Assembly: GCA_019163175.1 (NCBI GenBank)
Contig: JAFLKN010000046.1
Span: 1-64,000, forward strand
Direction: 5' to 3'
DNA: 64,000 nucleotides
Source: Prolixibacteraceae bacterium
GTDB taxonomy: Bacteria > Bacteroidota > Bacteroidia > Bacteroidales > Prolixibacteraceae
In this document: positions 1 through 64,000 of the stretch, in pieces
How positions within the stretch are numbered: position 1 is the first letter of the stretch
How the letters are laid out: each line of letters begins with the position of its first letter
Position numbers and translations under genes: made by a program
Notes under the pieces: model-generated
Databases searched by the model: none
Seen by the model: the letters and a program-made list of their open reading frames with translations, nothing else
What the model was told of the DNA's origin: nothing

Positions 1-2
1 GA

Positions 3-122
3 TTTTACGAATGGTATTCGGTAAAAAACGAGCCCCGTGGTTCGGGTACTTTCCGTGGCGAAGCTGGTGTTTTGTATAAAACGATTGTGATGTTTGAGGA
101 ATGGAAAAATGATCAGGAATAA
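3..122 (+). CDS. C-terminal fragment of an unidentified protein, cut by the window edge
   Basis: An open frame enters from the left edge and ends at TAA 120-122, giving the last 39 residues of a protein, with the tail FEEWKNDQE. The fragment is rich in aromatic and charged residues and looks like the end of an ordinary soluble enzyme. I do not recognise the family from so short a piece. It lies on the same strand as the sigma factor that follows about 100 bases later, and a Bacteroidota-type promoter element in the gap suggests that it belongs to a separate transcription unit. Confidence 0.5.
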   Translation, partial: FYEWYSVKNEPRGSGTFRGEAGVLYKTIVMFEEWKNDQE

Positions 123-190
123 ATAAGAATATTGCTTTTGTGCATCCAACTTTGTTTTTTTGATAATTCCCGAAAGACAGGTGAATATCC

Positions 191-198
191 TATATTTG
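191..198 (+). promoter_or_regulatory. Candidate -7 promoter element of the sigma-factor gene
   Basis: TATATTTG matches the Bacteroidota housekeeping -7 consensus TAnnTTTG at all six fixed positions and would start transcription about 20-25 bases before the ATG at 227. The upstream TTTG (159-162) is 28 bases away, further than the usual spacing of about 20, so only the -7 half is well supported. Confidence 0.45.
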
Positions 199-226
199 CA
201 ATCTGATTGAAAAATTTAACTTGAAT

Positions 227-790
227 ATGATTGGAGAACCCAAATCGAATGAAGAACTTGCCTTTGAATTATTATTTAGGAAGTATTACGTTCTTTTGTG
301 TGGTTTTGCCAATAAATTCATTGCCAACTCAGCCGAATCCGAAGAAATTGTTCAGGAAGTTTTTTTAAGTATCTGGAAGAAAAAGGATCAGCTAAAGCTT
401 GACGAAAAAATAAGACCTTACCTTTTTAAGTCGGTTCAGAATCTGTGCTTCAATTTTTTGGAGCACAGAAAAGTTGTTGATTCCTATTATTCCGTGATAG
501 AGTTGGTGTATAAAAATCAGTTTAATGAGTTCAATACCTACGAATCGGTACTTTATTCTGAATTCCAACAACGTGTTGATCAGGGAATAAACTCATTGCC
601 GGAGCAATGCAGGCTGATATTTAATTTAAGCCGTCAGGAAGGATTAAAATATGCCGAAATTGCTGAACGTCTTGGAATTTCGGTAAAAACAGTTGAAACG
701 CAAATGAGTCGGGCGCTTTCTAAGTTGAAAGTTGAACTTAAAGATTATCTGGTTATCCTTATTGTATGCCTGTTTTTTAGCTCAAACTAA
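227..790 (+). CDS. ECF sigma factor (FecI/SigZ-like, Bacteroidota PUL type)
   Basis: A 187-residue RNA polymerase sigma-70 factor of the extracytoplasmic-function type. Region 2 lies in the N-terminal half (LLFRKYYVLLCGFANKFI, then ESEEIVQEVFLSIWKKK). Region 4 lies at the C-terminus (INSLPEQCRLIFNLS, then YAEIAERLGISVKTVETQM), a helix-turn-helix that would bind the -35 element. I chose the ATG at 227; a TTG at 221 in the same frame would add two residues. The next gene is a FecR-type anti-sigma and the one after is a SusC with an STN domain, so this is the cytoplasmic end of a trans-envelope switch that turns on the following PUL when glycan is bound at the outer membrane. The last 13 residues are unusually hydrophobic (LVILIVCLFFSS), which is odd for a sigma factor. 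Confidence 0.93.
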   Translation: MIGEPKSNEELAFELLFRKYYVLLCGFANKFIANSAESEEIVQEVFLSIWKKKDQLKLDEKIRPYLFKSVQNLCFNFLEHRKVVDSYYSVIELVYKNQFNEFNTYESVLYSEFQQRVDQGINSLPEQCRLIFNLSRQEGLKYAEIAERLGISVKTVETQMSRALSKLKVELKDYLVILIVCLFFSSN

Positions 791-971
791 TTTTTCCGGT
801 ACATAATATCGTTGCCTGAATTTCAGATTCGTGAAAGTTTAATTCAACCAGTCGTTGTAGCAATTACCGATTCTCAGAATTTATTTCGATATCATCCAAA
901 AAAAAAATGTTTTTCGTTTGTCAGGGTAAAAGTTGTTTATCCTGTATTACTTTTTAGAAGAAGGATAACAC

Positions 972-1958
972 ATGGATACAAGCAAGGAAAATTTGATTTA
1001 TAGATTTTTGGAAAGAGAGACTTCGGAGCAGGAAAACAGTGACGTCCTTCACTGGGTTTCTGCTTCCGGGGAAAATCAGGAAGAATTCCGGAAAATACAT
1101 CAGGCAGTGCATATCAGTTCATTAAATAGAATGAAATCTGAAATTGATGTGGATAAGGCTTGGAATGAATTAAAAAGTAGAATACCTGATTCGAAACAAG
1201 CGCCAAAAGTGATCAATATTAATGCATTACTGCGATTTGCAGCATCAATATTGGTCATTTTGTCGGTTGGGTTTGGTTCGTTTTGGGCTGCGAATTTCTT
1301 CCAAGAACAACCGACTGATAGTATTGTACAATTTGTAACACCTAAAGGTGAAAAATCGAAAGTTATTTTGGCCGATGGAAGTTTGGTTTGGTTGAACTCT
1401 CAATCGGTATTGAAGTACAATACTTTAAATCCGAGGGAAGTAAATCTTCAGGGTGAAGCTTTCTTTGAAGTTGAAAAATCGAATGGCAAACCGTTCGAAG
1501 TTTTTACTGCTTCAGGAGTAAAAATAAAAGTTACCGGCACAAAGTTTAATTTGAGGAGCTATCCTCATGAATCGATTGTTGAAACTACTCTTGAAGAGGG
1601 CGAGGTTATTCTTGAAGGAAAAAATGCAGGTAGTGCTACAGTCTTAAGTCCGGGACAACAGGCCAGATACAATATTCAAAATCATGAAATTTCTGTTGAG
1701 AAGGTTGAGACCGAGATATATTCACTTTGGAGAAAGAATGAGTTACGCTTCGAGAATATTTCGCTGGAAGAATTAGTGCCAAGAATTGAACAATGGTATG
1801 GTGTAGATATTACTCTTGAATCTAGTGTAGGAATAAATGACAGGTTTACTTTGACTATAAAAACCGAAAGTCTTCGCGAGTTATTGAATATGATGCAATT
1901 AACCTCAAAATTTAACTATGAAATAAACGGTTCTTCAGTAGAAATTCATGCAAAATAA
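972..1958 (+). CDS. FecR-family anti-sigma factor (membrane)
   Basis: A 328-residue single-pass inner-membrane protein. Residues 1-80 form the cytoplasmic anti-sigma part, residues 86-106 are one transmembrane helix (LRFAASILVILSVGFGSFW), the FecR domain covers about 117-215 (FVTPKGEKSKVILADGS, then EAFFEVEKSNGKPFEV), and a DUF4974/STN-contacting domain lies at about 255-325 (LRFENISLEELVPRIEQWYG). In this family the periplasmic part senses the N-terminal STN domain of a partner TonB-dependent transporter and passes the signal to the sigma factor. Both partners are adjacent here. It starts 181 bases after the sigma gene; that gap contains no convincing gene. A 10-bp hairpin follows the stop codon before susC. 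Confidence 0.93.
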   Translation: MDTSKENLIYRFLERETSEQENSDVLHWVSASGENQEEFRKIHQAVHISSLNRMKSEIDVDKAWNELKSRIPDSKQAPKVININALLRFAASILVILSVGFGSFWAANFFQEQPTDSIVQFVTPKGEKSKVILADGSLVWLNSQSVLKYNTLNPREVNLQGEAFFEVEKSNGKPFEVFTASGVKIKVTGTKFNLRSYPHESIVETTLEEGEVILEGKNAGSATVLSPGQQARYNIQNHEISVEKVETEIYSLWRKNELRFENISLEELVPRIEQWYGVDITLESSVGINDRFTLTIKTESLRELLNMMQLTSKFNYEINGSSVEIHAK

Positions 1959-1962
1959 AAAA

Positions 1963-1988
1963 GAGGAAAGTGTCCCACCACTTTCCTC
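1963..1988 (+). terminator. Perfect 10-bp hairpin between anti-sigma gene and susC
   Basis: Bases 1963-1972 and 1979-1988 are perfect inverted repeats around a 6-base loop. There is an A-rich run before the stem but no T-tract after it. It could be a weak or bidirectional terminator, or a processing site that separates constant sigma/anti-sigma expression from induced susCD expression. Confidence 0.6.
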
Positions 1989-2041
1989 CGGATAATCAGC
2001 ATGTGATTATATTAATATTTACAAATTAACACGTCAAATTT

Positions 2042-5000
2042 ATGAAAAAAAAACGATGGACTATTCATTGCCGGAGAATTCCGTGCATGAATCAAATTTT
2101 TAGAATTATGAAACTAACTACATTTCTTTTGTTTGTCATGTTTTTTCAGGTTTCAGCAGGTGTTTTCTCACAGAGCAACGGACAATTAAGTCTGAAGGCT
2201 GAGAAAGAATCAGTAAGTCAAATCCTGAGATTAATTGAAGACCAAACAGAATATCGGTTCTTGTATAATAGCAGCAACATTGATGTTGATCGGAAAGCTG
2301 ATATCAATTGTAGCTCGAAAAGTATTGAAGAAGTACTAAAAATGCTTTTCGAAGGTACAGATGTGAAATTTCGGTCTTTTAGCTCTAATTATGTGTTGTT
2401 CACCGAAGAAGAAACCTCACCATCAACATCTCAGCAGGCAAGAGCTATTACAGGCAAGGTGACCGATGCAACCGGAGGAGTACTCCCTGGAGTTTCTGTT
2501 GTGGAAAAAGGTACAACAAACGGAACAATAACTGATTCTGATGGGAACTATTCACTTGCGAACGTTCCTGCAAATGCAATTCTTCAATTTTCATTTGTGG
2601 GGATGAAAACACAGGAAGTTGCTATTTCAGGAAAATCAACCATTAATGTTGTTTTAGTAGAAGAAACAATTGGTATTGAAGAAGTTGTTGCGGTTGGATA
2701 TGGTAATAAAAGTGCACGCAAAGTTTTGACATCTGTTTCAAAGGTCGATACAGAGAAACTTAACAATGCTTCTTATTCTAATATGGGGCAGGCTTTGAGT
2801 GGTATCTCCCCGGGATTGATCCTTAAACAGAGTGGTGGGGGACCCGGAGGTGATGTTCCATCCATTTCTATCAGAGGTGGAGGCGATCCGTTATATGTAA
2901 TCGACGGAGTTACCAGTAATAAAACTGATTTTGCCAGGTTGAGCCCGAGCGATATTGGTAATATTTCGGTACTTAAAGATGCAGGAGCTGCTGCTATTTA
3001 TGGTGCGCGTGCCGCCAATGGAGTTATTTTGATTGAAACAAAAAAAGCACAGGGCAACTCAGTATCATACTCAAACATGTTCAGTTATGCCAGTCTGGCT
3101 CAAAAGAATGAACCCTTATCATCGTACGATTATGCCACATTTAATAATAAGATTGGATCATTGTACGGTTTAGCTGTTTTGCCATGGAGCGAAGAGGCAA
3201 TTAGAAAATTTAAAGATGGATCAGACCCTGTAAACTATCCAAATACAAATTGGATGGATTTAACAGTTGGCGTTGCACCATCGCAGAAGCATAACCTAAG
3301 TGTATCAGGTACCGAAAAATCAATCAAGTATCTGTTCTCACTATCTTTACAGGAACAAAATAGTATGTATAAAGAGCCTGATGTGTTCAAATTACAGAAC
3401 TATTCGGTTTTATCGAAAATTACGAAAGATTTCGGAAAATCAGGATTGGTATTTGATTTTACATTCAGGGGATCAATGCAGAACCACAATTTTGTGCCAT
3501 ATTCATCGTGGGCCATATTTGGACATGCCACCAATAACCTTCCTTATAAAAGAGCTTACGATGATAAAGGAAGGTATATGCAGGTTAATGGCTTTAATAA
3601 CCCTGTTTACGAAATAAGCGGAGATAATGGCTACGACAAGTATAAAGGCAGGAATTTCAATGGTATTGCAAAATTTACCTGGGATGTGCCTTTTGTTAAA
3701 GGCTTGCAATTTGGTCTAGTTGCTAACCAGACACTAAATTTCCTGGCACAAAAAACATGGAAAGCCCAACAGCCCGTGTATAACGACGCTGGTGTGGCAC
3801 AGCCAACTCCTCCAATCGAATTAACTCAGCATAATACGAATTCTAAGGAATACCTTATACAGTCCTATGTAAATTACAAACATGAATTTGGAGTGCACAG
3901 TGTTGATGCTTCATTATTTTATGAACAAAGTGAGTTTTACAATGATTATATGAGAGCATACAGGGAAGGATATATTTCAGATGCAGTTGACCAATTGTTT
4001 GCCGGTCCGAACGTAAATCTTTCAAATACCGGTTATGCCGACCAAGGTGCACGTATGGGGCTTATTGGTCGTTTTTCATACGATTACAAAGATAAATACC
4101 TTTTAGAACATTCATTCAGGTATGACGGTTCCGATCGTTTCCGTAAAGGCGACCGTTTTGGTTATTTCCCTTCGTTGAGTTTAGGTTGGAGGTTCTCTAA
4201 AGAAGGTTTCTTTAGGTCGCTTGTTCCGGAATCAATTGTAAATGATGCAAAGTTAAGATTGTCGTATGGCGAATCGGGTAGAGACGATATTGCACGTTAT
4301 GCATTTTTATCAACATTTCAGCCAGTTGACAAAAGTTATTTTCTTGCCGATCAGTGGGTGACTGGCTACAGGGATAATGGTTTGCCAGCCGGTGATATTA
4401 CCTGGTATACTCAAAAAAGTTATAATGCAGGTATGGAGGTCAGCACGCTTAACAATCGGTTAAAAGGAAGTGTCGATGCATTTTACTACAGAACATCAGG
4501 TCATTTAGGAGCGCCAAAAAGCATTTACTCAACCCCGCTTGGAACATCTTTACCCCAAATTAATAAAGGTGCTGAACGCCGTGGCGGTTATGAATTTAAT
4601 ATAGGCTGGAACGATAAAAAAGGAGATTTTGAATATGGTATCAGTTTCAATTTAACCCATTATGAAAGATTCTGGGAGCTTAATCCGGGTGAATCAGAAT
4701 CTACTTTGAAAAATCCTTGGATGAGATCAACCTATGAATCAAATTATACGACTACAGGGTATAAAAATAGTGGATTCTTCGCTTCAAATGAAGACATTCT
4801 AAAAAGTCCGCAGCGAACCGGAATGGTTGAACTGTTTCAGGGCGACATTAAATTTGTTGATCTTAACGGCGATGGAATAATTGATGGTAACGATCAAACC
4901 CGTTTGGGAATTGGCGGTACACCTGATTATTATTATGGTGTCAACCTGAATGCCTCCTATAAAGGTTTCTACATGTTTGCCGTTATTCAGGGTGCAAGTG

Positions 5001-5404
5001 ATTACGATATGTGGTTAGGCGGACGTTATTCTTATGAGAGTGGTTCAGAAACGCTGACACAACATAACCAAACCGACGTTTGGACTCCGGATAACACCGA
5101 AGCCAGATTTCCAAGGGTAAATCTTTCAGGTACCCGTTCACAAAATACCGGTGTTCGTTCTGAAGTGTTTAAAGTTAACATGGGCTATGTCAGGCTGAAA
5201 AATATTGAAATTGGTTACAATATCAAGAAAGAATGGCTCAATCGTGTTAAGATCGGTGAAGCCCGAGTTTTTGTGGGAGGATCAAACCTTTTTACTTACG
5301 CACCTGGAACACTTGGTATGTACGATCCTGAAACAGGAGATGCAGCAAATTATGCTTATCCTGTTGAGAAGATGTATTCATTTGGTGTAAATCTTAAATT
5401 TTAA
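2042..5404 (+). CDS. SusC-family TonB-dependent outer-membrane transporter with STN signalling domain
   Basis: A 1120-residue outer-membrane beta-barrel that imports oligosaccharides with energy from TonB. A long basic N-terminus precedes the signal peptide (core from M23, FLLFVMFFQVSAGVFS). Next come an STN/secretin-like domain at about 49-108 (SVSQILRLIEDQTEYRFLYN), a carboxypeptidase-like domain at about 135-205 (GKVTDATGGVLPGVSVVEKG), the plug at about 215-335 (IEEVVAVGYG; then VIDGV and AANGVILI) and the barrel, which ends in an aromatic residue (NLKF). The STN domain is what separates signalling transporters from ordinary SusC proteins, and it fits the upstream ECF sigma/FecR pair. SusD follows 13 bases later. 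The start at 2042 is kept because STN-type SusC proteins often have such basic extensions; M23 (2108) is the alternative. Confidence 0.96.
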   Translation: MKKKRWTIHCRRIPCMNQIFRIMKLTTFLLFVMFFQVSAGVFSQSNGQLSLKAEKESVSQILRLIEDQTEYRFLYNSSNIDVDRKADINCSSKSIEEVLKMLFEGTDVKFRSFSSNYVLFTEEETSPSTSQQARAITGKVTDATGGVLPGVSVVEKGTTNGTITDSDGNYSLANVPANAILQFSFVGMKTQEVAISGKSTINVVLVEETIGIEEVVAVGYGNKSARKVLTSVSKVDTEKLNNASYSNMGQALSGISPGLILKQSGGGPGGDVPSISIRGGGDPLYVIDGVTSNKTDFARLSPSDIGNISVLKDAGAAAIYGARAANGVILIETKKAQGNSVSYSNMFSYASLAQKNEPLSSYDYATFNNKIGSLYGLAVLPWSEEAIRKFKDGSDPVNYPNTNWMDLTVGVAPSQKHNLSVSGTEKSIKYLFSLSLQEQNSMYKEPDVFKLQNYSVLSKITKDFGKSGLVFDFTFRGSMQNHNFVPYSSWAIFGHATNNLPYKRAYDDKGRYMQVNGFNNPVYEISGDNGYDKYKGRNFNGIAKFTWDVPFVKGLQFGLVANQTLNFLAQKTWKAQQPVYNDAGVAQPTPPIELTQHNTNSKEYLIQSYVNYKHEFGVHSVDASLFYEQSEFYNDYMRAYREGYISDAVDQLFAGPNVNLSNTGYADQGARMGLIGRFSYDYKDKYLLEHSFRYDGSDRFRKGDRFGYFPSLSLGWRFSKEGFFRSLVPESIVNDAKLRLSYGESGRDDIARYAFLSTFQPVDKSYFLADQWVTGYRDNGLPAGDITWYTQKSYNAGMEVSTLNNRLKGSVDAFYYRTSGHLGAPKSIYSTPLGTSLPQINKGAERRGGYEFNIGWNDKKGDFEYGISFNLTHYERFWELNPGESESTLKNPWMRSTYESNYTTTGYKNSGFFASNEDILKSPQRTGMVELFQGDIKFVDLNGDGIIDGNDQTRLGIGGTPDYYYGVNLNASYKGFYMFAVIQGASDYDMWLGGRYSYESGSETLTQHNQTDVWTPDNTEARFPRVNLSGTRSQNTGVRSEVFKVNMGYVRLKNIEIGYNIKKEWLNRVKIGEARVFVGGSNLFTYAPGTLGMYDPETGDAANYAYPVEKMYSFGVNLKF

Positions 5405-5417
5405 AAATTGAAGAGAA

Positions 5418-7163
5418 ATGAAATTACTAAAAAATTTAATCATAATTGTTGTTTTCGTTATTACAGCGTATAGTTGTAGTGAAGACATACTGGATAAAAC
5501 GCCCCTTGACAAAGTTTCAAGTGCTGATGTTTGGAAAAGCAGGGGATTGATTGAAGCATATCTGTCGGATGTGTACGCGCAAATTATTCCAATGTATAGT
5601 TGGGTAAGTGATTCAGAAGATGACTGGTCAGACGATTTACACACGGATTATGACCGGGCTGTAACTCAGGAAACATTTGATAAATTTTACGATGCCGGTT
5701 GGAATCAATACGGAAAAATAAGGCTTTGCAACCAAGCCATTGAAGGGATGACTGCAACTACAGCACTGGGTGAACAAGAGAAAAAAGAACTGATTGCTGA
5801 AGCCAAAATGCTTCGTGGGATGGTCTATTATAAGTTGGTTACCCGTTTTGGTGGTGTGATGAAAGTAGATAAGGTTTTAACGCCAACCGATAGTCTGAAA
5901 TTGACCCGGGCCTCAGAAAGTGAAATTTACGATTTCATTATCGAGGACTTAACTTTTGCTAAAAACAACATGCCTGATGTTAAGAAAAAAGGCCGTCTGA
6001 ATAAAGCTGCAGCGCATGCCTTTTTAATTCGTGCGTTGTTGCAGGCCAAACGTTTCGATAAGGTGGTTGTCGAAGGAAATGAATTTATCGTAACAAAAAG
6101 TAATTACGGATATAAAATTGATCCTGATTTTGCCGGTGTTTTCAATGATTTTAATAAAGGAACGAATTCGTCGGAAGTAATTTTTATGAGATACGGCACA
6201 AAAACAGGGTTTCCTGATATGATGTCAAGTCCGATGCAATGGAGGTTGCCCTTGTCAACTGGCGAAGGAGATATAAAAGGTACGATTAAAGATTATAAAC
6301 CGAACTTGTACGGCTGGGCTATGTACTATCCAACACAAGACTTTGCTGATGCATTTCTTATGGTTGATGAAGATGGAACAGCAAAGAATTGGTGGGAAAC
6401 AACTTATTGGCAAAAAAATAAAAACAATGGTAAGCTTGCCGATCAGTTTATGTATAAAAACCGTGATAAACGTTTTTACTCTTCATTAATTTACGATGGA
6501 TGTATATACCTTGGCGACACCATTAATATAAGGCCTCCGTACTGGGCATACCGGAAACAGATGGACCGGAAATTGCACCGCGCAATGACTGGTTATACGA
6601 TACGAAAAGGTATGTATAACAATGTTATTGACTGGTCGTGGCCACCACCTGCAGTCGATTATCATTGGCCGTTGATCAGACTTTCTGAAGTTTACCTGAA
6701 CTATGCTGAAGGGCTTATTCGTACAAACAAAAACGCTGAATCATTACCATATATTAATGCAACCCGAACAATTCACGGTGAACTTCCAGCTTTAACATCA
6801 ACAGCCAATATCCTTAAAGATTACAAGCGCGAGAGACGTTGTGAACTTGCTTTTGAAATGTTAAGGTATTGGGATTTGATCAGATGGGCGGAAACAGAAG
6901 GTTTGAGTACTGTTCCGGAGTTGAATCAGGATCCAACCTATATCGATATCAGCGGCGATGGTTCAAAGTATTGTATTATGACTGTAAATGGGAAGTTCGT
7001 GAGTGGTGATATGACCCATTTCAATTCATTGGAAAGCAAAGTTTATAATTTTGGTCCTACATTCCCGGAGAGGGTATTTACTAAAAAACGTTTCCGTTTC
7101 CCTGTACCTCAAAAGGAGATTCTCGAAAACAAAAACTTAACACAAAATCCAGGTTGGGAATAA
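5418..7163 (+). CDS. SusD/RagB-family surface glycan-binding lipoprotein
   Basis: A 581-residue lipoprotein with a lipobox ending in Cys20 (ITAYSC). The usual SusD layout is visible: an N-terminal part with helical TPR-like elements (EAKMLRGMVYYKLVTRFGG is the classic RA.YY.L...GGV motif) and the C-terminal RagB/SusD signature (RRCELAFEMLRYWDLIRWAE), ending ENKNLTQNPGWE as most members do. It caps the neighbouring SusC barrel and captures glycan at the cell surface. The gene lies 13 bases after susC and is certainly co-transcribed. Confidence 0.96.
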   Translation: MKLLKNLIIIVVFVITAYSCSEDILDKTPLDKVSSADVWKSRGLIEAYLSDVYAQIIPMYSWVSDSEDDWSDDLHTDYDRAVTQETFDKFYDAGWNQYGKIRLCNQAIEGMTATTALGEQEKKELIAEAKMLRGMVYYKLVTRFGGVMKVDKVLTPTDSLKLTRASESEIYDFIIEDLTFAKNNMPDVKKKGRLNKAAAHAFLIRALLQAKRFDKVVVEGNEFIVTKSNYGYKIDPDFAGVFNDFNKGTNSSEVIFMRYGTKTGFPDMMSSPMQWRLPLSTGEGDIKGTIKDYKPNLYGWAMYYPTQDFADAFLMVDEDGTAKNWWETTYWQKNKNNGKLADQFMYKNRDKRFYSSLIYDGCIYLGDTINIRPPYWAYRKQMDRKLHRAMTGYTIRKGMYNNVIDWSWPPPAVDYHWPLIRLSEVYLNYAEGLIRTNKNAESLPYINATRTIHGELPALTSTANILKDYKRERRCELAFEMLRYWDLIRWAETEGLSTVPELNQDPTYIDISGDGSKYCIMTVNGKFVSGDMTHFNSLESKVYNFGPTFPERVFTKKRFRFPVPQKEILENKNLTQNPGWE

Positions 7164-7179
7164 TTTAAAAACGAGTAAA

Positions 7180-7644
7180 ATGAAAAAGACATTAATATAT
7201 TTATTCACAGTTTTGATTACTGCATTCGTCTTTAGTTCCTGTAGAATGGGATTAGATGAGTTGCCGGTATTTCAGGATGCCAAAATGACAAATTTCTGGT
7301 TCGAACATCGGGAAGTTGTAAAAAAAACCTACTCTAACGGGCAACAGTATGAAGTGGTAGTTTTCACTGACATCAAAGCTGCCTGCACATTTAGTATCGT
7401 TAGCGAAACAGCTGATATGGCTGATTGTAAGGTTACAATCAACAAAGCGAAAGTTACCAAAACAATTGATCTGGCTAATATTGTTGGCAAAGCGACTATT
7501 TCAACTGCTGCCAGTGTTCAGCCTGTTGCTTCTGCACCTGTGTTAGGAGTTCCCGGCAATTTTAGCAGCCAGGTTTCCTATCTGGTAACTGCTGCTGATA
7601 ATAAAACTGTAAAAACATACAAAGTTACCGTGGTCATTCAATAA
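7180..7644 (+). CDS. Small PUL lipoprotein, DUF5018-related type
   Basis: A 154-residue lipoprotein with a lipobox at FVFSSC and no enzyme motif. The N-terminus (RMGLDELPVFQDAKMTNFWFEHRE) and the end (VTAADNKTVKTYKVTVVI) resemble small Bacteroidota proteins annotated as DUF5018-related, which usually sit directly after SusD. The body is predicted mostly beta, probably one Ig-like sandwich. By position it replaces SusE/SusF as an extra surface glycan-binding or spacer protein, but I see no direct evidence of binding. It is 16 bases after susD and is followed by a strong terminator, so it closes the susCD unit. Confidence 0.7.
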   Translation: MKKTLIYLFTVLITAFVFSSCRMGLDELPVFQDAKMTNFWFEHREVVKKTYSNGQQYEVVVFTDIKAACTFSIVSETADMADCKVTINKAKVTKTIDLANIVGKATISTAASVQPVASAPVLGVPGNFSSQVSYLVTAADNKTVKTYKVTVVIQ

Positions 7645-7673
7645 CCCCTTTGCATAGTTAGTTAAGTATTGAA

Positions 7674-7703
7674 AATGGGTGGCTTCGGTCACCCATTATT
7701 TTT
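7674..7703 (+). terminator. Rho-independent terminator after the first susCD unit
   Basis: A stem of 8 Watson-Crick pairs (7674-7681 with 7690-7697) extends by a G-T wobble and a C-G pair that closes a TTCG tetraloop (7684-7687), followed by ATTTTT. This is a textbook intrinsic terminator. Confidence 0.9.
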
Positions 7704-7753
7704 AATTTGATTTCATTTTCCCTAATTTAGAACTCCTGTTTGACTCTCCAATC

Positions 7754-8560
7754 ATGAAACAAAAGTATTTTATCATCTTTATCAGCATACTTCTTGCTAT
7801 CGCCAATTTAGTTTGCGGACAAGCAGTTCAGAAAGAGTTTAAATATGAACGCAGGATGATGGATAAAAAGCTATTGTATTCAGACAGCACCGCATTCATC
7901 TTAGCGTTTGGCCAGTCGAATTCGGCCAATCATGGGCAGGGTAGTTACGAATGCCACAATCAGGTGTTCAATTATTTTAACGGAGATTTGTATCAGGCAA
8001 AAGAACCCCTTTTGGGCGCAAGTGGAAATGGGTGCAGCGTTTGGACCCGATTGGCTGATTTATTGATCGATCAGCATCGCTATAAAAGAGTAATCATTAT
8101 TCCTGTTGGAATTGGCTCATCAACTGTTGAATGTTGGAGCGAAGGAAACTGCAACAAAAAGCTTCAGGAAGCATTGCAGTTTATAAAAAATGATTCGATT
8201 TGGGTAACGCACATCGTGTGGCATCAGGGCGAATCTGATAACATAGAAAACACTCCGAAAGAAATATATAAGAAAAAATTAGCTGAAGTTTTAAGGCAAA
8301 TCAGAGCATACAGGATTACTGCTCCTTTTTACGTCTGTACCGCAACTTATCATCCTTCAATCACACAAAAATGGAATGGTATTGATACAGCAATTCAAAG
8401 AGCACAGCAGGAGTTTATCCTCGAAAACGATGGAGTTCTGGCAGGCCCCAATACCGACCTTATAGATTTGGCCGCCGACCGCTACGATGGCGTACATTTT
8501 TCGGAAAGAGGGCTGGATAAATTTGCCCGGGAATTATTTAATTGTATTGTGAAAAACTAA
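7754..8560 (+). CDS. Secreted SGNH hydrolase, SASA / carbohydrate-esterase-like
   Basis: A 268-residue protein with an N-terminal signal peptide (FIIFISILLAIANLVCG). It has the sialate-O-acetylesterase/CE6-like version of the SGNH fold: block I FGQSN with nucleophile Ser55, then WHQGESDN (block III/V-like, conserved in SASA proteins), and a terminal DGVHFS with Asp245 and His248 completing the triad. Members remove O-acetyl groups from plant polysaccharides or sialic acids. In this locus an O-acetylated pectic or arabinogalactan-like glycan is the likelier substrate, because no sialidase or sialic-acid catabolic gene is present. It follows a terminator, so it either has its own promoter or depends on readthrough. 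Confidence 0.82.
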   Translation: MKQKYFIIFISILLAIANLVCGQAVQKEFKYERRMMDKKLLYSDSTAFILAFGQSNSANHGQGSYECHNQVFNYFNGDLYQAKEPLLGASGNGCSVWTRLADLLIDQHRYKRVIIIPVGIGSSTVECWSEGNCNKKLQEALQFIKNDSIWVTHIVWHQGESDNIENTPKEIYKKKLAEVLRQIRAYRITAPFYVCTATYHPSITQKWNGIDTAIQRAQQEFILENDGVLAGPNTDLIDLAADRYDGVHFSERGLDKFARELFNCIVKN

Positions 8561-8589
8561 CCTAATAAACCCGAAATGGAAGAGTTCAA

Positions 8590-8597
8590 TAATTTTG
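8590..8597 (+). promoter_or_regulatory. Candidate -7 promoter element before the mutarotase-glycosidase genes
   Basis: TAATTTTG matches the Bacteroidota -7 consensus TAnnTTTG and lies about 107 bases before the ATG at 8704. No TTTG is seen at the expected upstream spacing, so support is partial. The 143-base gap between the esterase and the mutarotase leaves room for a separate promoter. Confidence 0.3.
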
Positions 8598-8703
8598 CTT
8601 GGCATTTTAATCAAAGCAATTGACGCGTTTTCCTCGGGCAATTTCAGTAGTTCTTTTGACAAAATAAACCGGTAGAAATTCAAATAAATTTTAAAACAGC
8701 ACA

Positions 8704-9027
8704 ATGAGACGAATTGGAATGGCTATAAGGATTAAACCTGAATGTATTGAAGATTATATTTCTCTTCACAAAAATCCAACGAATGAGCTTTTTGTTGCTC
8801 TTGAAAAATCAAATATCAGAAACAATACGGTATTTCATGTTGAAGATATTTTATTTAACTATTTTGAATATCATGGGACTGATTTTGATGCTGATTGGAT
8901 AAAATATACCGAATCAAAAATCGTAAGTAAGATGTTTGCGAAAATGAGAGGGTTTTTCTTACCCGTCGGAGAAAATTTTCCAAAGACCGGATGGACAATA
9001 ATGAATGAAGTTTTCAGAAAAGATTAA
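8704..9027 (+). CDS. L-rhamnose mutarotase family protein (RhaM/DUF718), divergent
   Basis: A 107-residue cytoplasmic protein of the RhaM/YiiL family, which interconverts alpha and beta anomers of a free 6-deoxyhexose before catabolism. From memory of the E. coli protein, Tyr18 and His22 line up at the same numbers (IEDYISLH), as does the PxNPE-like NPTNEL segment. The paired tryptophans in the C-terminal half of E. coli RhaM are replaced (SKMFAKM here), so substrate preference may differ. Relatives of this family have also been assigned to L-fucose, and the next gene is a GH95 fucosidase-type enzyme. The stop codon overlaps the GH95 start by one base (TAATG), indicating translational coupling and a shared role. 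Confidence 0.8.
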   Translation: MRRIGMAIRIKPECIEDYISLHKNPTNELFVALEKSNIRNNTVFHVEDILFNYFEYHGTDFDADWIKYTESKIVSKMFAKMRGFFLPVGENFPKTGWTIMNEVFRKD

Positions 9028-11453
9028 TGAATACGACAATGAAGAATTCAATTTACATACTTTTATTGGTATTGGTTTCATGTTCCTCGGCTAAGGTCAA
9101 GGAAAATAAGCTAAAATTGTGGTATAAAACTCCGGCTAATGCTTCTGTTCCTGACGATAAAAATGGCTGGAAGGATGATCCGGAATGGTTGAAGTCGTTG
9201 CCGTTGGGAAACGGTTCGCTGGGTGTAATGGTTTTTGGTGATGTGAACCGGGAACGGATTCAGTTGAACGAAGAAACCATGTGGTCGGGCAGTCCAGACG
9301 ACAATGACAATCCAGATGCTCCAAAATTTCAGGATAAAATCAGGCAATTGTTGTTTGAAGGAAAGTACAAAGAAGCCACGGAACTGACCAATAAAACCCA
9401 GATTTGTAAAGGCGTGGGCTCTGGCTATGGAAATGGCGCAAAAGTACCGTTTGGCTGTTTTCAGACATTGGGCGATTTATGGATTGATTGGGATAAAAAA
9501 TCTGACTATCAGGATTATTACCGCGAACTGGATTTAAACGATGCTGTTGCACGTGTTCGTTACACGCAAGACGGAGTGAATTATACCCGCGAAATCTTTA
9601 CCAGCTACCCTGATCAGGTAATGGTGGCAAAATTTACTGCCGATAAACCGGGGAAAATTTCTTTTTCATGCGCAATGACCCGTCCTGAAAGGTTTCGAAC
9701 TTTTTCGGAGGACAATCAACTGATTATGGCTGGAGCCCTTTCGGATGGAAAAGGTGGTGATGGCCTCGAATATATGGCTCGTTTGAAAGCCATCAATAAA
9801 AATGGAACCGTAGAATATTCCGATTCTGTAGTGTCGGTAAAAAATGCCGACGAAGTGATCCTTCTGTTATCGGCTTCAACCGATTATAAGTTGAAATATC
9901 CTGAATACAAAGGGCGTGACTATAAAAACATCACCCTGAAAAATATAGAAAAGGCTAGTGGAAAAGATTACAAAGAGCTGCTCAAGACTCATGTTGCCGA
10001 TTATAGCCAATACTTTAACCGGGTAACTATAAACCTCAACAACAACACGAAAGATACAATCCCAACCGATCAACGTGTCCAGCTTTTTAAGGAAACAAAG
10101 AACGATGCCCATTTGTATGAACTGGTTTTTCAGTATGGCCGTTACCTGCTGATTTCCTCTTCTCGCCCCGGGACGATGCCGGCCAACCTTCAGGGAATTT
10201 GGGCCAACAAAATTCAAACTCCTTGGAATGGCGATTACCATACCGATGTAAACATTGAAATGAACTATTGGCCAGCAGAAGTAACCAACCTTTCGGAAAT
10301 GCACCTGCCGATGTTTGACCTGATTGAGTCGCTCGTTGAGCCGGGTCGCAAAACCGCACAGATACAATACCAGTCGAAAGGGTGGGTGGTTCATCCCATC
10401 ACCAATGTTTGGGGCTATACCTCTCCGGGCGAAAGCGCCAGTTGGGGAATGCACACCGGCGCTGCTGCGTGGATTTGCCAGCACATTGGCGAACATTACC
10501 GATTTACAGGCGATAAAGAATTTCTGAAGAAAATGTACCCCGTACTGAAAGGTGCAGTCGAATTTTACATGGACTGGTTGGTTACCGACCCGATAACCAG
10601 TAAGCTTGTTTCAGGACCTGCCGTTTCTCCGGAAAATACATTCATTGCTCCGGATGGCAGTAAAAGCCAAATCAGCATGGGGCCAACACACGATCAGGAA
10701 GTAATCTGGCAACTGTTTGATGATTTTGCAATGGCATCTAAAGAACTTGCCGTGAACGATGATTTCACTGCCAGTGTGGAGATAGCCAAAAATCATCTGG
10801 CCGGTCCGCAAATAGGATCCGATGGCCGCTTGATGGAATGGGCGCAGGAATTTCCTGAAGTGGAGCCGGGACACCGTCATATTTCTCATTTATTTGCCGT
10901 TCATCCTGGATCGCAGATCAACCGTTTTCAAACTCCTGAATTGGCAGAAGCAGCGAGCAAGTCATTGGATTACCGCATCGCGAACGGGGGTGGACATACC
11001 GGATGGAGCGCATCATGGTTGGTGAGCCAGTACGCCAGGTTACTTTCTGCTGAAAAAGCTAAGACAAGCCTTGACGTTGTTCTGGCAAAAAGTACTTCGC
11101 CAAATCTGTTTGGCTTGCACCCACCTTTCCAGATGGATGCCAATTTTGGAACCACCGCTGCTATTGCCGAAATGCTTTTGCAAAGTCATGTGTTGGATTC
11201 AAAAGGACAATTTATCATCGATTTGCTGCCAGCTTTGCCCGCTTCCTGGTCTTCAGGAGAAGTGAAAGGACTGGTTGCCCGAGGAGGTTTTGTGGTTGAC
11301 ATCAAATGGGAAAACAGCCGGTTGGTGACGGTGAAAATTCAACCACGACTTGGTGGAAGTTGCACTGTTAGTTACAAAGGCAAGAGGATTGAACTGATCG
11401 ATCTAAAAGCAGGTGAAAAATGCGAAATCAATGAACAATTAAAAATTCAGTAA
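9027..11453 (+). CDS. GH95 glycoside hydrolase (alpha-L-fucosidase / alpha-L-galactosidase type), lipoprotein
   Basis: An 808-residue protein; the lipobox LVSC near residue 19 suggests periplasmic or surface anchoring. The N-terminal beta-domain carries the GH95 signature (LPLGNGSLGVMVFG, then LNEETMWSG). The (alpha/alpha)6 barrel has DVNIEMNYWPAE at about 407-418, VSPENTF with the proposed acid Glu536, GHRHISHLFAVHPG, and FQMDANFG with Asp704. By eye, Asp704, Glu536 and Asn409 match Asp766, Glu566 and Asn423 of the Bifidobacterium enzyme, while Asn421 is an Asp here (407). GH95 enzymes release alpha-1,2-L-fucose, and some release alpha-L-galactose from pectin or xyloglucan. Which one applies cannot be read from sequence alone. 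Confidence 0.92.
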   Translation: MNTTMKNSIYILLLVLVSCSSAKVKENKLKLWYKTPANASVPDDKNGWKDDPEWLKSLPLGNGSLGVMVFGDVNRERIQLNEETMWSGSPDDNDNPDAPKFQDKIRQLLFEGKYKEATELTNKTQICKGVGSGYGNGAKVPFGCFQTLGDLWIDWDKKSDYQDYYRELDLNDAVARVRYTQDGVNYTREIFTSYPDQVMVAKFTADKPGKISFSCAMTRPERFRTFSEDNQLIMAGALSDGKGGDGLEYMARLKAINKNGTVEYSDSVVSVKNADEVILLLSASTDYKLKYPEYKGRDYKNITLKNIEKASGKDYKELLKTHVADYSQYFNRVTINLNNNTKDTIPTDQRVQLFKETKNDAHLYELVFQYGRYLLISSSRPGTMPANLQGIWANKIQTPWNGDYHTDVNIEMNYWPAEVTNLSEMHLPMFDLIESLVEPGRKTAQIQYQSKGWVVHPITNVWGYTSPGESASWGMHTGAAAWICQHIGEHYRFTGDKEFLKKMYPVLKGAVEFYMDWLVTDPITSKLVSGPAVSPENTFIAPDGSKSQISMGPTHDQEVIWQLFDDFAMASKELAVNDDFTASVEIAKNHLAGPQIGSDGRLMEWAQEFPEVEPGHRHISHLFAVHPGSQINRFQTPELAEAASKSLDYRIANGGGHTGWSASWLVSQYARLLSAEKAKTSLDVVLAKSTSPNLFGLHPPFQMDANFGTTAAIAEMLLQSHVLDSKGQFIIDLLPALPASWSSGEVKGLVARGGFVVDIKWENSRLVTVKIQPRLGGSCTVSYKGKRIELIDLKAGEKCEINEQLKIQ

Positions 11454-11463
11454 ATCAGAAGAT

Positions 11464-13425
11464 ATGAAACGAAATTCCATTTTTAGCGCCATTCTGGGAC
11501 TTTTCTTAATTGGTGCATCGCAAGCTTTTTCGCAGGAAACGACAATTACCGTAAATGCCAAAACACCCGGTGCAGCAATTCAGCCAACCATGTATGGCAT
11601 CTTTTTCGAAGACATAAATTTTGGTGCCGACGGTGGTTTGTATGCCGAATTGATTAAAAACCGTTCCTTCGAATTCGATAACCACTTGTTGGGTTGGAGC
11701 GCTTTTGGAAATGTACAGATCTTGAGTGAAAAGCCTTGTTTTGAGCGTAATCCGAATTTTGCGCGGCTTTCGTTTCAGGATGAACTGACCAGCACCGGAT
11801 TGGACAACGAAGGTTTTAAAGGCGTCGGACTGAAGGCAAAAGAAACCTACAAGCTCTCGTTTTACAGCCGAAACCTGGGTTCCGATACACTGAAAGTTCA
11901 GGTCAACCTGATAAGCTGGTCGAACGACATAATTGCCTCGAAAATCATGAAAATTCAGGGCAATGAGTGGAAAAAATATGAAACTGAACTTTTACCTTCC
12001 ATCACCGATGCCCACGCCAAAATTCGCATTTTGTTGTTGAACAAAGGGGCTGCTGATTTCGACCATATTTCGATGTTTCCGGCAAAGACTTATAATAACC
12101 GCACGAATGGTTTGCGCGAAGATTTGGCCACAGCTCTCGAAGATTTGCATCCCGGCCTTTTCCGTTTCCCCGGAGGCTGTATTGTTGAAGGCACCACCCT
12201 CGATACCCGCTACCAGTGGAAAGAAACTATTGGCCCGGTTGAAAACCGCCCAACCAACATCAACCGATGGAACTATATTTTTCCACACAAACGTTTTCCT
12301 GATTATTATCAGTCGTACGGATTAGGTTTTTACGAATATTTTCTATTGAGCGAAGATATTGGCGCCGAACCGCTTCCCGTCATCAATTGCGGATTGATTT
12401 GCCAGTATGTAAGCAAACACGAACACGAGCATTGTTCTGTCTCCGATTTGCAACCCTATATTCAGGATGCACTCGATTTAATTGAATTTGCCAACGGTCC
12501 GGTGACTTCGAAATGGGGTAAAGTACGCAGCGAAATGGGGCATCCGGCTCCCTTCAACCTTAAATTTATGGCAGTCGGAAACGAACAGTGGGGAACACCT
12601 TATTCATCCCGTTTGGAACCATTCCTGAAAGCCATTAGGGAAAAGTATCCTGAAATACAGATTGTCGGAAGTTCAGGTCCGTATCCTCATGGAGAAGATT
12701 TTGAATTTGGATGGAAGGAAATGCGCCGCTTAAAAGCCGATTTGGTTGACGAGCATTTTTACCGCGATCCGAAATGGTTCCTGAACAATGCGGCCCGTTA
12801 CGACAAATACGACCGGACCGGTCCCAAGGTGTTTGCCGGAGAATATGCCTGCCACACCAACGGTCAGCGAAATAATTTTGAAGCAGCGCTTTGCGAAGCT
12901 GCATTTATGACCGGCATGGAGCGAAATGCCGATGTGGTGCACATGACAGCCTACGCACCCTTGTTCGCCCATGTGGATACCTGGCAATGGCGACCCGACC
13001 TGATTTGGTTCGATAACCTGAAAGTGGTTAAAACGCCCAGTTACTTTGTGCAGCAACTGTACAGCAAAAATGTGGGGACAAATGTGCTGGCAACAACTTT
13101 AAATGGTCAGGCAATTTCAGGACAAGATAGTTTGTACGCTTCGTCGGTAATCGACAAAAACAAAGGTGAAATTATCCTGAAAATAGCGAACGTTTCGACG
13201 CGAAATGTAAGCTTGAATTACCAACTTGATGGGTTAAAAACCGGAGAATATTCATCATCTCACACTGTATTTCATCAGGATAAAATAACCGATGAGAATA
13301 CCTTCGAAAATCCGAATCTGGTAGTTCCTGTAAGCGAAAGCAAAAAAATCAGCCTGCCAAAGTTCAGTGTTGAATTAAAGCCTAAATCATTCAACCTGAT
13401 CGTTGTTCAATTGGTCAACAAGTAG
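11464..13425 (+). CDS. GH51 alpha-L-arabinofuranosidase, secreted
   Basis: A 653-residue protein with a signal peptide (FSAILGLFLIGASQAFSQ). The start of the mature protein (IQPTMYGIFFEDINFGADGG) is the hallmark of GH51 alpha-L-arabinofuranosidases. A CBM4/9-like beta-sandwich is inserted at about 75-205 (LSFYSRNLGSDTLKV). The TIM barrel has acid/base Glu374 in VGNEQWG and nucleophile Glu460 in AGEYACH, and a beta-sandwich C-domain follows. It removes terminal alpha-L-Araf from arabinan, arabinoxylan or arabinogalactan side chains. It is 10 bases downstream of the GH95 gene and co-transcribed with it. Confidence 0.94.
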   Translation: MKRNSIFSAILGLFLIGASQAFSQETTITVNAKTPGAAIQPTMYGIFFEDINFGADGGLYAELIKNRSFEFDNHLLGWSAFGNVQILSEKPCFERNPNFARLSFQDELTSTGLDNEGFKGVGLKAKETYKLSFYSRNLGSDTLKVQVNLISWSNDIIASKIMKIQGNEWKKYETELLPSITDAHAKIRILLLNKGAADFDHISMFPAKTYNNRTNGLREDLATALEDLHPGLFRFPGGCIVEGTTLDTRYQWKETIGPVENRPTNINRWNYIFPHKRFPDYYQSYGLGFYEYFLLSEDIGAEPLPVINCGLICQYVSKHEHEHCSVSDLQPYIQDALDLIEFANGPVTSKWGKVRSEMGHPAPFNLKFMAVGNEQWGTPYSSRLEPFLKAIREKYPEIQIVGSSGPYPHGEDFEFGWKEMRRLKADLVDEHFYRDPKWFLNNAARYDKYDRTGPKVFAGEYACHTNGQRNNFEAALCEAAFMTGMERNADVVHMTAYAPLFAHVDTWQWRPDLIWFDNLKVVKTPSYFVQQLYSKNVGTNVLATTLNGQAISGQDSLYASSVIDKNKGEIILKIANVSTRNVSLNYQLDGLKTGEYSSSHTVFHQDKITDENTFENPNLVVPVSESKKISLPKFSVELKPKSFNLIVVQLVNK

Positions 13426-13441
13426 CATGCAAAGCGTAAAT

Positions 13442-16276
13442 ATGAAATATCTAACCACCCGTGCATTCCATGTTTTCTTTCTTGTCTCTGTTTCTCTGGT
13501 TTATCCGTTGTCGGTTCAGTCGGCTAATTCGTGGATAAAACTAAATGATACCAGCAATGCGATTTATTATTCCAAAGGCTGGAATATCAATACACAGGCA
13601 GATTATTCGGATGGAACCTGTTATCAAAGCGGTGATGCAAATGCAACAGCCACATTCTTTTTTAACGGAACCAAAGGCCGGTTTTATGGTGTAAAAAGCA
13701 GCAATGGCGGGTTGGCAGAGATATATGTCGATAACGTTTACCAAAACACTGTTGACACTTACAGCTCCATATTTCAGTCAAATGCACAATTATTCGAAAC
13801 GCCTGAATTGACCAATGGTTCCCATTCAATTAAAATCGTGGTAAAAGGCACGAAAAACAAGTTAAGTTCCGGCGTTCAGGTTGTTGTTGATGGTTTCGGG
13901 TTTTTCGGTAACGACATCGTGTTTTCCGGAGGGAAAAATACGTACATCAAATCTGCAGCAACGAGGTGGCAGGATGCGTTGGTTAGTGCGAACGGACTTT
14001 TGGGGGCCATGGATTTTTGCGATCCCCTAAATGACAAGATTGTTCTCAACCACAACAAATTTGCTTATCCTGATGCAGGGCCTCAACTTGTTCCTGATCT
14101 GTCGAATGTAATTGAACAGTGCAAAGACGATAACCTTTCCGGAAATTATCTGGTTGCAGCCAACCGTTCGTACAACGAGGCAGTGGCAAAAGGTTGCAAA
14201 GGGTACAATACGCAAGGATTTCATCCGGGTTGTTACCTGAAAATATCGCTGACTTCTTCAGGAACAATTTCGAATTATAAAGCCACTTTGAATTACGAAA
14301 CAGGTGAGATTACGACCAAATGGACCGACAATAATGGCAACTGGGAGCGGAAAACCTTTGTGTCAAGGGCCGACAATGTGATTGTAACCTATTTGACCAA
14401 ACCATCGGGAGGTTCGCCGATCAATTGTCAAATGAACCTCGATCCGAATTTACCCAAGTTGCCTGCCTCAATGACTTTCGATAATTTGGTTACCAACGAT
14501 TTTCTGAACTTACGTGGAAAATACAATGTTCCCGGGCAAAATGCAGGTTACGAAGGCGTTACCAAAGTGATCACCAGCGGCGGAACCAAAAGTGTAAGCA
14601 AAACGATTCTGAATATAGCTGATGCCAATTCAGTATTATTACTGTCACGACTGGAAAGGTATAAAGATGATTTTACCCAATGGGACAAAAAAGACCTTCA
14701 GGCACAACTTGGATACATCGCAACCGATTACGATGAACTGCTGGCAAGGCATTGTGCGGTTTATACGCCCATGTTTAACCGGGTAAGCATCAACCTGAAC
14801 GGAAGTATTGCTGACCGGGCGCTTTCTTCTGAAGACCTCATGGCTGCTGAAGAGGGCAATGGCGCCAAAATAAACGAAGCCCTGCTCGAACGAATGTTTT
14901 ACTCCGGATTGTACATCTACATTTCGAATAGCGGATATGGCTCGCCACGATTAAGCACCTTGAATTTAGGGGCATGGGGGGCAGCCTGGTCCGGCGACTG
15001 GACCACCGATGCCAATACCAACCTTCAGGTTAGCGCCGGAAATATTTTGAACCAGCCTGAATCGATGGAGGCTTATTTCAGCTTTTTTGAACGGCAATTC
15101 GACGACTGGAAGGTGAATGCCCGAAACTTACTGGGTTGCCGGGGAATTATGGCGCCCGTGCGAACCGACGGTGAAGACGGACAGCATACGCATTTTTTTA
15201 CTGGTTGGCCTATTAATTTCTGGACATCGGGCGCCGATTGGTTGCTGCTGCCGTTCTGCGAATATTACGAGGTAACTGGCGATGAAATCTTTCTCCGGAA
15301 CAGGCTATATTCCTGGTTAAAAGAACTGGGATTTTTCTACGAGGATTTCCTAAACCGGACAGATAAAAACGGCAGGAAGGTTTTTGCTTTGTCGTGGTCG
15401 CCCGAAAATACGCCTGCAAATTCGAACACGCAATCATCGGTTAACGCAACAATGGATATTGCGGCGGCAAAACACGCGCTTTCCAAACTGATCGAATATT
15501 CAGGCAAACTTGGGTTAAGTCAGGATAAAATTCCGGCATGGACTGCTCTTTTGAATGCTTTACCGCCTTACTTAGTTGCAACTGATGGTGCTTTGAAAGA
15601 ATGGTCATGGCCAAGCCTGCAGAATAACTACAATCACCGCCATATCAGCCAGCTTTATCCGGTTTTTGCAACACAGGAAATCAATAAGTTTGATGCTTCA
15701 AATCTTTTCGAGGCATCGAAAAAGGCTATTGATTTAAGTGGTTTGGAAGATGGTTCTGCATTCGGTTATTGTTACCGGGCATTATCGGAAGCTAAGCTTT
15801 ACCGGGGCGACAAAGCTTACGGGTATTTAAGTTCGCTAATGAAAAACCACTTTATTTATCACAAAAGCCTGATGACAAGCCACTACAATACCAATGTTAA
15901 CGACATTTATTGCAGCGATATGGCTTGTTCGGTGCCAACGATGGTAACCGAAATGCTGGTGAATACAAAACCCGGGATGCTGGAGTTACTTCCGGCGCTT
16001 CCCGCTGCTTTGGCAAAAGGATCGATTTCCGGAGTAAAAGGCCGAAACAGGGTAACAATAACAAAGTTAGACTGGGATCTGAAGAACCATCAGATTAAAG
16101 CTTCGGTTATTTCTGATGTTGATCAAAACCTGACGGTGCATATTCCGCGAGGTATCTCATCAATTAAATCATCGGCAGCGCTTTCACAATCAAAATTGGG
16201 TGAGAATGCGCGGGTGATTAAACTTCAGGCAGGAGTAAGCACGACAATTTCGGTGGAGATTTTAGAAGTTTTATAG
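13442..16276 (+). CDS. Divergent GH95-like protein with an N-terminal carbohydrate-binding-type module
   Basis: A 944-residue secreted protein; the ATG at 13442 is preferred to an upstream start that would overlap the GH51 gene. The signal peptide (HVFFLVSVSLVYPLSVQS) is followed by a beta-sandwich of about 130 residues (ATFFFNGTKGRFYG, AEIYVDNVYQ, SHSIKIVVKGTKN) typical of unassigned binding modules in glycosidases. The rest follows GH95 order: a degenerate N-domain (ANGLLGAMDF, VLNHNKFAYPD), TTDANTN with Asp523 and Asn525, SPENTP with Glu655, NYNHRHISQLYPVF, and Asp826 in CSDMACS. The strongly conserved MNYW and ANFG segments are gone. The putative acid and base are kept, so it may be an active enzyme of altered specificity. 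It is convergent with the next gene, with a 10-base gap. Confidence 0.75.
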   Translation: MKYLTTRAFHVFFLVSVSLVYPLSVQSANSWIKLNDTSNAIYYSKGWNINTQADYSDGTCYQSGDANATATFFFNGTKGRFYGVKSSNGGLAEIYVDNVYQNTVDTYSSIFQSNAQLFETPELTNGSHSIKIVVKGTKNKLSSGVQVVVDGFGFFGNDIVFSGGKNTYIKSAATRWQDALVSANGLLGAMDFCDPLNDKIVLNHNKFAYPDAGPQLVPDLSNVIEQCKDDNLSGNYLVAANRSYNEAVAKGCKGYNTQGFHPGCYLKISLTSSGTISNYKATLNYETGEITTKWTDNNGNWERKTFVSRADNVIVTYLTKPSGGSPINCQMNLDPNLPKLPASMTFDNLVTNDFLNLRGKYNVPGQNAGYEGVTKVITSGGTKSVSKTILNIADANSVLLLSRLERYKDDFTQWDKKDLQAQLGYIATDYDELLARHCAVYTPMFNRVSINLNGSIADRALSSEDLMAAEEGNGAKINEALLERMFYSGLYIYISNSGYGSPRLSTLNLGAWGAAWSGDWTTDANTNLQVSAGNILNQPESMEAYFSFFERQFDDWKVNARNLLGCRGIMAPVRTDGEDGQHTHFFTGWPINFWTSGADWLLLPFCEYYEVTGDEIFLRNRLYSWLKELGFFYEDFLNRTDKNGRKVFALSWSPENTPANSNTQSSVNATMDIAAAKHALSKLIEYSGKLGLSQDKIPAWTALLNALPPYLVATDGALKEWSWPSLQNNYNHRHISQLYPVFATQEINKFDASNLFEASKKAIDLSGLEDGSAFGYCYRALSEAKLYRGDKAYGYLSSLMKNHFIYHKSLMTSHYNTNVNDIYCSDMACSVPTMVTEMLVNTKPGMLELLPALPAALAKGSISGVKGRNRVTITKLDWDLKNHQIKASVISDVDQNLTVHIPRGISSIKSSAALSQSKLGENARVIKLQAGVSTTISVEILEVL

Positions 16277-16286
16277 ACTTTTTAGC

Positions 16287-19200
16287 TTATGCCTTATATT
16301 TCTTCATGGTAAACGAGAATCGGCTTCCTTTTCCTTTTTCGCTATCTACCCATATTTTGCCGTTGTGCTTGTCGATAAATTCTTTGCAAAGGATTAAGCC
16401 AAGTCCGGTTCCGGGTTCATGGGCTGTACCTTGCGATTTAATATTTTCACCTATTTTGAAAAGTTTTTCCAGTGTAGGTTTTTCCATCCCAATTCCAGTG
16501 TCTGCGATATGGACAACCACTAATGTTTCCAATTCTTCAACTTCAACGGTGATTTTATCATCTTTTCTCGAGAATTTTATGGCATTGGTAATCAGGTTAC
16601 GAAGGACAGTATTTAGCATGTTCTGGTCGGCAAAAATAAAAATATCATTTTCGGGAGTTGAGCTTAGAATAATGCCCTTTTTATCAGCAAAATTCTTTAA
16701 AAAATTGACGTTGCTATCTATTTCTGTTCTGATATTTAATTGTTCAGGATTAAACGAGATTTCATTAGTTTGAGCCCGGCTCCAGTTCAGCAGATTGGTG
16801 GTTAAACTGTATAATTCGTTACTCGATTTCTGAAGAGATTTGGCATATTCGCGACTTTTTTCAAAGTCTTTTTGCTCGATTTCTTCAATTAATAGTTCCG
16901 AAAAACCTACCAGTGAGTTAAACGGATTCCGAAGGTCGTGCGAAATGATTTTAAAGAATTGGTCTTTGGTGGCATTGGCAACTTCAAGTTCATTTTTTTG
17001 AATTTGTATTTCTTCCTTTTGTTGCACCACTTCAGCTGTTCGTTCATTTACCACTTCTTCCAAATGTTCTTTTTGGGCAACCAAACGACGGGTGTATAAT
17101 TTAATCGTGAAATAAATGAAGGCTATAAAAAGTATGAAATACAATAGAAAGGCCCACCATGTATGATGCCATGGTGGTAAAATACGAAAAGAATACTTCG
17201 CGGTTTTTCCTGTTACCTTATACTGATTTTTCGATTTTACTTCAAAAGTATAGTTGCCTTCACTAAGGTTGGTATATTCTTTTTTAACATCGCTTACCCA
17301 TGCCGACCATGTTGTATCTGACCCAAGAAGTCGATAACTATACAGATTTCTCTCCACATCTTCGTAAAACGCAGCAGTATAGTGAAAAACTAAATTGTTT
17401 TGTCTGTATGAAAATTCAGCACCTTTAATGTGCTCAAAATCATTTTCGTTAATGATAGCACCTCCAAACACCAGACTATCTTTTACGAAAACCTTGCGAA
17501 TAAGAGTATGGAAAGGAATATTGTAATCAACTTTTTGTGAAGGGTTGTATTGCAATAAGCCTTTGGTTGTGCCTATAAACATTACACTATCCGAAGCGAG
17601 ATGAAAATTATGATCCGCGCTATTCAAATAATTATTAAACTTATAAAAGGCTTGTTTATAAAGTTGATACTCGCCTTTGTTATGTTTTAATACTCCCTTT
17701 TCGTAAATTCCATTGCCTGTAACTTCCTGAAACCAGATATCCCCGTTTTTTTGTTCCTGAAACGGATAGACGGTGCCAGTGATCATTTTGAATGCCGGAT
17801 GTTGTTCAAAATTATCGGTAGCCGGCAAGTAGCGATATATCCCTTTTGTAGTAACAAATATTAATTCTCCCGAATGAAGCAAGCAGGGAACTGCATAATC
17901 AGGTGGCAAGCCATGTTCGGTTGAGTAATTCATTACAGAAATAGCGCTATCCAGAGACTCGTTTAATTTCAACTTATATAATCCTGGATTGGTATGTACC
18001 CAAATAGACTCATCTTTATCGTGAACAACAGTATAGGCAAACTTCGAAAATCCTTTGATCGTATTTTTTAGGTTCCATGTTTTTTGCTTATATTCTAACA
18101 AACATAGGCCATCGCCTGCGTCTAAGCCTGCCAATAAGTAATTTTGTTTGTTGTAAAAAGGAGTCAAACTAATGAATGCGTGATTTTTTATTAATTGGAT
18201 AGCTTGATTATCTTTTATTTCAAATAATCCATTCAAATCTGCCAGCAAAAGAGTTCCATTTGCATTATACAATTGCCAGTTTTGGCCTTCAGTTCCAGGT
18301 ATAATCTCGAAGTTGCCATCAGGATTTTGTACACACAGGTGCTGTGATGTACCCACATATAAACGATTGTTGAAAAAATAGATACACATCGGAAACCCTT
18401 TCAACCCGTTTTTTTCTGTGAAAAGTTGAAAAGGCAAGTTGGATTGGACCAAACTAATCCCATTATTTAAGGCAGCCCAAAGTTGTTGATTGTTATCGTA
18501 AAACAGTTTTCGAATTGAATTATCCTGTAACCCGGAGTTTGCATTGTAAATAGATTGAATGCGCCCGGCGCTATTAAAAGCAATTATTCCTCCGGTTAGT
18601 GTACCTAAGGCAAAATTCCCGCTACCCAACATATTACCACAATACGCCAAATTTTGAACAACAAATTTATCCACTGCTTCAAAACCGGCAGGTTTAGATA
18701 TAGGATTGTCTTTTTGTGGCGAATAAATAAAAATACCCTGTGTTCGTGTCGCAATTAGTATTTCGTTGTCACCAAAAGGCAGCATTGCATAAATTTTTTC
18801 ATCGGCAAAACGTTCGCCTCCTTTAATTAATTGCAAGCTGTCATTTTTGAGTATCATCAACCCTTTTCCAACTTCACGCACATAAAAGGAATCGTTTACC
18901 AAAAACGAAAGATGGAAACTTTTATCCGGATAAATTACCTCGAATTTCTCATTTTGATAGATAAATATTTTCTCAAAAGTTTGAAAATAAACCTGGTTTT
19001 TGGAAACGAAAATATTCCATACATCATTAAATTCGCGATGTTGTTGTGGTATTTTTTCTTTCAATGACCGGAATTGATAGGTTCCCAGACTATCGGGATG
19101 TAAATATCCAAAATCGCCATTGCTGCCTACAAACACGCATCCGGCACTGTCAATAGCCAGTGATCGTACAGTATTGGGCATTGTTATGAATCGCCATTCA

Positions 19201-19397
19201 ATGCCATCGAATTCAAATACTCCATTACTGTTGCCAAAGAACATCACACCACGATTGTCTTGCACAATTGCCCAGTTTTGTGAAGTTCCTTTGTATTCTT
19301 CAGGCGGGTAGTTGGTAATAAAAGGCAACCCTGCTTGCTGCGCAAAGACTGATATTTGAAAGCAAAGTAAAAATAATGTCAGGATTTTTTTCTTCAT
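16287..19397 (-). CDS. Two-component propeller sensor histidine kinase without receiver or DNA-binding domain
   Basis: A 1036-residue inner-membrane sensor. It has a signal peptide (ILTLFLLCFQISVFAQQ), a large periplasmic region of reg_prop-type beta-propeller repeats to about residue 670, a Y_Y_Y domain at about 680-740 (LSEGNYTFEVKSKNQYKV), a transmembrane helix at about 747-768 (FLLYFILFIAFIYFTIKLY), a short coiled coil, HisKA with phospho-acceptor His820 (IISHDLRNPFNSLVGF) and HATPase_c (NLITNAIKFS; DTGIGM; GTGLGL). Unlike a full HTCS it stops after the kinase, so it must phosphorylate another protein. It starts 51 bases downstream of the HTCS gene on the same strand and is probably co-transcribed with it, making the HTCS receiver an obvious candidate partner. 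Confidence 0.92.
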   Translation of the reverse strand: MKKKILTLFLLCFQISVFAQQAGLPFITNYPPEEYKGTSQNWAIVQDNRGVMFFGNSNGVFEFDGIEWRFITMPNTVRSLAIDSAGCVFVGSNGDFGYLHPDSLGTYQFRSLKEKIPQQHREFNDVWNIFVSKNQVYFQTFEKIFIYQNEKFEVIYPDKSFHLSFLVNDSFYVREVGKGLMILKNDSLQLIKGGERFADEKIYAMLPFGDNEILIATRTQGIFIYSPQKDNPISKPAGFEAVDKFVVQNLAYCGNMLGSGNFALGTLTGGIIAFNSAGRIQSIYNANSGLQDNSIRKLFYDNNQQLWAALNNGISLVQSNLPFQLFTEKNGLKGFPMCIYFFNNRLYVGTSQHLCVQNPDGNFEIIPGTEGQNWQLYNANGTLLLADLNGLFEIKDNQAIQLIKNHAFISLTPFYNKQNYLLAGLDAGDGLCLLEYKQKTWNLKNTIKGFSKFAYTVVHDKDESIWVHTNPGLYKLKLNESLDSAISVMNYSTEHGLPPDYAVPCLLHSGELIFVTTKGIYRYLPATDNFEQHPAFKMITGTVYPFQEQKNGDIWFQEVTGNGIYEKGVLKHNKGEYQLYKQAFYKFNNYLNSADHNFHLASDSVMFIGTTKGLLQYNPSQKVDYNIPFHTLIRKVFVKDSLVFGGAIINENDFEHIKGAEFSYRQNNLVFHYTAAFYEDVERNLYSYRLLGSDTTWSAWVSDVKKEYTNLSEGNYTFEVKSKNQYKVTGKTAKYSFRILPPWHHTWWAFLLYFILFIAFIYFTIKLYTRRLVAQKEHLEEVVNERTAEVVQQKEEIQIQKNELEVANATKDQFFKIISHDLRNPFNSLVGFSELLIEEIEQKDFEKSREYAKSLQKSSNELYSLTTNLLNWSRAQTNEISFNPEQLNIRTEIDSNVNFLKNFADKKGIILSSTPENDIFIFADQNMLNTVLRNLITNAIKFSRKDDKITVEVEELETLVVVHIADTGIGMEKPTLEKLFKIGENIKSQGTAHEPGTGLGLILCKEFIDKHNGKIWVDSEKGKGSRFSFTMKKYKA

Positions 19398-19447
19398 GCC
19401 TAAGATTCTTTCTCACAGGTAAATGTCGTTAAAAAAGGAAAAGAGTG

Positions 19448-22400
19448 TTATTTTTCATGCTTTTTCTGGTTCTTTTTGTATTCTGAAGGCGTAATTCCAA
19501 TTTGTTTAACGAAATTCTCCCTGAAATATTTCAAATCATTAAATCCGGTACGATATGCCGCTTCCGAAATGGTGATGCTTTCAGATTCAAGAAGTTCGGC
19601 AGCCTTTTTAATTTTTACCGATCGGGCAAATTCATTGATCGAGAGGCCGGTCAGCATTTTTATTTTACGGTACAGCGATGAACGGCTGAAATTCAAATCT
19701 TCTGCCAGTTTGAATACCGACGAATCTGAATTCAGGTATTTTTCAAGAATTAACTGCTCTGTTTTTAAAAGGAACTCTTGTTCCTGAATTAATAGGGTAT
19801 TGGTTGGCGGTTTTTCGGTATGATCAAAATCTTTTTCGTTAAAATAATTTTTTAGGTTAACCCTATTGCGAATTAAGGTATTTACTCTGGCATCTAAAAT
19901 CCTGAAATTAAAAGGTTTCGAAATATAGTCATCGGCTCCGGTCGTCAAGCCAACCAATTCGTCATCCACCGTGCCCTTAGCAGTCAATAGAATTATTGGT
20001 ATATGGCTGGTTGCCTGGCTCTTTTTTAATGTTTTACATACTTCTGTTCCCTGAATACCTGGCATCATAATATCTGAAATTACGATATCCGGAATTAGCT
20101 TTCGGGCAAGTTCAATACCAATTTCACCATTATCGGCAATGTGAACTTCAAAATTTTGGGCGAATTTCTCCGCCAGAAGTGTTGAGATGTCATGGTTGTC
20201 TTCGATAATCAACATGATTTTATGATCCAGACGTTCTTCAGGAATGGTGGGCAAAATTTCAACTTTCTCAGCAGAAATACTTAAGTCGTTATTTACTGTT
20301 GACTTGATTTGTTCAGGCTTAAAGTGTTCGTTACCGGTACGGAAGATAACAGTGAACTTGCTCCCTTTACCTAGTGAACTGCTCACTTTAATGCCGCCGT
20401 CGTGCAGCTCGATCAACGATTTTGTGAGTGATAAACCAATGCCGGTGCTGGTCGAACGGCTTTCGGTCTTGAAATACCGGTCGAAAATATTTGGCAATGC
20501 TTTGGGTGAAATGCCCGATCCCGAATCTGCCACTTCAATGAATATCTCCTGTTCATTTTCCTGTGTACTTACCTCGATAGTGCCTTTTTTCGGGGTATAT
20601 TTAAATGCGTTCGATAAAAGGTTGTTCATAATCATCGACAGCTTATCAGAATCAACCCACAGGTCGATAGGTTTTACAGGCATGGCAAGTTTTAGAAATA
20701 CCGATTTGCTGTCGGCCAGTTCTTTGAAGTTCGCAAGATAGGCCGACATCCATTCATTCAGGTTAATATGTTCTACAGAAATTTGAGGAGTTCCGGTTTC
20801 AACCCGTCTGAATTCGAGCAATTGATTGATTAACTGCAAAAGTCTGGATGAATGGAAGCTTGCCGTTTTAATAGCTTCATTTATTTTTTCATTTTTTGTT
20901 TTGCCCAATAATCTTTTCAAATCGTCAACTGCACATTCAACAAGGGTAAGGGGTGTGCGTAATTCGTGTGAAATATTGGTGAAAAAGTCGAGTCTTTCGT
21001 GGTGTATTTTTTGTTCTTTCTGCCTGATTTTTTGCTCGTAGTGAAGTTGGTTCAATGTTCTGATCTGGTTCATTCGGAACAAAAAGATGAACCGGATGAC
21101 AAGAGTTAAGAATAGGATATATAGAATGTATGCCCATATTGTTTTCCAGAAAGGTGGAATTATTTCAATCCTGACCGAAGCTATCTGCTCGCTCCAAACC
21201 CCATCAGAATTTGAAGCTTTTACTTTTAGTATATAATCACCAGGCGGTATTTGGCGGTATGTAGCTGAATTGGTATATCCGCCGTGATTCCATTTTTCGT
21301 CATACCCTTCAAGCATATAGTTGTACTGGCATTTTGCTGAAAATGGAAATTGTATGGCCTGAAAACCTATGGTAAATACTGATTGTTGGTGGTTTAGGCT
21401 GATCTTTGGGGTGAATTCAATGTTTTTATCGATTACCCCTGATCCGGGAAAAATTTGTTCATTGAATATTTTAAGCTCAGTAAAAACAACTTTGGGCGCT
21501 AATTTTGAAGGTTGAATAAATTCAGGATTGAAAAAATTTAAACCATTCGAACCGCCAAAATAAAAAGTTCCATCGGTTGCCGATATACACGAATTATTCA
21601 GGAACTCTCCGGGAAGGACCCCGTTCGACTGGTCGTAGTTGATGAAAGTACTGGTTTTTGGATCAAACCTCGAAATTCCTTCGTTCGTGCTAAGCCAAAA
21701 AAAGCCTCTCGAATCTTCGAGTATGGCTAAAACAGTATTGTTGGCCAATCCATTTTTCGAGTCAAAAGTTGTGAAGCTTTGATCTGTAGCAGTATAACAA
21801 GATAATCCGCCATACTGAGTTCCAATCCAAAGTTTACCGCTACGATCAACTTTTAGCGCATAAATGTCATCCGAAGGAATGCTATTCGGGTTGTCGGGGT
21901 TGGTTACAAAGAATTTTTGCTCTTTGGTATTGGGATTGTACCAGATCAATCCGCGTGAATGAGTCCCTATCCATAATCCTCCGCCTGGTGATTCAATAAT
22001 TGCCCTGACATCGATAATGCCCAGTTCCGGAATGTTTGTAAATGAGTCGGTCGATTCATTGTAATAGCTTATGCCATTCCAGTTTGTGCCTATCCATATT
22101 TTACCTGATGAATCCTGAAAAATGCAACGAATGTCACTACAAAATGATCCCTGAACCGGAGAAGGTACTTTTTCATAAATCTTTATTCTGCCGGTTGCCG
22201 GATTAATACGATTGATCCCGCCCCGGTAGGTTCCAAACCAGAGGTCTCCGTTTTTTGCTGTTAGAGCACAAAGTATCGCGTTATCGCTTAATCCATTTCC
22301 CGATGCGTCATTTTTTAATCGTTTAATGATGCCCTGCTTTGGGTTCCATACATCAATTCCTCCACCATCGGTTCCCAGCCAAATATTGCCATCTTTAGCC

Positions 22401-23560
22401 TGCGTTATTCCCCATACTTTTGGATGCATTGTACTCTGTGAATGTCCCGGGATAAATTTTAGCGAATGTATTTTATTGCGGTATTCGTTTACCAGATCAA
22501 TTCCGCCGCTGTAAGTTCCCAACCATATTTTTCCATCCCTGTCCTTATATATTGTGTTGATACATCGATTCGCCAGACTTCCTTCGAGCGAATTGGTTGT
22601 ATATTTCATGCCTTTGGCCTGATCGCCATTGGTTTCAATTTCGGCAATCGAAACAATGCTTAATCCATTTTCCCTTGATCCGATCCAAAGAAAATTGTTG
22701 TCGTCAATAAATAAAGAAAGGATTTCTTTGTCGGGCAAGAAATTGTTTACCTTCGGGTTATATCGGAATACTTTGGTAGCTCCGGTGTTGATATTGTGGT
22801 ATATCAGGCCATTGGAAGTGCCAGCCCATAGCCGGTTTTTGTTATCCAAATGGATGGTATAAGTTTCTGCATGATCAGATTCTATAAGTTTTACTACACG
22901 ATCAATTTTTGAGTCGGAATCGGACAACTGAATTTTATAAATGCCATTATTTTTTTTTCCTACAAAAAGGCAATTCTGACTGTATGTAATCGCTTCAAGA
23001 TTGGCAGCTAATTCAGGGAATTTAATTTTCTCTTTCTCGAAATATTGTATTGAAGTATCGGCATGAGAAAGAGATAGTAAACCATACTGTAGTGAGGTTG
23101 CAAAAACATTGTTCTGAGGTGAAAAAGTTAATTGATAGGTATTTCCAAGGCTCGAACGCGTATTGTTTTGGTAGCCGTAATAATGTTTTATTTTTCCACT
23201 TTTTGCATCCAGTTTATCGATTGAGCCGGAAAAGAGCATCCAGGGATTTCCAGAATGGTCGAGACGCATGAAAGGTATGTAGTTATATGAAATTGATGAG
23301 CTTGATTTTAATGAATTTCTGAAAATCTGGTAACTCTGGCCATCGTACCTGAATAATCCATCATTTGAACTAAACCATAACAAGCCAAGCGAGTCTTGAT
23401 CGATATTGCGAATTACGCTGTTCGGTAATTTGTCTTTGGTCGAAATATTTTCGAAATACAATGATTTTATATCCAGAGAATTTTGTTGTGCACTGACAAC
23501 AAAAAAAGAAGAAAGAAAAAGGCAAGGAATAATCGTTTTAAGTAACGTTATCACTCTCAT
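19448..23560 (-). CDS. Hybrid two-component system regulator (HTCS)
   Basis: A 1370-residue sensor-regulator that combines a whole two-component system. It has a signal peptide (LLKTIIPCLFLSSFFVVSAQ), two seven-bladed-type propellers made of reg_prop repeats (many WxGT/NGL units) to about 690, a Y_Y_Y domain at about 735-800 (PPGDYILKVKASNSDG), a transmembrane helix at about 808-828, HisKA with His865 (ISHELRTPLTL), HATPase_c, a receiver with Asp1163 (PDIVISDIMMPG) and an AraC HTH at about 1265-1365. It binds an oligosaccharide in the periplasm and activates the adjacent PUL. The ATG at 23560 is chosen because a TAccTTTG promoter element overlaps the alternative TTG at 23596. It is divergent from the second susC and is the probable activator of that locus. 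Confidence 0.96.
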   Translation of the reverse strand: MRVITLLKTIIPCLFLSSFFVVSAQQNSLDIKSLYFENISTKDKLPNSVIRNIDQDSLGLLWFSSNDGLFRYDGQSYQIFRNSLKSSSSISYNYIPFMRLDHSGNPWMLFSGSIDKLDAKSGKIKHYYGYQNNTRSSLGNTYQLTFSPQNNVFATSLQYGLLSLSHADTSIQYFEKEKIKFPELAANLEAITYSQNCLFVGKKNNGIYKIQLSDSDSKIDRVVKLIESDHAETYTIHLDNKNRLWAGTSNGLIYHNINTGATKVFRYNPKVNNFLPDKEILSLFIDDNNFLWIGSRENGLSIVSIAEIETNGDQAKGMKYTTNSLEGSLANRCINTIYKDRDGKIWLGTYSGGIDLVNEYRNKIHSLKFIPGHSQSTMHPKVWGITQAKDGNIWLGTDGGGIDVWNPKQGIIKRLKNDASGNGLSDNAILCALTAKNGDLWFGTYRGGINRINPATGRIKIYEKVPSPVQGSFCSDIRCIFQDSSGKIWIGTNWNGISYYNESTDSFTNIPELGIIDVRAIIESPGGGLWIGTHSRGLIWYNPNTKEQKFFVTNPDNPNSIPSDDIYALKVDRSGKLWIGTQYGGLSCYTATDQSFTTFDSKNGLANNTVLAILEDSRGFFWLSTNEGISRFDPKTSTFINYDQSNGVLPGEFLNNSCISATDGTFYFGGSNGLNFFNPEFIQPSKLAPKVVFTELKIFNEQIFPGSGVIDKNIEFTPKISLNHQQSVFTIGFQAIQFPFSAKCQYNYMLEGYDEKWNHGGYTNSATYRQIPPGDYILKVKASNSDGVWSEQIASVRIEIIPPFWKTIWAYILYILFLTLVIRFIFLFRMNQIRTLNQLHYEQKIRQKEQKIHHERLDFFTNISHELRTPLTLVECAVDDLKRLLGKTKNEKINEAIKTASFHSSRLLQLINQLLEFRRVETGTPQISVEHINLNEWMSAYLANFKELADSKSVFLKLAMPVKPIDLWVDSDKLSMIMNNLLSNAFKYTPKKGTIEVSTQENEQEIFIEVADSGSGISPKALPNIFDRYFKTESRSTSTGIGLSLTKSLIELHDGGIKVSSSLGKGSKFTVIFRTGNEHFKPEQIKSTVNNDLSISAEKVEILPTIPEERLDHKIMLIIEDNHDISTLLAEKFAQNFEVHIADNGEIGIELARKLIPDIVISDIMMPGIQGTEVCKTLKKSQATSHIPIILLTAKGTVDDELVGLTTGADDYISKPFNFRILDARVNTLIRNRVNLKNYFNEKDFDHTEKPPTNTLLIQEQEFLLKTEQLILEKYLNSDSSVFKLAEDLNFSRSSLYRKIKMLTGLSINEFARSVKIKKAAELLESESITISEAAYRTGFNDLKYFRENFVKQIGITPSEYKKNQKKHEK

Positions 23561-23593
23561 TTGCAAAAAGTATTTAGTAACAATTATTACTTT

Positions 23594-23601
23594 CAAAGGT
23601 A
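23594..23601 (-). promoter_or_regulatory. -7 promoter element of the HTCS gene
   Basis: On the minus strand TACCTTTG fits TAnnTTTG exactly. It predicts a transcript start near 23587, about 27 bases before the ATG at 23560. No clear TTTG is seen about 20 bases further upstream. Confidence 0.55.
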
Positions 23602-23897
23602 GGGGATAAATTGGTTTTTTAACTTTATAACAGACCTTTCAACAGGAGGTGAATCAGTCAATCTGAGGGGACTATTTGTTCTGATTATTTATTATCTGTT
23701 TGATATTTAATCGAAACCATTTTAGTTGATAGCCCCGATCAATTTACCCATCAATTCCAAATATAACTTCAGGTAATTTTACTAATCGGTTGTGTTGATA
23801 GTATTTTGGATTAAGGTACATTCTTTTGAGTGCATTCTCTTCTGAAATGATAAACAACCCAGCAACAATTAAAATTAAGAATATAAACCTAAAGCTT
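23602..23897. other. Intergenic control region between HTCS and the second susC
   Basis: About 300 AT-rich bases separate the divergent HTCS and susC genes. I see no gene. On the plus strand no full TAnnTTTG occurs; the nearest is TAATTTTA at 23774-23781 (one mismatch). A weak housekeeping promoter fits a susC gene that needs its HTCS for activation, and the HTCS operator is expected here. I could not identify a convincing direct or inverted repeat for it. Confidence 0.45.
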
Positions 23898-26800
23898 ATG
23901 AATGAAAGAGTTCTCAATGGCCTTTATTCAGGTAATCTTAAAATTACGCTGAAGATTTTCCTGTTGCTTTCATTATTACTTAATTTTCAGTCAACCGTCC
24001 ATGCATCGAAGGGCAAACGGGCTGAAATTGTTTTGCAGCAGCAAAACCTGAAAGTAAAAGGAAATGTAGTTGACCAATCGGGTAATCCTTTACCTGGCGT
24101 TACTGTTATCGTTAAAGGTACTAAAACTGGAGTAGTAACCGATGCAAATGGAAATTTTGCAATTGATACCAATTCAGGAAGTATCTTAACATTTTCTTTT
24201 GTTGGTTTGAAAACAAAAGAAGTAGTTGTTAATTCTGAAAAACTTAAAATTGTTCTGGAGGAAGAAACAGAAGAAATCGGAGAAGTTGTAATTGTTGGTT
24301 ACGGAGTTCAGAAAAAAGAAACTGTAACTGGTGCTTTATCAACTGTTTCTTCTGCTGATCTTGTTGAACAGCCTGTTAGTAATGTATCACAAGCATTGGC
24401 AGGAAGACTTCCTGGACTTATTGCCAACCAGTCGGGAGGACGTCCTGGGAAAGATGGTTCTACCATTAAGATCAGGGGTATTGGTACACTCGATGCCGGT
24501 TCCGGATCAAATCCGCTGATTTTAATTGATGGAATTGAACGTGATCAAACAGCGTTGAATTTTCTTGATCCAAACGAAATTGAATCATTATCTATTTTAA
24601 AAGACGCATCTTCTACCGCTGTTTTTGGGGTGAGAGGTGCAAATGGTGTTATCCTTGTTAATACTAAACGAGGAAAACTTGGACCTGCCCAAATAAACTA
24701 TAAGGCCTCAACAGCAGTTATGCTGCCAACTTTTAAAATCAACCCGATCGACAGTTATACCCAAACTGGTTTAGCAAACGAATACATGGGCTTCCCGGCC
24801 AATACTGCCAATCCATCGGCACCATATTCACAAACTTTGCGCGAAAGATATAAAGGGGTTGTTGAAGGAAAACCGGTTCAACCGAACGATCCATTCTTTT
24901 ATCCCAATGTGAATTATGCCGATATCATGTTAAAAGATTATGCCACACAACAGCAGCATAACTTAACCATTAGCGGTGGTACTGAGAATTTGAAATATTT
25001 TACTTCATTAGGATTCTTCAGTCAGGGAGGGTTGTTTGATAACCTCAATTCAAATATCAATGAATCAACAAGTTATAAACGTTATAATTACCGAACCAAT
25101 GTTGATGTTAATATAACAAAAACCACTTTGGCTAAAATTAGTATTGGAGGTAGTTTTAATGAAAACATAAATCTTGGCCCATCAATCAGGGAGCCCGCCG
25201 AAAACTTTTATTGGAGTATGCTTGTACATTCCTCGCCGTGGGACGGATATGTTCACGATAATAAATTGGTGATGGTGCAGGAAAATGCCAACTCTGTGCT
25301 TTTAAATACCGACATGCGCGGGTACAACATTGAATTGGAAAATACCAATGATTACAGCTTTGTTGTTGATCAGAACCTCGATTTTATAACAAAAGGGCTT
25401 TCTGCAAAAGGTACGGCTTCGTTGGTTAGTTATTTCAGAAACCTCATTAGCAGGGAAATTTCAGACCAAAAAATTGTATCGTGGAGACCATTTTTAGATG
25501 ATAAAGGAAAAGTAAATTTTTATCAGGTAAAAGAAAGTGGATTGCCTGTAAATAATACCGGCCAAAATAAGTATCGGAAAGAGTATTACGAGTTCGCTCT
25601 AAACTACAACCGATCTTTTAATAAACACACTGTCACAGGTTTAGCACTGGTAAATGCCGACAAGTCGCATTTTACCGAATGGTACTGGAATGAAATCCCG
25701 AGAGCTTATCTTGGAGTTGTAGGTCGTGTTACTTATAACTATGCTAATAGATACATGTTGGAGTATAACCTGGGCTATAACGGTTCGGAAAACTTTGCCG
25801 AAGGAAAACGATTTGGATTATTCCCAGCATATTCTGGCGGTTGGACTTTTAGTGAAGAGCCATTGTTAAAAGGCCTTATTGGAGATAAAATACTATCGTA
25901 TGGAAAATTAAGATTTTCGTATGGGCAGGTGGGTAATGACCGGATGAGCCAGCGATTCCTGTATCTTCCCGATAAATATATTATGAATAATACAGGTTAT
26001 CAGGGATGGTTCGATTATGGTATTAATTTTGGTCTGCCAGCTGATGTGGTAAATTACCCGGTTGCTTATCAGGGTGCTGCAGGTAATCCCAACGTTACCT
26101 GGGAAAAATCAACCAAGATAAACTATGGAGCTGATTTGACTTTCTTTGGAGACGAACTATCTGTTAAATTCGATTATTTTACTGAAGACCGCAAAGATAT
26201 TCTTATCAACCAACGAGTAGTGCCAATCTACCAGCAAACAGGGGCTCTTGCCCTCAACCTCGGACAAGTACAAAATAAAGGGTACGAGATCGAAATTGGT
26301 TGGAATAAAAAGATAAAAAATACACGCTATTCGGCTGATCTGAATTATTCGTTTGCACGAAATAAGATCATCGAAATGGATGAGCCAATAGAGAAGTATG
26401 ACTACCGTATGCAAACAGGCAAAAGAGTTGGCCAACAATGGGGATATCAACAGGAACAAATATTTATGACTGTTGAAGATGCAAATGCATACAAGGAAGA
26501 ATTGTGGCAGACGTACAAAAAACTTAATCCAACCGCTGATAAAACAAAATACCAGGCCTACCAAATCTTTACTGCCGGAAGCGATGTTTCAGCCGGCGAC
26601 CTTAAGTTTGTTGATAGAAATGCGGATGGACTTATTAACAATATTGACGAAGGGTTTCTCGATACTCCGGGATTCCCTGAATCGATGTTCGCGTTAAAGC
26701 TTGGTGCTGTGCACAAAGGGTTCTCTGTTTCTATTATGTTCCAGGGTGCCTCGAACTTTGCCATTAATACCCGTACCAATTATAATCCTACACCTGCCAG

Positions 26801-27155
26801 AGGTACAATTCTCGATTTTGTACTCGACCGCTATACTCCTGAAAGATATGCTGCAGGTGAAACAATTAAATATCCACGTTTGGTAAATACCAACGACAAC
26901 TGGAAATATGCCGGTTCGTTCTGGATTCAGGATGCTTCTTACCTGCGATTGAAAAACCTTGAGGTAGGTTATACTTTTGATTCTACGAAAAAGATTGTAA
27001 AGACTTTGGGTATTAATAACTTCAGGATTTATGCCAATGGAATGGATTTGTTCACATGGAGCAGTATTAAAAACATTGACCCTGAAACAACCAACGGGGT
27101 ATTACGCTACCCTCGTTCACGAGTTATTAACCTGGGAATTAATGTGGAATTTTAA
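23898..27155 (+). CDS. SusC-family TonB-dependent transporter (pair 2)
   Basis: 1085 residues from the ATG at 23898, which directly precedes a plausible signal peptide (LKIFLLLSLLLNFQSTVHAS); an in-frame TTG at 23826 is less likely. There is no STN domain. The mature protein starts with a carboxypeptidase-like domain at about 50-115 (GNVVDQSGNPLPGVTVIVKG), then the plug (EVVIVGYGVQKKETVTGAL; LIDGIERDQ; GANGVILVNTK) and a barrel ending in VEF. Lack of STN fits HTCS rather than ECF-sigma control. It is followed 18 bases later by its SusD partner. Confidence 0.95.
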   Translation: MNERVLNGLYSGNLKITLKIFLLLSLLLNFQSTVHASKGKRAEIVLQQQNLKVKGNVVDQSGNPLPGVTVIVKGTKTGVVTDANGNFAIDTNSGSILTFSFVGLKTKEVVVNSEKLKIVLEEETEEIGEVVIVGYGVQKKETVTGALSTVSSADLVEQPVSNVSQALAGRLPGLIANQSGGRPGKDGSTIKIRGIGTLDAGSGSNPLILIDGIERDQTALNFLDPNEIESLSILKDASSTAVFGVRGANGVILVNTKRGKLGPAQINYKASTAVMLPTFKINPIDSYTQTGLANEYMGFPANTANPSAPYSQTLRERYKGVVEGKPVQPNDPFFYPNVNYADIMLKDYATQQQHNLTISGGTENLKYFTSLGFFSQGGLFDNLNSNINESTSYKRYNYRTNVDVNITKTTLAKISIGGSFNENINLGPSIREPAENFYWSMLVHSSPWDGYVHDNKLVMVQENANSVLLNTDMRGYNIELENTNDYSFVVDQNLDFITKGLSAKGTASLVSYFRNLISREISDQKIVSWRPFLDDKGKVNFYQVKESGLPVNNTGQNKYRKEYYEFALNYNRSFNKHTVTGLALVNADKSHFTEWYWNEIPRAYLGVVGRVTYNYANRYMLEYNLGYNGSENFAEGKRFGLFPAYSGGWTFSEEPLLKGLIGDKILSYGKLRFSYGQVGNDRMSQRFLYLPDKYIMNNTGYQGWFDYGINFGLPADVVNYPVAYQGAAGNPNVTWEKSTKINYGADLTFFGDELSVKFDYFTEDRKDILINQRVVPIYQQTGALALNLGQVQNKGYEIEIGWNKKIKNTRYSADLNYSFARNKIIEMDEPIEKYDYRMQTGKRVGQQWGYQQEQIFMTVEDANAYKEELWQTYKKLNPTADKTKYQAYQIFTAGSDVSAGDLKFVDRNADGLINNIDEGFLDTPGFPESMFALKLGAVHKGFSVSIMFQGASNFAINTRTNYNPTPARGTILDFVLDRYTPERYAAGETIKYPRLVNTNDNWKYAGSFWIQDASYLRLKNLEVGYTFDSTKKIVKTLGINNFRIYANGMDLFTWSSIKNIDPETTNGVLRYPRSRVINLGINVEF

Positions 27156-27173
27156 TTCAAAAAAAGAATTGAT

Positions 27174-28991
27174 ATGAGAAAGAATATACTATATCTTTTT
27201 AAACTAACTGGTTTCATTATTCTGTTAATGGTCTTTATGGCTTCCTGCCAAAAAGATTTCCTTGAAAAACCAGCAGGAGCCGACATTACGCTCGATACCA
27301 TTTTCGCGTCATCGAGTAATGCGCAACAATTAGTGTTTTTATTGTACGAAGATGAATTTTTCTCTCCCGATAACCTAGCCCTCAACTGGTGGGATAATAC
27401 CGGTTATTTTGGCTGGTCGGATGTAGGAGAAGATATTTATACTCCAACCTGGTATCCTTATGTGTCGTATGTTGACGGAACGCTTAGTTCGGCATCTTTT
27501 CAGGCTTATACACTCGACAGGTTATTCCTTGCCGTACGAAATGCCAACACTTTTTTATCCAAAGCAAGTAGCATTAAAACTGTTTCCTCCACCGATGCCG
27601 AATATGTAAAACGGTTGTCAGGAGAGGCTCATGCACATATTGCATACCAATATTTTAAAGGTTTTAAAAACTGGGGAAGTCTACCATGGATGAGTAAACC
27701 GCTGAAGGGTGGCGAAGATCCAATCAAACGAGCTCCGTTTGCTGCGATGATCGATAGTATGGTGGTTCACCTCGATAAAGCTGCAGCCTTATTGCCTGCA
27801 AAATGGGAAGATCGTTGGTCTGGAAGATTCACCAGTGTAGCTGCTAAAGCGCTTAAAGCACAGATTTTGGTATACGCTGCCAGCCCTTTATACAACGGGC
27901 CAACACCAACCTATGCTTCAGGTTTTGCAAACAAGGAAGTTTTAGGCTATGGCAATTATGATGTTCAGCGCTGGAAAAAGGCTGCCGACGCCTGCAAAGC
28001 AGCAATTGACGCTGCACAAGCTGCAGGTAATGCATTATATACCGAAGCCGGAGTTGAAAAAAATATTTACAAACTTGCTTTAACGCTTACTAATGAGCAT
28101 ATTCTTTATCAGCGGTTTAAAATGAGCAACTCCGAAGGTGGATGGGCATACACTTATAACATGATGAACTGGCCTTATAGCATTGGATGGTACAACAGAC
28201 CCGACAAACACTATCAGCCAACCTTCCAGCATGTTGATGCTTATCAGCTGAAAAACGGGAAATTTCCTATTTCAGGATATACTGGTGGCGATGGAACCAA
28301 ACCTATTGTTTCGCAGGCTGGTATCGATGCAGGTTATAAAGATCAGGAATATTGGAAAAACAGAGATCCAAGGTTTCACCAGAATGTGGTATACCACGGT
28401 TCGAAATTTGGCGAAAACTACAATACAAAAATTGTAAACTTCGATAGCGATCCATCGGTTCCTAATCGTACAAATGGCGATTGGAGCGGTACAGTTTCAG
28501 CTTTTTTACCCAGAAAGTTTATCAACGAAGATCTGGGTGAAGGCGGTAATATTTATTACAGGCCAATCCACCCGATCATTCGTTTAGCCGATTTGTATCT
28601 GATGTATGCTGAAGCGCTCAGCGAATTAAATAATGGCCCAACAACTGAAGCTATTCAATTCCTGAATCTTGTTCGTACACGTTCTGGAATGCCCGATTAC
28701 GATGCAAACAATTACCAGGGAGCGTCGACAAAAGACAAATTTCACAACGCCATTAAATACGAAAGAAAAGTTGAATTCTTTATGGAGGGTTGCCGCTATT
28801 TCGACCTTAGAAGATGGAAAGAGGGTGCCGACCTGAATTTAGTTATGACAGGCGCTGTAATAACCAAGGGAGTTGTCTCAAGAAATAATACGGGTTGGAA
28901 AACCACTTTTGAGGATAAATATTATTTCCATCCATTCAAAAGCGATTGGGTTAGTAATACTCCAGGTCTTTACCAAAACCCAGGATATTAA
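27174..28991 (+). CDS. SusD/RagB-family lipoprotein (pair 2)
   Basis: A 605-residue surface lipoprotein with lipobox FMASC at about Cys25. It has the SusD helical N-domain (GEAHAHIAYQYFKGFKNWGSLPW) and the RagB C-domain (RKVEFFMEGCRYFDLRRWKEG), ending in the usual NTPGLYQNPGY. It binds glycan over the SusC pore. The gene is 18 bases after susC. Confidence 0.95.
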   Translation: MRKNILYLFKLTGFIILLMVFMASCQKDFLEKPAGADITLDTIFASSSNAQQLVFLLYEDEFFSPDNLALNWWDNTGYFGWSDVGEDIYTPTWYPYVSYVDGTLSSASFQAYTLDRLFLAVRNANTFLSKASSIKTVSSTDAEYVKRLSGEAHAHIAYQYFKGFKNWGSLPWMSKPLKGGEDPIKRAPFAAMIDSMVVHLDKAAALLPAKWEDRWSGRFTSVAAKALKAQILVYAASPLYNGPTPTYASGFANKEVLGYGNYDVQRWKKAADACKAAIDAAQAAGNALYTEAGVEKNIYKLALTLTNEHILYQRFKMSNSEGGWAYTYNMMNWPYSIGWYNRPDKHYQPTFQHVDAYQLKNGKFPISGYTGGDGTKPIVSQAGIDAGYKDQEYWKNRDPRFHQNVVYHGSKFGENYNTKIVNFDSDPSVPNRTNGDWSGTVSAFLPRKFINEDLGEGGNIYYRPIHPIIRLADLYLMYAEALSELNNGPTTEAIQFLNLVRTRSGMPDYDANNYQGASTKDKFHNAIKYERKVEFFMEGCRYFDLRRWKEGADLNLVMTGAVITKGVVSRNNTGWKTTFEDKYYFHPFKSDWVSNTPGLYQNPGY

Positions 28992-29023
28992 TCAGATTAT
29001 TAAAGCTTTAATATGTGAATATT

Positions 29024-31753
29024 ATGAGAAAATACAATTATATTTTTACATTCCTTATTATCCTGATCTGTTTTGTGTCTAAAGGTTGGGCCCAATCGGA
29101 TACAACAGTGGTGATTAAGGATATATCGAAAGGCAAAGTGAAAATTGCCTTTGGAGAACAGAACAAAGAAAATGTTTCTTCATCTGTTTCAACAATTCAG
29201 GGACAGGAACTTGTTAAAAGTTCGATGTCGAATTTCAGTTCTACATTGTATGGCAAACTACCCGGATTATTCGTAACTCAAGGTGGTGGCGAACCTGGTA
29301 AAGATTTGCCAACCTTGAGGTTAAGGGGGGCAAATACCAATGTTTTAGTTATTATTGATGGATTTGAACGGGATATGGCTTTCCTTTCGCCTGAAGAAGT
29401 TGAATCGGTAACAGTTTTGAAAGATGCTTCTGCATTGGCAATGTATGGAATGAAAGCTGCAAATGGCGTTTTGTTGATTACCACAAAACGCGGATTGAAC
29501 AAAAAGGGTGAAATTACATTTACAGTTCAGTCGGGACTACAGTCACCTGCAAAAACGATCGATGTTTTAGGAGCAAAGGATTACATGACCCTCTACAACA
29601 AAGCAGCAGCAAACGATGGATTACCTCAAAAGTATTCCGCGCAGGAAATTTCTCTGGCCGGAACTTCTCCACGTTATCCTGATGTGAATTGGAAAGAAAA
29701 AGTATTGAAAAACAGTTCCAATGTATCGAAAGCTAACCTTGCGGTGCAGGGGGGATCTGATTTTATCCAGTACTTCGTTAACCTGGGTTTTCTGTACAAC
29801 GATGGCATGTATTTGCCCAAGAATCCGGATATGAATTCAAATGCAAATCTTACCCGTGTTAATGTCAGGTCGAACATTGATGTAAACGTATCGAAGAATA
29901 CGAAATTCTCGATGGATTTGGCCGGAAGCATGAACAAAAGTGCAGCGCCAGCCTATTCTGTAGGCGAAATCTGGGATGCTATTTCTACTTTGCCACCAAA
30001 CGCATTTAACGTGTACAATCCGGATGGTAGCTATGGTGGAACTTCACTTTTGCTGAATAATCCGGTGGCCATGCTCGAAACTTCAGGAAGAAATAATTCG
30101 ATTGATAATTTCCTGAATGCAGGGTTCAAGCTAAACCAAAAGTTTGATTTCATTACAAAAGGTTTATCTGCAACTTTGGGTTATGTACTTGATAACGGAT
30201 CAAATAACTCCGACGGAAACTGGAGGTATTTTCAGGCTCGTCAAATTGCTCCCGGAACAGGTGATAAATACACGTATTATACCTACAGGCAACCAACAGC
30301 TTACAACATTTGGAGCAGTGCAAGCAGTGTTCGCAATACCACTGTAACTGCCGATGTGGAATACAATATGCCTGAAGTAAATGGCAGTAAACTCGATGTG
30401 CTGTTGCGCTATCAGGGCGACCGTCAATATTTGAGAAACTCCGATTTGTCGCCTTACCTTACCGCTAACTATGCAAGCCGTATTAATTACGCCTACAACC
30501 AGAAGTATTTAGTTGAATTCTCCGCCAGCTATTTTGGTTCCGACCAATATAAAGAAGGAAGTAAATATGGGTTTTTCCCATCGGCTTCTTTGGGTTGGGT
30601 ATTTTCAAACGAAAGTTTCATGCAGGAGAATAAAAATATTTCCTTTGGTAAAATCAGAGCATCATACGGTATAAACGGTTACAACAGGTATGTAAACGGA
30701 AGATATCCATACAATCAGTTTTATACCGGAGGAGGTTCATTTCCTCTTGGAACCGGCTGGAATATGTTTTATGGCGTTCAGCCCGGAATGTTGGCAAATC
30801 CCGATTTGAAATGGGAAATTTCCAAAAAGCTAAATGTTGGATTTGATCTCGAATTTAAAAACAACCTGACATTTGCCTTCGACTATTATCTGGATAAGCG
30901 AAGCGACGTGTTGAATATTAATTATAACCATCCTTCGGTTACAGGTGCAAATCTGCCATACGAAAACATTGGCATGATGACCAATTCAGGATTCGATTTA
31001 AAATTGGGATATACCTCAAAAGGAAAAACAGTTAATTGGTTTGCCGAATTGGTATGCTCATATTTCAACAATACCATCGACGAAATGGGCGAGTCGCTCT
31101 CAAAAGGAAATTTGAGCCACTTAAACCGTACCGGAAATTCTGTTTCATCCATTTATGGATACGAGGTAATTGGCAACTTTGCCAGCGCTGCCGATATTCA
31201 GTCATCTCCGATGCAAACATTTGGTGCAGTAAAAGTTGGCGATCTGAAATACAAAGATCAGAATGGCGATAAAATTATCGATTCGCGCGATGTGACAAAA
31301 ATTGGTGACCAGGTGGCCAATATTGATATGGGATTGCGTTTAGGCCTGAATTACAAAAATTTCGACCTTGAAGCACAATTACAGGGACAATTTAACCGCG
31401 ACCTTAATCTTTCATGGAATTCGCTTTACCAGCCTTTCCTGAGAGGCAATGCTGCCACCGAAATTGCTCTTGAAGAAGGATTCCCTACTCCAACTCTGTC
31501 GAACCTGAACAATTACCATACTTCGAGCTATTGGGTAAGAAGCGGCGATTTTGTGAAACTTCGCAACATCGAATTGGGCTATTCACTTCCCGAAAATTTG
31601 GTTCGAACAATGAAAATGGATCGTTTCCGGATTTTTGTTCGTGGCGTAAACCTTTTGGCAATCAGTAAATGGGAATACTCCGACCCTGAATTCACTTCAA
31701 TAGGTTATCCACCAATGAAAACATATTTCTTTGGTGCAAACATCACTTTTTAA
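29024..31753 (+). CDS. Short SusC-family transporter lacking the N-terminal carboxypeptidase-like domain (pair 3)
   Basis: 909 residues from the ATG at 29024 (a GTG at 29015 is in frame). After the signal peptide (YIFTFLIILICFVSKGWAQ) only about 25 residues precede the plug (SSSVSTIQGQELVKSSMSNF; VIIDGFERD; AANGVLLITTKRG), so the carboxypeptidase-regulatory-like domain present in nearly all SusC proteins is missing. The barrel is also shorter than in the two neighbours but ends normally (FFGANITF). It follows SusD-2 by 32 bases and has its own SusD, so it is likely a second import channel for a different product size. Confidence 0.92.
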   Translation: MRKYNYIFTFLIILICFVSKGWAQSDTTVVIKDISKGKVKIAFGEQNKENVSSSVSTIQGQELVKSSMSNFSSTLYGKLPGLFVTQGGGEPGKDLPTLRLRGANTNVLVIIDGFERDMAFLSPEEVESVTVLKDASALAMYGMKAANGVLLITTKRGLNKKGEITFTVQSGLQSPAKTIDVLGAKDYMTLYNKAAANDGLPQKYSAQEISLAGTSPRYPDVNWKEKVLKNSSNVSKANLAVQGGSDFIQYFVNLGFLYNDGMYLPKNPDMNSNANLTRVNVRSNIDVNVSKNTKFSMDLAGSMNKSAAPAYSVGEIWDAISTLPPNAFNVYNPDGSYGGTSLLLNNPVAMLETSGRNNSIDNFLNAGFKLNQKFDFITKGLSATLGYVLDNGSNNSDGNWRYFQARQIAPGTGDKYTYYTYRQPTAYNIWSSASSVRNTTVTADVEYNMPEVNGSKLDVLLRYQGDRQYLRNSDLSPYLTANYASRINYAYNQKYLVEFSASYFGSDQYKEGSKYGFFPSASLGWVFSNESFMQENKNISFGKIRASYGINGYNRYVNGRYPYNQFYTGGGSFPLGTGWNMFYGVQPGMLANPDLKWEISKKLNVGFDLEFKNNLTFAFDYYLDKRSDVLNINYNHPSVTGANLPYENIGMMTNSGFDLKLGYTSKGKTVNWFAELVCSYFNNTIDEMGESLSKGNLSHLNRTGNSVSSIYGYEVIGNFASAADIQSSPMQTFGAVKVGDLKYKDQNGDKIIDSRDVTKIGDQVANIDMGLRLGLNYKNFDLEAQLQGQFNRDLNLSWNSLYQPFLRGNAATEIALEEGFPTPTLSNLNNYHTSSYWVRSGDFVKLRNIELGYSLPENLVRTMKMDRFRIFVRGVNLLAISKWEYSDPEFTSIGYPPMKTYFFGANITF

Positions 31754-31779
31754 GCTTAAACAGATAAATTTTAACTGAT

Positions 31780-33480
31780 ATGAAGATAAATATTAAAATA
31801 TTGGCCATACTGGTTTCATTAGCTCTGTTTTTTACAGCGTGCCAGGAACTTGAAATGGAAAAAGATACAGGCATTACCGACGAATTGGTGTGGAATAATC
31901 CAACTTACATCGATAACTACATGGTCGATCTGATCAGCCTGATGCCCAATGGATTTAATCCTGAAGAGTTGGGACAAGGCTTGTTGTATTCCAATGTAAC
32001 CGATGAGAGCGAAAGTTCAAACCCAATTGGTGCAATACAGAACATGAACTCCGGAAACTGGAACTCTGTAAGCGGCGTTGAAAAAACATGGAATAGATAC
32101 TACAGTGGAATTTACAAAGTAAACCTGTTTCTCGATCAGGTAAAAAATGTAAAATACGAAACGTTTGAATCAGCAGCCCGTGCATTGTATCTTAAACGTC
32201 TGGAGTACTACAAATCCGAAGCACGTTTTCTCCGCTCTTTGTACTATTATGAATTGATTAAACGCTACGGAGGTGTTGTTCTGGTTGGAAACAGTGTCGC
32301 TAAAAACATCGACCAATTAGATAATGCTGAATTCAAGAAAGGACGTTCATCATTTACCGAATGTGCCGATTACATTCTTGCAGAATGCAACGCGCTTATT
32401 GATGCCAAAGCATTGCCATTACTCGACGATGGAGCCGATCAGGGTCGCCCGAACGGAACTGCTGTAAAAGCCTTGAAATGCAAAACGCTTGTTTTACTGA
32501 CAAGCCCGGTTTATAATAAAAATGTTACCGAAGGTTCTGCAACACAGTTAAATTACTGGAAAACCATTGCAACTGTTGCCCAGGAAATTGCCCTCGACCG
32601 CATTTTCTCTTTTGGTCCGTACGACAAATACGATGGCACCAGCCCCGAAGTGATTTTGGGTTACCGTCAGAAAAATCTTAATTTTCTTGAAACAGTGAAC
32701 TTCCCTGTTGGTTGCGAAGGTGTTAACCGCACCGGAAGTACCAATCCTTCTCAAAACCTGATTGATGCTTATCGTATGCTCAACGGCAAAAAAATCGATG
32801 AAGCCGGTTCGGGTTATGATCCTAAGAATCCTTATGCAGGAAGAGATAAACGCCTTTTGCAGACTGCAATTGTAAATAACAGCGACTGGAAAGAACGCAA
32901 TGTTCAGGCTCGGAAAATTGAGATATTCAGAGGAGGATTAGATGGAATGGACCGCGATAATGGCACGCGTACCGGGTACTATTTGCGTAAGTTTATTAAC
33001 CCAACGCTCGACCTTCGCCAGGGACAATCATCAAACCGCGAATGGCCTATCTTCAGGTTTGCCGATATAATTTTGATTTGGGCTGAAGCTGTAAACGAAC
33101 TAAATGGCCCTGCAACATTGGGAACATCGTATCTTACAGCAACGACTATCCTTAACCAAACCATAATTCGTCATGGTGGGCTTCCGGAAATACCACTTAG
33201 TGGCGTTTCGAAAGAACAACTTCGCGAACGGATTAAAGAAGAGCGTTTTATCGAACTGGCTTTTGAAGATCAGCGTGCATGGGATCTTCGTCGCTGGGGT
33301 TTGGCAAAAAGCGTACTCAATCAGCCTGTTTACAAAATGGAAGTAACCAAAAATGCTGATGGAACCTTCAACTACCAGAAAATAAAACTGGAAGACCGCT
33401 ATTTCGATGATCGGATGAATCTTTATCCTATTCCACAGCGTGACGTGAATAATGGGTTAACCCAGAATAGCGGCTGGTAA
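31780..33480 (+). CDS. SusD/RagB-family lipoprotein (pair 3)
   Basis: A 566-residue lipoprotein with lipobox FFTAC. The SusD signatures are present: SEARFLRSLYYYELIKRYGGV in the N-half and ERFIELAFEDQRAWDLRRWG in the C-half, with the closing NNGLTQNSGW. It lies 26 bases after the short susC and is its surface partner. Sequence drift from SusD-2 is large, so the pair is not a recent duplication. Confidence 0.95.
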   Translation: MKINIKILAILVSLALFFTACQELEMEKDTGITDELVWNNPTYIDNYMVDLISLMPNGFNPEELGQGLLYSNVTDESESSNPIGAIQNMNSGNWNSVSGVEKTWNRYYSGIYKVNLFLDQVKNVKYETFESAARALYLKRLEYYKSEARFLRSLYYYELIKRYGGVVLVGNSVAKNIDQLDNAEFKKGRSSFTECADYILAECNALIDAKALPLLDDGADQGRPNGTAVKALKCKTLVLLTSPVYNKNVTEGSATQLNYWKTIATVAQEIALDRIFSFGPYDKYDGTSPEVILGYRQKNLNFLETVNFPVGCEGVNRTGSTNPSQNLIDAYRMLNGKKIDEAGSGYDPKNPYAGRDKRLLQTAIVNNSDWKERNVQARKIEIFRGGLDGMDRDNGTRTGYYLRKFINPTLDLRQGQSSNREWPIFRFADIILIWAEAVNELNGPATLGTSYLTATTILNQTIIRHGGLPEIPLSGVSKEQLRERIKEERFIELAFEDQRAWDLRRWGLAKSVLNQPVYKMEVTKNADGTFNYQKIKLEDRYFDDRMNLYPIPQRDVNNGLTQNSGW

Positions 33481-33506
33481 AAGCATTTGCAAAAAATTAA
33501 ATCAAG

Positions 33507-36434
33507 ATGATTATGAAAAAATTACTTACAATCATATTGGCGATTTGCTCCGTTACTTTTGTTCGGGCACAGGCCGATTTTGTTCCCAAGTTTGATGGGA
33601 CAAAATATTACATGGTTATTTACGACGGGGCAGGTAACGAAAAAGTACTGAGCTATAAGTCTACTGCAGGATGGAACGAGGCAGTTTCTTACTCCAATTA
33701 TTTCGATGGTTCAAACTCACAGCTTTGGGTTTTTGAAACACCCGATCAACAGCCGGGTTACATTAATGTTCGCAATCTGGATGAATCACTGACCTCAAAA
33801 CACTTCCTGAAATCGTGGAGCTGGAATGCTTACCTTGAACCACAAAGTGGCGGACGTGAAGGCGATCAGGAGAAAGACCTTGAGTTGATATTCAGGTTTA
33901 AACATGTATTTGAAGGCTGGCAGGCTCTCGAAACTATTGAAAAACCCAGCGGGCTTTATGGTGTTGAATATACCCCCGGAGGCGATGCTTTAAATGTTAA
34001 TTCTAAAGGAGTAGCTTCGTTTGTTGGTGTAAAAACAACGTCGTTAACTAAGGCAAATGCTGCCATGAAAGTATTTAAACTCGTTGAGTTTAATCCAATG
34101 GCATTGTTTATTGGCGCAATCGAACGTGGCCAGCAGTTATACGATACCAAACCGAAAATTTCGGCAGCGGCTCGTGGCGATTTGTTTTATGTGTTGGAAA
34201 AAGCGCGCGAAACCCGTGTATTTGGAACTGAAGCACAAATGTTGGCTTTCCAGAAAACGATTGACGCCGCTACCGTTAAATTCATGAGTTTTTCTGAGTT
34301 AGATCAAAGTGTGGCCGATGCAAAAGTATTTATCAATGGGGCAGGTGCTGAAGAAACTGTAAAAGCTTCGTTCAATGCGGTTGTTACAAATTTGGAGAAA
34401 TTCCTAACCGGAACCAGTGTTGATTATACCAAGGTTGATGGACTGAAAGCTGATCTGGCTGCAGCAAAAAGCCTGGTAACTGCTATTGTTGAAGCAAAAA
34501 CATATCATTCAACATTGACTGGCGTTGACGATCCGAAAGTTGCTTCAGGAATGGTTGTTGCAATTGATAAAGCAAAAGCAGTGCTTGCTGACACTAAAAG
34601 TGTGGCAACCGACTTTAATAATTCGGTTTCTTATCTGGCAAAAATGAAGGAATTGATCATCGAAATTCTTTCAGCTAAAGCTTTAATTGCCAATACCAAA
34701 GATTTTGACGATGCCAAACAAGTGCTTACAGCCGACATCAATAAAATTGTGACCATTGCAAATACTTCGGCAACTACGCTTACCGAATTGACTGCCGCAG
34801 TTAAAAGCACGCAAAATGCCATTGTCACCTTTAAACGGGCTTTGGAAGCCGGCGACACAGTTGTTACTCTGAAAAATGCCGGGTTCGAAGATAATTTGAA
34901 AGATTGGGACATCAACTCGGATAATGCAGGTATTCCATACATCGAGAAAAAGGGTGTTGACGGTTCGAAAAGTATTTCGATCTGGAAAGGCGCTGATTAT
35001 CATGTCATGGTTTCGCAGTCGCTCAAAGGTTTGCCAAATGGCCGTTATCAGATTACTGTAATGGCTACTGTAAGCGAAACTGATGTAATTTCATTTTTTG
35101 CTGTAAGTGGATCAAATTCGGTGGAAAAGAAACTGGCTTTCGAAGAATGGACACATACAAAACGGACCATTGTTGTTGAAGTAGCCGATGGCACTCTTCA
35201 GTTTGGTGTAAAGGGATCGGGAACCGATAACCTTGTTTCTTCAGGAAGATGGGGCGTATTCGACAATTTTGAAATACGTTGGTTATCGCTTATCGCAGTA
35301 AACAATCCCGGATTCGAAAACGATCTGGCTGGCTGGACCAGCGATTCTGATTCACCAGGAATTCCATATATCCAGAAAGATGGCGTTGAAAAAAGCAAAA
35401 ATTTGGCGGTTTGGAAAGGGTCAGATTATCATGTTTCTACCTTTCAAACTTTAAATGTTCCAAACGGAAAATATAAAGTCAGTGTTTGGGCAAAAATCAG
35501 TGCAGCCGATAAAATTTCGCTTTTTGCCGAAAGTGGTACATCAAAAGCAGTAACTGTTTTCCCGGAGGGTGGTTCGGCTTATGCAAAAACTGCACTTGAG
35601 GTAAGTGTTACCGATGGAACGCTTAAATTCGGGTTTAAAGGTGCCGGTGCCGATAATCTGATCCCGGCCAATGTATGGGGGACGTTCGATAATTGGGAAG
35701 TAGTCAGAATTCCTGATGTTCCTTTAGTTAATCCTAATTTCGAAAGCGATTTTCTGGGTTGGGTTAAAAACTCCGATACCGACTGGATGCCATACATCGA
35801 GAAAAAAGGAGTTGAAGGTTCGAAAAGTGTTACCTTCTGGCAAGGTGTTGTACACCATGTAGCTCTTTCGCAGGCTCTTTCAGGAATTGCAAACGGAACA
35901 TATGATGTTAGTGCAATGACCCTCGCATCGAACGACAATAGTTACTTGCTTTTTGGCCAGAGTGGAGGAAAAGAAAATTCAACTTCATTACTTGTGTCAA
36001 GCGCGCTGGCAAAAAATAAAGTAACAGCTACCGTTTCTGATGGTACCCTAAGTTTTGGGATTAGAGGTAGTGGCGAAGGCAACATGGTTCCTGCAGGACA
36101 TTGGATTGTGTTTGATAATTTCGAGGTTAAACTGAAAACCATCACTCCTGAATATGTTCAGGTAAAAAGTGGGCAAACTTCAAATATGGTTACCGGATTA
36201 TCCCCCATTAAAGATGAAGTAACGATGAAATGGTGGCAAACTGACAATCTGATTCATGTGGATGCGACAGAAGTAATATCTTCAATGACAGTTTATTCGA
36301 TTACCGGATCAAAAATCATTGATATTCATCCGAATTCAACACAGGTTTCATTTCCTTCGTCGAAAGGTATTTATTTACTTCGCGTGAAATCAGGAAAAAA
36401 TACTGAATCAGTTCAAAAAATCGTAGTGAAATAG
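33507..36434 (+). CDS. Large modular surface protein with three tandem beta-sandwich modules and a T9SS tail
   Basis: 975 residues; signal peptide (LLTIILAICSVTFVRA). Residues about 22-195 look like a ricin-type beta-trefoil (KYYMVIYDGAGNEKVLSY, SQLWVFETPDQQPG). About 200-445 is a helical, Ala/Lys-rich stalk with FIVAR-like units. Three copies of a roughly 140-residue sandwich follow, starting near 454, 597 and 738; each begins with a PGFEND.L.GW-like motif, contains IPYIEK.GVEGSK, an aromatic W.G.DYH and ends in WGVFDNFE. A T9SS-type sorting domain closes the protein (about 895-975, VYSITGSKII; GIYLLRVKSGKN). No catalytic motif is seen. The position after SusD suggests a multivalent glycan-binding protein, as SGBPs are, but secreted by T9SS. 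Confidence 0.75.
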   Translation: MIMKKLLTIILAICSVTFVRAQADFVPKFDGTKYYMVIYDGAGNEKVLSYKSTAGWNEAVSYSNYFDGSNSQLWVFETPDQQPGYINVRNLDESLTSKHFLKSWSWNAYLEPQSGGREGDQEKDLELIFRFKHVFEGWQALETIEKPSGLYGVEYTPGGDALNVNSKGVASFVGVKTTSLTKANAAMKVFKLVEFNPMALFIGAIERGQQLYDTKPKISAAARGDLFYVLEKARETRVFGTEAQMLAFQKTIDAATVKFMSFSELDQSVADAKVFINGAGAEETVKASFNAVVTNLEKFLTGTSVDYTKVDGLKADLAAAKSLVTAIVEAKTYHSTLTGVDDPKVASGMVVAIDKAKAVLADTKSVATDFNNSVSYLAKMKELIIEILSAKALIANTKDFDDAKQVLTADINKIVTIANTSATTLTELTAAVKSTQNAIVTFKRALEAGDTVVTLKNAGFEDNLKDWDINSDNAGIPYIEKKGVDGSKSISIWKGADYHVMVSQSLKGLPNGRYQITVMATVSETDVISFFAVSGSNSVEKKLAFEEWTHTKRTIVVEVADGTLQFGVKGSGTDNLVSSGRWGVFDNFEIRWLSLIAVNNPGFENDLAGWTSDSDSPGIPYIQKDGVEKSKNLAVWKGSDYHVSTFQTLNVPNGKYKVSVWAKISAADKISLFAESGTSKAVTVFPEGGSAYAKTALEVSVTDGTLKFGFKGAGADNLIPANVWGTFDNWEVVRIPDVPLVNPNFESDFLGWVKNSDTDWMPYIEKKGVEGSKSVTFWQGVVHHVALSQALSGIANGTYDVSAMTLASNDNSYLLFGQSGGKENSTSLLVSSALAKNKVTATVSDGTLSFGIRGSGEGNMVPAGHWIVFDNFEVKLKTITPEYVQVKSGQTSNMVTGLSPIKDEVTMKWWQTDNLIHVDATEVISSMTVYSITGSKIIDIHPNSTQVSFPSSKGIYLLRVKSGKNTESVQKIVVK

Positions 36435-36459
36435 TTTTTAATTAGGTATTGTTAAGTTT

Positions 36460-36493
36460 GGAAGTCTCCTCATTTCGGGGAGATTTCCAAAAT
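36460..36493 (+). terminator. Probable terminator after the SusCD/binding-protein block
   Basis: Bases 36460-36469 pair with 36479-36488 (10 pairs with one G-T wobble) around a 9-base loop, followed by AAAATTTT. The T-run is short, so termination may be partial, giving lower expression of the downstream enzyme genes. Confidence 0.6.
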
Positions 36494-36567
36494 TTTATCT
36501 TCTGCTAACGTTATCAGCTAACCCAACTTTTTGCGATTTTATCTGCCTGAAAAACTAATCCTTTTTA

Positions 36568-39141
36568 ATGAAAAAACTGCTAGATTCTCTTTTTATCATT
36601 CTCCTGATATTTTGGGGTAGTACTGTTTTACATGCTCAACCAGGAGGAATTTCGCCTTACATAAGCTATCCCTTTACAAATAATCAGGTTAAAGATGAAC
36701 CCGGAAATTCACAGCTTTTCCTCCGCAAAGGAGCAAATCTGGTGAACGATTCCGAAAGAGGAACTGTGCTTCGCTTTAAAGCTTCGGAAAAAAGCTATGC
36801 CGTTTTTAATAAACAATTCCTGAAAAGTGATACCTGTACTTTTTCGTTTTACTTTTTTTGGGAAGATGCAGGTGCAACAAACTGGCATCAACTTCTCGAA
36901 CTGTTCAACTTTAAAACTCAATCGAATATTTTTCTGTGTTCCTCGAACAGTTGGGACAACAAATTCTCTTTTCTTAGCGATTGCCGCGAATTTAAAAGTT
37001 ATGAAGGTGTTTATGGACAGATTTTACCCCGAAACAAATGGGTTCATTTGGCCATGACATTAAAAAATAAAGATTGCCGCCTTTACATTGATGGAGTGGA
37101 GGCCGGACGAAATACGCTCATGTTTACACCATCTGTAGTGAAAGGCGACTCTCTTTTTCTTGCCGGAAATCCATATCGTTCCGACAATTTTTATATCACT
37201 GCAAAATACGACGACATTAAATATTTCAGCGAAGCGCTTACTTCGAATCAGATTAAAGCAGTAGCAAATGGAAATGCTATTTTGCCTGATAAAGAATATT
37301 CCACATCATGGGAGCCAACCGGAAATCCGATTGAACTCACCATCGATTTAACAAACAGAAAACAGACCATCCAGAACTTTGGATCTTCCGATGGCTGGAA
37401 TACCGAAATAATCGGGAAATACTGGCCCGAATCCAAAAAAGAAAAATTAGCCGAATTAATTTTCAGCGCCGAGAAAGATGCTTCCGGCAACCCAAAAGGA
37501 ATTGGGCTTTCGTCCTGGCGTTTTAATATTGGCGCCGGTACTGCGGAGCAGGGTGAAGCCAGCCGGATTTCACATGAGTCGAGGCGGACAGAAGGTTTCC
37601 TGAATGCCGACGGTACTTACAACTGGGAAAAACAGAAGGGACAACAATGGTTCCTGAAAAAAGCAGCAACTACATACAATATCAATCATATCATTGGCTG
37701 GCAGAACAGTCCGCCGGTACCTTACACCAAAGGCAATTTGGGTTTTCGCGAGTTTGGTTCGCCCATGGAAACCATTCTGAAATCGGAATACTTCGACGAT
37801 TTTGGGCGTTTCTTGGCCGTTGTGAGCGAGCATTTTGACAAGGAAGGGATTCATTTGGATTACATCAGCCCACTTAATGAGCCACAATATCCTTGGTCAC
37901 CTGATCAATCGGGAGGAACAGTCAGTCAAGAAGGAACTCCGTGGACCAACCAGAATATTTTCGATGTTGTTTCGGCAATCCACACCGAATTTGCGAAACG
38001 CAATGTTTCTACCAAATTGTTTATTACCGAGGCTGGTACAATTTCCCACTTACTTAAAGGAACAGGGCCATCAGAGAATCAGCTCTATAAATTCTGGAAT
38101 TCAAACTCTTCAACCTATTTGAGCAGCAAATCTTCATTTGCGCCAATTGTGTCGTACCACAGTTATTGGAACGACTACGGTAATCTGATGATTAACGAGC
38201 GGACAGAATTATTTAATCGCGCGCAGCAATTGTATCCGGTGCCCGAACTTTGGCAAACCGAGTACTCTTTCATGGGAAATGGATACCGATACGGATATCC
38301 TTCCACGCACAAACTTTCCGAAATCGAATGTGCGCTTCCCCTGGCCCGGATTATAATGGCCGACTTAAATTTTGCCAACACCACCGCCTGGCAATGGTGG
38401 ACAACTTTTGAACAAGGTAAATTTGAGGGAGAAACCAGGTTTACCCTCATTGAAGCTTTTACCAATAAAGAAAAAACCGATGGCGCTTATCACCTGAATA
38501 AATTGTTTTACGGGTTCGGTAATTTCTCCCATTTCATCCGCCCCGGAATGATCAGGCTCGGGACTTCGCGTGCTGATAATGTTTCAACTCTCGACGAAAC
38601 CAATACCGTAATGTTCTCGGCCTATACGAATAAAGAAGAAAACAAAATGGTGCTGGTTGCCTTAAACCAAACCAATGAAGCAAAGCAATTTACCATCAAC
38701 CTCAAGAATTCAGGAAATAAATCGGTTAAAAACAGTTTGCTTTTTCTGACCGATGATTTTAATAACCTGGCAAAACAAGACCGGAATTGGGCTGATGGTA
38801 AATTTGTTATTCCGGCAAAATCAATTGTAACAATTACCGCAGATCTTTCAATCGGAACTTCGGTTTTTAATACTGAAGCAAAACCTGATGATTACAAAGC
38901 TTTTTATGATGGTTCAAGCGATCAAATACGAATAGAAGCTATTGGTGATAATTCGATTTCTTCAGTTCAGTTATTTTCACTTTCAGGAATGAAATTATAC
39001 CATCAGGATAAAACGGGCTCAACAAGTTTGGCTCAAATCCCTGCTTCGGGTCTGGTAAATGGTGTTTATCTGATTTATCTAAAAGGAAAGACAGGTAGAT
39101 ACACTCAAAAAGTAGTTGTTTCGCGAAACGATAAAAATTAA
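36568..39141 (+). CDS. LamG-GH30 glycoside hydrolase with T9SS sorting tail
   Basis: 857 residues; signal peptide (LFIILLIFWGSTVLHAQ). Residues about 35-235 form a LamG/concanavalin-like sandwich (RNKWVHLAMTLKNKDCRLYIDGVEAG). The TIM barrel and its side sandwich, about 255-775, match GH30, in the clade that includes endo-beta-1,6-galactanases (QNFGSSDGWN, GLSSWRFNIGAG). Acid/base is Glu438 (SPLNEPQYPW) and nucleophile Glu565 (LWQTEYSF). The end is a T9SS C-terminal domain (VQLFSLSGMKLYH, VNGVYLIYLKGK). As a cell-surface endo-enzyme it probably makes the first cuts. It is followed directly by a second, smaller GH30 of the same clade. Confidence 0.88.
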   Translation: MKKLLDSLFIILLIFWGSTVLHAQPGGISPYISYPFTNNQVKDEPGNSQLFLRKGANLVNDSERGTVLRFKASEKSYAVFNKQFLKSDTCTFSFYFFWEDAGATNWHQLLELFNFKTQSNIFLCSSNSWDNKFSFLSDCREFKSYEGVYGQILPRNKWVHLAMTLKNKDCRLYIDGVEAGRNTLMFTPSVVKGDSLFLAGNPYRSDNFYITAKYDDIKYFSEALTSNQIKAVANGNAILPDKEYSTSWEPTGNPIELTIDLTNRKQTIQNFGSSDGWNTEIIGKYWPESKKEKLAELIFSAEKDASGNPKGIGLSSWRFNIGAGTAEQGEASRISHESRRTEGFLNADGTYNWEKQKGQQWFLKKAATTYNINHIIGWQNSPPVPYTKGNLGFREFGSPMETILKSEYFDDFGRFLAVVSEHFDKEGIHLDYISPLNEPQYPWSPDQSGGTVSQEGTPWTNQNIFDVVSAIHTEFAKRNVSTKLFITEAGTISHLLKGTGPSENQLYKFWNSNSSTYLSSKSSFAPIVSYHSYWNDYGNLMINERTELFNRAQQLYPVPELWQTEYSFMGNGYRYGYPSTHKLSEIECALPLARIIMADLNFANTTAWQWWTTFEQGKFEGETRFTLIEAFTNKEKTDGAYHLNKLFYGFGNFSHFIRPGMIRLGTSRADNVSTLDETNTVMFSAYTNKEENKMVLVALNQTNEAKQFTINLKNSGNKSVKNSLLFLTDDFNNLAKQDRNWADGKFVIPAKSIVTITADLSIGTSVFNTEAKPDDYKAFYDGSSDQIRIEAIGDNSISSVQLFSLSGMKLYHQDKTGSTSLAQIPASGLVNGVYLIYLKGKTGRYTQKVVVSRNDKN

Positions 39142-39145
39142 CGAC

Positions 39146-40741
39146 ATGAAGGTATTGCAATTATTGATGGTAGCTGGAATTGTCCTGGGCATGAGTTGCA
39201 CAGCTTCAAAAACAAATGAATATACATTGAAGATCAGCCAAGATATCAGGTATCAAACCATCGATGGATTTGGCGCTTCCGATGCCTGGCGTTGCCAGTT
39301 TGTGGGCAAAAACTGGCCACTGGAAAAGCGCGAGCAAATTGCCGACTGGCTTTTTAGCAGCGATGTGGATGAAAAAGGCAATCCCAAAGGAATTGGCTTG
39401 TCGATTTGGCGTTTTTACCTGGCAGCGGGTACTACAGAGCAGGGCGAAGCTTCCGGAATTCCCAGCCCATGGCGGCGTGGCGAAAGTTTTCTGTCTCCTG
39501 AAGGGAAATGGGACTGGACCAAGTACGAAGGTCAGCGCTGGTTTCTGAAAGCAGCGCAAAAGAGGGGAGTCGAAAAATACCTCGCGTTTACAATTGCCCC
39601 ACCGGTACAGTTCGCAAAAAACGGAAAAGGATTTGGAACGAAAGGTGTCAGCAATTTTAACATTCTGCCCGGAAAAGACAAAGACTACGCAGCCTACCTG
39701 GCCAATGTTCTGGAACATTTCAGGAATAATGAAGGAATAGAGTTCGACTACCTTAGTCCGTTTAACGAACCGCAGTGGGATTGGGAAAAAGGCTCGCAGG
39801 AAGGCACACCTGCCAAAAACGAGGAATTGTTCAGCTTTGTAAAATACATTTCCGAAGAATTGAACCAGCGAAATCTTAAAACACTGATTGTTCCGGGCGA
39901 AGGCGGAAAAATCGATTACCTCTACAAAACCGTAGGGAAAGACGACAATCGCGATAATCAGGTCGAATTCTTCTTTTCGCCATCGTCACCGAATTATATC
40001 GGCAACTTCGAAAATGTTGCTCCGATAATTTCAGCGCATAGTTATTTTACCGTTTGGCCGGTTGCAGAGCAAGTAAAATCAAGAAAAGCGCTTGCCGAAA
40101 AGATGAAATTGGTAAACCCGAATTTGGGTTACTGGCAAAGCGAATACTGCATTTTGGAAAATAACGATGAAATTGGACAGGGAAACAAACGCGATTTGGG
40201 AATGCCGACAGCTCTGTTTGTTGCCCGGATTATTCACAACGACCTGACCATTTGCAACGCACGGTCGTGGCAATGGTGGACAGCCATTACCGAAAGCGAT
40301 TACAAAGATGGCCTTATTTTTTTGGACAGCGGTACTGAACAGAAGGTTGGACAAATGGGCGATCATATCCAGAGCATGCAATTCGACGGCACCGCGCGCG
40401 ACAGCAAGCTAATGTGGGCTTTGGGCAATTATTCACGTTTTGTCAGGCCAGGAATGCAAAGGGTTCAGGCCGAATTAACCAATGAAACCGGAACCGGTCC
40501 CAATCACGAAAAAATTATGGTGTCGGCCTATTCATCACCCGATACGAAAAATCTGGTTATTGTGCTTGTAAATATTGAACCTGTCGGACTGAAAATAAAT
40601 TCCCTGATAAAAGATGGTTCCACGAAAGGGCTTATGTACCTGACGTCTGAAGATAAAAACCTCGAAGTTAGTGAAATCGTTGGCCCGAACATCGAAATCC
40701 CGGCACGTTCGGTTGCCACACTTTGCTATACAATTGAATAA
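39146..40741 (+). CDS. GH30 glycoside hydrolase, lipoprotein
   Basis: 531 residues from the ATG at 39146, four bases after the previous stop; lipobox GMSC. A single GH30 catalytic unit without LamG or sorting tail: TIDGFGASDAWR, GLSIWRFYLAAGTTEQGEAS, acid/base Glu208 (SPFNEPQWDW), nucleophile Glu333 (YWQSEYCI). It shares its subfamily motifs with the LamG-GH30 upstream, so the two likely act on the same linkage at different places: the T9SS form outside, the lipoprotein form anchored to a membrane and acting on released oligosaccharides. The exact specificity (beta-1,6-galactan is the best guess) is inferred. Confidence 0.88.
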   Translation: MKVLQLLMVAGIVLGMSCTASKTNEYTLKISQDIRYQTIDGFGASDAWRCQFVGKNWPLEKREQIADWLFSSDVDEKGNPKGIGLSIWRFYLAAGTTEQGEASGIPSPWRRGESFLSPEGKWDWTKYEGQRWFLKAAQKRGVEKYLAFTIAPPVQFAKNGKGFGTKGVSNFNILPGKDKDYAAYLANVLEHFRNNEGIEFDYLSPFNEPQWDWEKGSQEGTPAKNEELFSFVKYISEELNQRNLKTLIVPGEGGKIDYLYKTVGKDDNRDNQVEFFFSPSSPNYIGNFENVAPIISAHSYFTVWPVAEQVKSRKALAEKMKLVNPNLGYWQSEYCILENNDEIGQGNKRDLGMPTALFVARIIHNDLTICNARSWQWWTAITESDYKDGLIFLDSGTEQKVGQMGDHIQSMQFDGTARDSKLMWALGNYSRFVRPGMQRVQAELTNETGTGPNHEKIMVSAYSSPDTKNLVIVLVNIEPVGLKINSLIKDGSTKGLMYLTSEDKNLEVSEIVGPNIEIPARSVATLCYTIE

Positions 40742-40789
40742 AATATGATTTTGAAATTGCTTTAATAAAGAACATTATTACGCTTTGAT

Positions 40790-43516
40790 ATGAAACCAAA
40801 ACAACCAATTAAGTCACTTATTTTCATCTTATTCATTGCCATATTTTCCTCCTGTCAGGCACAAAAAGAAAGCGCGATTAATTTATCCGGCGAGTGGGAA
40901 CTTTGCCTCGATTCATTAAATTCAGAAAACATCGATCAGTTGAAATTCGATTTAAAAGTCAACTTGCCCGGCACACTCGATGAGGCTCGTATCGGGAAAG
41001 CGAATAAACTTGTGCCTGAAATGAAACGCGAAGTGATGCTCCACCTTCAGCGTAAACACGAATATATTGGTAAAGCGTGGTACCGTAATACCATTGTTAT
41101 TCCTGAAAGTGCAAAAGGCTTGCAGGCAATTCTGAAATTAGAGCGCGTGCTTTGGAAATCGACTGTTTATGTTGACGGAAAGCTTGTCGGATCGGAGAAT
41201 AGCTTATCGGTTCCTCATCAATATGATCTGGCTGGTTTTATTTCGCCCGGCGAACATCAAATACTGATTTGTATCGACAACACGAGGCAATTTGATTTGA
41301 ATGACACTGATATGGCCCATGCCTATACCAATGAAACGCAAATCAAGTGGAACGGTATACTGGGCGAGTTTCAAATAGGGTTTTTCCCTTCCACACAACT
41401 CGATGGAATTCAACTTTTCCCGAATGTGAGTGACCGGAGCGTGATGGTGAAATTAAACAGTGAACTTAAAAGCAACGAAAAGTTACAACTTTCGGTGAAA
41501 AATGCAGCAGGTAAGCAACTTGTTAAAAAGAACTTTCAAGTTGGTTCCGGTGAAAGTTTCACCGTAGAAATTCCGGAAGAAGTTCAGCTTTGGAGCGAGT
41601 TTTCGCCTGCGTTATATACACTTGAAGCAAGTTTTTCGAGCGATGATAAATTAGTACAAACCCGCGCAATTCCTTTCGGATTCCGTACGCTTGAAGCCAA
41701 TGGCAAGCAGATACTGCTAAACGGAAAACCTGTTTTTCTTCGGGGAACGTTGGAATGTGCCATTTTCCCGAAAACGGGGCATCCGCCGGTAACCGTTCAG
41801 GAATGGACAAAACAATTTAAATCGGCACAAGCTTATGGTTTAAATCACCTTCGTTTCCATTCGTGGTGCCCACCCGAAGCAGCCTTTGTAGCTGCCGATC
41901 AGCTTGGTTTTTACCTTCAGGTTGAAGCTCCGAACTGGAACACTACTTTTGGTTCCGACAATGCTTCTGCTGAATTTGTTGAAAACGAAGCAGCCCGAAT
42001 CATTGAAGCTTATGGAAACCATCCTTCATTCTGTATGATGTCGATGGGAAATGAGTTGCAAGGCGACTTTAAACGGATGAACGATTTGGTGACGAAGATT
42101 AAAGGCCAGGATAATAGGCATTTATACACTACCACCACCTTTACGTTTGAACCCGGACATGGAAAATTTCCGGAACCGCTCGACGATTTTTTTATTACAC
42201 AATATACCGATAGCGGTTGGGTACGTGGTCAAGGTGTTTTCGATTCGCAATACCCGAACTTCAAAACCGATTACACCAAAGCGGTTAAACATCTTCAGGT
42301 TCCACTAATTACCCACGAAATCGGGCAATATTCAGTGTTCCCAAACCTGAAGGAGATTGAAAAATATACCGGTGTTTTAGATCCGATGAATTTTAAAGCG
42401 GTAAAGAACGACCTGCAGCAAAAAGGATTGTTGCCTTTGGCCGAAGATTACCTGATGGCAAGCGGACAATTGGCCAAATTACTTTACAAGGAAGAAATTG
42501 AACGAGCTTTGAAAACGGTTGGTATTAGCGGATTCCAGTTGCTCGATCTTCACGATTTTCCAGGGCAAGGTACCGCCTTGGTTGGACTGTTGGATGCTTT
42601 CTGGGATTCGAAAGGAATTGTGGATTCTACTGAATTTAAAACTTTTTGTTCGGCGTTGGTTCCGCTAATCTGGATGGATAAGGCAGTTTACAAAAGCAAC
42701 GAAAGCATTAAAGTTGAATTTGGAGTGGCCAATTATCTGAAAGAGTTAAACCAACAGAAAGTAAACATTGAAATTATTGATGGCAACAATCGGGTTTTGC
42801 AGCAAAAGAAGTTTGATGTGCCTGTCATTCCGTTTGGTAAAACTTCGATGCTTGGAACTTTCGAACTTCCTTTGTCATTCGTAACAGAAGCCAGTCGGCT
42901 AACAATCCGACTTTCCATCGAAGGTACAAACTTCCAAAACAGTTGGCCAGTATGGGTTTATCCTGAAGTTGTCATTGATCAGACCGGAAGTGTGGTTGTG
43001 ACCAGTTCGTTCGATGAGGCCGAAAAAGCCTTGAAACAGGGACGAAAAGTATTGCTGAATCCGGAGATTAAAAAAATGAATGGCTTGGAAGGAAAATTCG
43101 TACAGGTATTCTGGAGCCCGGTTCATTTCCCAAACCAACCGGGAACAATGGGGCTGCTCATCGATCCGAAAAATCCTGCATTCAGTTCTTTCCCAACCGA
43201 ATTTCATTCGAATTGGCAATGGTGGGATTTGTGCAAACAATCGAAAACACTCGAGTTCGGCAGTCTGACCGTAAAACCGCTGATCAGGGTGGTCGATAAT
43301 TTCTTTAAAAACCGAAACCTGACCAATCTGTTCGAAGTCAAAGTTGGCGAAGGGAAGCTGCTTTTTTCTTCCATGGATTTAACCAGTCGCCTGGGTGAGC
43401 GCCCCGAAGCCACTCAATTACGATCATCAATTCTGAAATACATGAATTCCGATAAGTTCAATCCCGAAAATCAGACAGACTTCAGTCTTTTGAAGAATCA
43501 GTTTAAAAAAGATTGA
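40790..43516 (+). CDS. GH2-family glycoside hydrolase with extra C-terminal domain, lipoprotein (copy 1)
   Basis: 908 residues; lipobox IFSSC. The standard GH2 layout: jelly-roll sugar-binding domain (NLSGEWELCLDS; GKAWYRNTIVIPE), an Ig-like domain, then the barrel (FLRGTLECAIFPKTGHPP; HLRFHSWCPPEAAF) with acid/base Glu422 (MGNELQG) and proposed nucleophile Glu510 (THEIGQY). From about 740 a further domain of roughly 150 residues shares PNQPGTMGLLIDPK and HSNWQWWDL with the second GH2 in this window. Known GH2 activities are beta-galactosidase, beta-mannosidase, beta-glucuronidase and alpha-arabinopyranosidase; the CPPEAAF/DFPGQGT version cannot be assigned by eye. Confidence 0.9.
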   Translation: MKPKQPIKSLIFILFIAIFSSCQAQKESAINLSGEWELCLDSLNSENIDQLKFDLKVNLPGTLDEARIGKANKLVPEMKREVMLHLQRKHEYIGKAWYRNTIVIPESAKGLQAILKLERVLWKSTVYVDGKLVGSENSLSVPHQYDLAGFISPGEHQILICIDNTRQFDLNDTDMAHAYTNETQIKWNGILGEFQIGFFPSTQLDGIQLFPNVSDRSVMVKLNSELKSNEKLQLSVKNAAGKQLVKKNFQVGSGESFTVEIPEEVQLWSEFSPALYTLEASFSSDDKLVQTRAIPFGFRTLEANGKQILLNGKPVFLRGTLECAIFPKTGHPPVTVQEWTKQFKSAQAYGLNHLRFHSWCPPEAAFVAADQLGFYLQVEAPNWNTTFGSDNASAEFVENEAARIIEAYGNHPSFCMMSMGNELQGDFKRMNDLVTKIKGQDNRHLYTTTTFTFEPGHGKFPEPLDDFFITQYTDSGWVRGQGVFDSQYPNFKTDYTKAVKHLQVPLITHEIGQYSVFPNLKEIEKYTGVLDPMNFKAVKNDLQQKGLLPLAEDYLMASGQLAKLLYKEEIERALKTVGISGFQLLDLHDFPGQGTALVGLLDAFWDSKGIVDSTEFKTFCSALVPLIWMDKAVYKSNESIKVEFGVANYLKELNQQKVNIEIIDGNNRVLQQKKFDVPVIPFGKTSMLGTFELPLSFVTEASRLTIRLSIEGTNFQNSWPVWVYPEVVIDQTGSVVVTSSFDEAEKALKQGRKVLLNPEIKKMNGLEGKFVQVFWSPVHFPNQPGTMGLLIDPKNPAFSSFPTEFHSNWQWWDLCKQSKTLEFGSLTVKPLIRVVDNFFKNRNLTNLFEVKVGEGKLLFSSMDLTSRLGERPEATQLRSSILKYMNSDKFNPENQTDFSLLKNQFKKD

Positions 43517-43526
43517 ATTTTCTTCA

Positions 43527-46397
43527 ATGATTAAATACAAAAGAGTTCTTCTGGTTATTGGTGCAATCTTATTGGCAATTTCTCACTTGGAGGCAGCTCC
43601 TTTTTTGAATTTGCCAATAAGAATTGTACAACCCGATGGTCAGGAGATTTCCTGTTTCGTTTCGGGCGATGAGTACTTTCATCGCATTCATGATGAAAAA
43701 GGATACACTATTGTGCAGAACACACGTGACGGTTATTATTACTATGCCCGGCTCGATGGCAATGAACTGGTAGCAACAACCGGGCTGGTAGGGGCGTGTA
43801 ACCCCGAAACACTGGGTGTTGTGCCCGGTTTGGTAATACCTGCCAGCCAATATATACAACTAAAAAGCGCCCAATTCCCTACTGAAGTTAAGCAATCTTT
43901 TACGGGCACTTCATTTTCAAATATCGTGTTGTTTGTCAGGTTTACGAATACTTCAGAATTTCCTTTGAGCCGAGATGTTTACCATGAATTACTTAATACA
44001 GGCAATGCATCGGTAAAAAATTATTATCATGAAGCATCCTACGGAAACCTGAAACTGACCAGTTATTTATTTCCTGAAAGCAATGAGTACGCTAATTTGT
44101 CGGTAACTGTACCTTACGAAAAGGGATATTTAAGTCCTTACAATGCAGCGACAAATCCCGGTGGATATGTTAATGATGGTGGCAGCCGCGAACAGGAGGT
44201 TGTAGCCAAAGCCATCGAAGCAGTAAAAAGTCAGATCCCGTCCACTTTAATAACCGATGCCAACAATGATGGTTATATTGACAATTTCACCATGATATTC
44301 AGGGGCGACAACGATGGCTGGGGAAAAGTTTTTTGGGCACATCAGTGGTGGCTCAATAAAGATGTTACTATCAACGGTAAAAAGGTTGGCAGCTTTACAA
44401 TGCTTCCCGAAAATCAATGCAATGCCGGAACGGTTTGTCATGAGCTGTTTCATTGTATTGGCGCTCCAGACCTGTACCATTATACCGATAATGGTATAAC
44501 TCCAGTTGGCCCCTGGGATATTATGCAAACTGGATATTCGCACATGAGCGCTTACATGAAATGGAAATATTCGGGCAAAAAATGGATAACCAATATTCCT
44601 GAAATTAAAGCAAAGGGAAAATATAAACTTCTGCCTTTGTACAATTCACCCGATTGCTGTTACAAAATTGCCTCACCCTTCACTTCAGGCGAATACTTTA
44701 TTGTCGAATTCCGAAAAAAAGCAGGGTCTTTTGAAGGATCTATTCCGGGTTCTGGTTTGGTTATTTACCGGATCAACCCTGCTGCTTCGGGCAATGGTAA
44801 TGGTCCACCCGACGAAGTATATTCGTTTCGGCCCGGTGGTTCTTTCTGGAGTAACGGAAATCCCTGGGAAGCCCATTTTAGCGCCGATGCCGGACGTTCG
44901 CTTTTTAATGCTGAAAGCAATCCCCGTTGTATATTGTCGGATGGCATGGATGGTGGAATAACCATTGATGAAATCACAATTCACAACGACGATTCATTAA
45001 CGTTTCGGGTTGATTTTAAGCCAGCTCCTGAAAAGGATGACTGGAAGGTAATTTACAGCGACAGTGAAGAATTTGATACCAAGGCCAGTTTTGCCATTGA
45101 TGGCGACCCTTCTACTATTTGGCATACCGGATGGCGAAATACTACTCCAGCCTATCCTCACGAATTGCAGATTGATCTGGGCTCTGAAAACTATTTTAGT
45201 ACAATAAAATACACGCCACGACAAAATATGTCGAACGGAAGGCTCGGAAAATTCAGCATTTACGCATCGAACGACCCGGCCAATTGGGGCGGTAAGCTGG
45301 TGGAAGGTGAGTTTAAAAATTCCGCGGAGAAACAAACCATTGGCTTTCCTTTGGTAAAGGCCCGATACCTTCGTTTGGTAGGCGAATCGGAAGTAAATGG
45401 AAATTCGTGGGCATCGGTTGCCGAACTCGAAATATTAAATCAGGTACCGCTGATTGCTAAAGATGGATGGAAATTAGTGGAATGCAATAGCTTTCAGCCT
45501 GAAGGATATGAAGCCAACCTGGCTTTCGACGACAAAGGATCGACTTTCTGGCATACGAAATACAGCCCAACAGCCGATCAGTTTCCGCATTTTATGACTA
45601 TTGACATGGGGCAAACCTACAGCATTTCAAAATTTAGTTATGTCCCACGTCAGGACAATAATCCAAACGGTACTATTATTAATTATTCGCTTCAGTCAAG
45701 TCTCGATAATTCCAATTGGTTTACTGTCTCTTCCGGTAGTTTTTCAAAAAATACAGGTGAAAAATGTATCAGTTTTCCCGATCATGTTGCGCGTTATTTC
45801 AAACTGGTTGCCCAATCAGAATACAATAATTTATCGATAGCATCTGCGGCAGAGTTTTCGATGTTTGGAATCCCAACCTCCGATCTGGTGCCGCCTTCGG
45901 CTCCGGCAAACCTGCATGGCACAAAGGTTTCATCAAAGCAATATCGGCTCAATTGGGATAAGTCCATCGAGAACTCCGGAATGACTTTTTACCATGTGTT
46001 TGTAAACGACTCACTCACTGGGACTACCGATTTGTTGACTATGCTGATTAACGCAAAAAGTGATTCGCTTGTTTATCCTATCCATATTAAAATGAAGGCC
46101 ATTGACGGGTCTGGCAATAGCTCGCAATTTGTATCCTATCTGGCCGAAAAACAATATGTTGGAGTTAGCACATTGGTTCACGATGAAGTTCGGTTAAAAG
46201 GTAGTAAATCGGGTGTGTACCTTACTATTCCTGAAGGTGAAACTTACCATGTGGAGTTGTTTGATATTTCAGGCCGGAAACTTTGGCAGGGAAACATTTC
46301 AGGAACAGAGTTTATCCCGATATCAATAACAAATCGAGTCATTTTGGCCCACTTCAAGAATGGAAAAAACAAGTTTACAAAAAAGTTTATTTTCTAA
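43527..46397 (+). CDS. M6-like secreted metallopeptidase with two discoidin domains and C-terminal sorting-like tail
   Basis: 956 residues; signal peptide (RVLLVIGAILLAISHLEA). An N-terminal propeptide-like part (DGQEISCFVSGDEYFHRIHD) precedes an M6/immune-inhibitor-A-type catalytic domain with the zinc motif HELFH at 305-309 followed by GAPDLYHY, and the family's DIMQTGYSHMSAYMKW. Then come two F5/8-type-C discoidin domains (about 500-640 and 640-785; both with STIWHT/STFWHT and PHELQID/PHFMTID), a fibronectin-III-like domain (about 790-880) and a tail like a T9SS sorting domain (VELFDISGRKLW). It lies 10 bases after GH2 in the middle of the enzyme cluster, which points to a protein-linked glycan substrate. 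Confidence 0.88.
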   Translation: MIKYKRVLLVIGAILLAISHLEAAPFLNLPIRIVQPDGQEISCFVSGDEYFHRIHDEKGYTIVQNTRDGYYYYARLDGNELVATTGLVGACNPETLGVVPGLVIPASQYIQLKSAQFPTEVKQSFTGTSFSNIVLFVRFTNTSEFPLSRDVYHELLNTGNASVKNYYHEASYGNLKLTSYLFPESNEYANLSVTVPYEKGYLSPYNAATNPGGYVNDGGSREQEVVAKAIEAVKSQIPSTLITDANNDGYIDNFTMIFRGDNDGWGKVFWAHQWWLNKDVTINGKKVGSFTMLPENQCNAGTVCHELFHCIGAPDLYHYTDNGITPVGPWDIMQTGYSHMSAYMKWKYSGKKWITNIPEIKAKGKYKLLPLYNSPDCCYKIASPFTSGEYFIVEFRKKAGSFEGSIPGSGLVIYRINPAASGNGNGPPDEVYSFRPGGSFWSNGNPWEAHFSADAGRSLFNAESNPRCILSDGMDGGITIDEITIHNDDSLTFRVDFKPAPEKDDWKVIYSDSEEFDTKASFAIDGDPSTIWHTGWRNTTPAYPHELQIDLGSENYFSTIKYTPRQNMSNGRLGKFSIYASNDPANWGGKLVEGEFKNSAEKQTIGFPLVKARYLRLVGESEVNGNSWASVAELEILNQVPLIAKDGWKLVECNSFQPEGYEANLAFDDKGSTFWHTKYSPTADQFPHFMTIDMGQTYSISKFSYVPRQDNNPNGTIINYSLQSSLDNSNWFTVSSGSFSKNTGEKCISFPDHVARYFKLVAQSEYNNLSIASAAEFSMFGIPTSDLVPPSAPANLHGTKVSSKQYRLNWDKSIENSGMTFYHVFVNDSLTGTTDLLTMLINAKSDSLVYPIHIKMKAIDGSGNSSQFVSYLAEKQYVGVSTLVHDEVRLKGSKSGVYLTIPEGETYHVELFDISGRKLWQGNISGTEFIPISITNRVILAHFKNGKNKFTKKFIF

Positions 46398-46412
46398 TTT
46401 AAACCCAATATA

Positions 46413-47882
46413 ATGAAATACTTAGCATTATTGTTTGTACTTTCAGCCTTCACCTGTTGCAATAAAGAACCGGAGAAACCTGTTATTCAGGAACCACAAA
46501 TACCTAAAATTGCCGTTACCGCCGATTTTTCGAATGTTGTATCGAAGTTCGACAAGAAAAAAGTATTGAACATTGCCCGTGGTGGTCACGGCATCAACAC
46601 CGACCTGACCTGGATGCCCGGTTTTTACGACAAACTCGCTGAAATTGGCATTGATGAATTCCGGCTCGACTGGGTATTGAGCGACTGGTTTTACCAGGTT
46701 GTTTCTAGAAATGACAAAGGCGAACTGCAATACGATTTCGCAAAATTGGATAAGATAATTTTACCCATGGTGCAAAAAGGGATGAAACCCATGATGTGCA
46801 TGTGCTACATGGCTTCGGCGCTTGGTAAAAATGAAGAGCAGCCCAATAATTACGATGAGTATAAATCCGCGATAAAGGCCTTTGTAAAACACTACAAAGA
46901 TTTGGGATATACTGGCTGGGCCTGGGAGTCGCACAACGAACCCGAAGGTTTTACCAAGCTTACCCCTGCCCAAACCTATAAAATGTATAAATATTTCTCT
47001 GAAGGGGTGAAAGAAGCTGATGCTACTGCCCGTGTAGGAGGATACGGAAGCGTTGGCCACGACTGGATTGGGTATGCCAATTCGTTTCTCGATTTCTATA
47101 AAAATGATTCTGCCAAACCGGTAATGGATTTTTTCTCTTTCCACCAATACAGCAAACCATCGTGGGAATATGTGCCTGAAATTGAAAACGCGTTTACGTC
47201 GCGTGGCTTAAAAGTTCCGGATCTTTACCTTACTGAATGGAACAATGGCTACAGTAAAGCTCTGGACGAAGGCAATCTGGGAGTTGTTGGCGGAGGATAC
47301 GATACCCATGTAAATGCATCGTATGTTGCCAAAAAAATGTATAATTCACTCGAATACAGCAACCTGAAGAAAATATACTTCTGGAATTTTGCCGATGCCG
47401 ATCCTGCCAAAAAGTTTGGCGGCGATATGGGTTTATTTACTGTCGATCGTCACCGAAAAGCTGCTGCCAACACATTTTTGTTTTATAATAACCTTTACGG
47501 ATCGGTTGTGTCGGCCACTTTCGCGGGCGATGGTACAGCTGCAAAGAATGCTTACGGAATTGTGACGGTTGACCCTGCACAAAAGAAACTTGCCATGATT
47601 TTATGGAATCACCAGTTCGATACGTTTGTATTCAATACTAGCCTCAACAATTTGCCGGCTTTATCGGGTGGACAACAATATACGGTTAAGAAAATGCTTG
47701 TCGATGCCAATAACGGAAACTACTACGCCGATTTCCTGAAAGGTTTCAGTGGCACAGGAGTTGGTCCTACCGAAAATGCGAAAGTGGTAAAAACATTTAA
47801 GCTAAGTGGAACAAATGTAACCTTTGCCGATACATTGAAAGAACACAGTGTTGCCTTATTCTTGATTGAACCGGCCCAATAA
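46413..47882 (+). CDS. GH39-like glycoside hydrolase, lipoprotein
   Basis: 489 residues; lipobox FTCC. A TIM-barrel clan GH-A enzyme: GFYDKLAEIGIDEFRLDW in the first strands, acid/base Glu176 (SHNEPEGF) and nucleophile Glu275 (LTEWNNG), with FSFHQYS between them. Motifs and length fit GH39, whose members act on beta-xylosides, alpha-L-iduronides or, in PUL enzymes, alpha/beta-L-arabinosides and related sugars. It follows the peptidase by 15 bases and is clearly in the operon. Exact specificity is unknown. Confidence 0.78.
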   Translation: MKYLALLFVLSAFTCCNKEPEKPVIQEPQIPKIAVTADFSNVVSKFDKKKVLNIARGGHGINTDLTWMPGFYDKLAEIGIDEFRLDWVLSDWFYQVVSRNDKGELQYDFAKLDKIILPMVQKGMKPMMCMCYMASALGKNEEQPNNYDEYKSAIKAFVKHYKDLGYTGWAWESHNEPEGFTKLTPAQTYKMYKYFSEGVKEADATARVGGYGSVGHDWIGYANSFLDFYKNDSAKPVMDFFSFHQYSKPSWEYVPEIENAFTSRGLKVPDLYLTEWNNGYSKALDEGNLGVVGGGYDTHVNASYVAKKMYNSLEYSNLKKIYFWNFADADPAKKFGGDMGLFTVDRHRKAAANTFLFYNNLYGSVVSATFAGDGTAAKNAYGIVTVDPAQKKLAMILWNHQFDTFVFNTSLNNLPALSGGQQYTVKKMLVDANNGNYYADFLKGFSGTGVGPTENAKVVKTFKLSGTNVTFADTLKEHSVALFLIEPAQ

Positions 47883-48035
47883 AAAATTAAAGATGAAACG
47901 AACATGCCGCTGAAATGATTTCAAAAGTAGGGGCACAAAAAAAGAATGAAAATTAATGTTCAAAGCGCCTGCTTTCTGGCATGTGAGTTCCATGAGAACG
48001 CTTAAAAACCAATTATTTAATACCCTTATTTTCGA

Positions 48036-50114
48036 ATGAAAACGATATTCATTTTCCTGATTTTTCTGGTTTTTCAAACCAGCATGTTTGCACAATCTTA
48101 TTTCAAGCCCGAAAACATGCTCGAAACCGGGGTGTATTATTATCCCGAATCATGGTCGCCCGATCAGTGGGAACGGGATATTAAAAATATTTCCGAGATC
48201 GGTTTTGAGTTCATTCATCTGGCCGAATTCGGATGGGCAAAAATGGAACCCGAAGAAGGCAAATACGACTTCGCGTGGCTCGATAAAGTAATAGAGTTAT
48301 CAGCAAAATATAAGCTGAAAGTTATTTTGGGAACTCCAACCGCGGCTCCTCCGGTTTGGCTGTCGCAGAAATATCCTGAAATTCTGATCGTACTCGAAAC
48401 CGGGCAACGGGCCCAGCATGGCACCCGCGAACATTATTCGTGGTCGAGCGCCAAATACCGCGAAATGACTGAAAAGATCGTTTCAGCGATGGCAAAACGA
48501 TACAGCCAAAATAAAAATATCTGGGGCTGGCAAATCGACAATGAGCCTTCGCACTACGGAGTTGTTGATTACAACGAAGAAGCCCGGCTGCATTTTATTG
48601 AATGGTTGAAGAAAAAATACGGAACAGTCGAAAAACTGAATCATGCCTGGGGAACTGCATTTTGGTCAATCACATTCAATAATTTCAATCAAATTGAAAT
48701 CCCAAGTAAATTAAAACAGGTTACCGATGTAGCCAGCCAGCATTCAATGATCGACTACAAACGGTTTAGCGCCGACGAATGCGCCGATTACGTTTCGTTT
48801 CAGGGTAAAATACTGAAAGCAACTGTTCGAAAAGAGCAGTTTGTAACCACCAATTTCATGCACCATCATACCGAAGTAAATCCCTGGCTGAACGATGATC
48901 TCGATTTTATTTCCTACACGATGTATCCCATTTCGGGCAGGTATGCCGGTATTGGTGATCAGGGTTTCCGGCTGGGCGAACCGGCGCGCATTTCGTATGC
49001 CAACGATTTCTTCCGCCCGTTGAAGGGGATTACCGGCGTCATGGAACTTCAGCCCGGGCAGATCAACTGGGCCCCACTTAATCCGCAACTTTATCCGGGA
49101 GTGGTTCGTGCCTGGTTGTGGAATTGTTTTGCCGGAGGTTTGAGTTTTGCCTGCACCTACCGCTACCGGCAGCCATTGTTTGGCTGCGAGCAATATCATT
49201 ACGGAATTGTTGGCACCGATGGCGTTACCCTGTCGAGCGGTGGCGCCGAATACAAACAATTTATGCTGGAAATGAAGCAAATTCGCACCCGGTATAATGC
49301 CAATGCTGTTTGCCCACCCGATTACATGGCACTAAAAACAGCCTTCCTTTTTAACCTCGATAACTTATGGGATACCGAATGGCAGAAGCAAACCATTCAA
49401 TGGGATTACAAAAAACATCAGGGGAAACTGTATTCCGCGGTAAAATCGCTCTGCGTTCCGGTTGATTTTATTTCAGAAAAGGTTGATTTTTCGGCCTACA
49501 ACGTGATGGTTGCCCCAGCGTATCAATTGCTCGACAAACAGTTGGTCGATAAATGGAAATCGTATGCTGAAAATGGCGGAAACCTGGTTTTAACCTGCCG
49601 TGCAGGTCAGAAAGACCGCGACGGGCATTTTTTCGAAGCCAAATGGGCGCCCTATGTTTCTGAACTGATTGGGGCTGATATTCCGATGTTCGACCACATG
49701 CCGGTCGATCAGTTCGCGAAAATAGCCTTCGGTGGAAAACAATACGAATGGAACAACTGGGCTGATATTCTGGAACCATCGAAAGATGCTGAAGTTTGGG
49801 CAACATATTCCGACCAGTTTTACGCAGGAAAGGCTGCTGTTGTGCACCGGAAACTCGGCAAAGGTTCGGTAACCTACATTGGATGCGACACCGACGATGG
49901 ACTTCTGGAAAAAGAAATACTGAAGAAAGTGTATCAAAGCGCCGGATTGACCTACAATGAACTGCCTGAAGGAGTCATTCAGCACTGGCGCGACGGGTTT
50001 TGGGTGGCCATCAATTATTCGTCGAATGTTGCAAAGCTAACGCTGCCAGACAATGCCCAAATTATTTTTGGCTCGCCTGAATTAAAACCTGCCGAAGTTG
50101 TTGTCTGGAAGTAA
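48036..50114 (+). CDS. GH42 beta-galactosidase, secreted
   Basis: 692 residues; signal peptide (IFIFLIFLVFQTSMFAQ). GH42 signatures: TGVYYYPESWSPDQWERD at the start, AEFGWAKMEPEEG, acid/base Glu170 (WQIDNEPSH) and nucleophile Glu337 (GVMELQPGQINW). Then follow a trimerisation domain (DFSAYNVMVAPAYQLLD) and a small C-terminal sandwich. It takes terminal beta-galactose from galacto-oligosaccharides, the natural next step after GH30 cleavage of a beta-galactan. A 153-base gap before it contains no gene; TATTTTCG near 48027 differs by one base from the -7 consensus but lies too close to the ATG to be useful. Confidence 0.93.
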   Translation: MKTIFIFLIFLVFQTSMFAQSYFKPENMLETGVYYYPESWSPDQWERDIKNISEIGFEFIHLAEFGWAKMEPEEGKYDFAWLDKVIELSAKYKLKVILGTPTAAPPVWLSQKYPEILIVLETGQRAQHGTREHYSWSSAKYREMTEKIVSAMAKRYSQNKNIWGWQIDNEPSHYGVVDYNEEARLHFIEWLKKKYGTVEKLNHAWGTAFWSITFNNFNQIEIPSKLKQVTDVASQHSMIDYKRFSADECADYVSFQGKILKATVRKEQFVTTNFMHHHTEVNPWLNDDLDFISYTMYPISGRYAGIGDQGFRLGEPARISYANDFFRPLKGITGVMELQPGQINWAPLNPQLYPGVVRAWLWNCFAGGLSFACTYRYRQPLFGCEQYHYGIVGTDGVTLSSGGAEYKQFMLEMKQIRTRYNANAVCPPDYMALKTAFLFNLDNLWDTEWQKQTIQWDYKKHQGKLYSAVKSLCVPVDFISEKVDFSAYNVMVAPAYQLLDKQLVDKWKSYAENGGNLVLTCRAGQKDRDGHFFEAKWAPYVSELIGADIPMFDHMPVDQFAKIAFGGKQYEWNNWADILEPSKDAEVWATYSDQFYAGKAAVVHRKLGKGSVTYIGCDTDDGLLEKEILKKVYQSAGLTYNELPEGVIQHWRDGFWVAINYSSNVAKLTLPDNAQIIFGSPELKPAEVVVWK

Positions 50115-50138
50115 TATAACAAGCTAAAACCTAATATC

Positions 50139-52457
50139 ATGAATGCAAAATCGATTAAACTTCTTTTACTAGGCGTTTTCCTGGCTTTTTCAGGAATTGG
50201 GGCAACCACCGATTGGAAAGCCAACTGGATTTCGTATCCCGATTGCCAGAATGCCACCAACACCTGGCTGACATTCCGAAAGGAAATTACACTGGCCCAA
50301 AAGCCGGAGAAAGCCATAGTCCGAATTGCCGCCGACTCGAAATACTGGCTTTGGGTGAATGGCGAACTGGCTATTTTCGAGGGCGGAGTCAAGCGTGGAC
50401 CAACGCCAAATGATACCTATTTTGACGAAGTCGATCTTGCTCCATTTCTTACTGAAGGCGAAAATAGCCTGGCCATTTTGGTTTGGTATTTCGGAAAAGA
50501 TGGCTTTTCACACAAGAGCAGCGGAAAGGCCGGGTTACTGTTTCAGGGAAAAATCGGTGACCAAATGGTTTTAAGCGATAAATCGTGGACAACAGCCATT
50601 CATCCTTCATACGAATCAACCGGAAATCCTCATCCAAACTTCAGGCTACCCGAATCCAATATCAGGTACGATGCCCGCAACTCTTTGGGCGAATGGACTG
50701 CAAAAAACTACAAGCTGTCCGGTGGTTGGAAAGCTGCCAAAGAATTCGGTGTTCCTCCTGTTGAACCTTGGAATAAACTATCGTCTCGAGTGATTCCCCA
50801 GTGGAAAAATTCGGGTTTGCTTGTGTATAAAAATCAGGCCGAATTGCCCCAGGTAAGCAGCGGAAAAGCCATTGAATGCAACCTGCCATCCAACATACAT
50901 GCAACCCCGTATTTAAAGATCGAAGCGCCGGCTGGGCTGGTAATCGGCATTCAGACTGATAATTATCTGGGAGGCAGCGTACCAAATGTCAGGGCTGAAT
51001 ATGTGACCAAAGCAGGCATTCAGGAATATGAAAGCCTGGGTTGGATGAACGGGCAAAAAATCATCTATTCCATTCCTGAAGGGGTGAAAATTATTTCGCT
51101 GAAATACCGCGAAACTGGTTTTGGAACCGAAATGGCCGGAAGTTTTACCTCTTCCGACGAATTTTGGAACAAGCTCTGGAAAAAAGCACAACGCACCTTG
51201 TATGTTACCATGCGCGATACCTACATGGATTGCCCCGACCGCGAACGCGCCCAATGGTGGGGCGATGAGGTAATTGAGGCAGAGGAGGCTTTTTACGCGC
51301 TTGATACCAAAAGCCATTCATTGTTTAAGAAAGGAATTTATGAATTGATCAACTGGCAACGGGCCGACAGTACCATTTTTTCGCCTATTCCGGCCGGAAA
51401 CTGGAGTGTTGAACTTCCTTGCCAAATGCTTACCAGTATTGGCTATTATGGTTTTTGGACCTACTATTTGCATACCAGCGACCTGAAAACCATTGCCGAT
51501 GTGTACGATGGAGCGCAAAAATATCTGGCAGTCTGGAAACTGAAAAAAAATGGTAACGTTCAGTTCCGAAATGGCGACTGGATGTGGGGCGATTGGGGCG
51601 TTGAAAAAGATGTGGAACTGATCGAAAATGGCTGGTATTATCTGGCCTTGAAAGGAATGAGCCTGATGGCTGCCGAATTGGGCAAAACAGCCGATGCCGA
51701 AAAATATTCCAAAGCTATGGCTGATTTTAAAGTTGCCTATAACCGCGAATTCTGGAACGGAAAATCGTATCGTTATCCTGAATACAAAGGACAAACCGAC
51801 GACAGGGTACATGCAATCGCGGTCGTTTCAGGATTGGCTGATAAAGAAAAATACCCGGCTATTCTTGAAGTTTTCAGAACCAGCCAGTATGCCAGCCCTT
51901 ACATGGAAAAATATGTGATGGAAGCGCTTTTTGCTATGGGCGAAGGCCGGTTTGCGCTTGAAAGGGCAAAAAAGAAATTTGCGAAAATGGTTGACAGTCC
52001 AGATTTCGAAACGCTTTGGGAAGGATGGGGAATTGGCGCCGAAGGTTATGGTGGTGGCACTACCAACCATGCCTGGAGTGGGGGAGGGTTGACCATCCTT
52101 TCACAGAAAGTATGCGGAATAAGTCCCCTCAAACCCGGATATTCCACTTTTCAGATTATGCCTCAACCGGCAGGGATTGCAGAAGCTTCGGCAACCATTG
52201 AATCGGTAAAAGGAACCATAAAATCTTCATTTAGAAACACGACTTCAGGAATGGAACTGAAAGTAACTGTGCCGATTGCAACCAAAGCGATTGTCGGCGT
52301 TCCGGTTTCAGGAGTAAAAAGCGTTAAACTTAACGGTAAATTGGTATGGAAAGACGGTAAATACCTGGATATAACCCTATCTCCAAAACTTGATTTTCCA
52401 GAAAGAATAGCATTTGAATTGGTTTCAGGAGAATGGCAGTTTCAGTCACTTTACTGA
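50139..52457 (+). CDS. GH78 alpha-L-rhamnosidase, secreted
   Basis: 772 residues; signal peptide (KLLLLGVFLAFSGIGATT). An N-terminal sandwich (FRKEITLAQKPEKAIVRIAA; YWLWVNGEL; GPTPNDTYFDEVDL) precedes the (alpha/alpha)6 barrel with the family signature DCPDRERAQWWGDE at 364-377 and the late motif TLWEGWG...TTNHAWSGG that supplies the second carboxylate. A C-terminal sandwich follows (KPGYSTFQIMPQP). It releases alpha-L-rhamnose, giving a substrate for rhamnose-type catabolism and possibly for the RhaM-like mutarotase of the first PUL. It lies 24 bases after GH42 and is the last gene of the run; the AraC gene is convergent, 11 bases away. Confidence 0.92.
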   Translation: MNAKSIKLLLLGVFLAFSGIGATTDWKANWISYPDCQNATNTWLTFRKEITLAQKPEKAIVRIAADSKYWLWVNGELAIFEGGVKRGPTPNDTYFDEVDLAPFLTEGENSLAILVWYFGKDGFSHKSSGKAGLLFQGKIGDQMVLSDKSWTTAIHPSYESTGNPHPNFRLPESNIRYDARNSLGEWTAKNYKLSGGWKAAKEFGVPPVEPWNKLSSRVIPQWKNSGLLVYKNQAELPQVSSGKAIECNLPSNIHATPYLKIEAPAGLVIGIQTDNYLGGSVPNVRAEYVTKAGIQEYESLGWMNGQKIIYSIPEGVKIISLKYRETGFGTEMAGSFTSSDEFWNKLWKKAQRTLYVTMRDTYMDCPDRERAQWWGDEVIEAEEAFYALDTKSHSLFKKGIYELINWQRADSTIFSPIPAGNWSVELPCQMLTSIGYYGFWTYYLHTSDLKTIADVYDGAQKYLAVWKLKKNGNVQFRNGDWMWGDWGVEKDVELIENGWYYLALKGMSLMAAELGKTADAEKYSKAMADFKVAYNREFWNGKSYRYPEYKGQTDDRVHAIAVVSGLADKEKYPAILEVFRTSQYASPYMEKYVMEALFAMGEGRFALERAKKKFAKMVDSPDFETLWEGWGIGAEGYGGGTTNHAWSGGGLTILSQKVCGISPLKPGYSTFQIMPQPAGIAEASATIESVKGTIKSSFRNTTSGMELKVTVPIATKAIVGVPVSGVKSVKLNGKLVWKDGKYLDITLSPKLDFPERIAFELVSGEWQFQSLY

Positions 52458-52468
52458 TTCTGATAGTT

Positions 52469-53344
52469 TCATACTCCGCGTTTCCGATATTCTCCCGGCG
52501 ACATGCCCATCACTTTCCGGAAAACCCGTGAAAAATAGAACTGGTCGTCGAAACCCATTTCGCGGGCAACATCGGCAATCATCCAGCCCGGATTATCGAG
52601 CAGGCGGCAAGCCCGTTGAATTTTTAGCTGGATAAAATAATCGATGGGTGAATGGCCGGTACGGTTGACGAACAGCCGTGAAAAGTGCGAGGCCGACAAA
52701 CTCGTTTCGGCGGCAATTTCGTCCAGTTTTAGTTTTTTAGTCAGGCTTTCGAGCATAAAGTTGATGCTTTGCGCCACTGGATCTTTTTCGCCCGATTCCT
52801 TAATCAACCGGAACTGGCTCAAATGGGTAAACGAAGAAAGTAAATGCGGCAAACAGAGGTTGACATATTCCAAAGTTTCGATACTGAACCCGCGATCGAG
52901 GTTACGGAAAATTTCAGAGAACAGATCGAGGCGGTCGTTGATCCGGGATGTTTTGCCGCGATCGATGGGTTGAATCTGGCAAGCGAACCGCGAATAGATG
53001 CCTGATTTGCTGCCGGAAAAATGAATCCAATAGATCGACCATGGATTGTTTTCATCAGATCGGTATGCATGTGGCATTCCAGCCGGAATAATGAAAAAGT
53101 GATTGGCAGAAATCACATGGGTTGTTTCGTTCAGACGGATTTCCCCTTGTCCATCCAGACAATAAATTAAAATGAATTGGTCGCTTCCCAATGGCCGTTC
53201 CCGAAAATGATGGCGGGCGTGTGGATAATAGCCAATATCGGTGATATAAGAATCTGCAATCAAGGGATTGTTCCCGATTAATGCAAGAATCCGTTCAGGA
53301 ATTACAAAACTGATTTGCCCCGGAAATCCATCTTCTTTTTTCAT
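52469..53344 (-). CDS. AraC-family transcriptional regulator
   Basis: 291 residues from the ATG at 53344; a TTG 27 bases upstream is open but falls in a GC-rich repeat-like element. Residues about 35-150 form an AraC-type cupin (FILIYCLDGQGEIRLNETTHV, then HFFIIPAGMPHAYR), a sugar-binding fold. Residues about 190-290 hold two helix-turn-helix motifs (LDEIAAETSLSASHFSRLF; IADVAREMGFDDQFYFSRVFRK), ending MSPGEYRKRG. It resembles soluble rhamnose/arabinose/xylose responders and probably senses an imported monosaccharide. It is divergent from the sugar porter gene, its likely target. Confidence 0.93.
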   Translation of the reverse strand: MKKEDGFPGQISFVIPERILALIGNNPLIADSYITDIGYYPHARHHFRERPLGSDQFILIYCLDGQGEIRLNETTHVISANHFFIIPAGMPHAYRSDENNPWSIYWIHFSGSKSGIYSRFACQIQPIDRGKTSRINDRLDLFSEIFRNLDRGFSIETLEYVNLCLPHLLSSFTHLSQFRLIKESGEKDPVAQSINFMLESLTKKLKLDEIAAETSLSASHFSRLFVNRTGHSPIDYFIQLKIQRACRLLDNPGWMIADVAREMGFDDQFYFSRVFRKVMGMSPGEYRKRGV

Positions 53345-53532
53345 CTTGAAAATAATTAAAGCCCCCTCCAACCTCCCCCGAAGGGTGAGGCTTAAAAAAG
53401 CACGGTCATCATATTTGGATTTATAAACAGCCTACTGTACTGGAAATAATTTTTCACCATCGTTCCATTTGCAAATAGCTGTATTATTAATGTTCAGAAT
53501 TATGGCTTTTCTTTTTACTAATTCTTCGAAAA

Positions 53533-53565
53533 CAAAAATACCTCAAATTCAGGATGTAAAACAAA
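53533..53565 (-). promoter_or_regulatory. Promoter of the AraC gene
   Basis: On the minus strand TTTG (53565-53562) is followed after 21 bases by TATTTTTG (53540-53533). Both halves of the Bacteroidota consensus are exact. It implies an untranslated leader of about 180 bases before the ATG at 53344. Confidence 0.55.
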
Positions 53566-53630
53566 TTATAAATACTTTTTTTTATTTATCCAAAAAGATA
53601 AAATAATCCATAAATTCATAAAATCTTTCA

Positions 53631-53661
53631 TTTCAAAACAGATGGGTGTTTGCTATTTTTG
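53631..53661 (+). promoter_or_regulatory. Promoter of the sugar porter gene
   Basis: TATTTTTG at 53654-53661 is a full match to the -7 consensus. TTTC at 53631-53634, 19 bases upstream, is one base off TTTG. Transcription would start about 15 bases before the GTG start, a very short leader. Confidence 0.55.
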
Positions 53662-53682
53662 TAGAAACTTAAATCTGAACTT

Positions 53683-55065
53683 GTGAGCAAATCAAACTTC
53701 AACCGACAATTTATTTTAGGTATCACTCTGGTATCGGCCATGGGCGGATTACTCTTTGGTTACGACTGGGTTGTAATCGGCGGTGCCAAGCCATTCTACG
53801 AACGCTTTTTCGACATTGCCAATTCGCCTTATATGCAGGGTTGGGCTATGAGCAGCGCCCTAATCGGGTGTTTGGTTGGCGCTATGTCATCAGGCTATTT
53901 TTCCGATCGCTTCGGACGTAAGTTACCGCTGATTACCGCTGCCGCACTTTTTACCATTGCAGCAATTGGCACAGGAGCTGTTAACAGTTTTACTCCATTT
54001 ATTATTTACCGCTTGATTGGTGGTCTGGGTATTGGGTTAGCCTCAGCCATTTCGCCCATGTACATTGCCGAGATTTCGCCTGCCGAAATGCGCGGTCGAC
54101 TGGTTTCAATTAACCAGTTAACGATTGTTATTGGTATTTTGGCTGCACAGATCGTGAATTATCTGATTGCAGAACCTGTTCCTGCCGATGCAACCGACGA
54201 ATTTATCCTGAATTCGTGGAACGGGCAAACCGGCTGGCGCTGGATGTTCTGGGCAGGAACGATTCCTGCATTGCTGTTTTTCGTGTTCTCATTTTTTATT
54301 CCTGAAAGTCCACGTTTTTTGGCAAAATCTGGTAATTGGAAACAGGCAAATGCTACGCTTGAACGTATTGGCGGAACTCAATATGCCATTCAGGAGCAAA
54401 AAGAAATAGCAGAAACGCTTCAGGGTACAGATTCGAAAATTGACTGGAAGGTCCTGGGTTCGAAAAAGGTGCGTCCAGTTTTAATCTTGGGTATTGTTTT
54501 GGCTGTTTTCCAGCAATGGTGCGGCATTAACGTGATATTTAATTATGCCGAGGAGATTTTTACTTCAGCCGGCTATTCGGTTGGCGATATGCTTTTTAAT
54601 ATTGTAATTACCGGAACTGTCAACCTCGTGTTTACTTTCCTTGCCATGCGCATGGTCGATAGCTGGGGTCGCCGAAAGCTGATGTTACTGGGTTCAATAG
54701 GTTTGGCAGTTATCTATTTTATGCTAGGAACAAGCTACTTTTTTGAGTTGAAAGGGTTGGCTATTCTGGTGCTGGTTATGGTCGCCATTGCTACATATGC
54801 CATGACATTGGCTCCAATTACCTGGGTGGTCTTGTCTGAAATATTCCCGAACAGTGTTCGCGGGGCAGCTATGGCAATTGCCACCACTGCACTTTGGATT
54901 GCCTGTTTTGTGCTGACTTATACTTTCCCAATCCTGAATAAATTACTGAATGCCAGCGGAACTTTTTGGCTCTATGGGTTAATTTGTTTTTCAGGATTCC
55001 TGTTTATCCTGAAGAAACTTCCTGAAACAAAAGGGAAATCGCTTGAAGAAATTGAGAAAATGTAA
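53683..55065 (+). CDS. MFS sugar porter (sugar:H+ symporter family)
   Basis: 460 residues, GTG start. A twelve-helix inner-membrane transporter of the major facilitator superfamily, sugar-porter branch: GGLLFGYDWVVIGGA in helix 1, the loop motif SDRFGRK at about 77, PESPRFL after helix 6 at about 207, DSWGRRK at about 325 in the second half, and PETKGKS at the end. These motifs are typical of XylE/AraE/GalP-like pentose and hexose symporters. It would carry into the cytoplasm the monosaccharides freed in the periplasm. It is preceded by its own promoter and divergent AraC gene. Confidence 0.94.
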   Translation: MSKSNFNRQFILGITLVSAMGGLLFGYDWVVIGGAKPFYERFFDIANSPYMQGWAMSSALIGCLVGAMSSGYFSDRFGRKLPLITAAALFTIAAIGTGAVNSFTPFIIYRLIGGLGIGLASAISPMYIAEISPAEMRGRLVSINQLTIVIGILAAQIVNYLIAEPVPADATDEFILNSWNGQTGWRWMFWAGTIPALLFFVFSFFIPESPRFLAKSGNWKQANATLERIGGTQYAIQEQKEIAETLQGTDSKIDWKVLGSKKVRPVLILGIVLAVFQQWCGINVIFNYAEEIFTSAGYSVGDMLFNIVITGTVNLVFTFLAMRMVDSWGRRKLMLLGSIGLAVIYFMLGTSYFFELKGLAILVLVMVAIATYAMTLAPITWVVLSEIFPNSVRGAAMAIATTALWIACFVLTYTFPILNKLLNASGTFWLYGLICFSGFLFILKKLPETKGKSLEEIEKM

Positions 55066-55077
55066 AATTTGAAAATT

Positions 55078-55142
55078 AACCACATAGACCACATAATTTA
55101 TTTACTTGCAAATACTATTGTGCCCAATGTGTCTATGTGGTT
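55078..55142. repeat. Long imperfect inverted repeat between sugar porter and second GH2
   Basis: Bases 55078-55089 and 55131-55142 are exact inverted copies (12 bp). Skipping one bulged C (55090), pairing continues for four more bases (55091-55094 with 55127-55130), around a 32-base AT-rich centre. There is no T-tract after it, so it is not a standard terminator. It sits between two genes of one apparent operon and could be a dispersed repeat or an RNA processing signal. Confidence 0.75.
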
Positions 55143-55157
55143 CAAAAATAAATAACT

Positions 55158-57989
55158 ATGAAACTAAAATTTGCTTGTATAATCGTTCTTGTATCCATGC
55201 TGGCCGCCTGCCAAAAACCTGCAATTCAGCAAAAAATCGACATCGCCGGAACATGGCAATTCGCTATGGATCCCGAGGACAAAGGTGTTTCGGAAGCCTG
55301 GTTCAATCAGGATTTAAAGGATACCTTGAAATTACCCGGATCGCTCACCTCCAATGGCAAAGGCGATGAAATAACCTTGACCACACCCTGGATTGGGCAG
55401 ATTGTGGATAGCTCGTTTTATAAAAATCCGGAGTATGCGAAATTCCGCCAGCCCGGAAATATTCATATTCCATTTTGGCTGCAGCCGGTAAAATATTACA
55501 AAGGCGCCGCATGGTATCAGAAAGAAGTTACCATTCCTGAAGATTGGAACGGCCAGTTTGTGGGTTTGTTTCTCGAACGTTGCCACTGGGAAAGCCGCCT
55601 ATGGGTCGACGACAAAGAAATGGGCATGCAAAACTCGCTGGGAACTCCACACAAATACGACCTTTCTAAAGTCCTGACTCCCGGCAAACACCGGTTGACA
55701 CTTTGTGTTGACAATCGCGTGAAAGATTTTGATCCGGGTGTTAATTCGCACAGCATTTCAGACCACACACAAAGTAACTGGAACGGGGTAGTGGGGCAAA
55801 TTTACCTCGAGGCGCGTCCGTTGGTGAAGATTCAGAATATTCAGATTTATCCTGATGTTCAGAATAAAAAAATAGCTGTAAAAGTTAAAGTTCAGAACCC
55901 GACTGGTAAAGCAACGTCTGCAAAACTGAATCTGGCAGTGATTGAAAATTCAAAGAACGAATCAGCAAATTTTGAACTTAAAGAAGGCGAAAATCTATTG
56001 GAAATGAGCCTCGAAATGGGTGCCGATGTGAAACTTTGGAACGAATTTCATCCGGACATTTATTCGCTCGAAGCCAGCCTGAAGGATAAAACTTCAGGAT
56101 TAACCGATGTTGCCACAACCACTTTTGGGATGCGCGAAATTAAAACTTCAGGCAAACAAATCCTGATTAACGGCCAGCCAACTTTCCTTCGTGGAACTTT
56201 GGAATGTGCCATTTTTCCCAAAACAGGCTACCCGGCAACCGATTTGGAAGAATGGCTTCGGATTTTCAATGTTTGCCGTGCACATGGGTTGAATCATGTT
56301 CGTTTCCATTCGTGGTGTCCGCCAAAAGCCGCTTTCGACGCAGCCGACCAATTGGGCTTTTACCTGCATGTGGAATGTTCATCATGGGCCAATCAATCAA
56401 CCTCTTTGGGCGATGGAAAACCGTTTGATGCCTATCTGTATGACGAAAGTCAACGCATGGTGGAAGAATACGGAAATCACCCGTCGTTCTGTATGTTGGT
56501 GTACGGCAACGAACCGGGCGGTCGAAATCAGCATCAATTTCTCACCGAATTTGTTAATTTCTGGAAAGAAAAAGATTCACGCTTTATTTATACATCAGGC
56601 GCCGGTTGGCCCAATTTGCCTGTCAACGATTTTTTAAGCGACCCAAAACCACGCATTCAATCGTGGGGCCAAGGTTTGAAAAGCATAATTAATGCCGAGG
56701 CACCACGAACCGATTACGACTGGTCGGAGTACAATTCTTCATTGCCGCAGCCAATTGTGAGTCACGAAATTGGCCAATGGTGTGTTTATCCGAATTTTAA
56801 GGAAATTGCCAAATACGATGGTGTTTTGAAAGCCCGCAACTTCGAGATGTTCAGCGAAACGCTAAAAGATAATGGCATGGCTCAATTAGCCGACAGCTTT
56901 TTGCTTGCCTCCGGAAAATTGCAGGCGCTTTGCTACAAAGCCGATATTGAAGCTGCTTTGCGAACCAAAGATTTTGGCGGATTCCAGTTGCTCGACCTGC
57001 ACGATTTCCCCGGACAGGGAACCGCTTTGGTTGGTGTGCTCGATCCCTTCTGGGGCGAAAAGGGATATGTTTCTCCGGCAGAATATAGTCGTTTCTGTAA
57101 TTCGACAGTAGCATTGGCTCGTCTGAAAAAGATGATTTTTACCAATAACGAAACTTTCGAAGCCGCTGTTGAAGTGGCACATTATGGCGATGGACAAATC
57201 TCGGCCTGTACTCCCGAATGGAAAGTTACCGACAAAACAGGAAACCTGATCCAATCAGGCAAATTCGCCCAAACCGATATTCCGTTGGGAAATGGATTCA
57301 AATTGGGCGATATACAATTTCCTTTAGCCGACATTAAAACTGCCGAAAAAATGGTGCTCGAAGTTTCTGTGAACGGATTGAGCAATAGCTGGGATTTTTG
57401 GGTGTATCCGGCGATAAAAGAAACAATTTCAGGAGATGAAAACATACGGGTTGTTCAGAAATTGGATGCCCAAACAGCACAATTCCTGAATAACGGAGGA
57501 ACTGTTTTACTGAACCTGAAAAAGGGATCATTACCGAAAGAGATGGGTGGCAATGTGGAAATCGGATTCTCAAGCATTTTCTGGAATACTGCATGGACAA
57601 AGGGACAAGCGCCACACACACTCGGTGTACTTGTAAATCCTGCCCATCCTGCATTGGCCGATTTTCCAACCGAATACCACAGCAATTACCAGTGGTGGGA
57701 TGCCATGAGCCATTCAGGAGCAATAAACTTGACCACTTTTCCTGCAGGCCTGAAACCTATTGTTCGGGTTGTTGACGACTGGGTGACCAACCGTCCGCTG
57801 GCCTTGGTTTTCGAAGCTAAAGTTGGCAAAGGCAAAATCCTGGTTTCAGGAGTCGACCTGACTACGGATTTGGACAAACGTCCCGAAGCACAACAACTGC
57901 TTTACAGCCTGAAAAAATATACGACTGGCAACAAGTTTGTTCCAAAAGATGAACTAAAAATTGAAACACTTAAAAAACTTATTAACTAA
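55158..57989 (+). CDS. GH2-family glycoside hydrolase with extra C-terminal domain, lipoprotein (copy 2)
   Basis: 943 residues; lipobox LAAC. It is a clear paralogue of the GH2 at 40790: the same FLRGTLECAIFPKTG, FHSWCPPKAAFDAADQLGFYL, acid/base Glu452 (YGNEPGG), nucleophile Glu537 (SHEIGQW), GGFQLLDLHDFPGQGTALVG and the same C-terminal domain (APHTLGVLVNPAHPALADFPTE, then HSNYQWWD). The N-terminal sugar-binding domain has an insertion of about 30 residues (SFYKNPEYAKFRQPGNIHIP). Two diverged copies in one region suggest related but different substrates or chain positions. It follows the inverted repeat and lies 11 bases before the DUF5107 gene. Confidence 0.9.
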   Translation: MKLKFACIIVLVSMLAACQKPAIQQKIDIAGTWQFAMDPEDKGVSEAWFNQDLKDTLKLPGSLTSNGKGDEITLTTPWIGQIVDSSFYKNPEYAKFRQPGNIHIPFWLQPVKYYKGAAWYQKEVTIPEDWNGQFVGLFLERCHWESRLWVDDKEMGMQNSLGTPHKYDLSKVLTPGKHRLTLCVDNRVKDFDPGVNSHSISDHTQSNWNGVVGQIYLEARPLVKIQNIQIYPDVQNKKIAVKVKVQNPTGKATSAKLNLAVIENSKNESANFELKEGENLLEMSLEMGADVKLWNEFHPDIYSLEASLKDKTSGLTDVATTTFGMREIKTSGKQILINGQPTFLRGTLECAIFPKTGYPATDLEEWLRIFNVCRAHGLNHVRFHSWCPPKAAFDAADQLGFYLHVECSSWANQSTSLGDGKPFDAYLYDESQRMVEEYGNHPSFCMLVYGNEPGGRNQHQFLTEFVNFWKEKDSRFIYTSGAGWPNLPVNDFLSDPKPRIQSWGQGLKSIINAEAPRTDYDWSEYNSSLPQPIVSHEIGQWCVYPNFKEIAKYDGVLKARNFEMFSETLKDNGMAQLADSFLLASGKLQALCYKADIEAALRTKDFGGFQLLDLHDFPGQGTALVGVLDPFWGEKGYVSPAEYSRFCNSTVALARLKKMIFTNNETFEAAVEVAHYGDGQISACTPEWKVTDKTGNLIQSGKFAQTDIPLGNGFKLGDIQFPLADIKTAEKMVLEVSVNGLSNSWDFWVYPAIKETISGDENIRVVQKLDAQTAQFLNNGGTVLLNLKKGSLPKEMGGNVEIGFSSIFWNTAWTKGQAPHTLGVLVNPAHPALADFPTEYHSNYQWWDAMSHSGAINLTTFPAGLKPIVRVVDDWVTNRPLALVFEAKVGKGKILVSGVDLTTDLDKRPEAQQLLYSLKKYTTGNKFVPKDELKIETLKKLIN

Positions 57990-58000
57990 AGTTTTTACCC

Positions 58001-61000
58001 ATGATTAAAATAAATTCTGACTTTCTTAACTCTCCAGCGAGGGTTGAGCAGGGAAAGGCTTGTGCCTGGAATGAAAAAGTTATCATCCCGACTTATGGAA
58101 TCGGGAAGCCTGAAAAAAATCCTATATTTCTGGAAAAGAGGGTTTATCAGGGAAGCAGTGGGGTGGTATATCCGCATCCGGTGATTGAGAAAATTCTCGA
58201 CGAAAAAATTGATCAGGAATGGAATGCCGTGTTTATCGAAAACCAATATCTGCTTATCATGATCCTGCCAGAATTGGGTGGTCGTGTTCAGATGGCTTAC
58301 GATAAAACCAAACAGCGCCATTTTATTTATTACAATCAGGTAATTAAGCCTGCATTGGTTGGGTTAACCGGCCCGTGGATTTCGGGAGGACTCGAATTTA
58401 ACTGGCCACAGCATCACCGTCCATCAACTTACGATGCAGTTGATCATTGCATTGAGGAAAACGCCGATGGAAGTGTAACCGTTTGGTGTAGTGAGGTGGA
58501 ACGCATGTTCCGTACCCGTGGAATGGCTGGTTTTACCTTGCATCCCGACAAAGCTTACCTCGAAATAAAAGCAAAACTATATAATCGCACCAACCATCCG
58601 CAGACTTTCCTGTGGTGGGCCAATCCTGCCGTAAAAGTGAACGACGATTACCAGTCGGTTTTTCCGCCTGATGTGAATGCCGTTTTTGATCACGGCAAAC
58701 GCGATGTTTCGGAGTTTCCAATTGCGAAAGGAACATACTACAAAGTCGATTATTCGCCTGGAACAGATATTTCTCGCTATAAAAATATCCCTGTTCCAAC
58801 TTCGTACATGGCGGTCAATTCGAACTACAATTTTGTTGGAGGTTACGAAAACGACAGCAAAGGCGGTTTGCTGCATGTGGCCAATCACCATGTGTCGCCC
58901 GGCAAGAAACAATGGACTTGGGGACATGGTGATTTTGGCCGTGCCTGGGATCGCAACCTGACCGATGAAGATGGCCCGTACATTGAACTGATGTGCGGTG
59001 TTTATACCGATAATCAACCCGACTTTTCGTGGATCATGCCCGGCGAAGAAAAAGCTTTTAGTCAGTATTTTATGCCTTACCGCGATTTGGGTGTGGTGAA
59101 AAACGCCACCAAAGAAGCAATGGTTAATCTGGAAGTTGAAAACGGAAAAGCAACACTAAAAGCATACACACTTGCCTCCTATCCTGAAGGAAAAGTTGTT
59201 TTAAAAGCTGGCAATTCAATACTTTTAGAAGACACCTTCGATTTTCATCCGGCAACTTCTTATGAAAAGGTTGTTGATATTCAAAATATTGACCCGAAAG
59301 ACCTTTCTATTGCCCTATTAACTTCCGGAGATAAAATTCTGGTCGACTGGAAACCAGAATCGGGCGAACAAAAACCAATTCCGGAGGCCGCCAAAGCCGC
59401 CAAACTTCCAGAAGAAATTGAAAGTAATGAGCAATTATACCTTACAGGACTACATCTGGAACAATATCGGCACGCCACTTACGATCCGCGCGATTATTAT
59501 CTGGAAGCATTAAAGCGTGACCCACAGGACAGTCGTTGCAACAATGCGATGGGTTTATTGCTGTTGCGTCGCGGGCAGTTCGCCAAAGCTGAAGTGTATT
59601 TCAGAAAGGCCATTGAAACGCTGACACAGCGCAATCCGAATCCGATTGATGGTGAGGCGCTGTTTAACCTCGGGCTTACTTTGCGTTTTCTGGGCAAAGA
59701 CGATGAGGCTTTCGATGCCTTTTATAAATCGGTTTGGAACGCCGCATGGATGGACAGTGGCTATTTTCAGCTTGCACGCCTGGCCGCTAAAAAGCAAAAC
59801 TGGGACGAAGCGTTGGAACTCATCGATCGTTCACTGATTCGTAATTGGCACAACCACAAAGCCCGTCAGTTAAAAGTGAGCATTCTTAGGAAACTCGGTA
59901 AAATAGCAGATGCAGAAAAGCTGATTGAAGAATCATTAGCTCTGGATAATTTTAACTTCGGAGTATTATTCGAAAAATATTTACTTAAACCTGACAGCGT
60001 CGCAGACCTGTCAGTGTTAAGACACTTACTCCGAGCCAACATACACACCTACATCGAATTTGCCCTCGATTTTGCGTTTGCCGGATTGTTTGATGAAGCA
60101 ATAGAACTGATCAATATTGGCATCGAAGAACAGAAAGATCGTCCGGTTTATCCATTGTCATTGTATTATAAAGCCTGGTTCGAGTCTCAAAATGGAGACC
60201 AATCGGCTTCAGAAGAAACCTTAAAGGAAGCTGCTAAAACTTGCCCCGATTATTGTTTTCCTAATCATGCTGAAGCTGTAGTGGTTCTGGAATGGGCCAA
60301 GCAACAAAATCCGACAGATTCAAAAGCACCCTATTATTTGGGTAATTTCTGGTACAATGTTCGTAAATACGACGATGCTGTCGCGAATTGGGAATTGTCG
60401 GTAAAACTGGACGATTCGTTTCCAACTGTTCACCGCAATCTGTCGCTGGCCTATTTCAATAAACAAAACGAAGCTCAAAAAGCATTGGCCGAACTCGAAA
60501 AAGCATTTGCACTGGACGAAACCGATTCGCGCATTTTGATGGAATTAGATCAGTTGTACAAACGAATGAGTTTTGCACCAGACCTGCGCCTGAAAAATCT
60601 GGCGAAATATCCGGAATTGGTTGACAACCGCGATGATTTATACCTCGAACGCGCCACTTTATGCAATCAACTTGGACAATTCGAAAAGGCTTTTGAGTTA
60701 ATTATGGCCCGCCAATTCCACCCGTGGGAAGGTGGCGAAGGTAAAGTAACCGGCCAATATGCATTCAGTCTGACTGAATTGGCGAAGAAAGCTATTCAGG
60801 AAAATGAATATGAATTAGCAATTGATCTACTCGAAAAAGCACAGTTTTATCCGGAAAATTTGGGTGAAGGAAAATTGACCGGAGCACAGGAAAATGCCAT
60901 TTTTTATTGGCTCGGAAATGCCTGGTCAGGGTTGGGTGAAAACGAAAAAGCTTGTCAATATTGGGAAATAGCTTCTTCCGGAATAAGTGAACCGGTACCA

Positions 61001-61270
61001 GCCATTTTTTATAACGACCAACAACCAGATACTATTTTCTATCAGGGATTGGCATTGATAAAATTGGGTAAAAACGAAGAAGCGAAAGCCCGTTTTAATA
61101 AACTGATTGATTTTGGGAATGCACATTTAAATGATGAATTTAAACTCGATTATTTTGCCGTTTCGCTGCCCGATTTGCAGATATGGGAAGACGATTTGAC
61201 CAAGAGAAATCGCCAAAATTGTTTGAATTTGATTGGATTGGGTGAGGTAGGTAAAAAGTCGTTAATGTAG
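58001..61270 (+). CDS. Cytoplasmic DUF5107 domain protein with TPR repeats
   Basis: 1089 residues with no signal peptide or membrane segment, so cytoplasmic, unlike every glycosidase around it. Residues about 45-345 match DUF5107 (LLIMILPELGGRVQMAYDK, GPWISGGLEFNWPQHH, WWANPAVKVNDDYQSVFPPD), a beta-sandwich related in look to galactose-mutarotase folds. From about 480 to 1040 come many TPR-type helix pairs (YYLEALKRDPQDSRCNNAMG, EALFNLGLTLRFLGKDDEAF, APYYLGNFWYNVRKYDDAVANW). The function is not established to my knowledge. It is translationally close to GH2-2 and co-transcribed with the sugar porter, so a role with imported sugars or oligosaccharides is likely. Confidence 0.85.
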   Translation: MIKINSDFLNSPARVEQGKACAWNEKVIIPTYGIGKPEKNPIFLEKRVYQGSSGVVYPHPVIEKILDEKIDQEWNAVFIENQYLLIMILPELGGRVQMAYDKTKQRHFIYYNQVIKPALVGLTGPWISGGLEFNWPQHHRPSTYDAVDHCIEENADGSVTVWCSEVERMFRTRGMAGFTLHPDKAYLEIKAKLYNRTNHPQTFLWWANPAVKVNDDYQSVFPPDVNAVFDHGKRDVSEFPIAKGTYYKVDYSPGTDISRYKNIPVPTSYMAVNSNYNFVGGYENDSKGGLLHVANHHVSPGKKQWTWGHGDFGRAWDRNLTDEDGPYIELMCGVYTDNQPDFSWIMPGEEKAFSQYFMPYRDLGVVKNATKEAMVNLEVENGKATLKAYTLASYPEGKVVLKAGNSILLEDTFDFHPATSYEKVVDIQNIDPKDLSIALLTSGDKILVDWKPESGEQKPIPEAAKAAKLPEEIESNEQLYLTGLHLEQYRHATYDPRDYYLEALKRDPQDSRCNNAMGLLLLRRGQFAKAEVYFRKAIETLTQRNPNPIDGEALFNLGLTLRFLGKDDEAFDAFYKSVWNAAWMDSGYFQLARLAAKKQNWDEALELIDRSLIRNWHNHKARQLKVSILRKLGKIADAEKLIEESLALDNFNFGVLFEKYLLKPDSVADLSVLRHLLRANIHTYIEFALDFAFAGLFDEAIELINIGIEEQKDRPVYPLSLYYKAWFESQNGDQSASEETLKEAAKTCPDYCFPNHAEAVVVLEWAKQQNPTDSKAPYYLGNFWYNVRKYDDAVANWELSVKLDDSFPTVHRNLSLAYFNKQNEAQKALAELEKAFALDETDSRILMELDQLYKRMSFAPDLRLKNLAKYPELVDNRDDLYLERATLCNQLGQFEKAFELIMARQFHPWEGGEGKVTGQYAFSLTELAKKAIQENEYELAIDLLEKAQFYPENLGEGKLTGAQENAIFYWLGNAWSGLGENEKACQYWEIASSGISEPVPAIFYNDQQPDTIFYQGLALIKLGKNEEAKARFNKLIDFGNAHLNDEFKLDYFAVSLPDLQIWEDDLTKRNRQNCLNLIGLGEVGKKSLM

Positions 61271-61328
61271 ATATTAAACAAAGCTTTCTTACATTCAACT
61301 TTGATGAAGTGCAATTAATTGAAATAAG

Positions 61329-61358
61329 AGCCTCTCATTTTGGGAGGCTTTTGTTTTT
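61329..61358 (+). terminator. Rho-independent terminator at the end of the PUL
   Basis: Bases 61329-61336 pair with 61342-61349 (8 pairs including one wobble) around a 5-base loop, followed by a T-rich run to 61358. It ends the sugar-porter/GH2/DUF5107 transcript. The remaining gap to 61562 holds no gene I can see. Confidence 0.88.
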
Positions 61359-61562
61359 CTTCAAGGATAACATCCGAACGTTGGCATTTGTCGGTTATGT
61401 CAGAATCCTTGAATTCTAAGTCCTTTTTATTCAGCAAGTTTTCCAAATAATTGAAAGAATAATTCAACCAATATAAATGGTAAACTTTCTCCTTATTAGC
61501 CCACCTTTTACCTAAAGACCTTTATTCGATTAAACTTACAGGATCTTTTGCGATTGCGATTT

Positions 61563-62834
61563 TCATAAAACGTGTTTGTTCAATGGCCGCTCAAAAATAT
61601 CCTGATATGTTTTTTCAATTTCCAATACTTCATTATTCTGAAGTAAAGTGAATTCTTTTGCCTTTGCTCTTTTGGATAGTGTTCCATTGTTCTGTTCAAG
61701 AAACCTTACTAACATCGAAACCATTTTATCAGGCATTTCAAATCGGTCATCTAAAAATCGTTTAAACTCAACGTATTTATATATATAGCTGACTTCTTCC
61801 GGAATAATCCGTATGATTGTATCCAGCACACAATCGAATAGAAACTCTGCTTGTTTTGTTGCATCAAAATAGCGGTAGTAATCAATCGTTTCGTTGAGAA
61901 CTTCCACATTGTGATCTGGTGTTATTTCCCATTCAATCATTTCAAGAACAGGGTGGGAGTATGCTTCAAGAACAATTCTGTAATCTTCAATCTTGTCTAA
62001 AATTGAGGCAGAGATTGAAAATATTACTCCTTGGTGCGTAATACCTAGTTTTGCTAAAATATGATGAATCAGATAACGATGAATTCGACCATTTCCATCG
62101 GAGAATGGATGAATAAAAACAAAGCCAAAGGCAATTACTGATGCCGTCAGAACTTGATCGAATTTTTCTTTGTCCAAAAGATGGTAGGTGTCGATTAATC
62201 CGCCAATGAGTTGTTCTAAATCTTGCCATCTGGCTGAAATATGGTCTGGTATTGGTTCTCCTGTGTTTCTTTCCCGATCTCCAACAAAGCCGCCTTCGGT
62301 CCGGCACCCCATCTTTGTAAATCGTTTGCTTTCAATAATAATTTCCTGAAGTCTTAGCAGTTCAACTTTAGTTAATGGATTTCTTCCAGCTTCACCAATT
62401 GCTTTTCCCCAACGTAATGCCCGATTAGTTCCTGGATTTTCCCCTTCAATGGTAAAAGATGCTTTGGAGTCCTTTAATAATAGGAACGATGCTGCACGTT
62501 GCATGACTTCTTTATGGATACTATTAATATAGGTGTTCTTTTGATCCTGAAAATTTGATGCAATAAATTCTTCAAGTTTAACGGTTTTAAATATCAGTGG
62601 ACAAAAATCTGGTGTCCCTGGGAGATTTTGATGATTATGTGACGAGAAGATTTTTTCCCTTCAACACAAAATTGAATCTGTTCATCAATAAGAGGTATGA
62701 AATTTTTAATCAGCAAATCAGGGATAGACAATATATCACCTGTTAGCCATTCATAGAGAACCCAAATTTTTCTGGTGTATTGTCCGGTCGGATCCACCTT
62801 TAATAGATTCTGTGTTTCGCTAGGTTCAAGAGTT
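61563..62834 (-). pseudogene. Fic-family (AMPylase-type) protein, frameshifted and 5'-truncated
   Basis: The intact C-terminal part, open from the ATG at 62504, has 313 residues with the Fic catalytic motif HPFSDGNGRIHR (around 62111-62080) and, near its start, SFTIEGENP, resembling the inhibitory-helix motif of this family. The family's conserved N-terminal text continues upstream in two frames: LLKVDPTGQYTRKIWVLYEW and SSRH in one (62834 to about 62641), then NHQNLPGTPDFCPL in another (from about 62636). The break lies at about 62635-62640, consistent with two extra bases or one missing base. No start codon with a normal N-terminus exists; the frame meets a TAA at 62837-62835. Known Fic proteins attach AMP to target proteins. 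A sequencing error could explain the shift but not the missing 5' end. Confidence 0.8.
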
Positions 62835-62846
62835 TATAAATGTGAT

Positions 62847-63722
62847 TTATAAGATCGAAAGCAATCTCTTGTACTTTCTGTAGTGAAAAATTGAAAGTAA
62901 GATGTAGGTTATTGAAAAATTAATGAATGATATAAACAAGGCTAGAATGAAGATTCCAATCATTGTACCCAAAAACCGACTAAGATTCAGGATATAGCTA
63001 GTAATATTAAATCCCAGAAGTAAAGTTATTAAATTGATTACCATGAAAATAAATAGAATTGTAAATAAGCCGGTCCACATGCTTTTCAAATCAGGTGGAC
63101 TGAGTTGCATGTGAGAGGATATGCAAAAGGATAGGTAGATAAATATCCAAAAAGAAAGATTTCCAAGATTTTCTATCGCAAAAATGCTTACAGTAAGATT
63201 TATCCCGAATGTTAATACACCTTTCATACTTATCATCAGGTCGAAAACATCAGTGCCCGTAAGATTCGTATGCGAAATCATCGCAGATACTTCCCGATAA
63301 TTCGGTAAGCAATAATACATCAGAGCATATAGAACAAATGAACCGAACAAAATTGGTCCGGAACCAATGAAAAAAAAGCCAATTCGCTGATATAGGCTTT
63401 CCGGATTATAAGAATGATTTACATAGCCCAGAGTCCCGTCATTGCTATTGGGATTGTACAAGCTAATTCCAATAATTCGATGTCCAAAAAGCACACAAAA
63501 AATAGCATGTCCTATTTCATGCACGGGAGTTCCAATCCATCCAGTTAAATAAATATCTAATTTTCCATGTTCAGAATTTGTAAATGCATTTCTGGTTGAA
63601 CGTGAGATAAAGTACAGCAACAACCCAAATAGTAGGATAAAACCAAAGATTGCAAAAAACTGATACAGTGTTGCAACAATAACCTGACCCATAAAATCCG
63701 GAATAGAACTTAGAAATATCAT
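62847..63722 (-). CDS. M50-like membrane zinc metalloprotease
   Basis: 291 residues with about seven hydrophobic segments. A first membrane helix (FFAIFGFILLFGLLLYFI) is followed by HEIGH at 68-72 (GTPVHEIGHAIFCVLFG), the zinc site of site-2-type and related M50 proteases, placed in a membrane segment as expected. A second motif is less clear; GSGPILFGSF around 120-130 is the nearest thing to the NxxPxxxxD region and lacks its Asp. It may therefore be an M50-like protein of altered activity. It has no link to the sugar genes. The decayed Fic gene begins immediately after its stop. Confidence 0.7.
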   Translation of the reverse strand: MIFLSSIPDFMGQVIVATLYQFFAIFGFILLFGLLLYFISRSTRNAFTNSEHGKLDIYLTGWIGTPVHEIGHAIFCVLFGHRIIGISLYNPNSNDGTLGYVNHSYNPESLYQRIGFFFIGSGPILFGSFVLYALMYYCLPNYREVSAMISHTNLTGTDVFDLMISMKGVLTFGINLTVSIFAIENLGNLSFWIFIYLSFCISSHMQLSPPDLKSMWTGLFTILFIFMVINLITLLLGFNITSYILNLSRFLGTMIGIFILALFISFINFSITYILLSIFHYRKYKRLLSIL

Positions 63723-64000
63723 GAGTTTGACATTTTATGCGATTAAAGTGTTGGATTTTGGAAGTAATGACATTCTATTTGATGTTGAATTTGGTTTTAA
63801 AGTTAAGTAAATCTATTAATAAGCTAGAATACTATGTGTGCCTGACTTGATTTCTTTCCGTCCAAATTATAAAAAACTTTTCCTGTAAAATTCCTCTTTA
63901 TTCTGATTAATCCATGAACATTCCTTCTTTCCTTCTGTTTTTGAGCCGAAATATCTTTCCTTTAGAGCTTGATTTTGATTGATCTTCAAAAAATATATTT
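63723..64000. other. Right-edge region, possibly the end of one more minus-strand gene
   Basis: 278 bases. On the minus strand one frame is open from the edge to a TAA at 63909-63907, encoding about 30 residues, polar and basic (SSSKGKIFRLKNRRKEG). This could be the tail of a gene that continues beyond the window, but composition alone is weak support. From 63723 to 63906 I see no gene and no clear promoter for the membrane protease. Confidence 0.25.

Follow-up and report, generated by a model that had tools for sequence, protein, structure and literature searches.

The window analyzed here, a stretch of 64,000 nucleotides from a Prolixibacteraceae bacterium, shares its first base with its contig (C14, 119,367 b). 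Protein family scans, performed with Pfam on all 29 chosen proteins and with NCBIfam on 20 of them, recovered all the families that an earlier note on this DNA had named, near where the note had placed them and at or above the Pfam cut-offs (the M6 peptidase barely so). The leftmost genes, all on the forward strand, encode an ECF sigma factor (221–790; Pfam Sigma70_r2/r4), a FecR anti-sigma factor (972–1958; FecR, FecR_C), a SusC protein with an N-terminal STN signalling domain (SusC1, 2042–5404; STN, Plug; TIGR04056, 793 bits), SusD1 (5418–7163; SusD_RagB), a DUF5018-related protein (7180–7644; DUF5018-rel), a SASA-type carbohydrate esterase (7754–8560; SASA), GH95a (9027–11453), a GH51 α-L-arabinofuranosidase-type enzyme (11464–13425; ASD1_dom, Alpha-L-AF_C) and GH95b (13403–16276), a divergent GH95-like protein with ∼180 additional N-terminal residues. 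As the window starts at the contig end, this locus is possibly incomplete on the left. Both GH95 assignments come from Pfam and PDB alignments. In the latter, the position of AfcA Asn421 is Asp and that of Asn423 is Asn in both proteins, so that the catalytic Asn421 and Asn423 pair of GH95 α-L-fucosidases is complete in neither; the position of His419 is occupied by His in GH95a and Thr in GH95b, a polymorphism that is suggestive only (PMC4491172).

Two sensor genes follow on the reverse strand. The protein at 19448–23596 carries a propeller, HisKA, HATPase, a receiver and an AraC-type HTH on one chain (Pfam) and is thus an HTCS, whereas the propeller sensor histidine kinase at 16287–19397 (Pfam) has neither the receiver nor the HTH that an HTCS combines in the same chain. 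To their right, on the forward strand, lie two tandem SusCD pairs (23826–33480), namely SusC2 (23826–27155; Pfam Plug, CarbopepD_reg_2), SusD2 (27174–28991; Pfam), SusC3 (29015–31753; TIGR04056, 653 bits) and SusD3 (31780–33480; Pfam). These are followed by UNK975, a protein of 975 aa (33507–36434), GH30a, with a laminin-G domain, a GH30_4-like catalytic domain and a T9SS sorting domain (36568–39141), GH30b, also GH30_4-like, with a lipoprotein-like N-terminus judged by eye (39116–40741), and GH2a (40790–43516). The free-standing kinase, the two SusCD pairs, the 975-aa T9SS protein and the T9SS tail of GH30a come in addition to what the earlier note had described. The T9SS type A sorting domain of NCBIfam (TIGR04183, cut-off 23) matched UNK975 with 27.5 bits and GH30a with 26.3 bits, and Pfam's own model of this domain stayed below its cut-off. 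UNK975 has no Pfam family above cut-off and was found in 6 of 140 family genomes, its own included. Its AlphaFold model (pLDDT 67; low confidence in the N-terminal 200 residues) consists of a helical spacer, three β-sandwich domains and the sorting domain. Foldseek returned multi-domain proteins with carbohydrate-binding-type sandwiches (GH101, a CBM22 tandem) as well as bacterial toxins (the insecticidal Vip3 and Cry, and a binary toxin), all at a query TM of 0.06–0.14, which we take as a hint of binding-type β-sandwiches and no more. UNK975 is probably a T9SS-secreted glycan-binding protein.

The forward-strand series continues with an M6-type metallopeptidase (43527–46397) having two F5/8C domains and a HELFH motif (Pfam, 22.3 bits against a cut-off of 22; NCBIfam M6 domain, 113.9 against 110.8), a GH39-like protein (46413–47882; Pfam, 64.6 bits) with NEP and LTEW motifs and weak matches to the GH39 family in general only, a GH42 β-galactosidase-type enzyme (48036–50114; Pfam, 386.9 bits) and a GH78-like protein (50139–52457; Pfam Bac_rhamnosid6H). 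An AraC-type regulator on the reverse strand (52469–53371; Pfam) then stands divergently to an XylE-like MFS sugar porter (53683–55065; TIGR00879, 362 bits, cut-off 237.8), GH2b (55158–57989) and a DUF5107-TPR protein (58001–61270; profile matches), these three on the forward strand. For both GH2a and GH2b the nearest NCBIfam model is BT4151, at 810 and 1239 bits, respectively, each below the cut-off of 1500; BT4151 is an exo-β-1,4-galactosidase (PMC8002723). The DUF5107-TPR protein shows no signal peptide by eye and has one match in its own genome at E 1e-100. Its matches were TPR proteins and 5cd6, an uncharacterised Parabacteroides protein to which its N-terminal part matched too, and no function follows from them.

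The earlier note had considered β-1,6-galactanase activity for the GH30 pair. We observed that GH30b scored 350 bits against 3clw and 40 bits against 24td, the GH30_5 endo-β-1,6-galactanase Sa16Gal30A, while GH30a scored 257 bits against 3clw and had no 24td among its 14 matches at E 0.001; a Streptomyces GH30 taken as yardstick gave 203 bits with 24td and 72 bits with 3clw. In a tree confined to GH30_4 and GH30_5 (midpoint root, no outgroup), GH30a and GH30b grouped with 3clw, which carries the GH30_4 label (PMC13431644), apart from 24td, with a split of 100/100. On these scores and this split we rejected a GH30_5 identity, and the galactanase assignment is thereby unsupported. Both proteins keep Asn216-Glu217, Gln229, Glu320 and Trp350 of the galactose-binding −1 site of 24td, where Gln229 contacts the axial O4 of galactose (PMC13431644); as the Asn-Glu pair and the Gln are common to 3clw too, this site is not diagnostic of GH30_5. 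For the −2 site residues Asp354, Pro355 and Trp359 and the distal Trp341, read through the alignment of the yardstick, GH30b has none, and in GH30a the four positions read Glu, gap, Phe and Phe. These are weak criteria, because in the yardstick itself Asp354 is replaced by Glu and Trp341 is lacking. In the literature consulted, β-fucosidase is the sole activity named for GH30_4 (PMC11058611), which counts against a galactan as substrate; PMC6489277 assigns EC 3.2.1.38 to one GH30_4 group and no EC number to the larger one.

This placement bears directly on the proposal that both loci serve an arabinogalactan-protein (AGP), in which GH30 would act as β-1,6-galactanase while the peptidase would cleave the protein core. 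The intact HELFH motif of M6 and the presence of GH51 fit such a substrate, as does the GH39 GAfase of Bifidobacterium longum, which works on side chains of gum arabic AGP (PMC8939339, PMC10688797). However, both GH30s side with 3clw and not with 24td, the resemblance to GH39 is a weak and general one, and GH43, GH16, GH79 and GH115 are absent among the 29 proteins. Neither of the AGP PUL hallmarks, GH43_24 exo-β-1,3-galactanase and GH30_5, occurs in the window; B. longum uses the former on gum arabic AGP (PMC8939339). An AGP is possible as the exact target, but the proposal as it was formulated appears rather unlikely.

We compared the gene order with that of relatives. The core unit is contiguous in genome G069 and twice in genome G067, where copy B lacks GH2b; it runs to the contig end in G042 and is present as a fragment in G130; SusC2 is 65–93% identical in G022, G067 (two copies), G069 and G042. 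On a Persicobacter plasmid, AraC, MFS, DUF5107, GH2b, GH2a and GH30b lie inside 19 kb with a different SusCD, and in G104 an HTCS 63% identical to that of the window stands beside GH30b, GH2a and an MFS gene cut by the contig end, also with a different SusCD. Thus, the HTCS piece and the AraC piece belong to a single unit in relatives, and this unit does not include M6-GH39-GH42-GH78 there. The AraC-linked piece, which the earlier note had set apart as a separate element, is by this synteny a part of the HTCS-side core unit.

The view that the ECF and HTCS loci belong together is supported by two arrangements. The GH95b–HTCS adjacency recurs in G022, a single further species of this genus. Its homologous proteins mostly share 78–96% identity with those of the window, with 57–59% for FecR and for the beginning of the esterase; in this draft, 76% complete, the free-standing kinase is missing from the syntenic contig, and a GH95a orthologue (best 42%), GH39 and M6 were not found. 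In G117, orthologues of GH95a (73%) and GH39 (66%) share one operon, accompanied by a GH88-family protein and an esterase, and no match to GH30b, UNK975 or DUF5107 was obtained at the limits used; the side-chain module therefore occurs also without the galactan core. Two independent PULs for different glycans, adjacent by chance, with the ECF locus devoted to a fucosylated, arabinosylated glycan, would agree with this separate occurrence in G117 and with the differing regulators. Next to the core of G067, G069 or G042 no ECF locus was seen either, so that the link between locus and core rests on two related species. We nevertheless consider chance adjacency improbable, since GH95b stays next to the HTCS in G022 and GH39, GH95a-linked in G117, sits inside the galactan unit of the window. 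A further tie, of the ECF locus to the MFS cassette, looked strong at first in G528, where an ECF/FecR pair adjoins the cassette; it weakened because the good match is limited to ECF, FecR and 63 residues of SusC (76% identical there, 33% overall).

The earlier note had rightly reported that the window is free of sulfatases (Pfam, 29 proteins), but the argument drawn from this against sulfated glycans is not supported: 28 PF00884 matches lie on other contigs of the same genome, so their absence here says little, and units of some close relatives carry them. In G067 copy B and in G042, a sulfatase stands between GH30b and MFS, with further ones on the flanks, and three of the four named loci with GH30 beside DUF5107 have sulfatases (L066, L068 and L069; not L078). 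These observations, together with the 28 genomic matches, would suit a core devoted to a sulfated algal β-galactan that is desulfated by enzymes encoded elsewhere in the genome. Against this, no sulfatase is found inside the unit in the window, G067 copy A or G069, and the L-Fuc and L-Araf side-chain families are plant-like in look. We hold such a target to be doubtful.

Control of the core unit alternates between lineages, being of the AraC type in G067, G069 and G042 and of the HTCS type in the window, G022 and G104. A motif derived from 25 AraC–MFS intergenic regions, the window's own among them, is conserved at the AraC–MFS promoter. The best site of the window, the putative AraC operator GATAAAATAATCCATAAA (53597–53614, forward strand), scores 15.1 bits. 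As 6 of 30 Markov sequences of window length gave a better score, the site is not rare by itself and the case for it leans on its position and on the other genomes. An AraC site upstream of SusC2 was rejected (best score only 3.9 bits), and a search for repeats in the promoter regions gave no clear result.

The AraC-MFS-DUF5107 set recurs alongside galactosidase families. Among 80 named DUF5107 loci, MFS was found in 76, AraC in 56, GH2 in 36, aldose-1-epimerase in 21, GH97 in 15, GH35 in 9 and GH36 in 7, and relatives of GH51, GH42 and GH78 in none. GH2, GH35, GH36, GH97 or the epimerase occurred in 39 of the 48 DUF5107 loci of at least 20 kb versus 5 of 17 other PUL-like stretches (Fisher p 0.0002), these controls being non-random, unfiltered for length and in some cases halves of one region. 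We tentatively suggest, at less than even odds, that the set might be a phylum-wide cassette for galactose uptake and processing that has an operator of its own (close to nnTAAnATnrTCCATnTT), and that GH30_4 might be its β-galactoside-acting partner on sulfated or unsulfated galactans. With the core of the window lineage under HTCS instead of AraC and side-chain modules taken in, one region would then read three signals of one glycan.

Taken together, this 61-kb region of a Bacteroidota bacterium most likely serves to strip a branched polysaccharide rich in galactose and to bring it into the cell. We give a probability of about one half to its being a composite PUL for a branched β-galactose-rich heteroglycan. 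The galactose-rich target is favoured by the kept Gln of GH30_5, by the proximity of both GH2s to BT4151 and by the galactosidase families beside AraC-MFS-DUF5107. BT4151 belongs to the rhamnogalacturonan I (RG-I) locus of B. thetaiotaomicron, and RG-I with β-1,4-galactan side chains would also account for GH51, GH42 and the GH78-like protein; yet polysaccharide lyase, GH28, GH88/GH105 and GH53 are absent among the 29 proteins, which makes RG-I a very improbable substrate. In the composite PUL, the core would comprise SusC2D2-SusC3D3-UNK975-GH30a-GH30b and GH2a, plus MFS-GH2b-DUF5107 with AraC; the ECF/FecR locus with GH95a, GH51, GH95b and the esterase would be a left side-chain module, and M6-GH39-GH42-GH78, between GH2a and AraC, an inner one. 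UNK975 and GH30a would reach the cell surface by T9SS and there bind and open the glycan, and the SusCD pairs would import the fragments. GH95, GH51, GH39 and the GH78-like protein may cleave off side groups, L-Fuc and L-Araf among them, and GH30b, GH2a, GH2b and GH42 may release galactose, which the MFS porter would carry inward to the compartment of the DUF5107-TPR protein. Three controls are predicted: ECF/FecR via the STN domain of SusC1, HTCS on the SusC2 operon, and AraC on the MFS operon; the loci would be induced together.

These results remove GH30_5 as the main basis of the earlier substrate guess and offer a testable alternative, namely that GH30_4, structurally solved but functionally uncharacterised, would act on substrates of galactose configuration next to the widespread AraC-MFS-DUF5107 set. 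They also document an instance in which the same PUL core stands under different regulators by lineage, with transporters and enzymes kept (G104 has another SusCD). The kind of system, a sugar-utilization gene cluster, is already known; no described PUL of the same make-up was recognised in a literature search. With Bacteroidota SusCD PULs under HTCS or ECF/FecR control, the region has SusCD pairs, sensor-regulators and clustered glycosidases in common, but it differs from them in having three regulator types over one region, two tandem SusCD pairs in its core, and a T9SS-tailed GH30 with a multi-domain T9SS protein. The nearest solved relative of both GH30s is 3clw of subfamily 4 (B. fragilis BF1510, uncharacterised), on the same side of the tree, to which GH30a adds the laminin-G domain and T9SS tail; with Sa16Gal30A they have the catalytic Glu pair, Asn216, Gln229 and Trp350 in common, and are distant from it in score and in the tree; Asp354, Pro355, Trp359 and Trp341 are not kept. 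The B. thetaiotaomicron RG-I locus provides the model nearest to both GH2s, each below its cut-off, but the window has no pectin lyases. The B. longum pathway for gum arabic AGP shares the GH39 family and the side-chain idea, whereas the GH39 of the window is weakly placed and has no GH43_24 beside it there.

The gene-content observation of the earlier note was sound: with 29 genes retained from 43 listed ORFs, its list of families was borne out by the Pfam scan (29/29 proteins) and by the NCBIfam scan (20/29). The window comprises bases 1–64,000 of a 119,367-base contig, and the source genome (5.9 Mb, 95.8% complete) has 43 SusD matches. The ECF gene is preceded by two copies of a 20-base stretch (12–84), 80% alike and 53 bases apart. 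The right border of the locus has a Fic protein (61563–62504) and a weak M50B-like protein (62847–63722), the latter below the Pfam cut-off. We consider a single branched galactose-rich target to be the best reading of the region, at about even odds. This reading and the rival targets (arabinogalactan-protein, sulfated galactan and RG-I) overlap, because each rival names a substrate within it.

The region had been described as having separate HTCS and AraC pieces. The gene order in relatives and on a Persicobacter plasmid contradicts this division, as the two pieces form one unit there. Using GH30b, the second GH30 (39116–40741), as query, we obtained matches, many of them weak, in 49 of the 140 family genomes (own included), and inspected 11 places in eight other genomes. 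Genomes G067 (at both of its places) and G069 share the order AraC, SusC2, SusD2, SusC3, SusD3, UNK975, GH30a, GH30b, MFS, GH2b, DUF5107 and GH2a, except that G067 copy B lacks GH2b. G042 has the same order as far as MFS, where the contig ends, and G130 has a fragment of this core unit. In G104, an HTCS 63% identical to that of the window (19448–23596) lies beside GH30b, another GH30, GH2a and MFS, with SusCD that differ from the window's; the remaining five places (G107, three in G094, and G103) have GH30b in common and otherwise distant matches only. The Persicobacter plasmid carries AraC, MFS, DUF5107, GH2b, GH2a and GH30b together, with SusCD unlike the window's.

The 975-residue protein UNK975 (33507–36434) marks the core unit and is present in 6/140 family genomes, own included. 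It is predicted to consist of a helical spacer, three beta-sandwich domains and a sorting domain, from a model built on five sequences (mean pLDDT 67) whose first 200 residues are unreliable. Neither the ECF locus nor M6, GH39, GH42 or GH78-like genes were found in the core-unit stretches of G067, G069, G042 and G130, and since these stretches are without the latter genes, the peptidase–GH39–GH42–GH78 stretch looks like an insertion into the core unit. M6 relatives (E 1e-60) occur in 11/140 family genomes, own included; the other ten match only the first ~500 residues.

Sulfatases bear on the sulfated-galactan rival. Of the four named loci in which a GH30 lies near DUF5107, three carry them. 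None lies in the window, and its genome has 28 sulfatase matches. In G067 copy B, the GH30b–MFS interval contains one sulfatase, and two or more follow past GH2a; G042 has one in the corresponding interval plus two upstream. All of these match PF00884. No sulfatase was seen within the core unit of G067 copy A and G069. The two copies in G067, one with sulfatases and one without, are on the same contig, C1 (3.73–3.76 and 5.61–5.65 Mb).

A scan of the genome collection with the DUF5107-TPR protein (58001–61270), part of a putative galactose cassette, gave at least 590 confirmed places, the best 80 of which were analysed. Around these best 80, tblastn found MFS in 76 and AraC in 56. Clustering, in which a representative was scanned for 10 of the unlabelled clusters, found GH2 in 36, aldose-1-epimerase in 21, GH97 (a family that also includes glucosidases) in 15, GH95 in 14, GH35 in 9, GH36 in 7, and sulfatase and GH92 in 5 each; GH51, GH42 and GH78 were found in none of the best 80. 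At least one of GH2, GH35, GH36, GH97 and epimerase is held by 59 of the 80, and several of the 21 without any are short. Among loci of at least 20 kb the proportion was 39/48, compared with 5/17 for a convenience set of other PUL-like stretches (p 0.0002), and the families were absent from twelve unselected stretches. The nearest named relatives of the window's DUF5107 protein, among the matches listed, are from a Bacteroidetes bacterium (88%), Prolixibacteraceae (81%), Mariniphaga (78%) and a Bacteroidota bacterium (74%). Its AlphaFold model has a pLDDT of 78, with a weak stretch at 208–342.

The motif CGTAAtATnATCCATctt, learned from 25 AraC–MFS intergenic regions including the window's, reached a log-likelihood of 172 versus 70–83 in five single-base shuffles run with fewer starts. 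Sites of at least 10 bits are present in 21 of the 25 regions (exceptions: loci L079, L085, L088 and L122), and the motif scan places a putative AraC site at 53597–53614, between AraC and MFS in the window. The AraC–SusC2 interval also carries the motif in G067 copy A (13.3 bits), G069 (13.3 bits) and G042 (11.4 bits), and weakly in G067 copy B (7.2 bits); the HTCS–SusC2 interval of the window does not (best 3.9 bits). Because the motif precedes SusC2 in the relatives and not in the window, the SusC operon is most likely under AraC in G067, G069 and G042 and under HTCS in the window. The G104 operon seems to be under HTCS as in the window.

The two GH30 enzymes had been thought possible beta-1,6-galactanases (GH30_5). 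GH30b scored 350 bits against 3clw, a GH30_4 structure, and 40 bits against 24td, a GH30_5 endo-beta-1,6-galactanase; GH30a (36568–39141) scored 257 bits against 3clw, with 24td not listed at E 0.001. A Streptomyces GH30, our yardstick, showed the opposite pattern (72 and 203). In the 18-row tree (midpoint root; other GH30 subfamilies left out; 3clw and 24td on long branches), the two GH30_5 rows split from the other 16, the window GH30s among them, with 100/100 support. The GH30_5 assignment thus failed on both scores and phylogeny, and beta-1,6-endo action of GH30a or GH30b is not supported, as both are placed with 3clw, apart from 24td; GH30a is less clearly different from GH30_5 than GH30b. 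The arabinogalactan-protein rival thereby loses its main support, a GH30_5 beta-1,6-galactanase.

According to PMC13431644, 3clw is an uncharacterised GH30_4 member with three extended loops similar to those of 24td, whose Gln229 reads the axial O4 of galactose; PMC11058611 names beta-fucosidase as a GH30_4 activity. Gln229, the Asn-Glu pair, the nucleophile and Trp350 (24td numbering) are kept in both window enzymes. At Asp354, Pro355 and Trp359 (-2 site) and Trp341 (distal site), GH30a shows Glu, a gap, Phe and Phe, in that order, and GH30b matches none of the four; the yardstick likewise has Glu for Asp354 and lacks Trp341. D-fucose is 6-deoxygalactose, so a galactose-shaped -1 site fits beta-fucosidase and beta-galactosidase action alike. 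We infer from these residues that the window GH30s may act on beta-galactosides.

The proposal that the ECF locus and its neighbour take apart one glycan fared partly well. In G022, a draft genome (76% complete) of a second species of the genus, one contig carries GH95b (95%), HTCS (79%), SusC2, SusD2 and the start of SusC3, with a GH95b–HTCS gap of ~90 bases, and a second carries ECF (78%), FecR (59%), SusC1 (87%), SusD1 (90%) and the esterase start (57%). In this draft no GH95a orthologue (best match 42%), GH39 or M6 was found. In G117, which belongs to another genus, orthologues of GH95a (73%) and GH39 (66%, truncated by the contig end) share an orientation with a GH88-family protein and a SASA esterase. 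GH39 occurs in 2/140 family genomes (E 1e-20) and 3/393 order genomes (E 1e-15), each count including the window's own genome. On these gene arrangements, the GH95b–HTCS adjacency and the GH95a–GH39 operon, and on the GH39 distribution, we favour joint use of the two loci, a view that draws on few lineages.

At 16287–19397, a propeller histidine kinase lacking both a receiver and a DNA-binding part adjoins the full HTCS; it is absent from the syntenic G022 contig. In another genome, G528, contig C37 (locus L183 joined to L055) has ECF and FecR 74% and 57% identical to the window's. The first 63 residues of its SusC are 76% identical to the window SusC and the whole protein 33%, as would be expected of a signalling leader retained with an unlike barrel.

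In both window GH95 enzymes, GH95a (9027–11453) and GH95b (13403–16276), Asp replaces the first catalytic Asn, a residue that the reference enzyme AfcA and BACOVA_03438 both have. At the position of AfcA His419, GH95b has Thr; the L-galactosidase BACOVA_03438 has Thr370 there, whereas GH95a has His.
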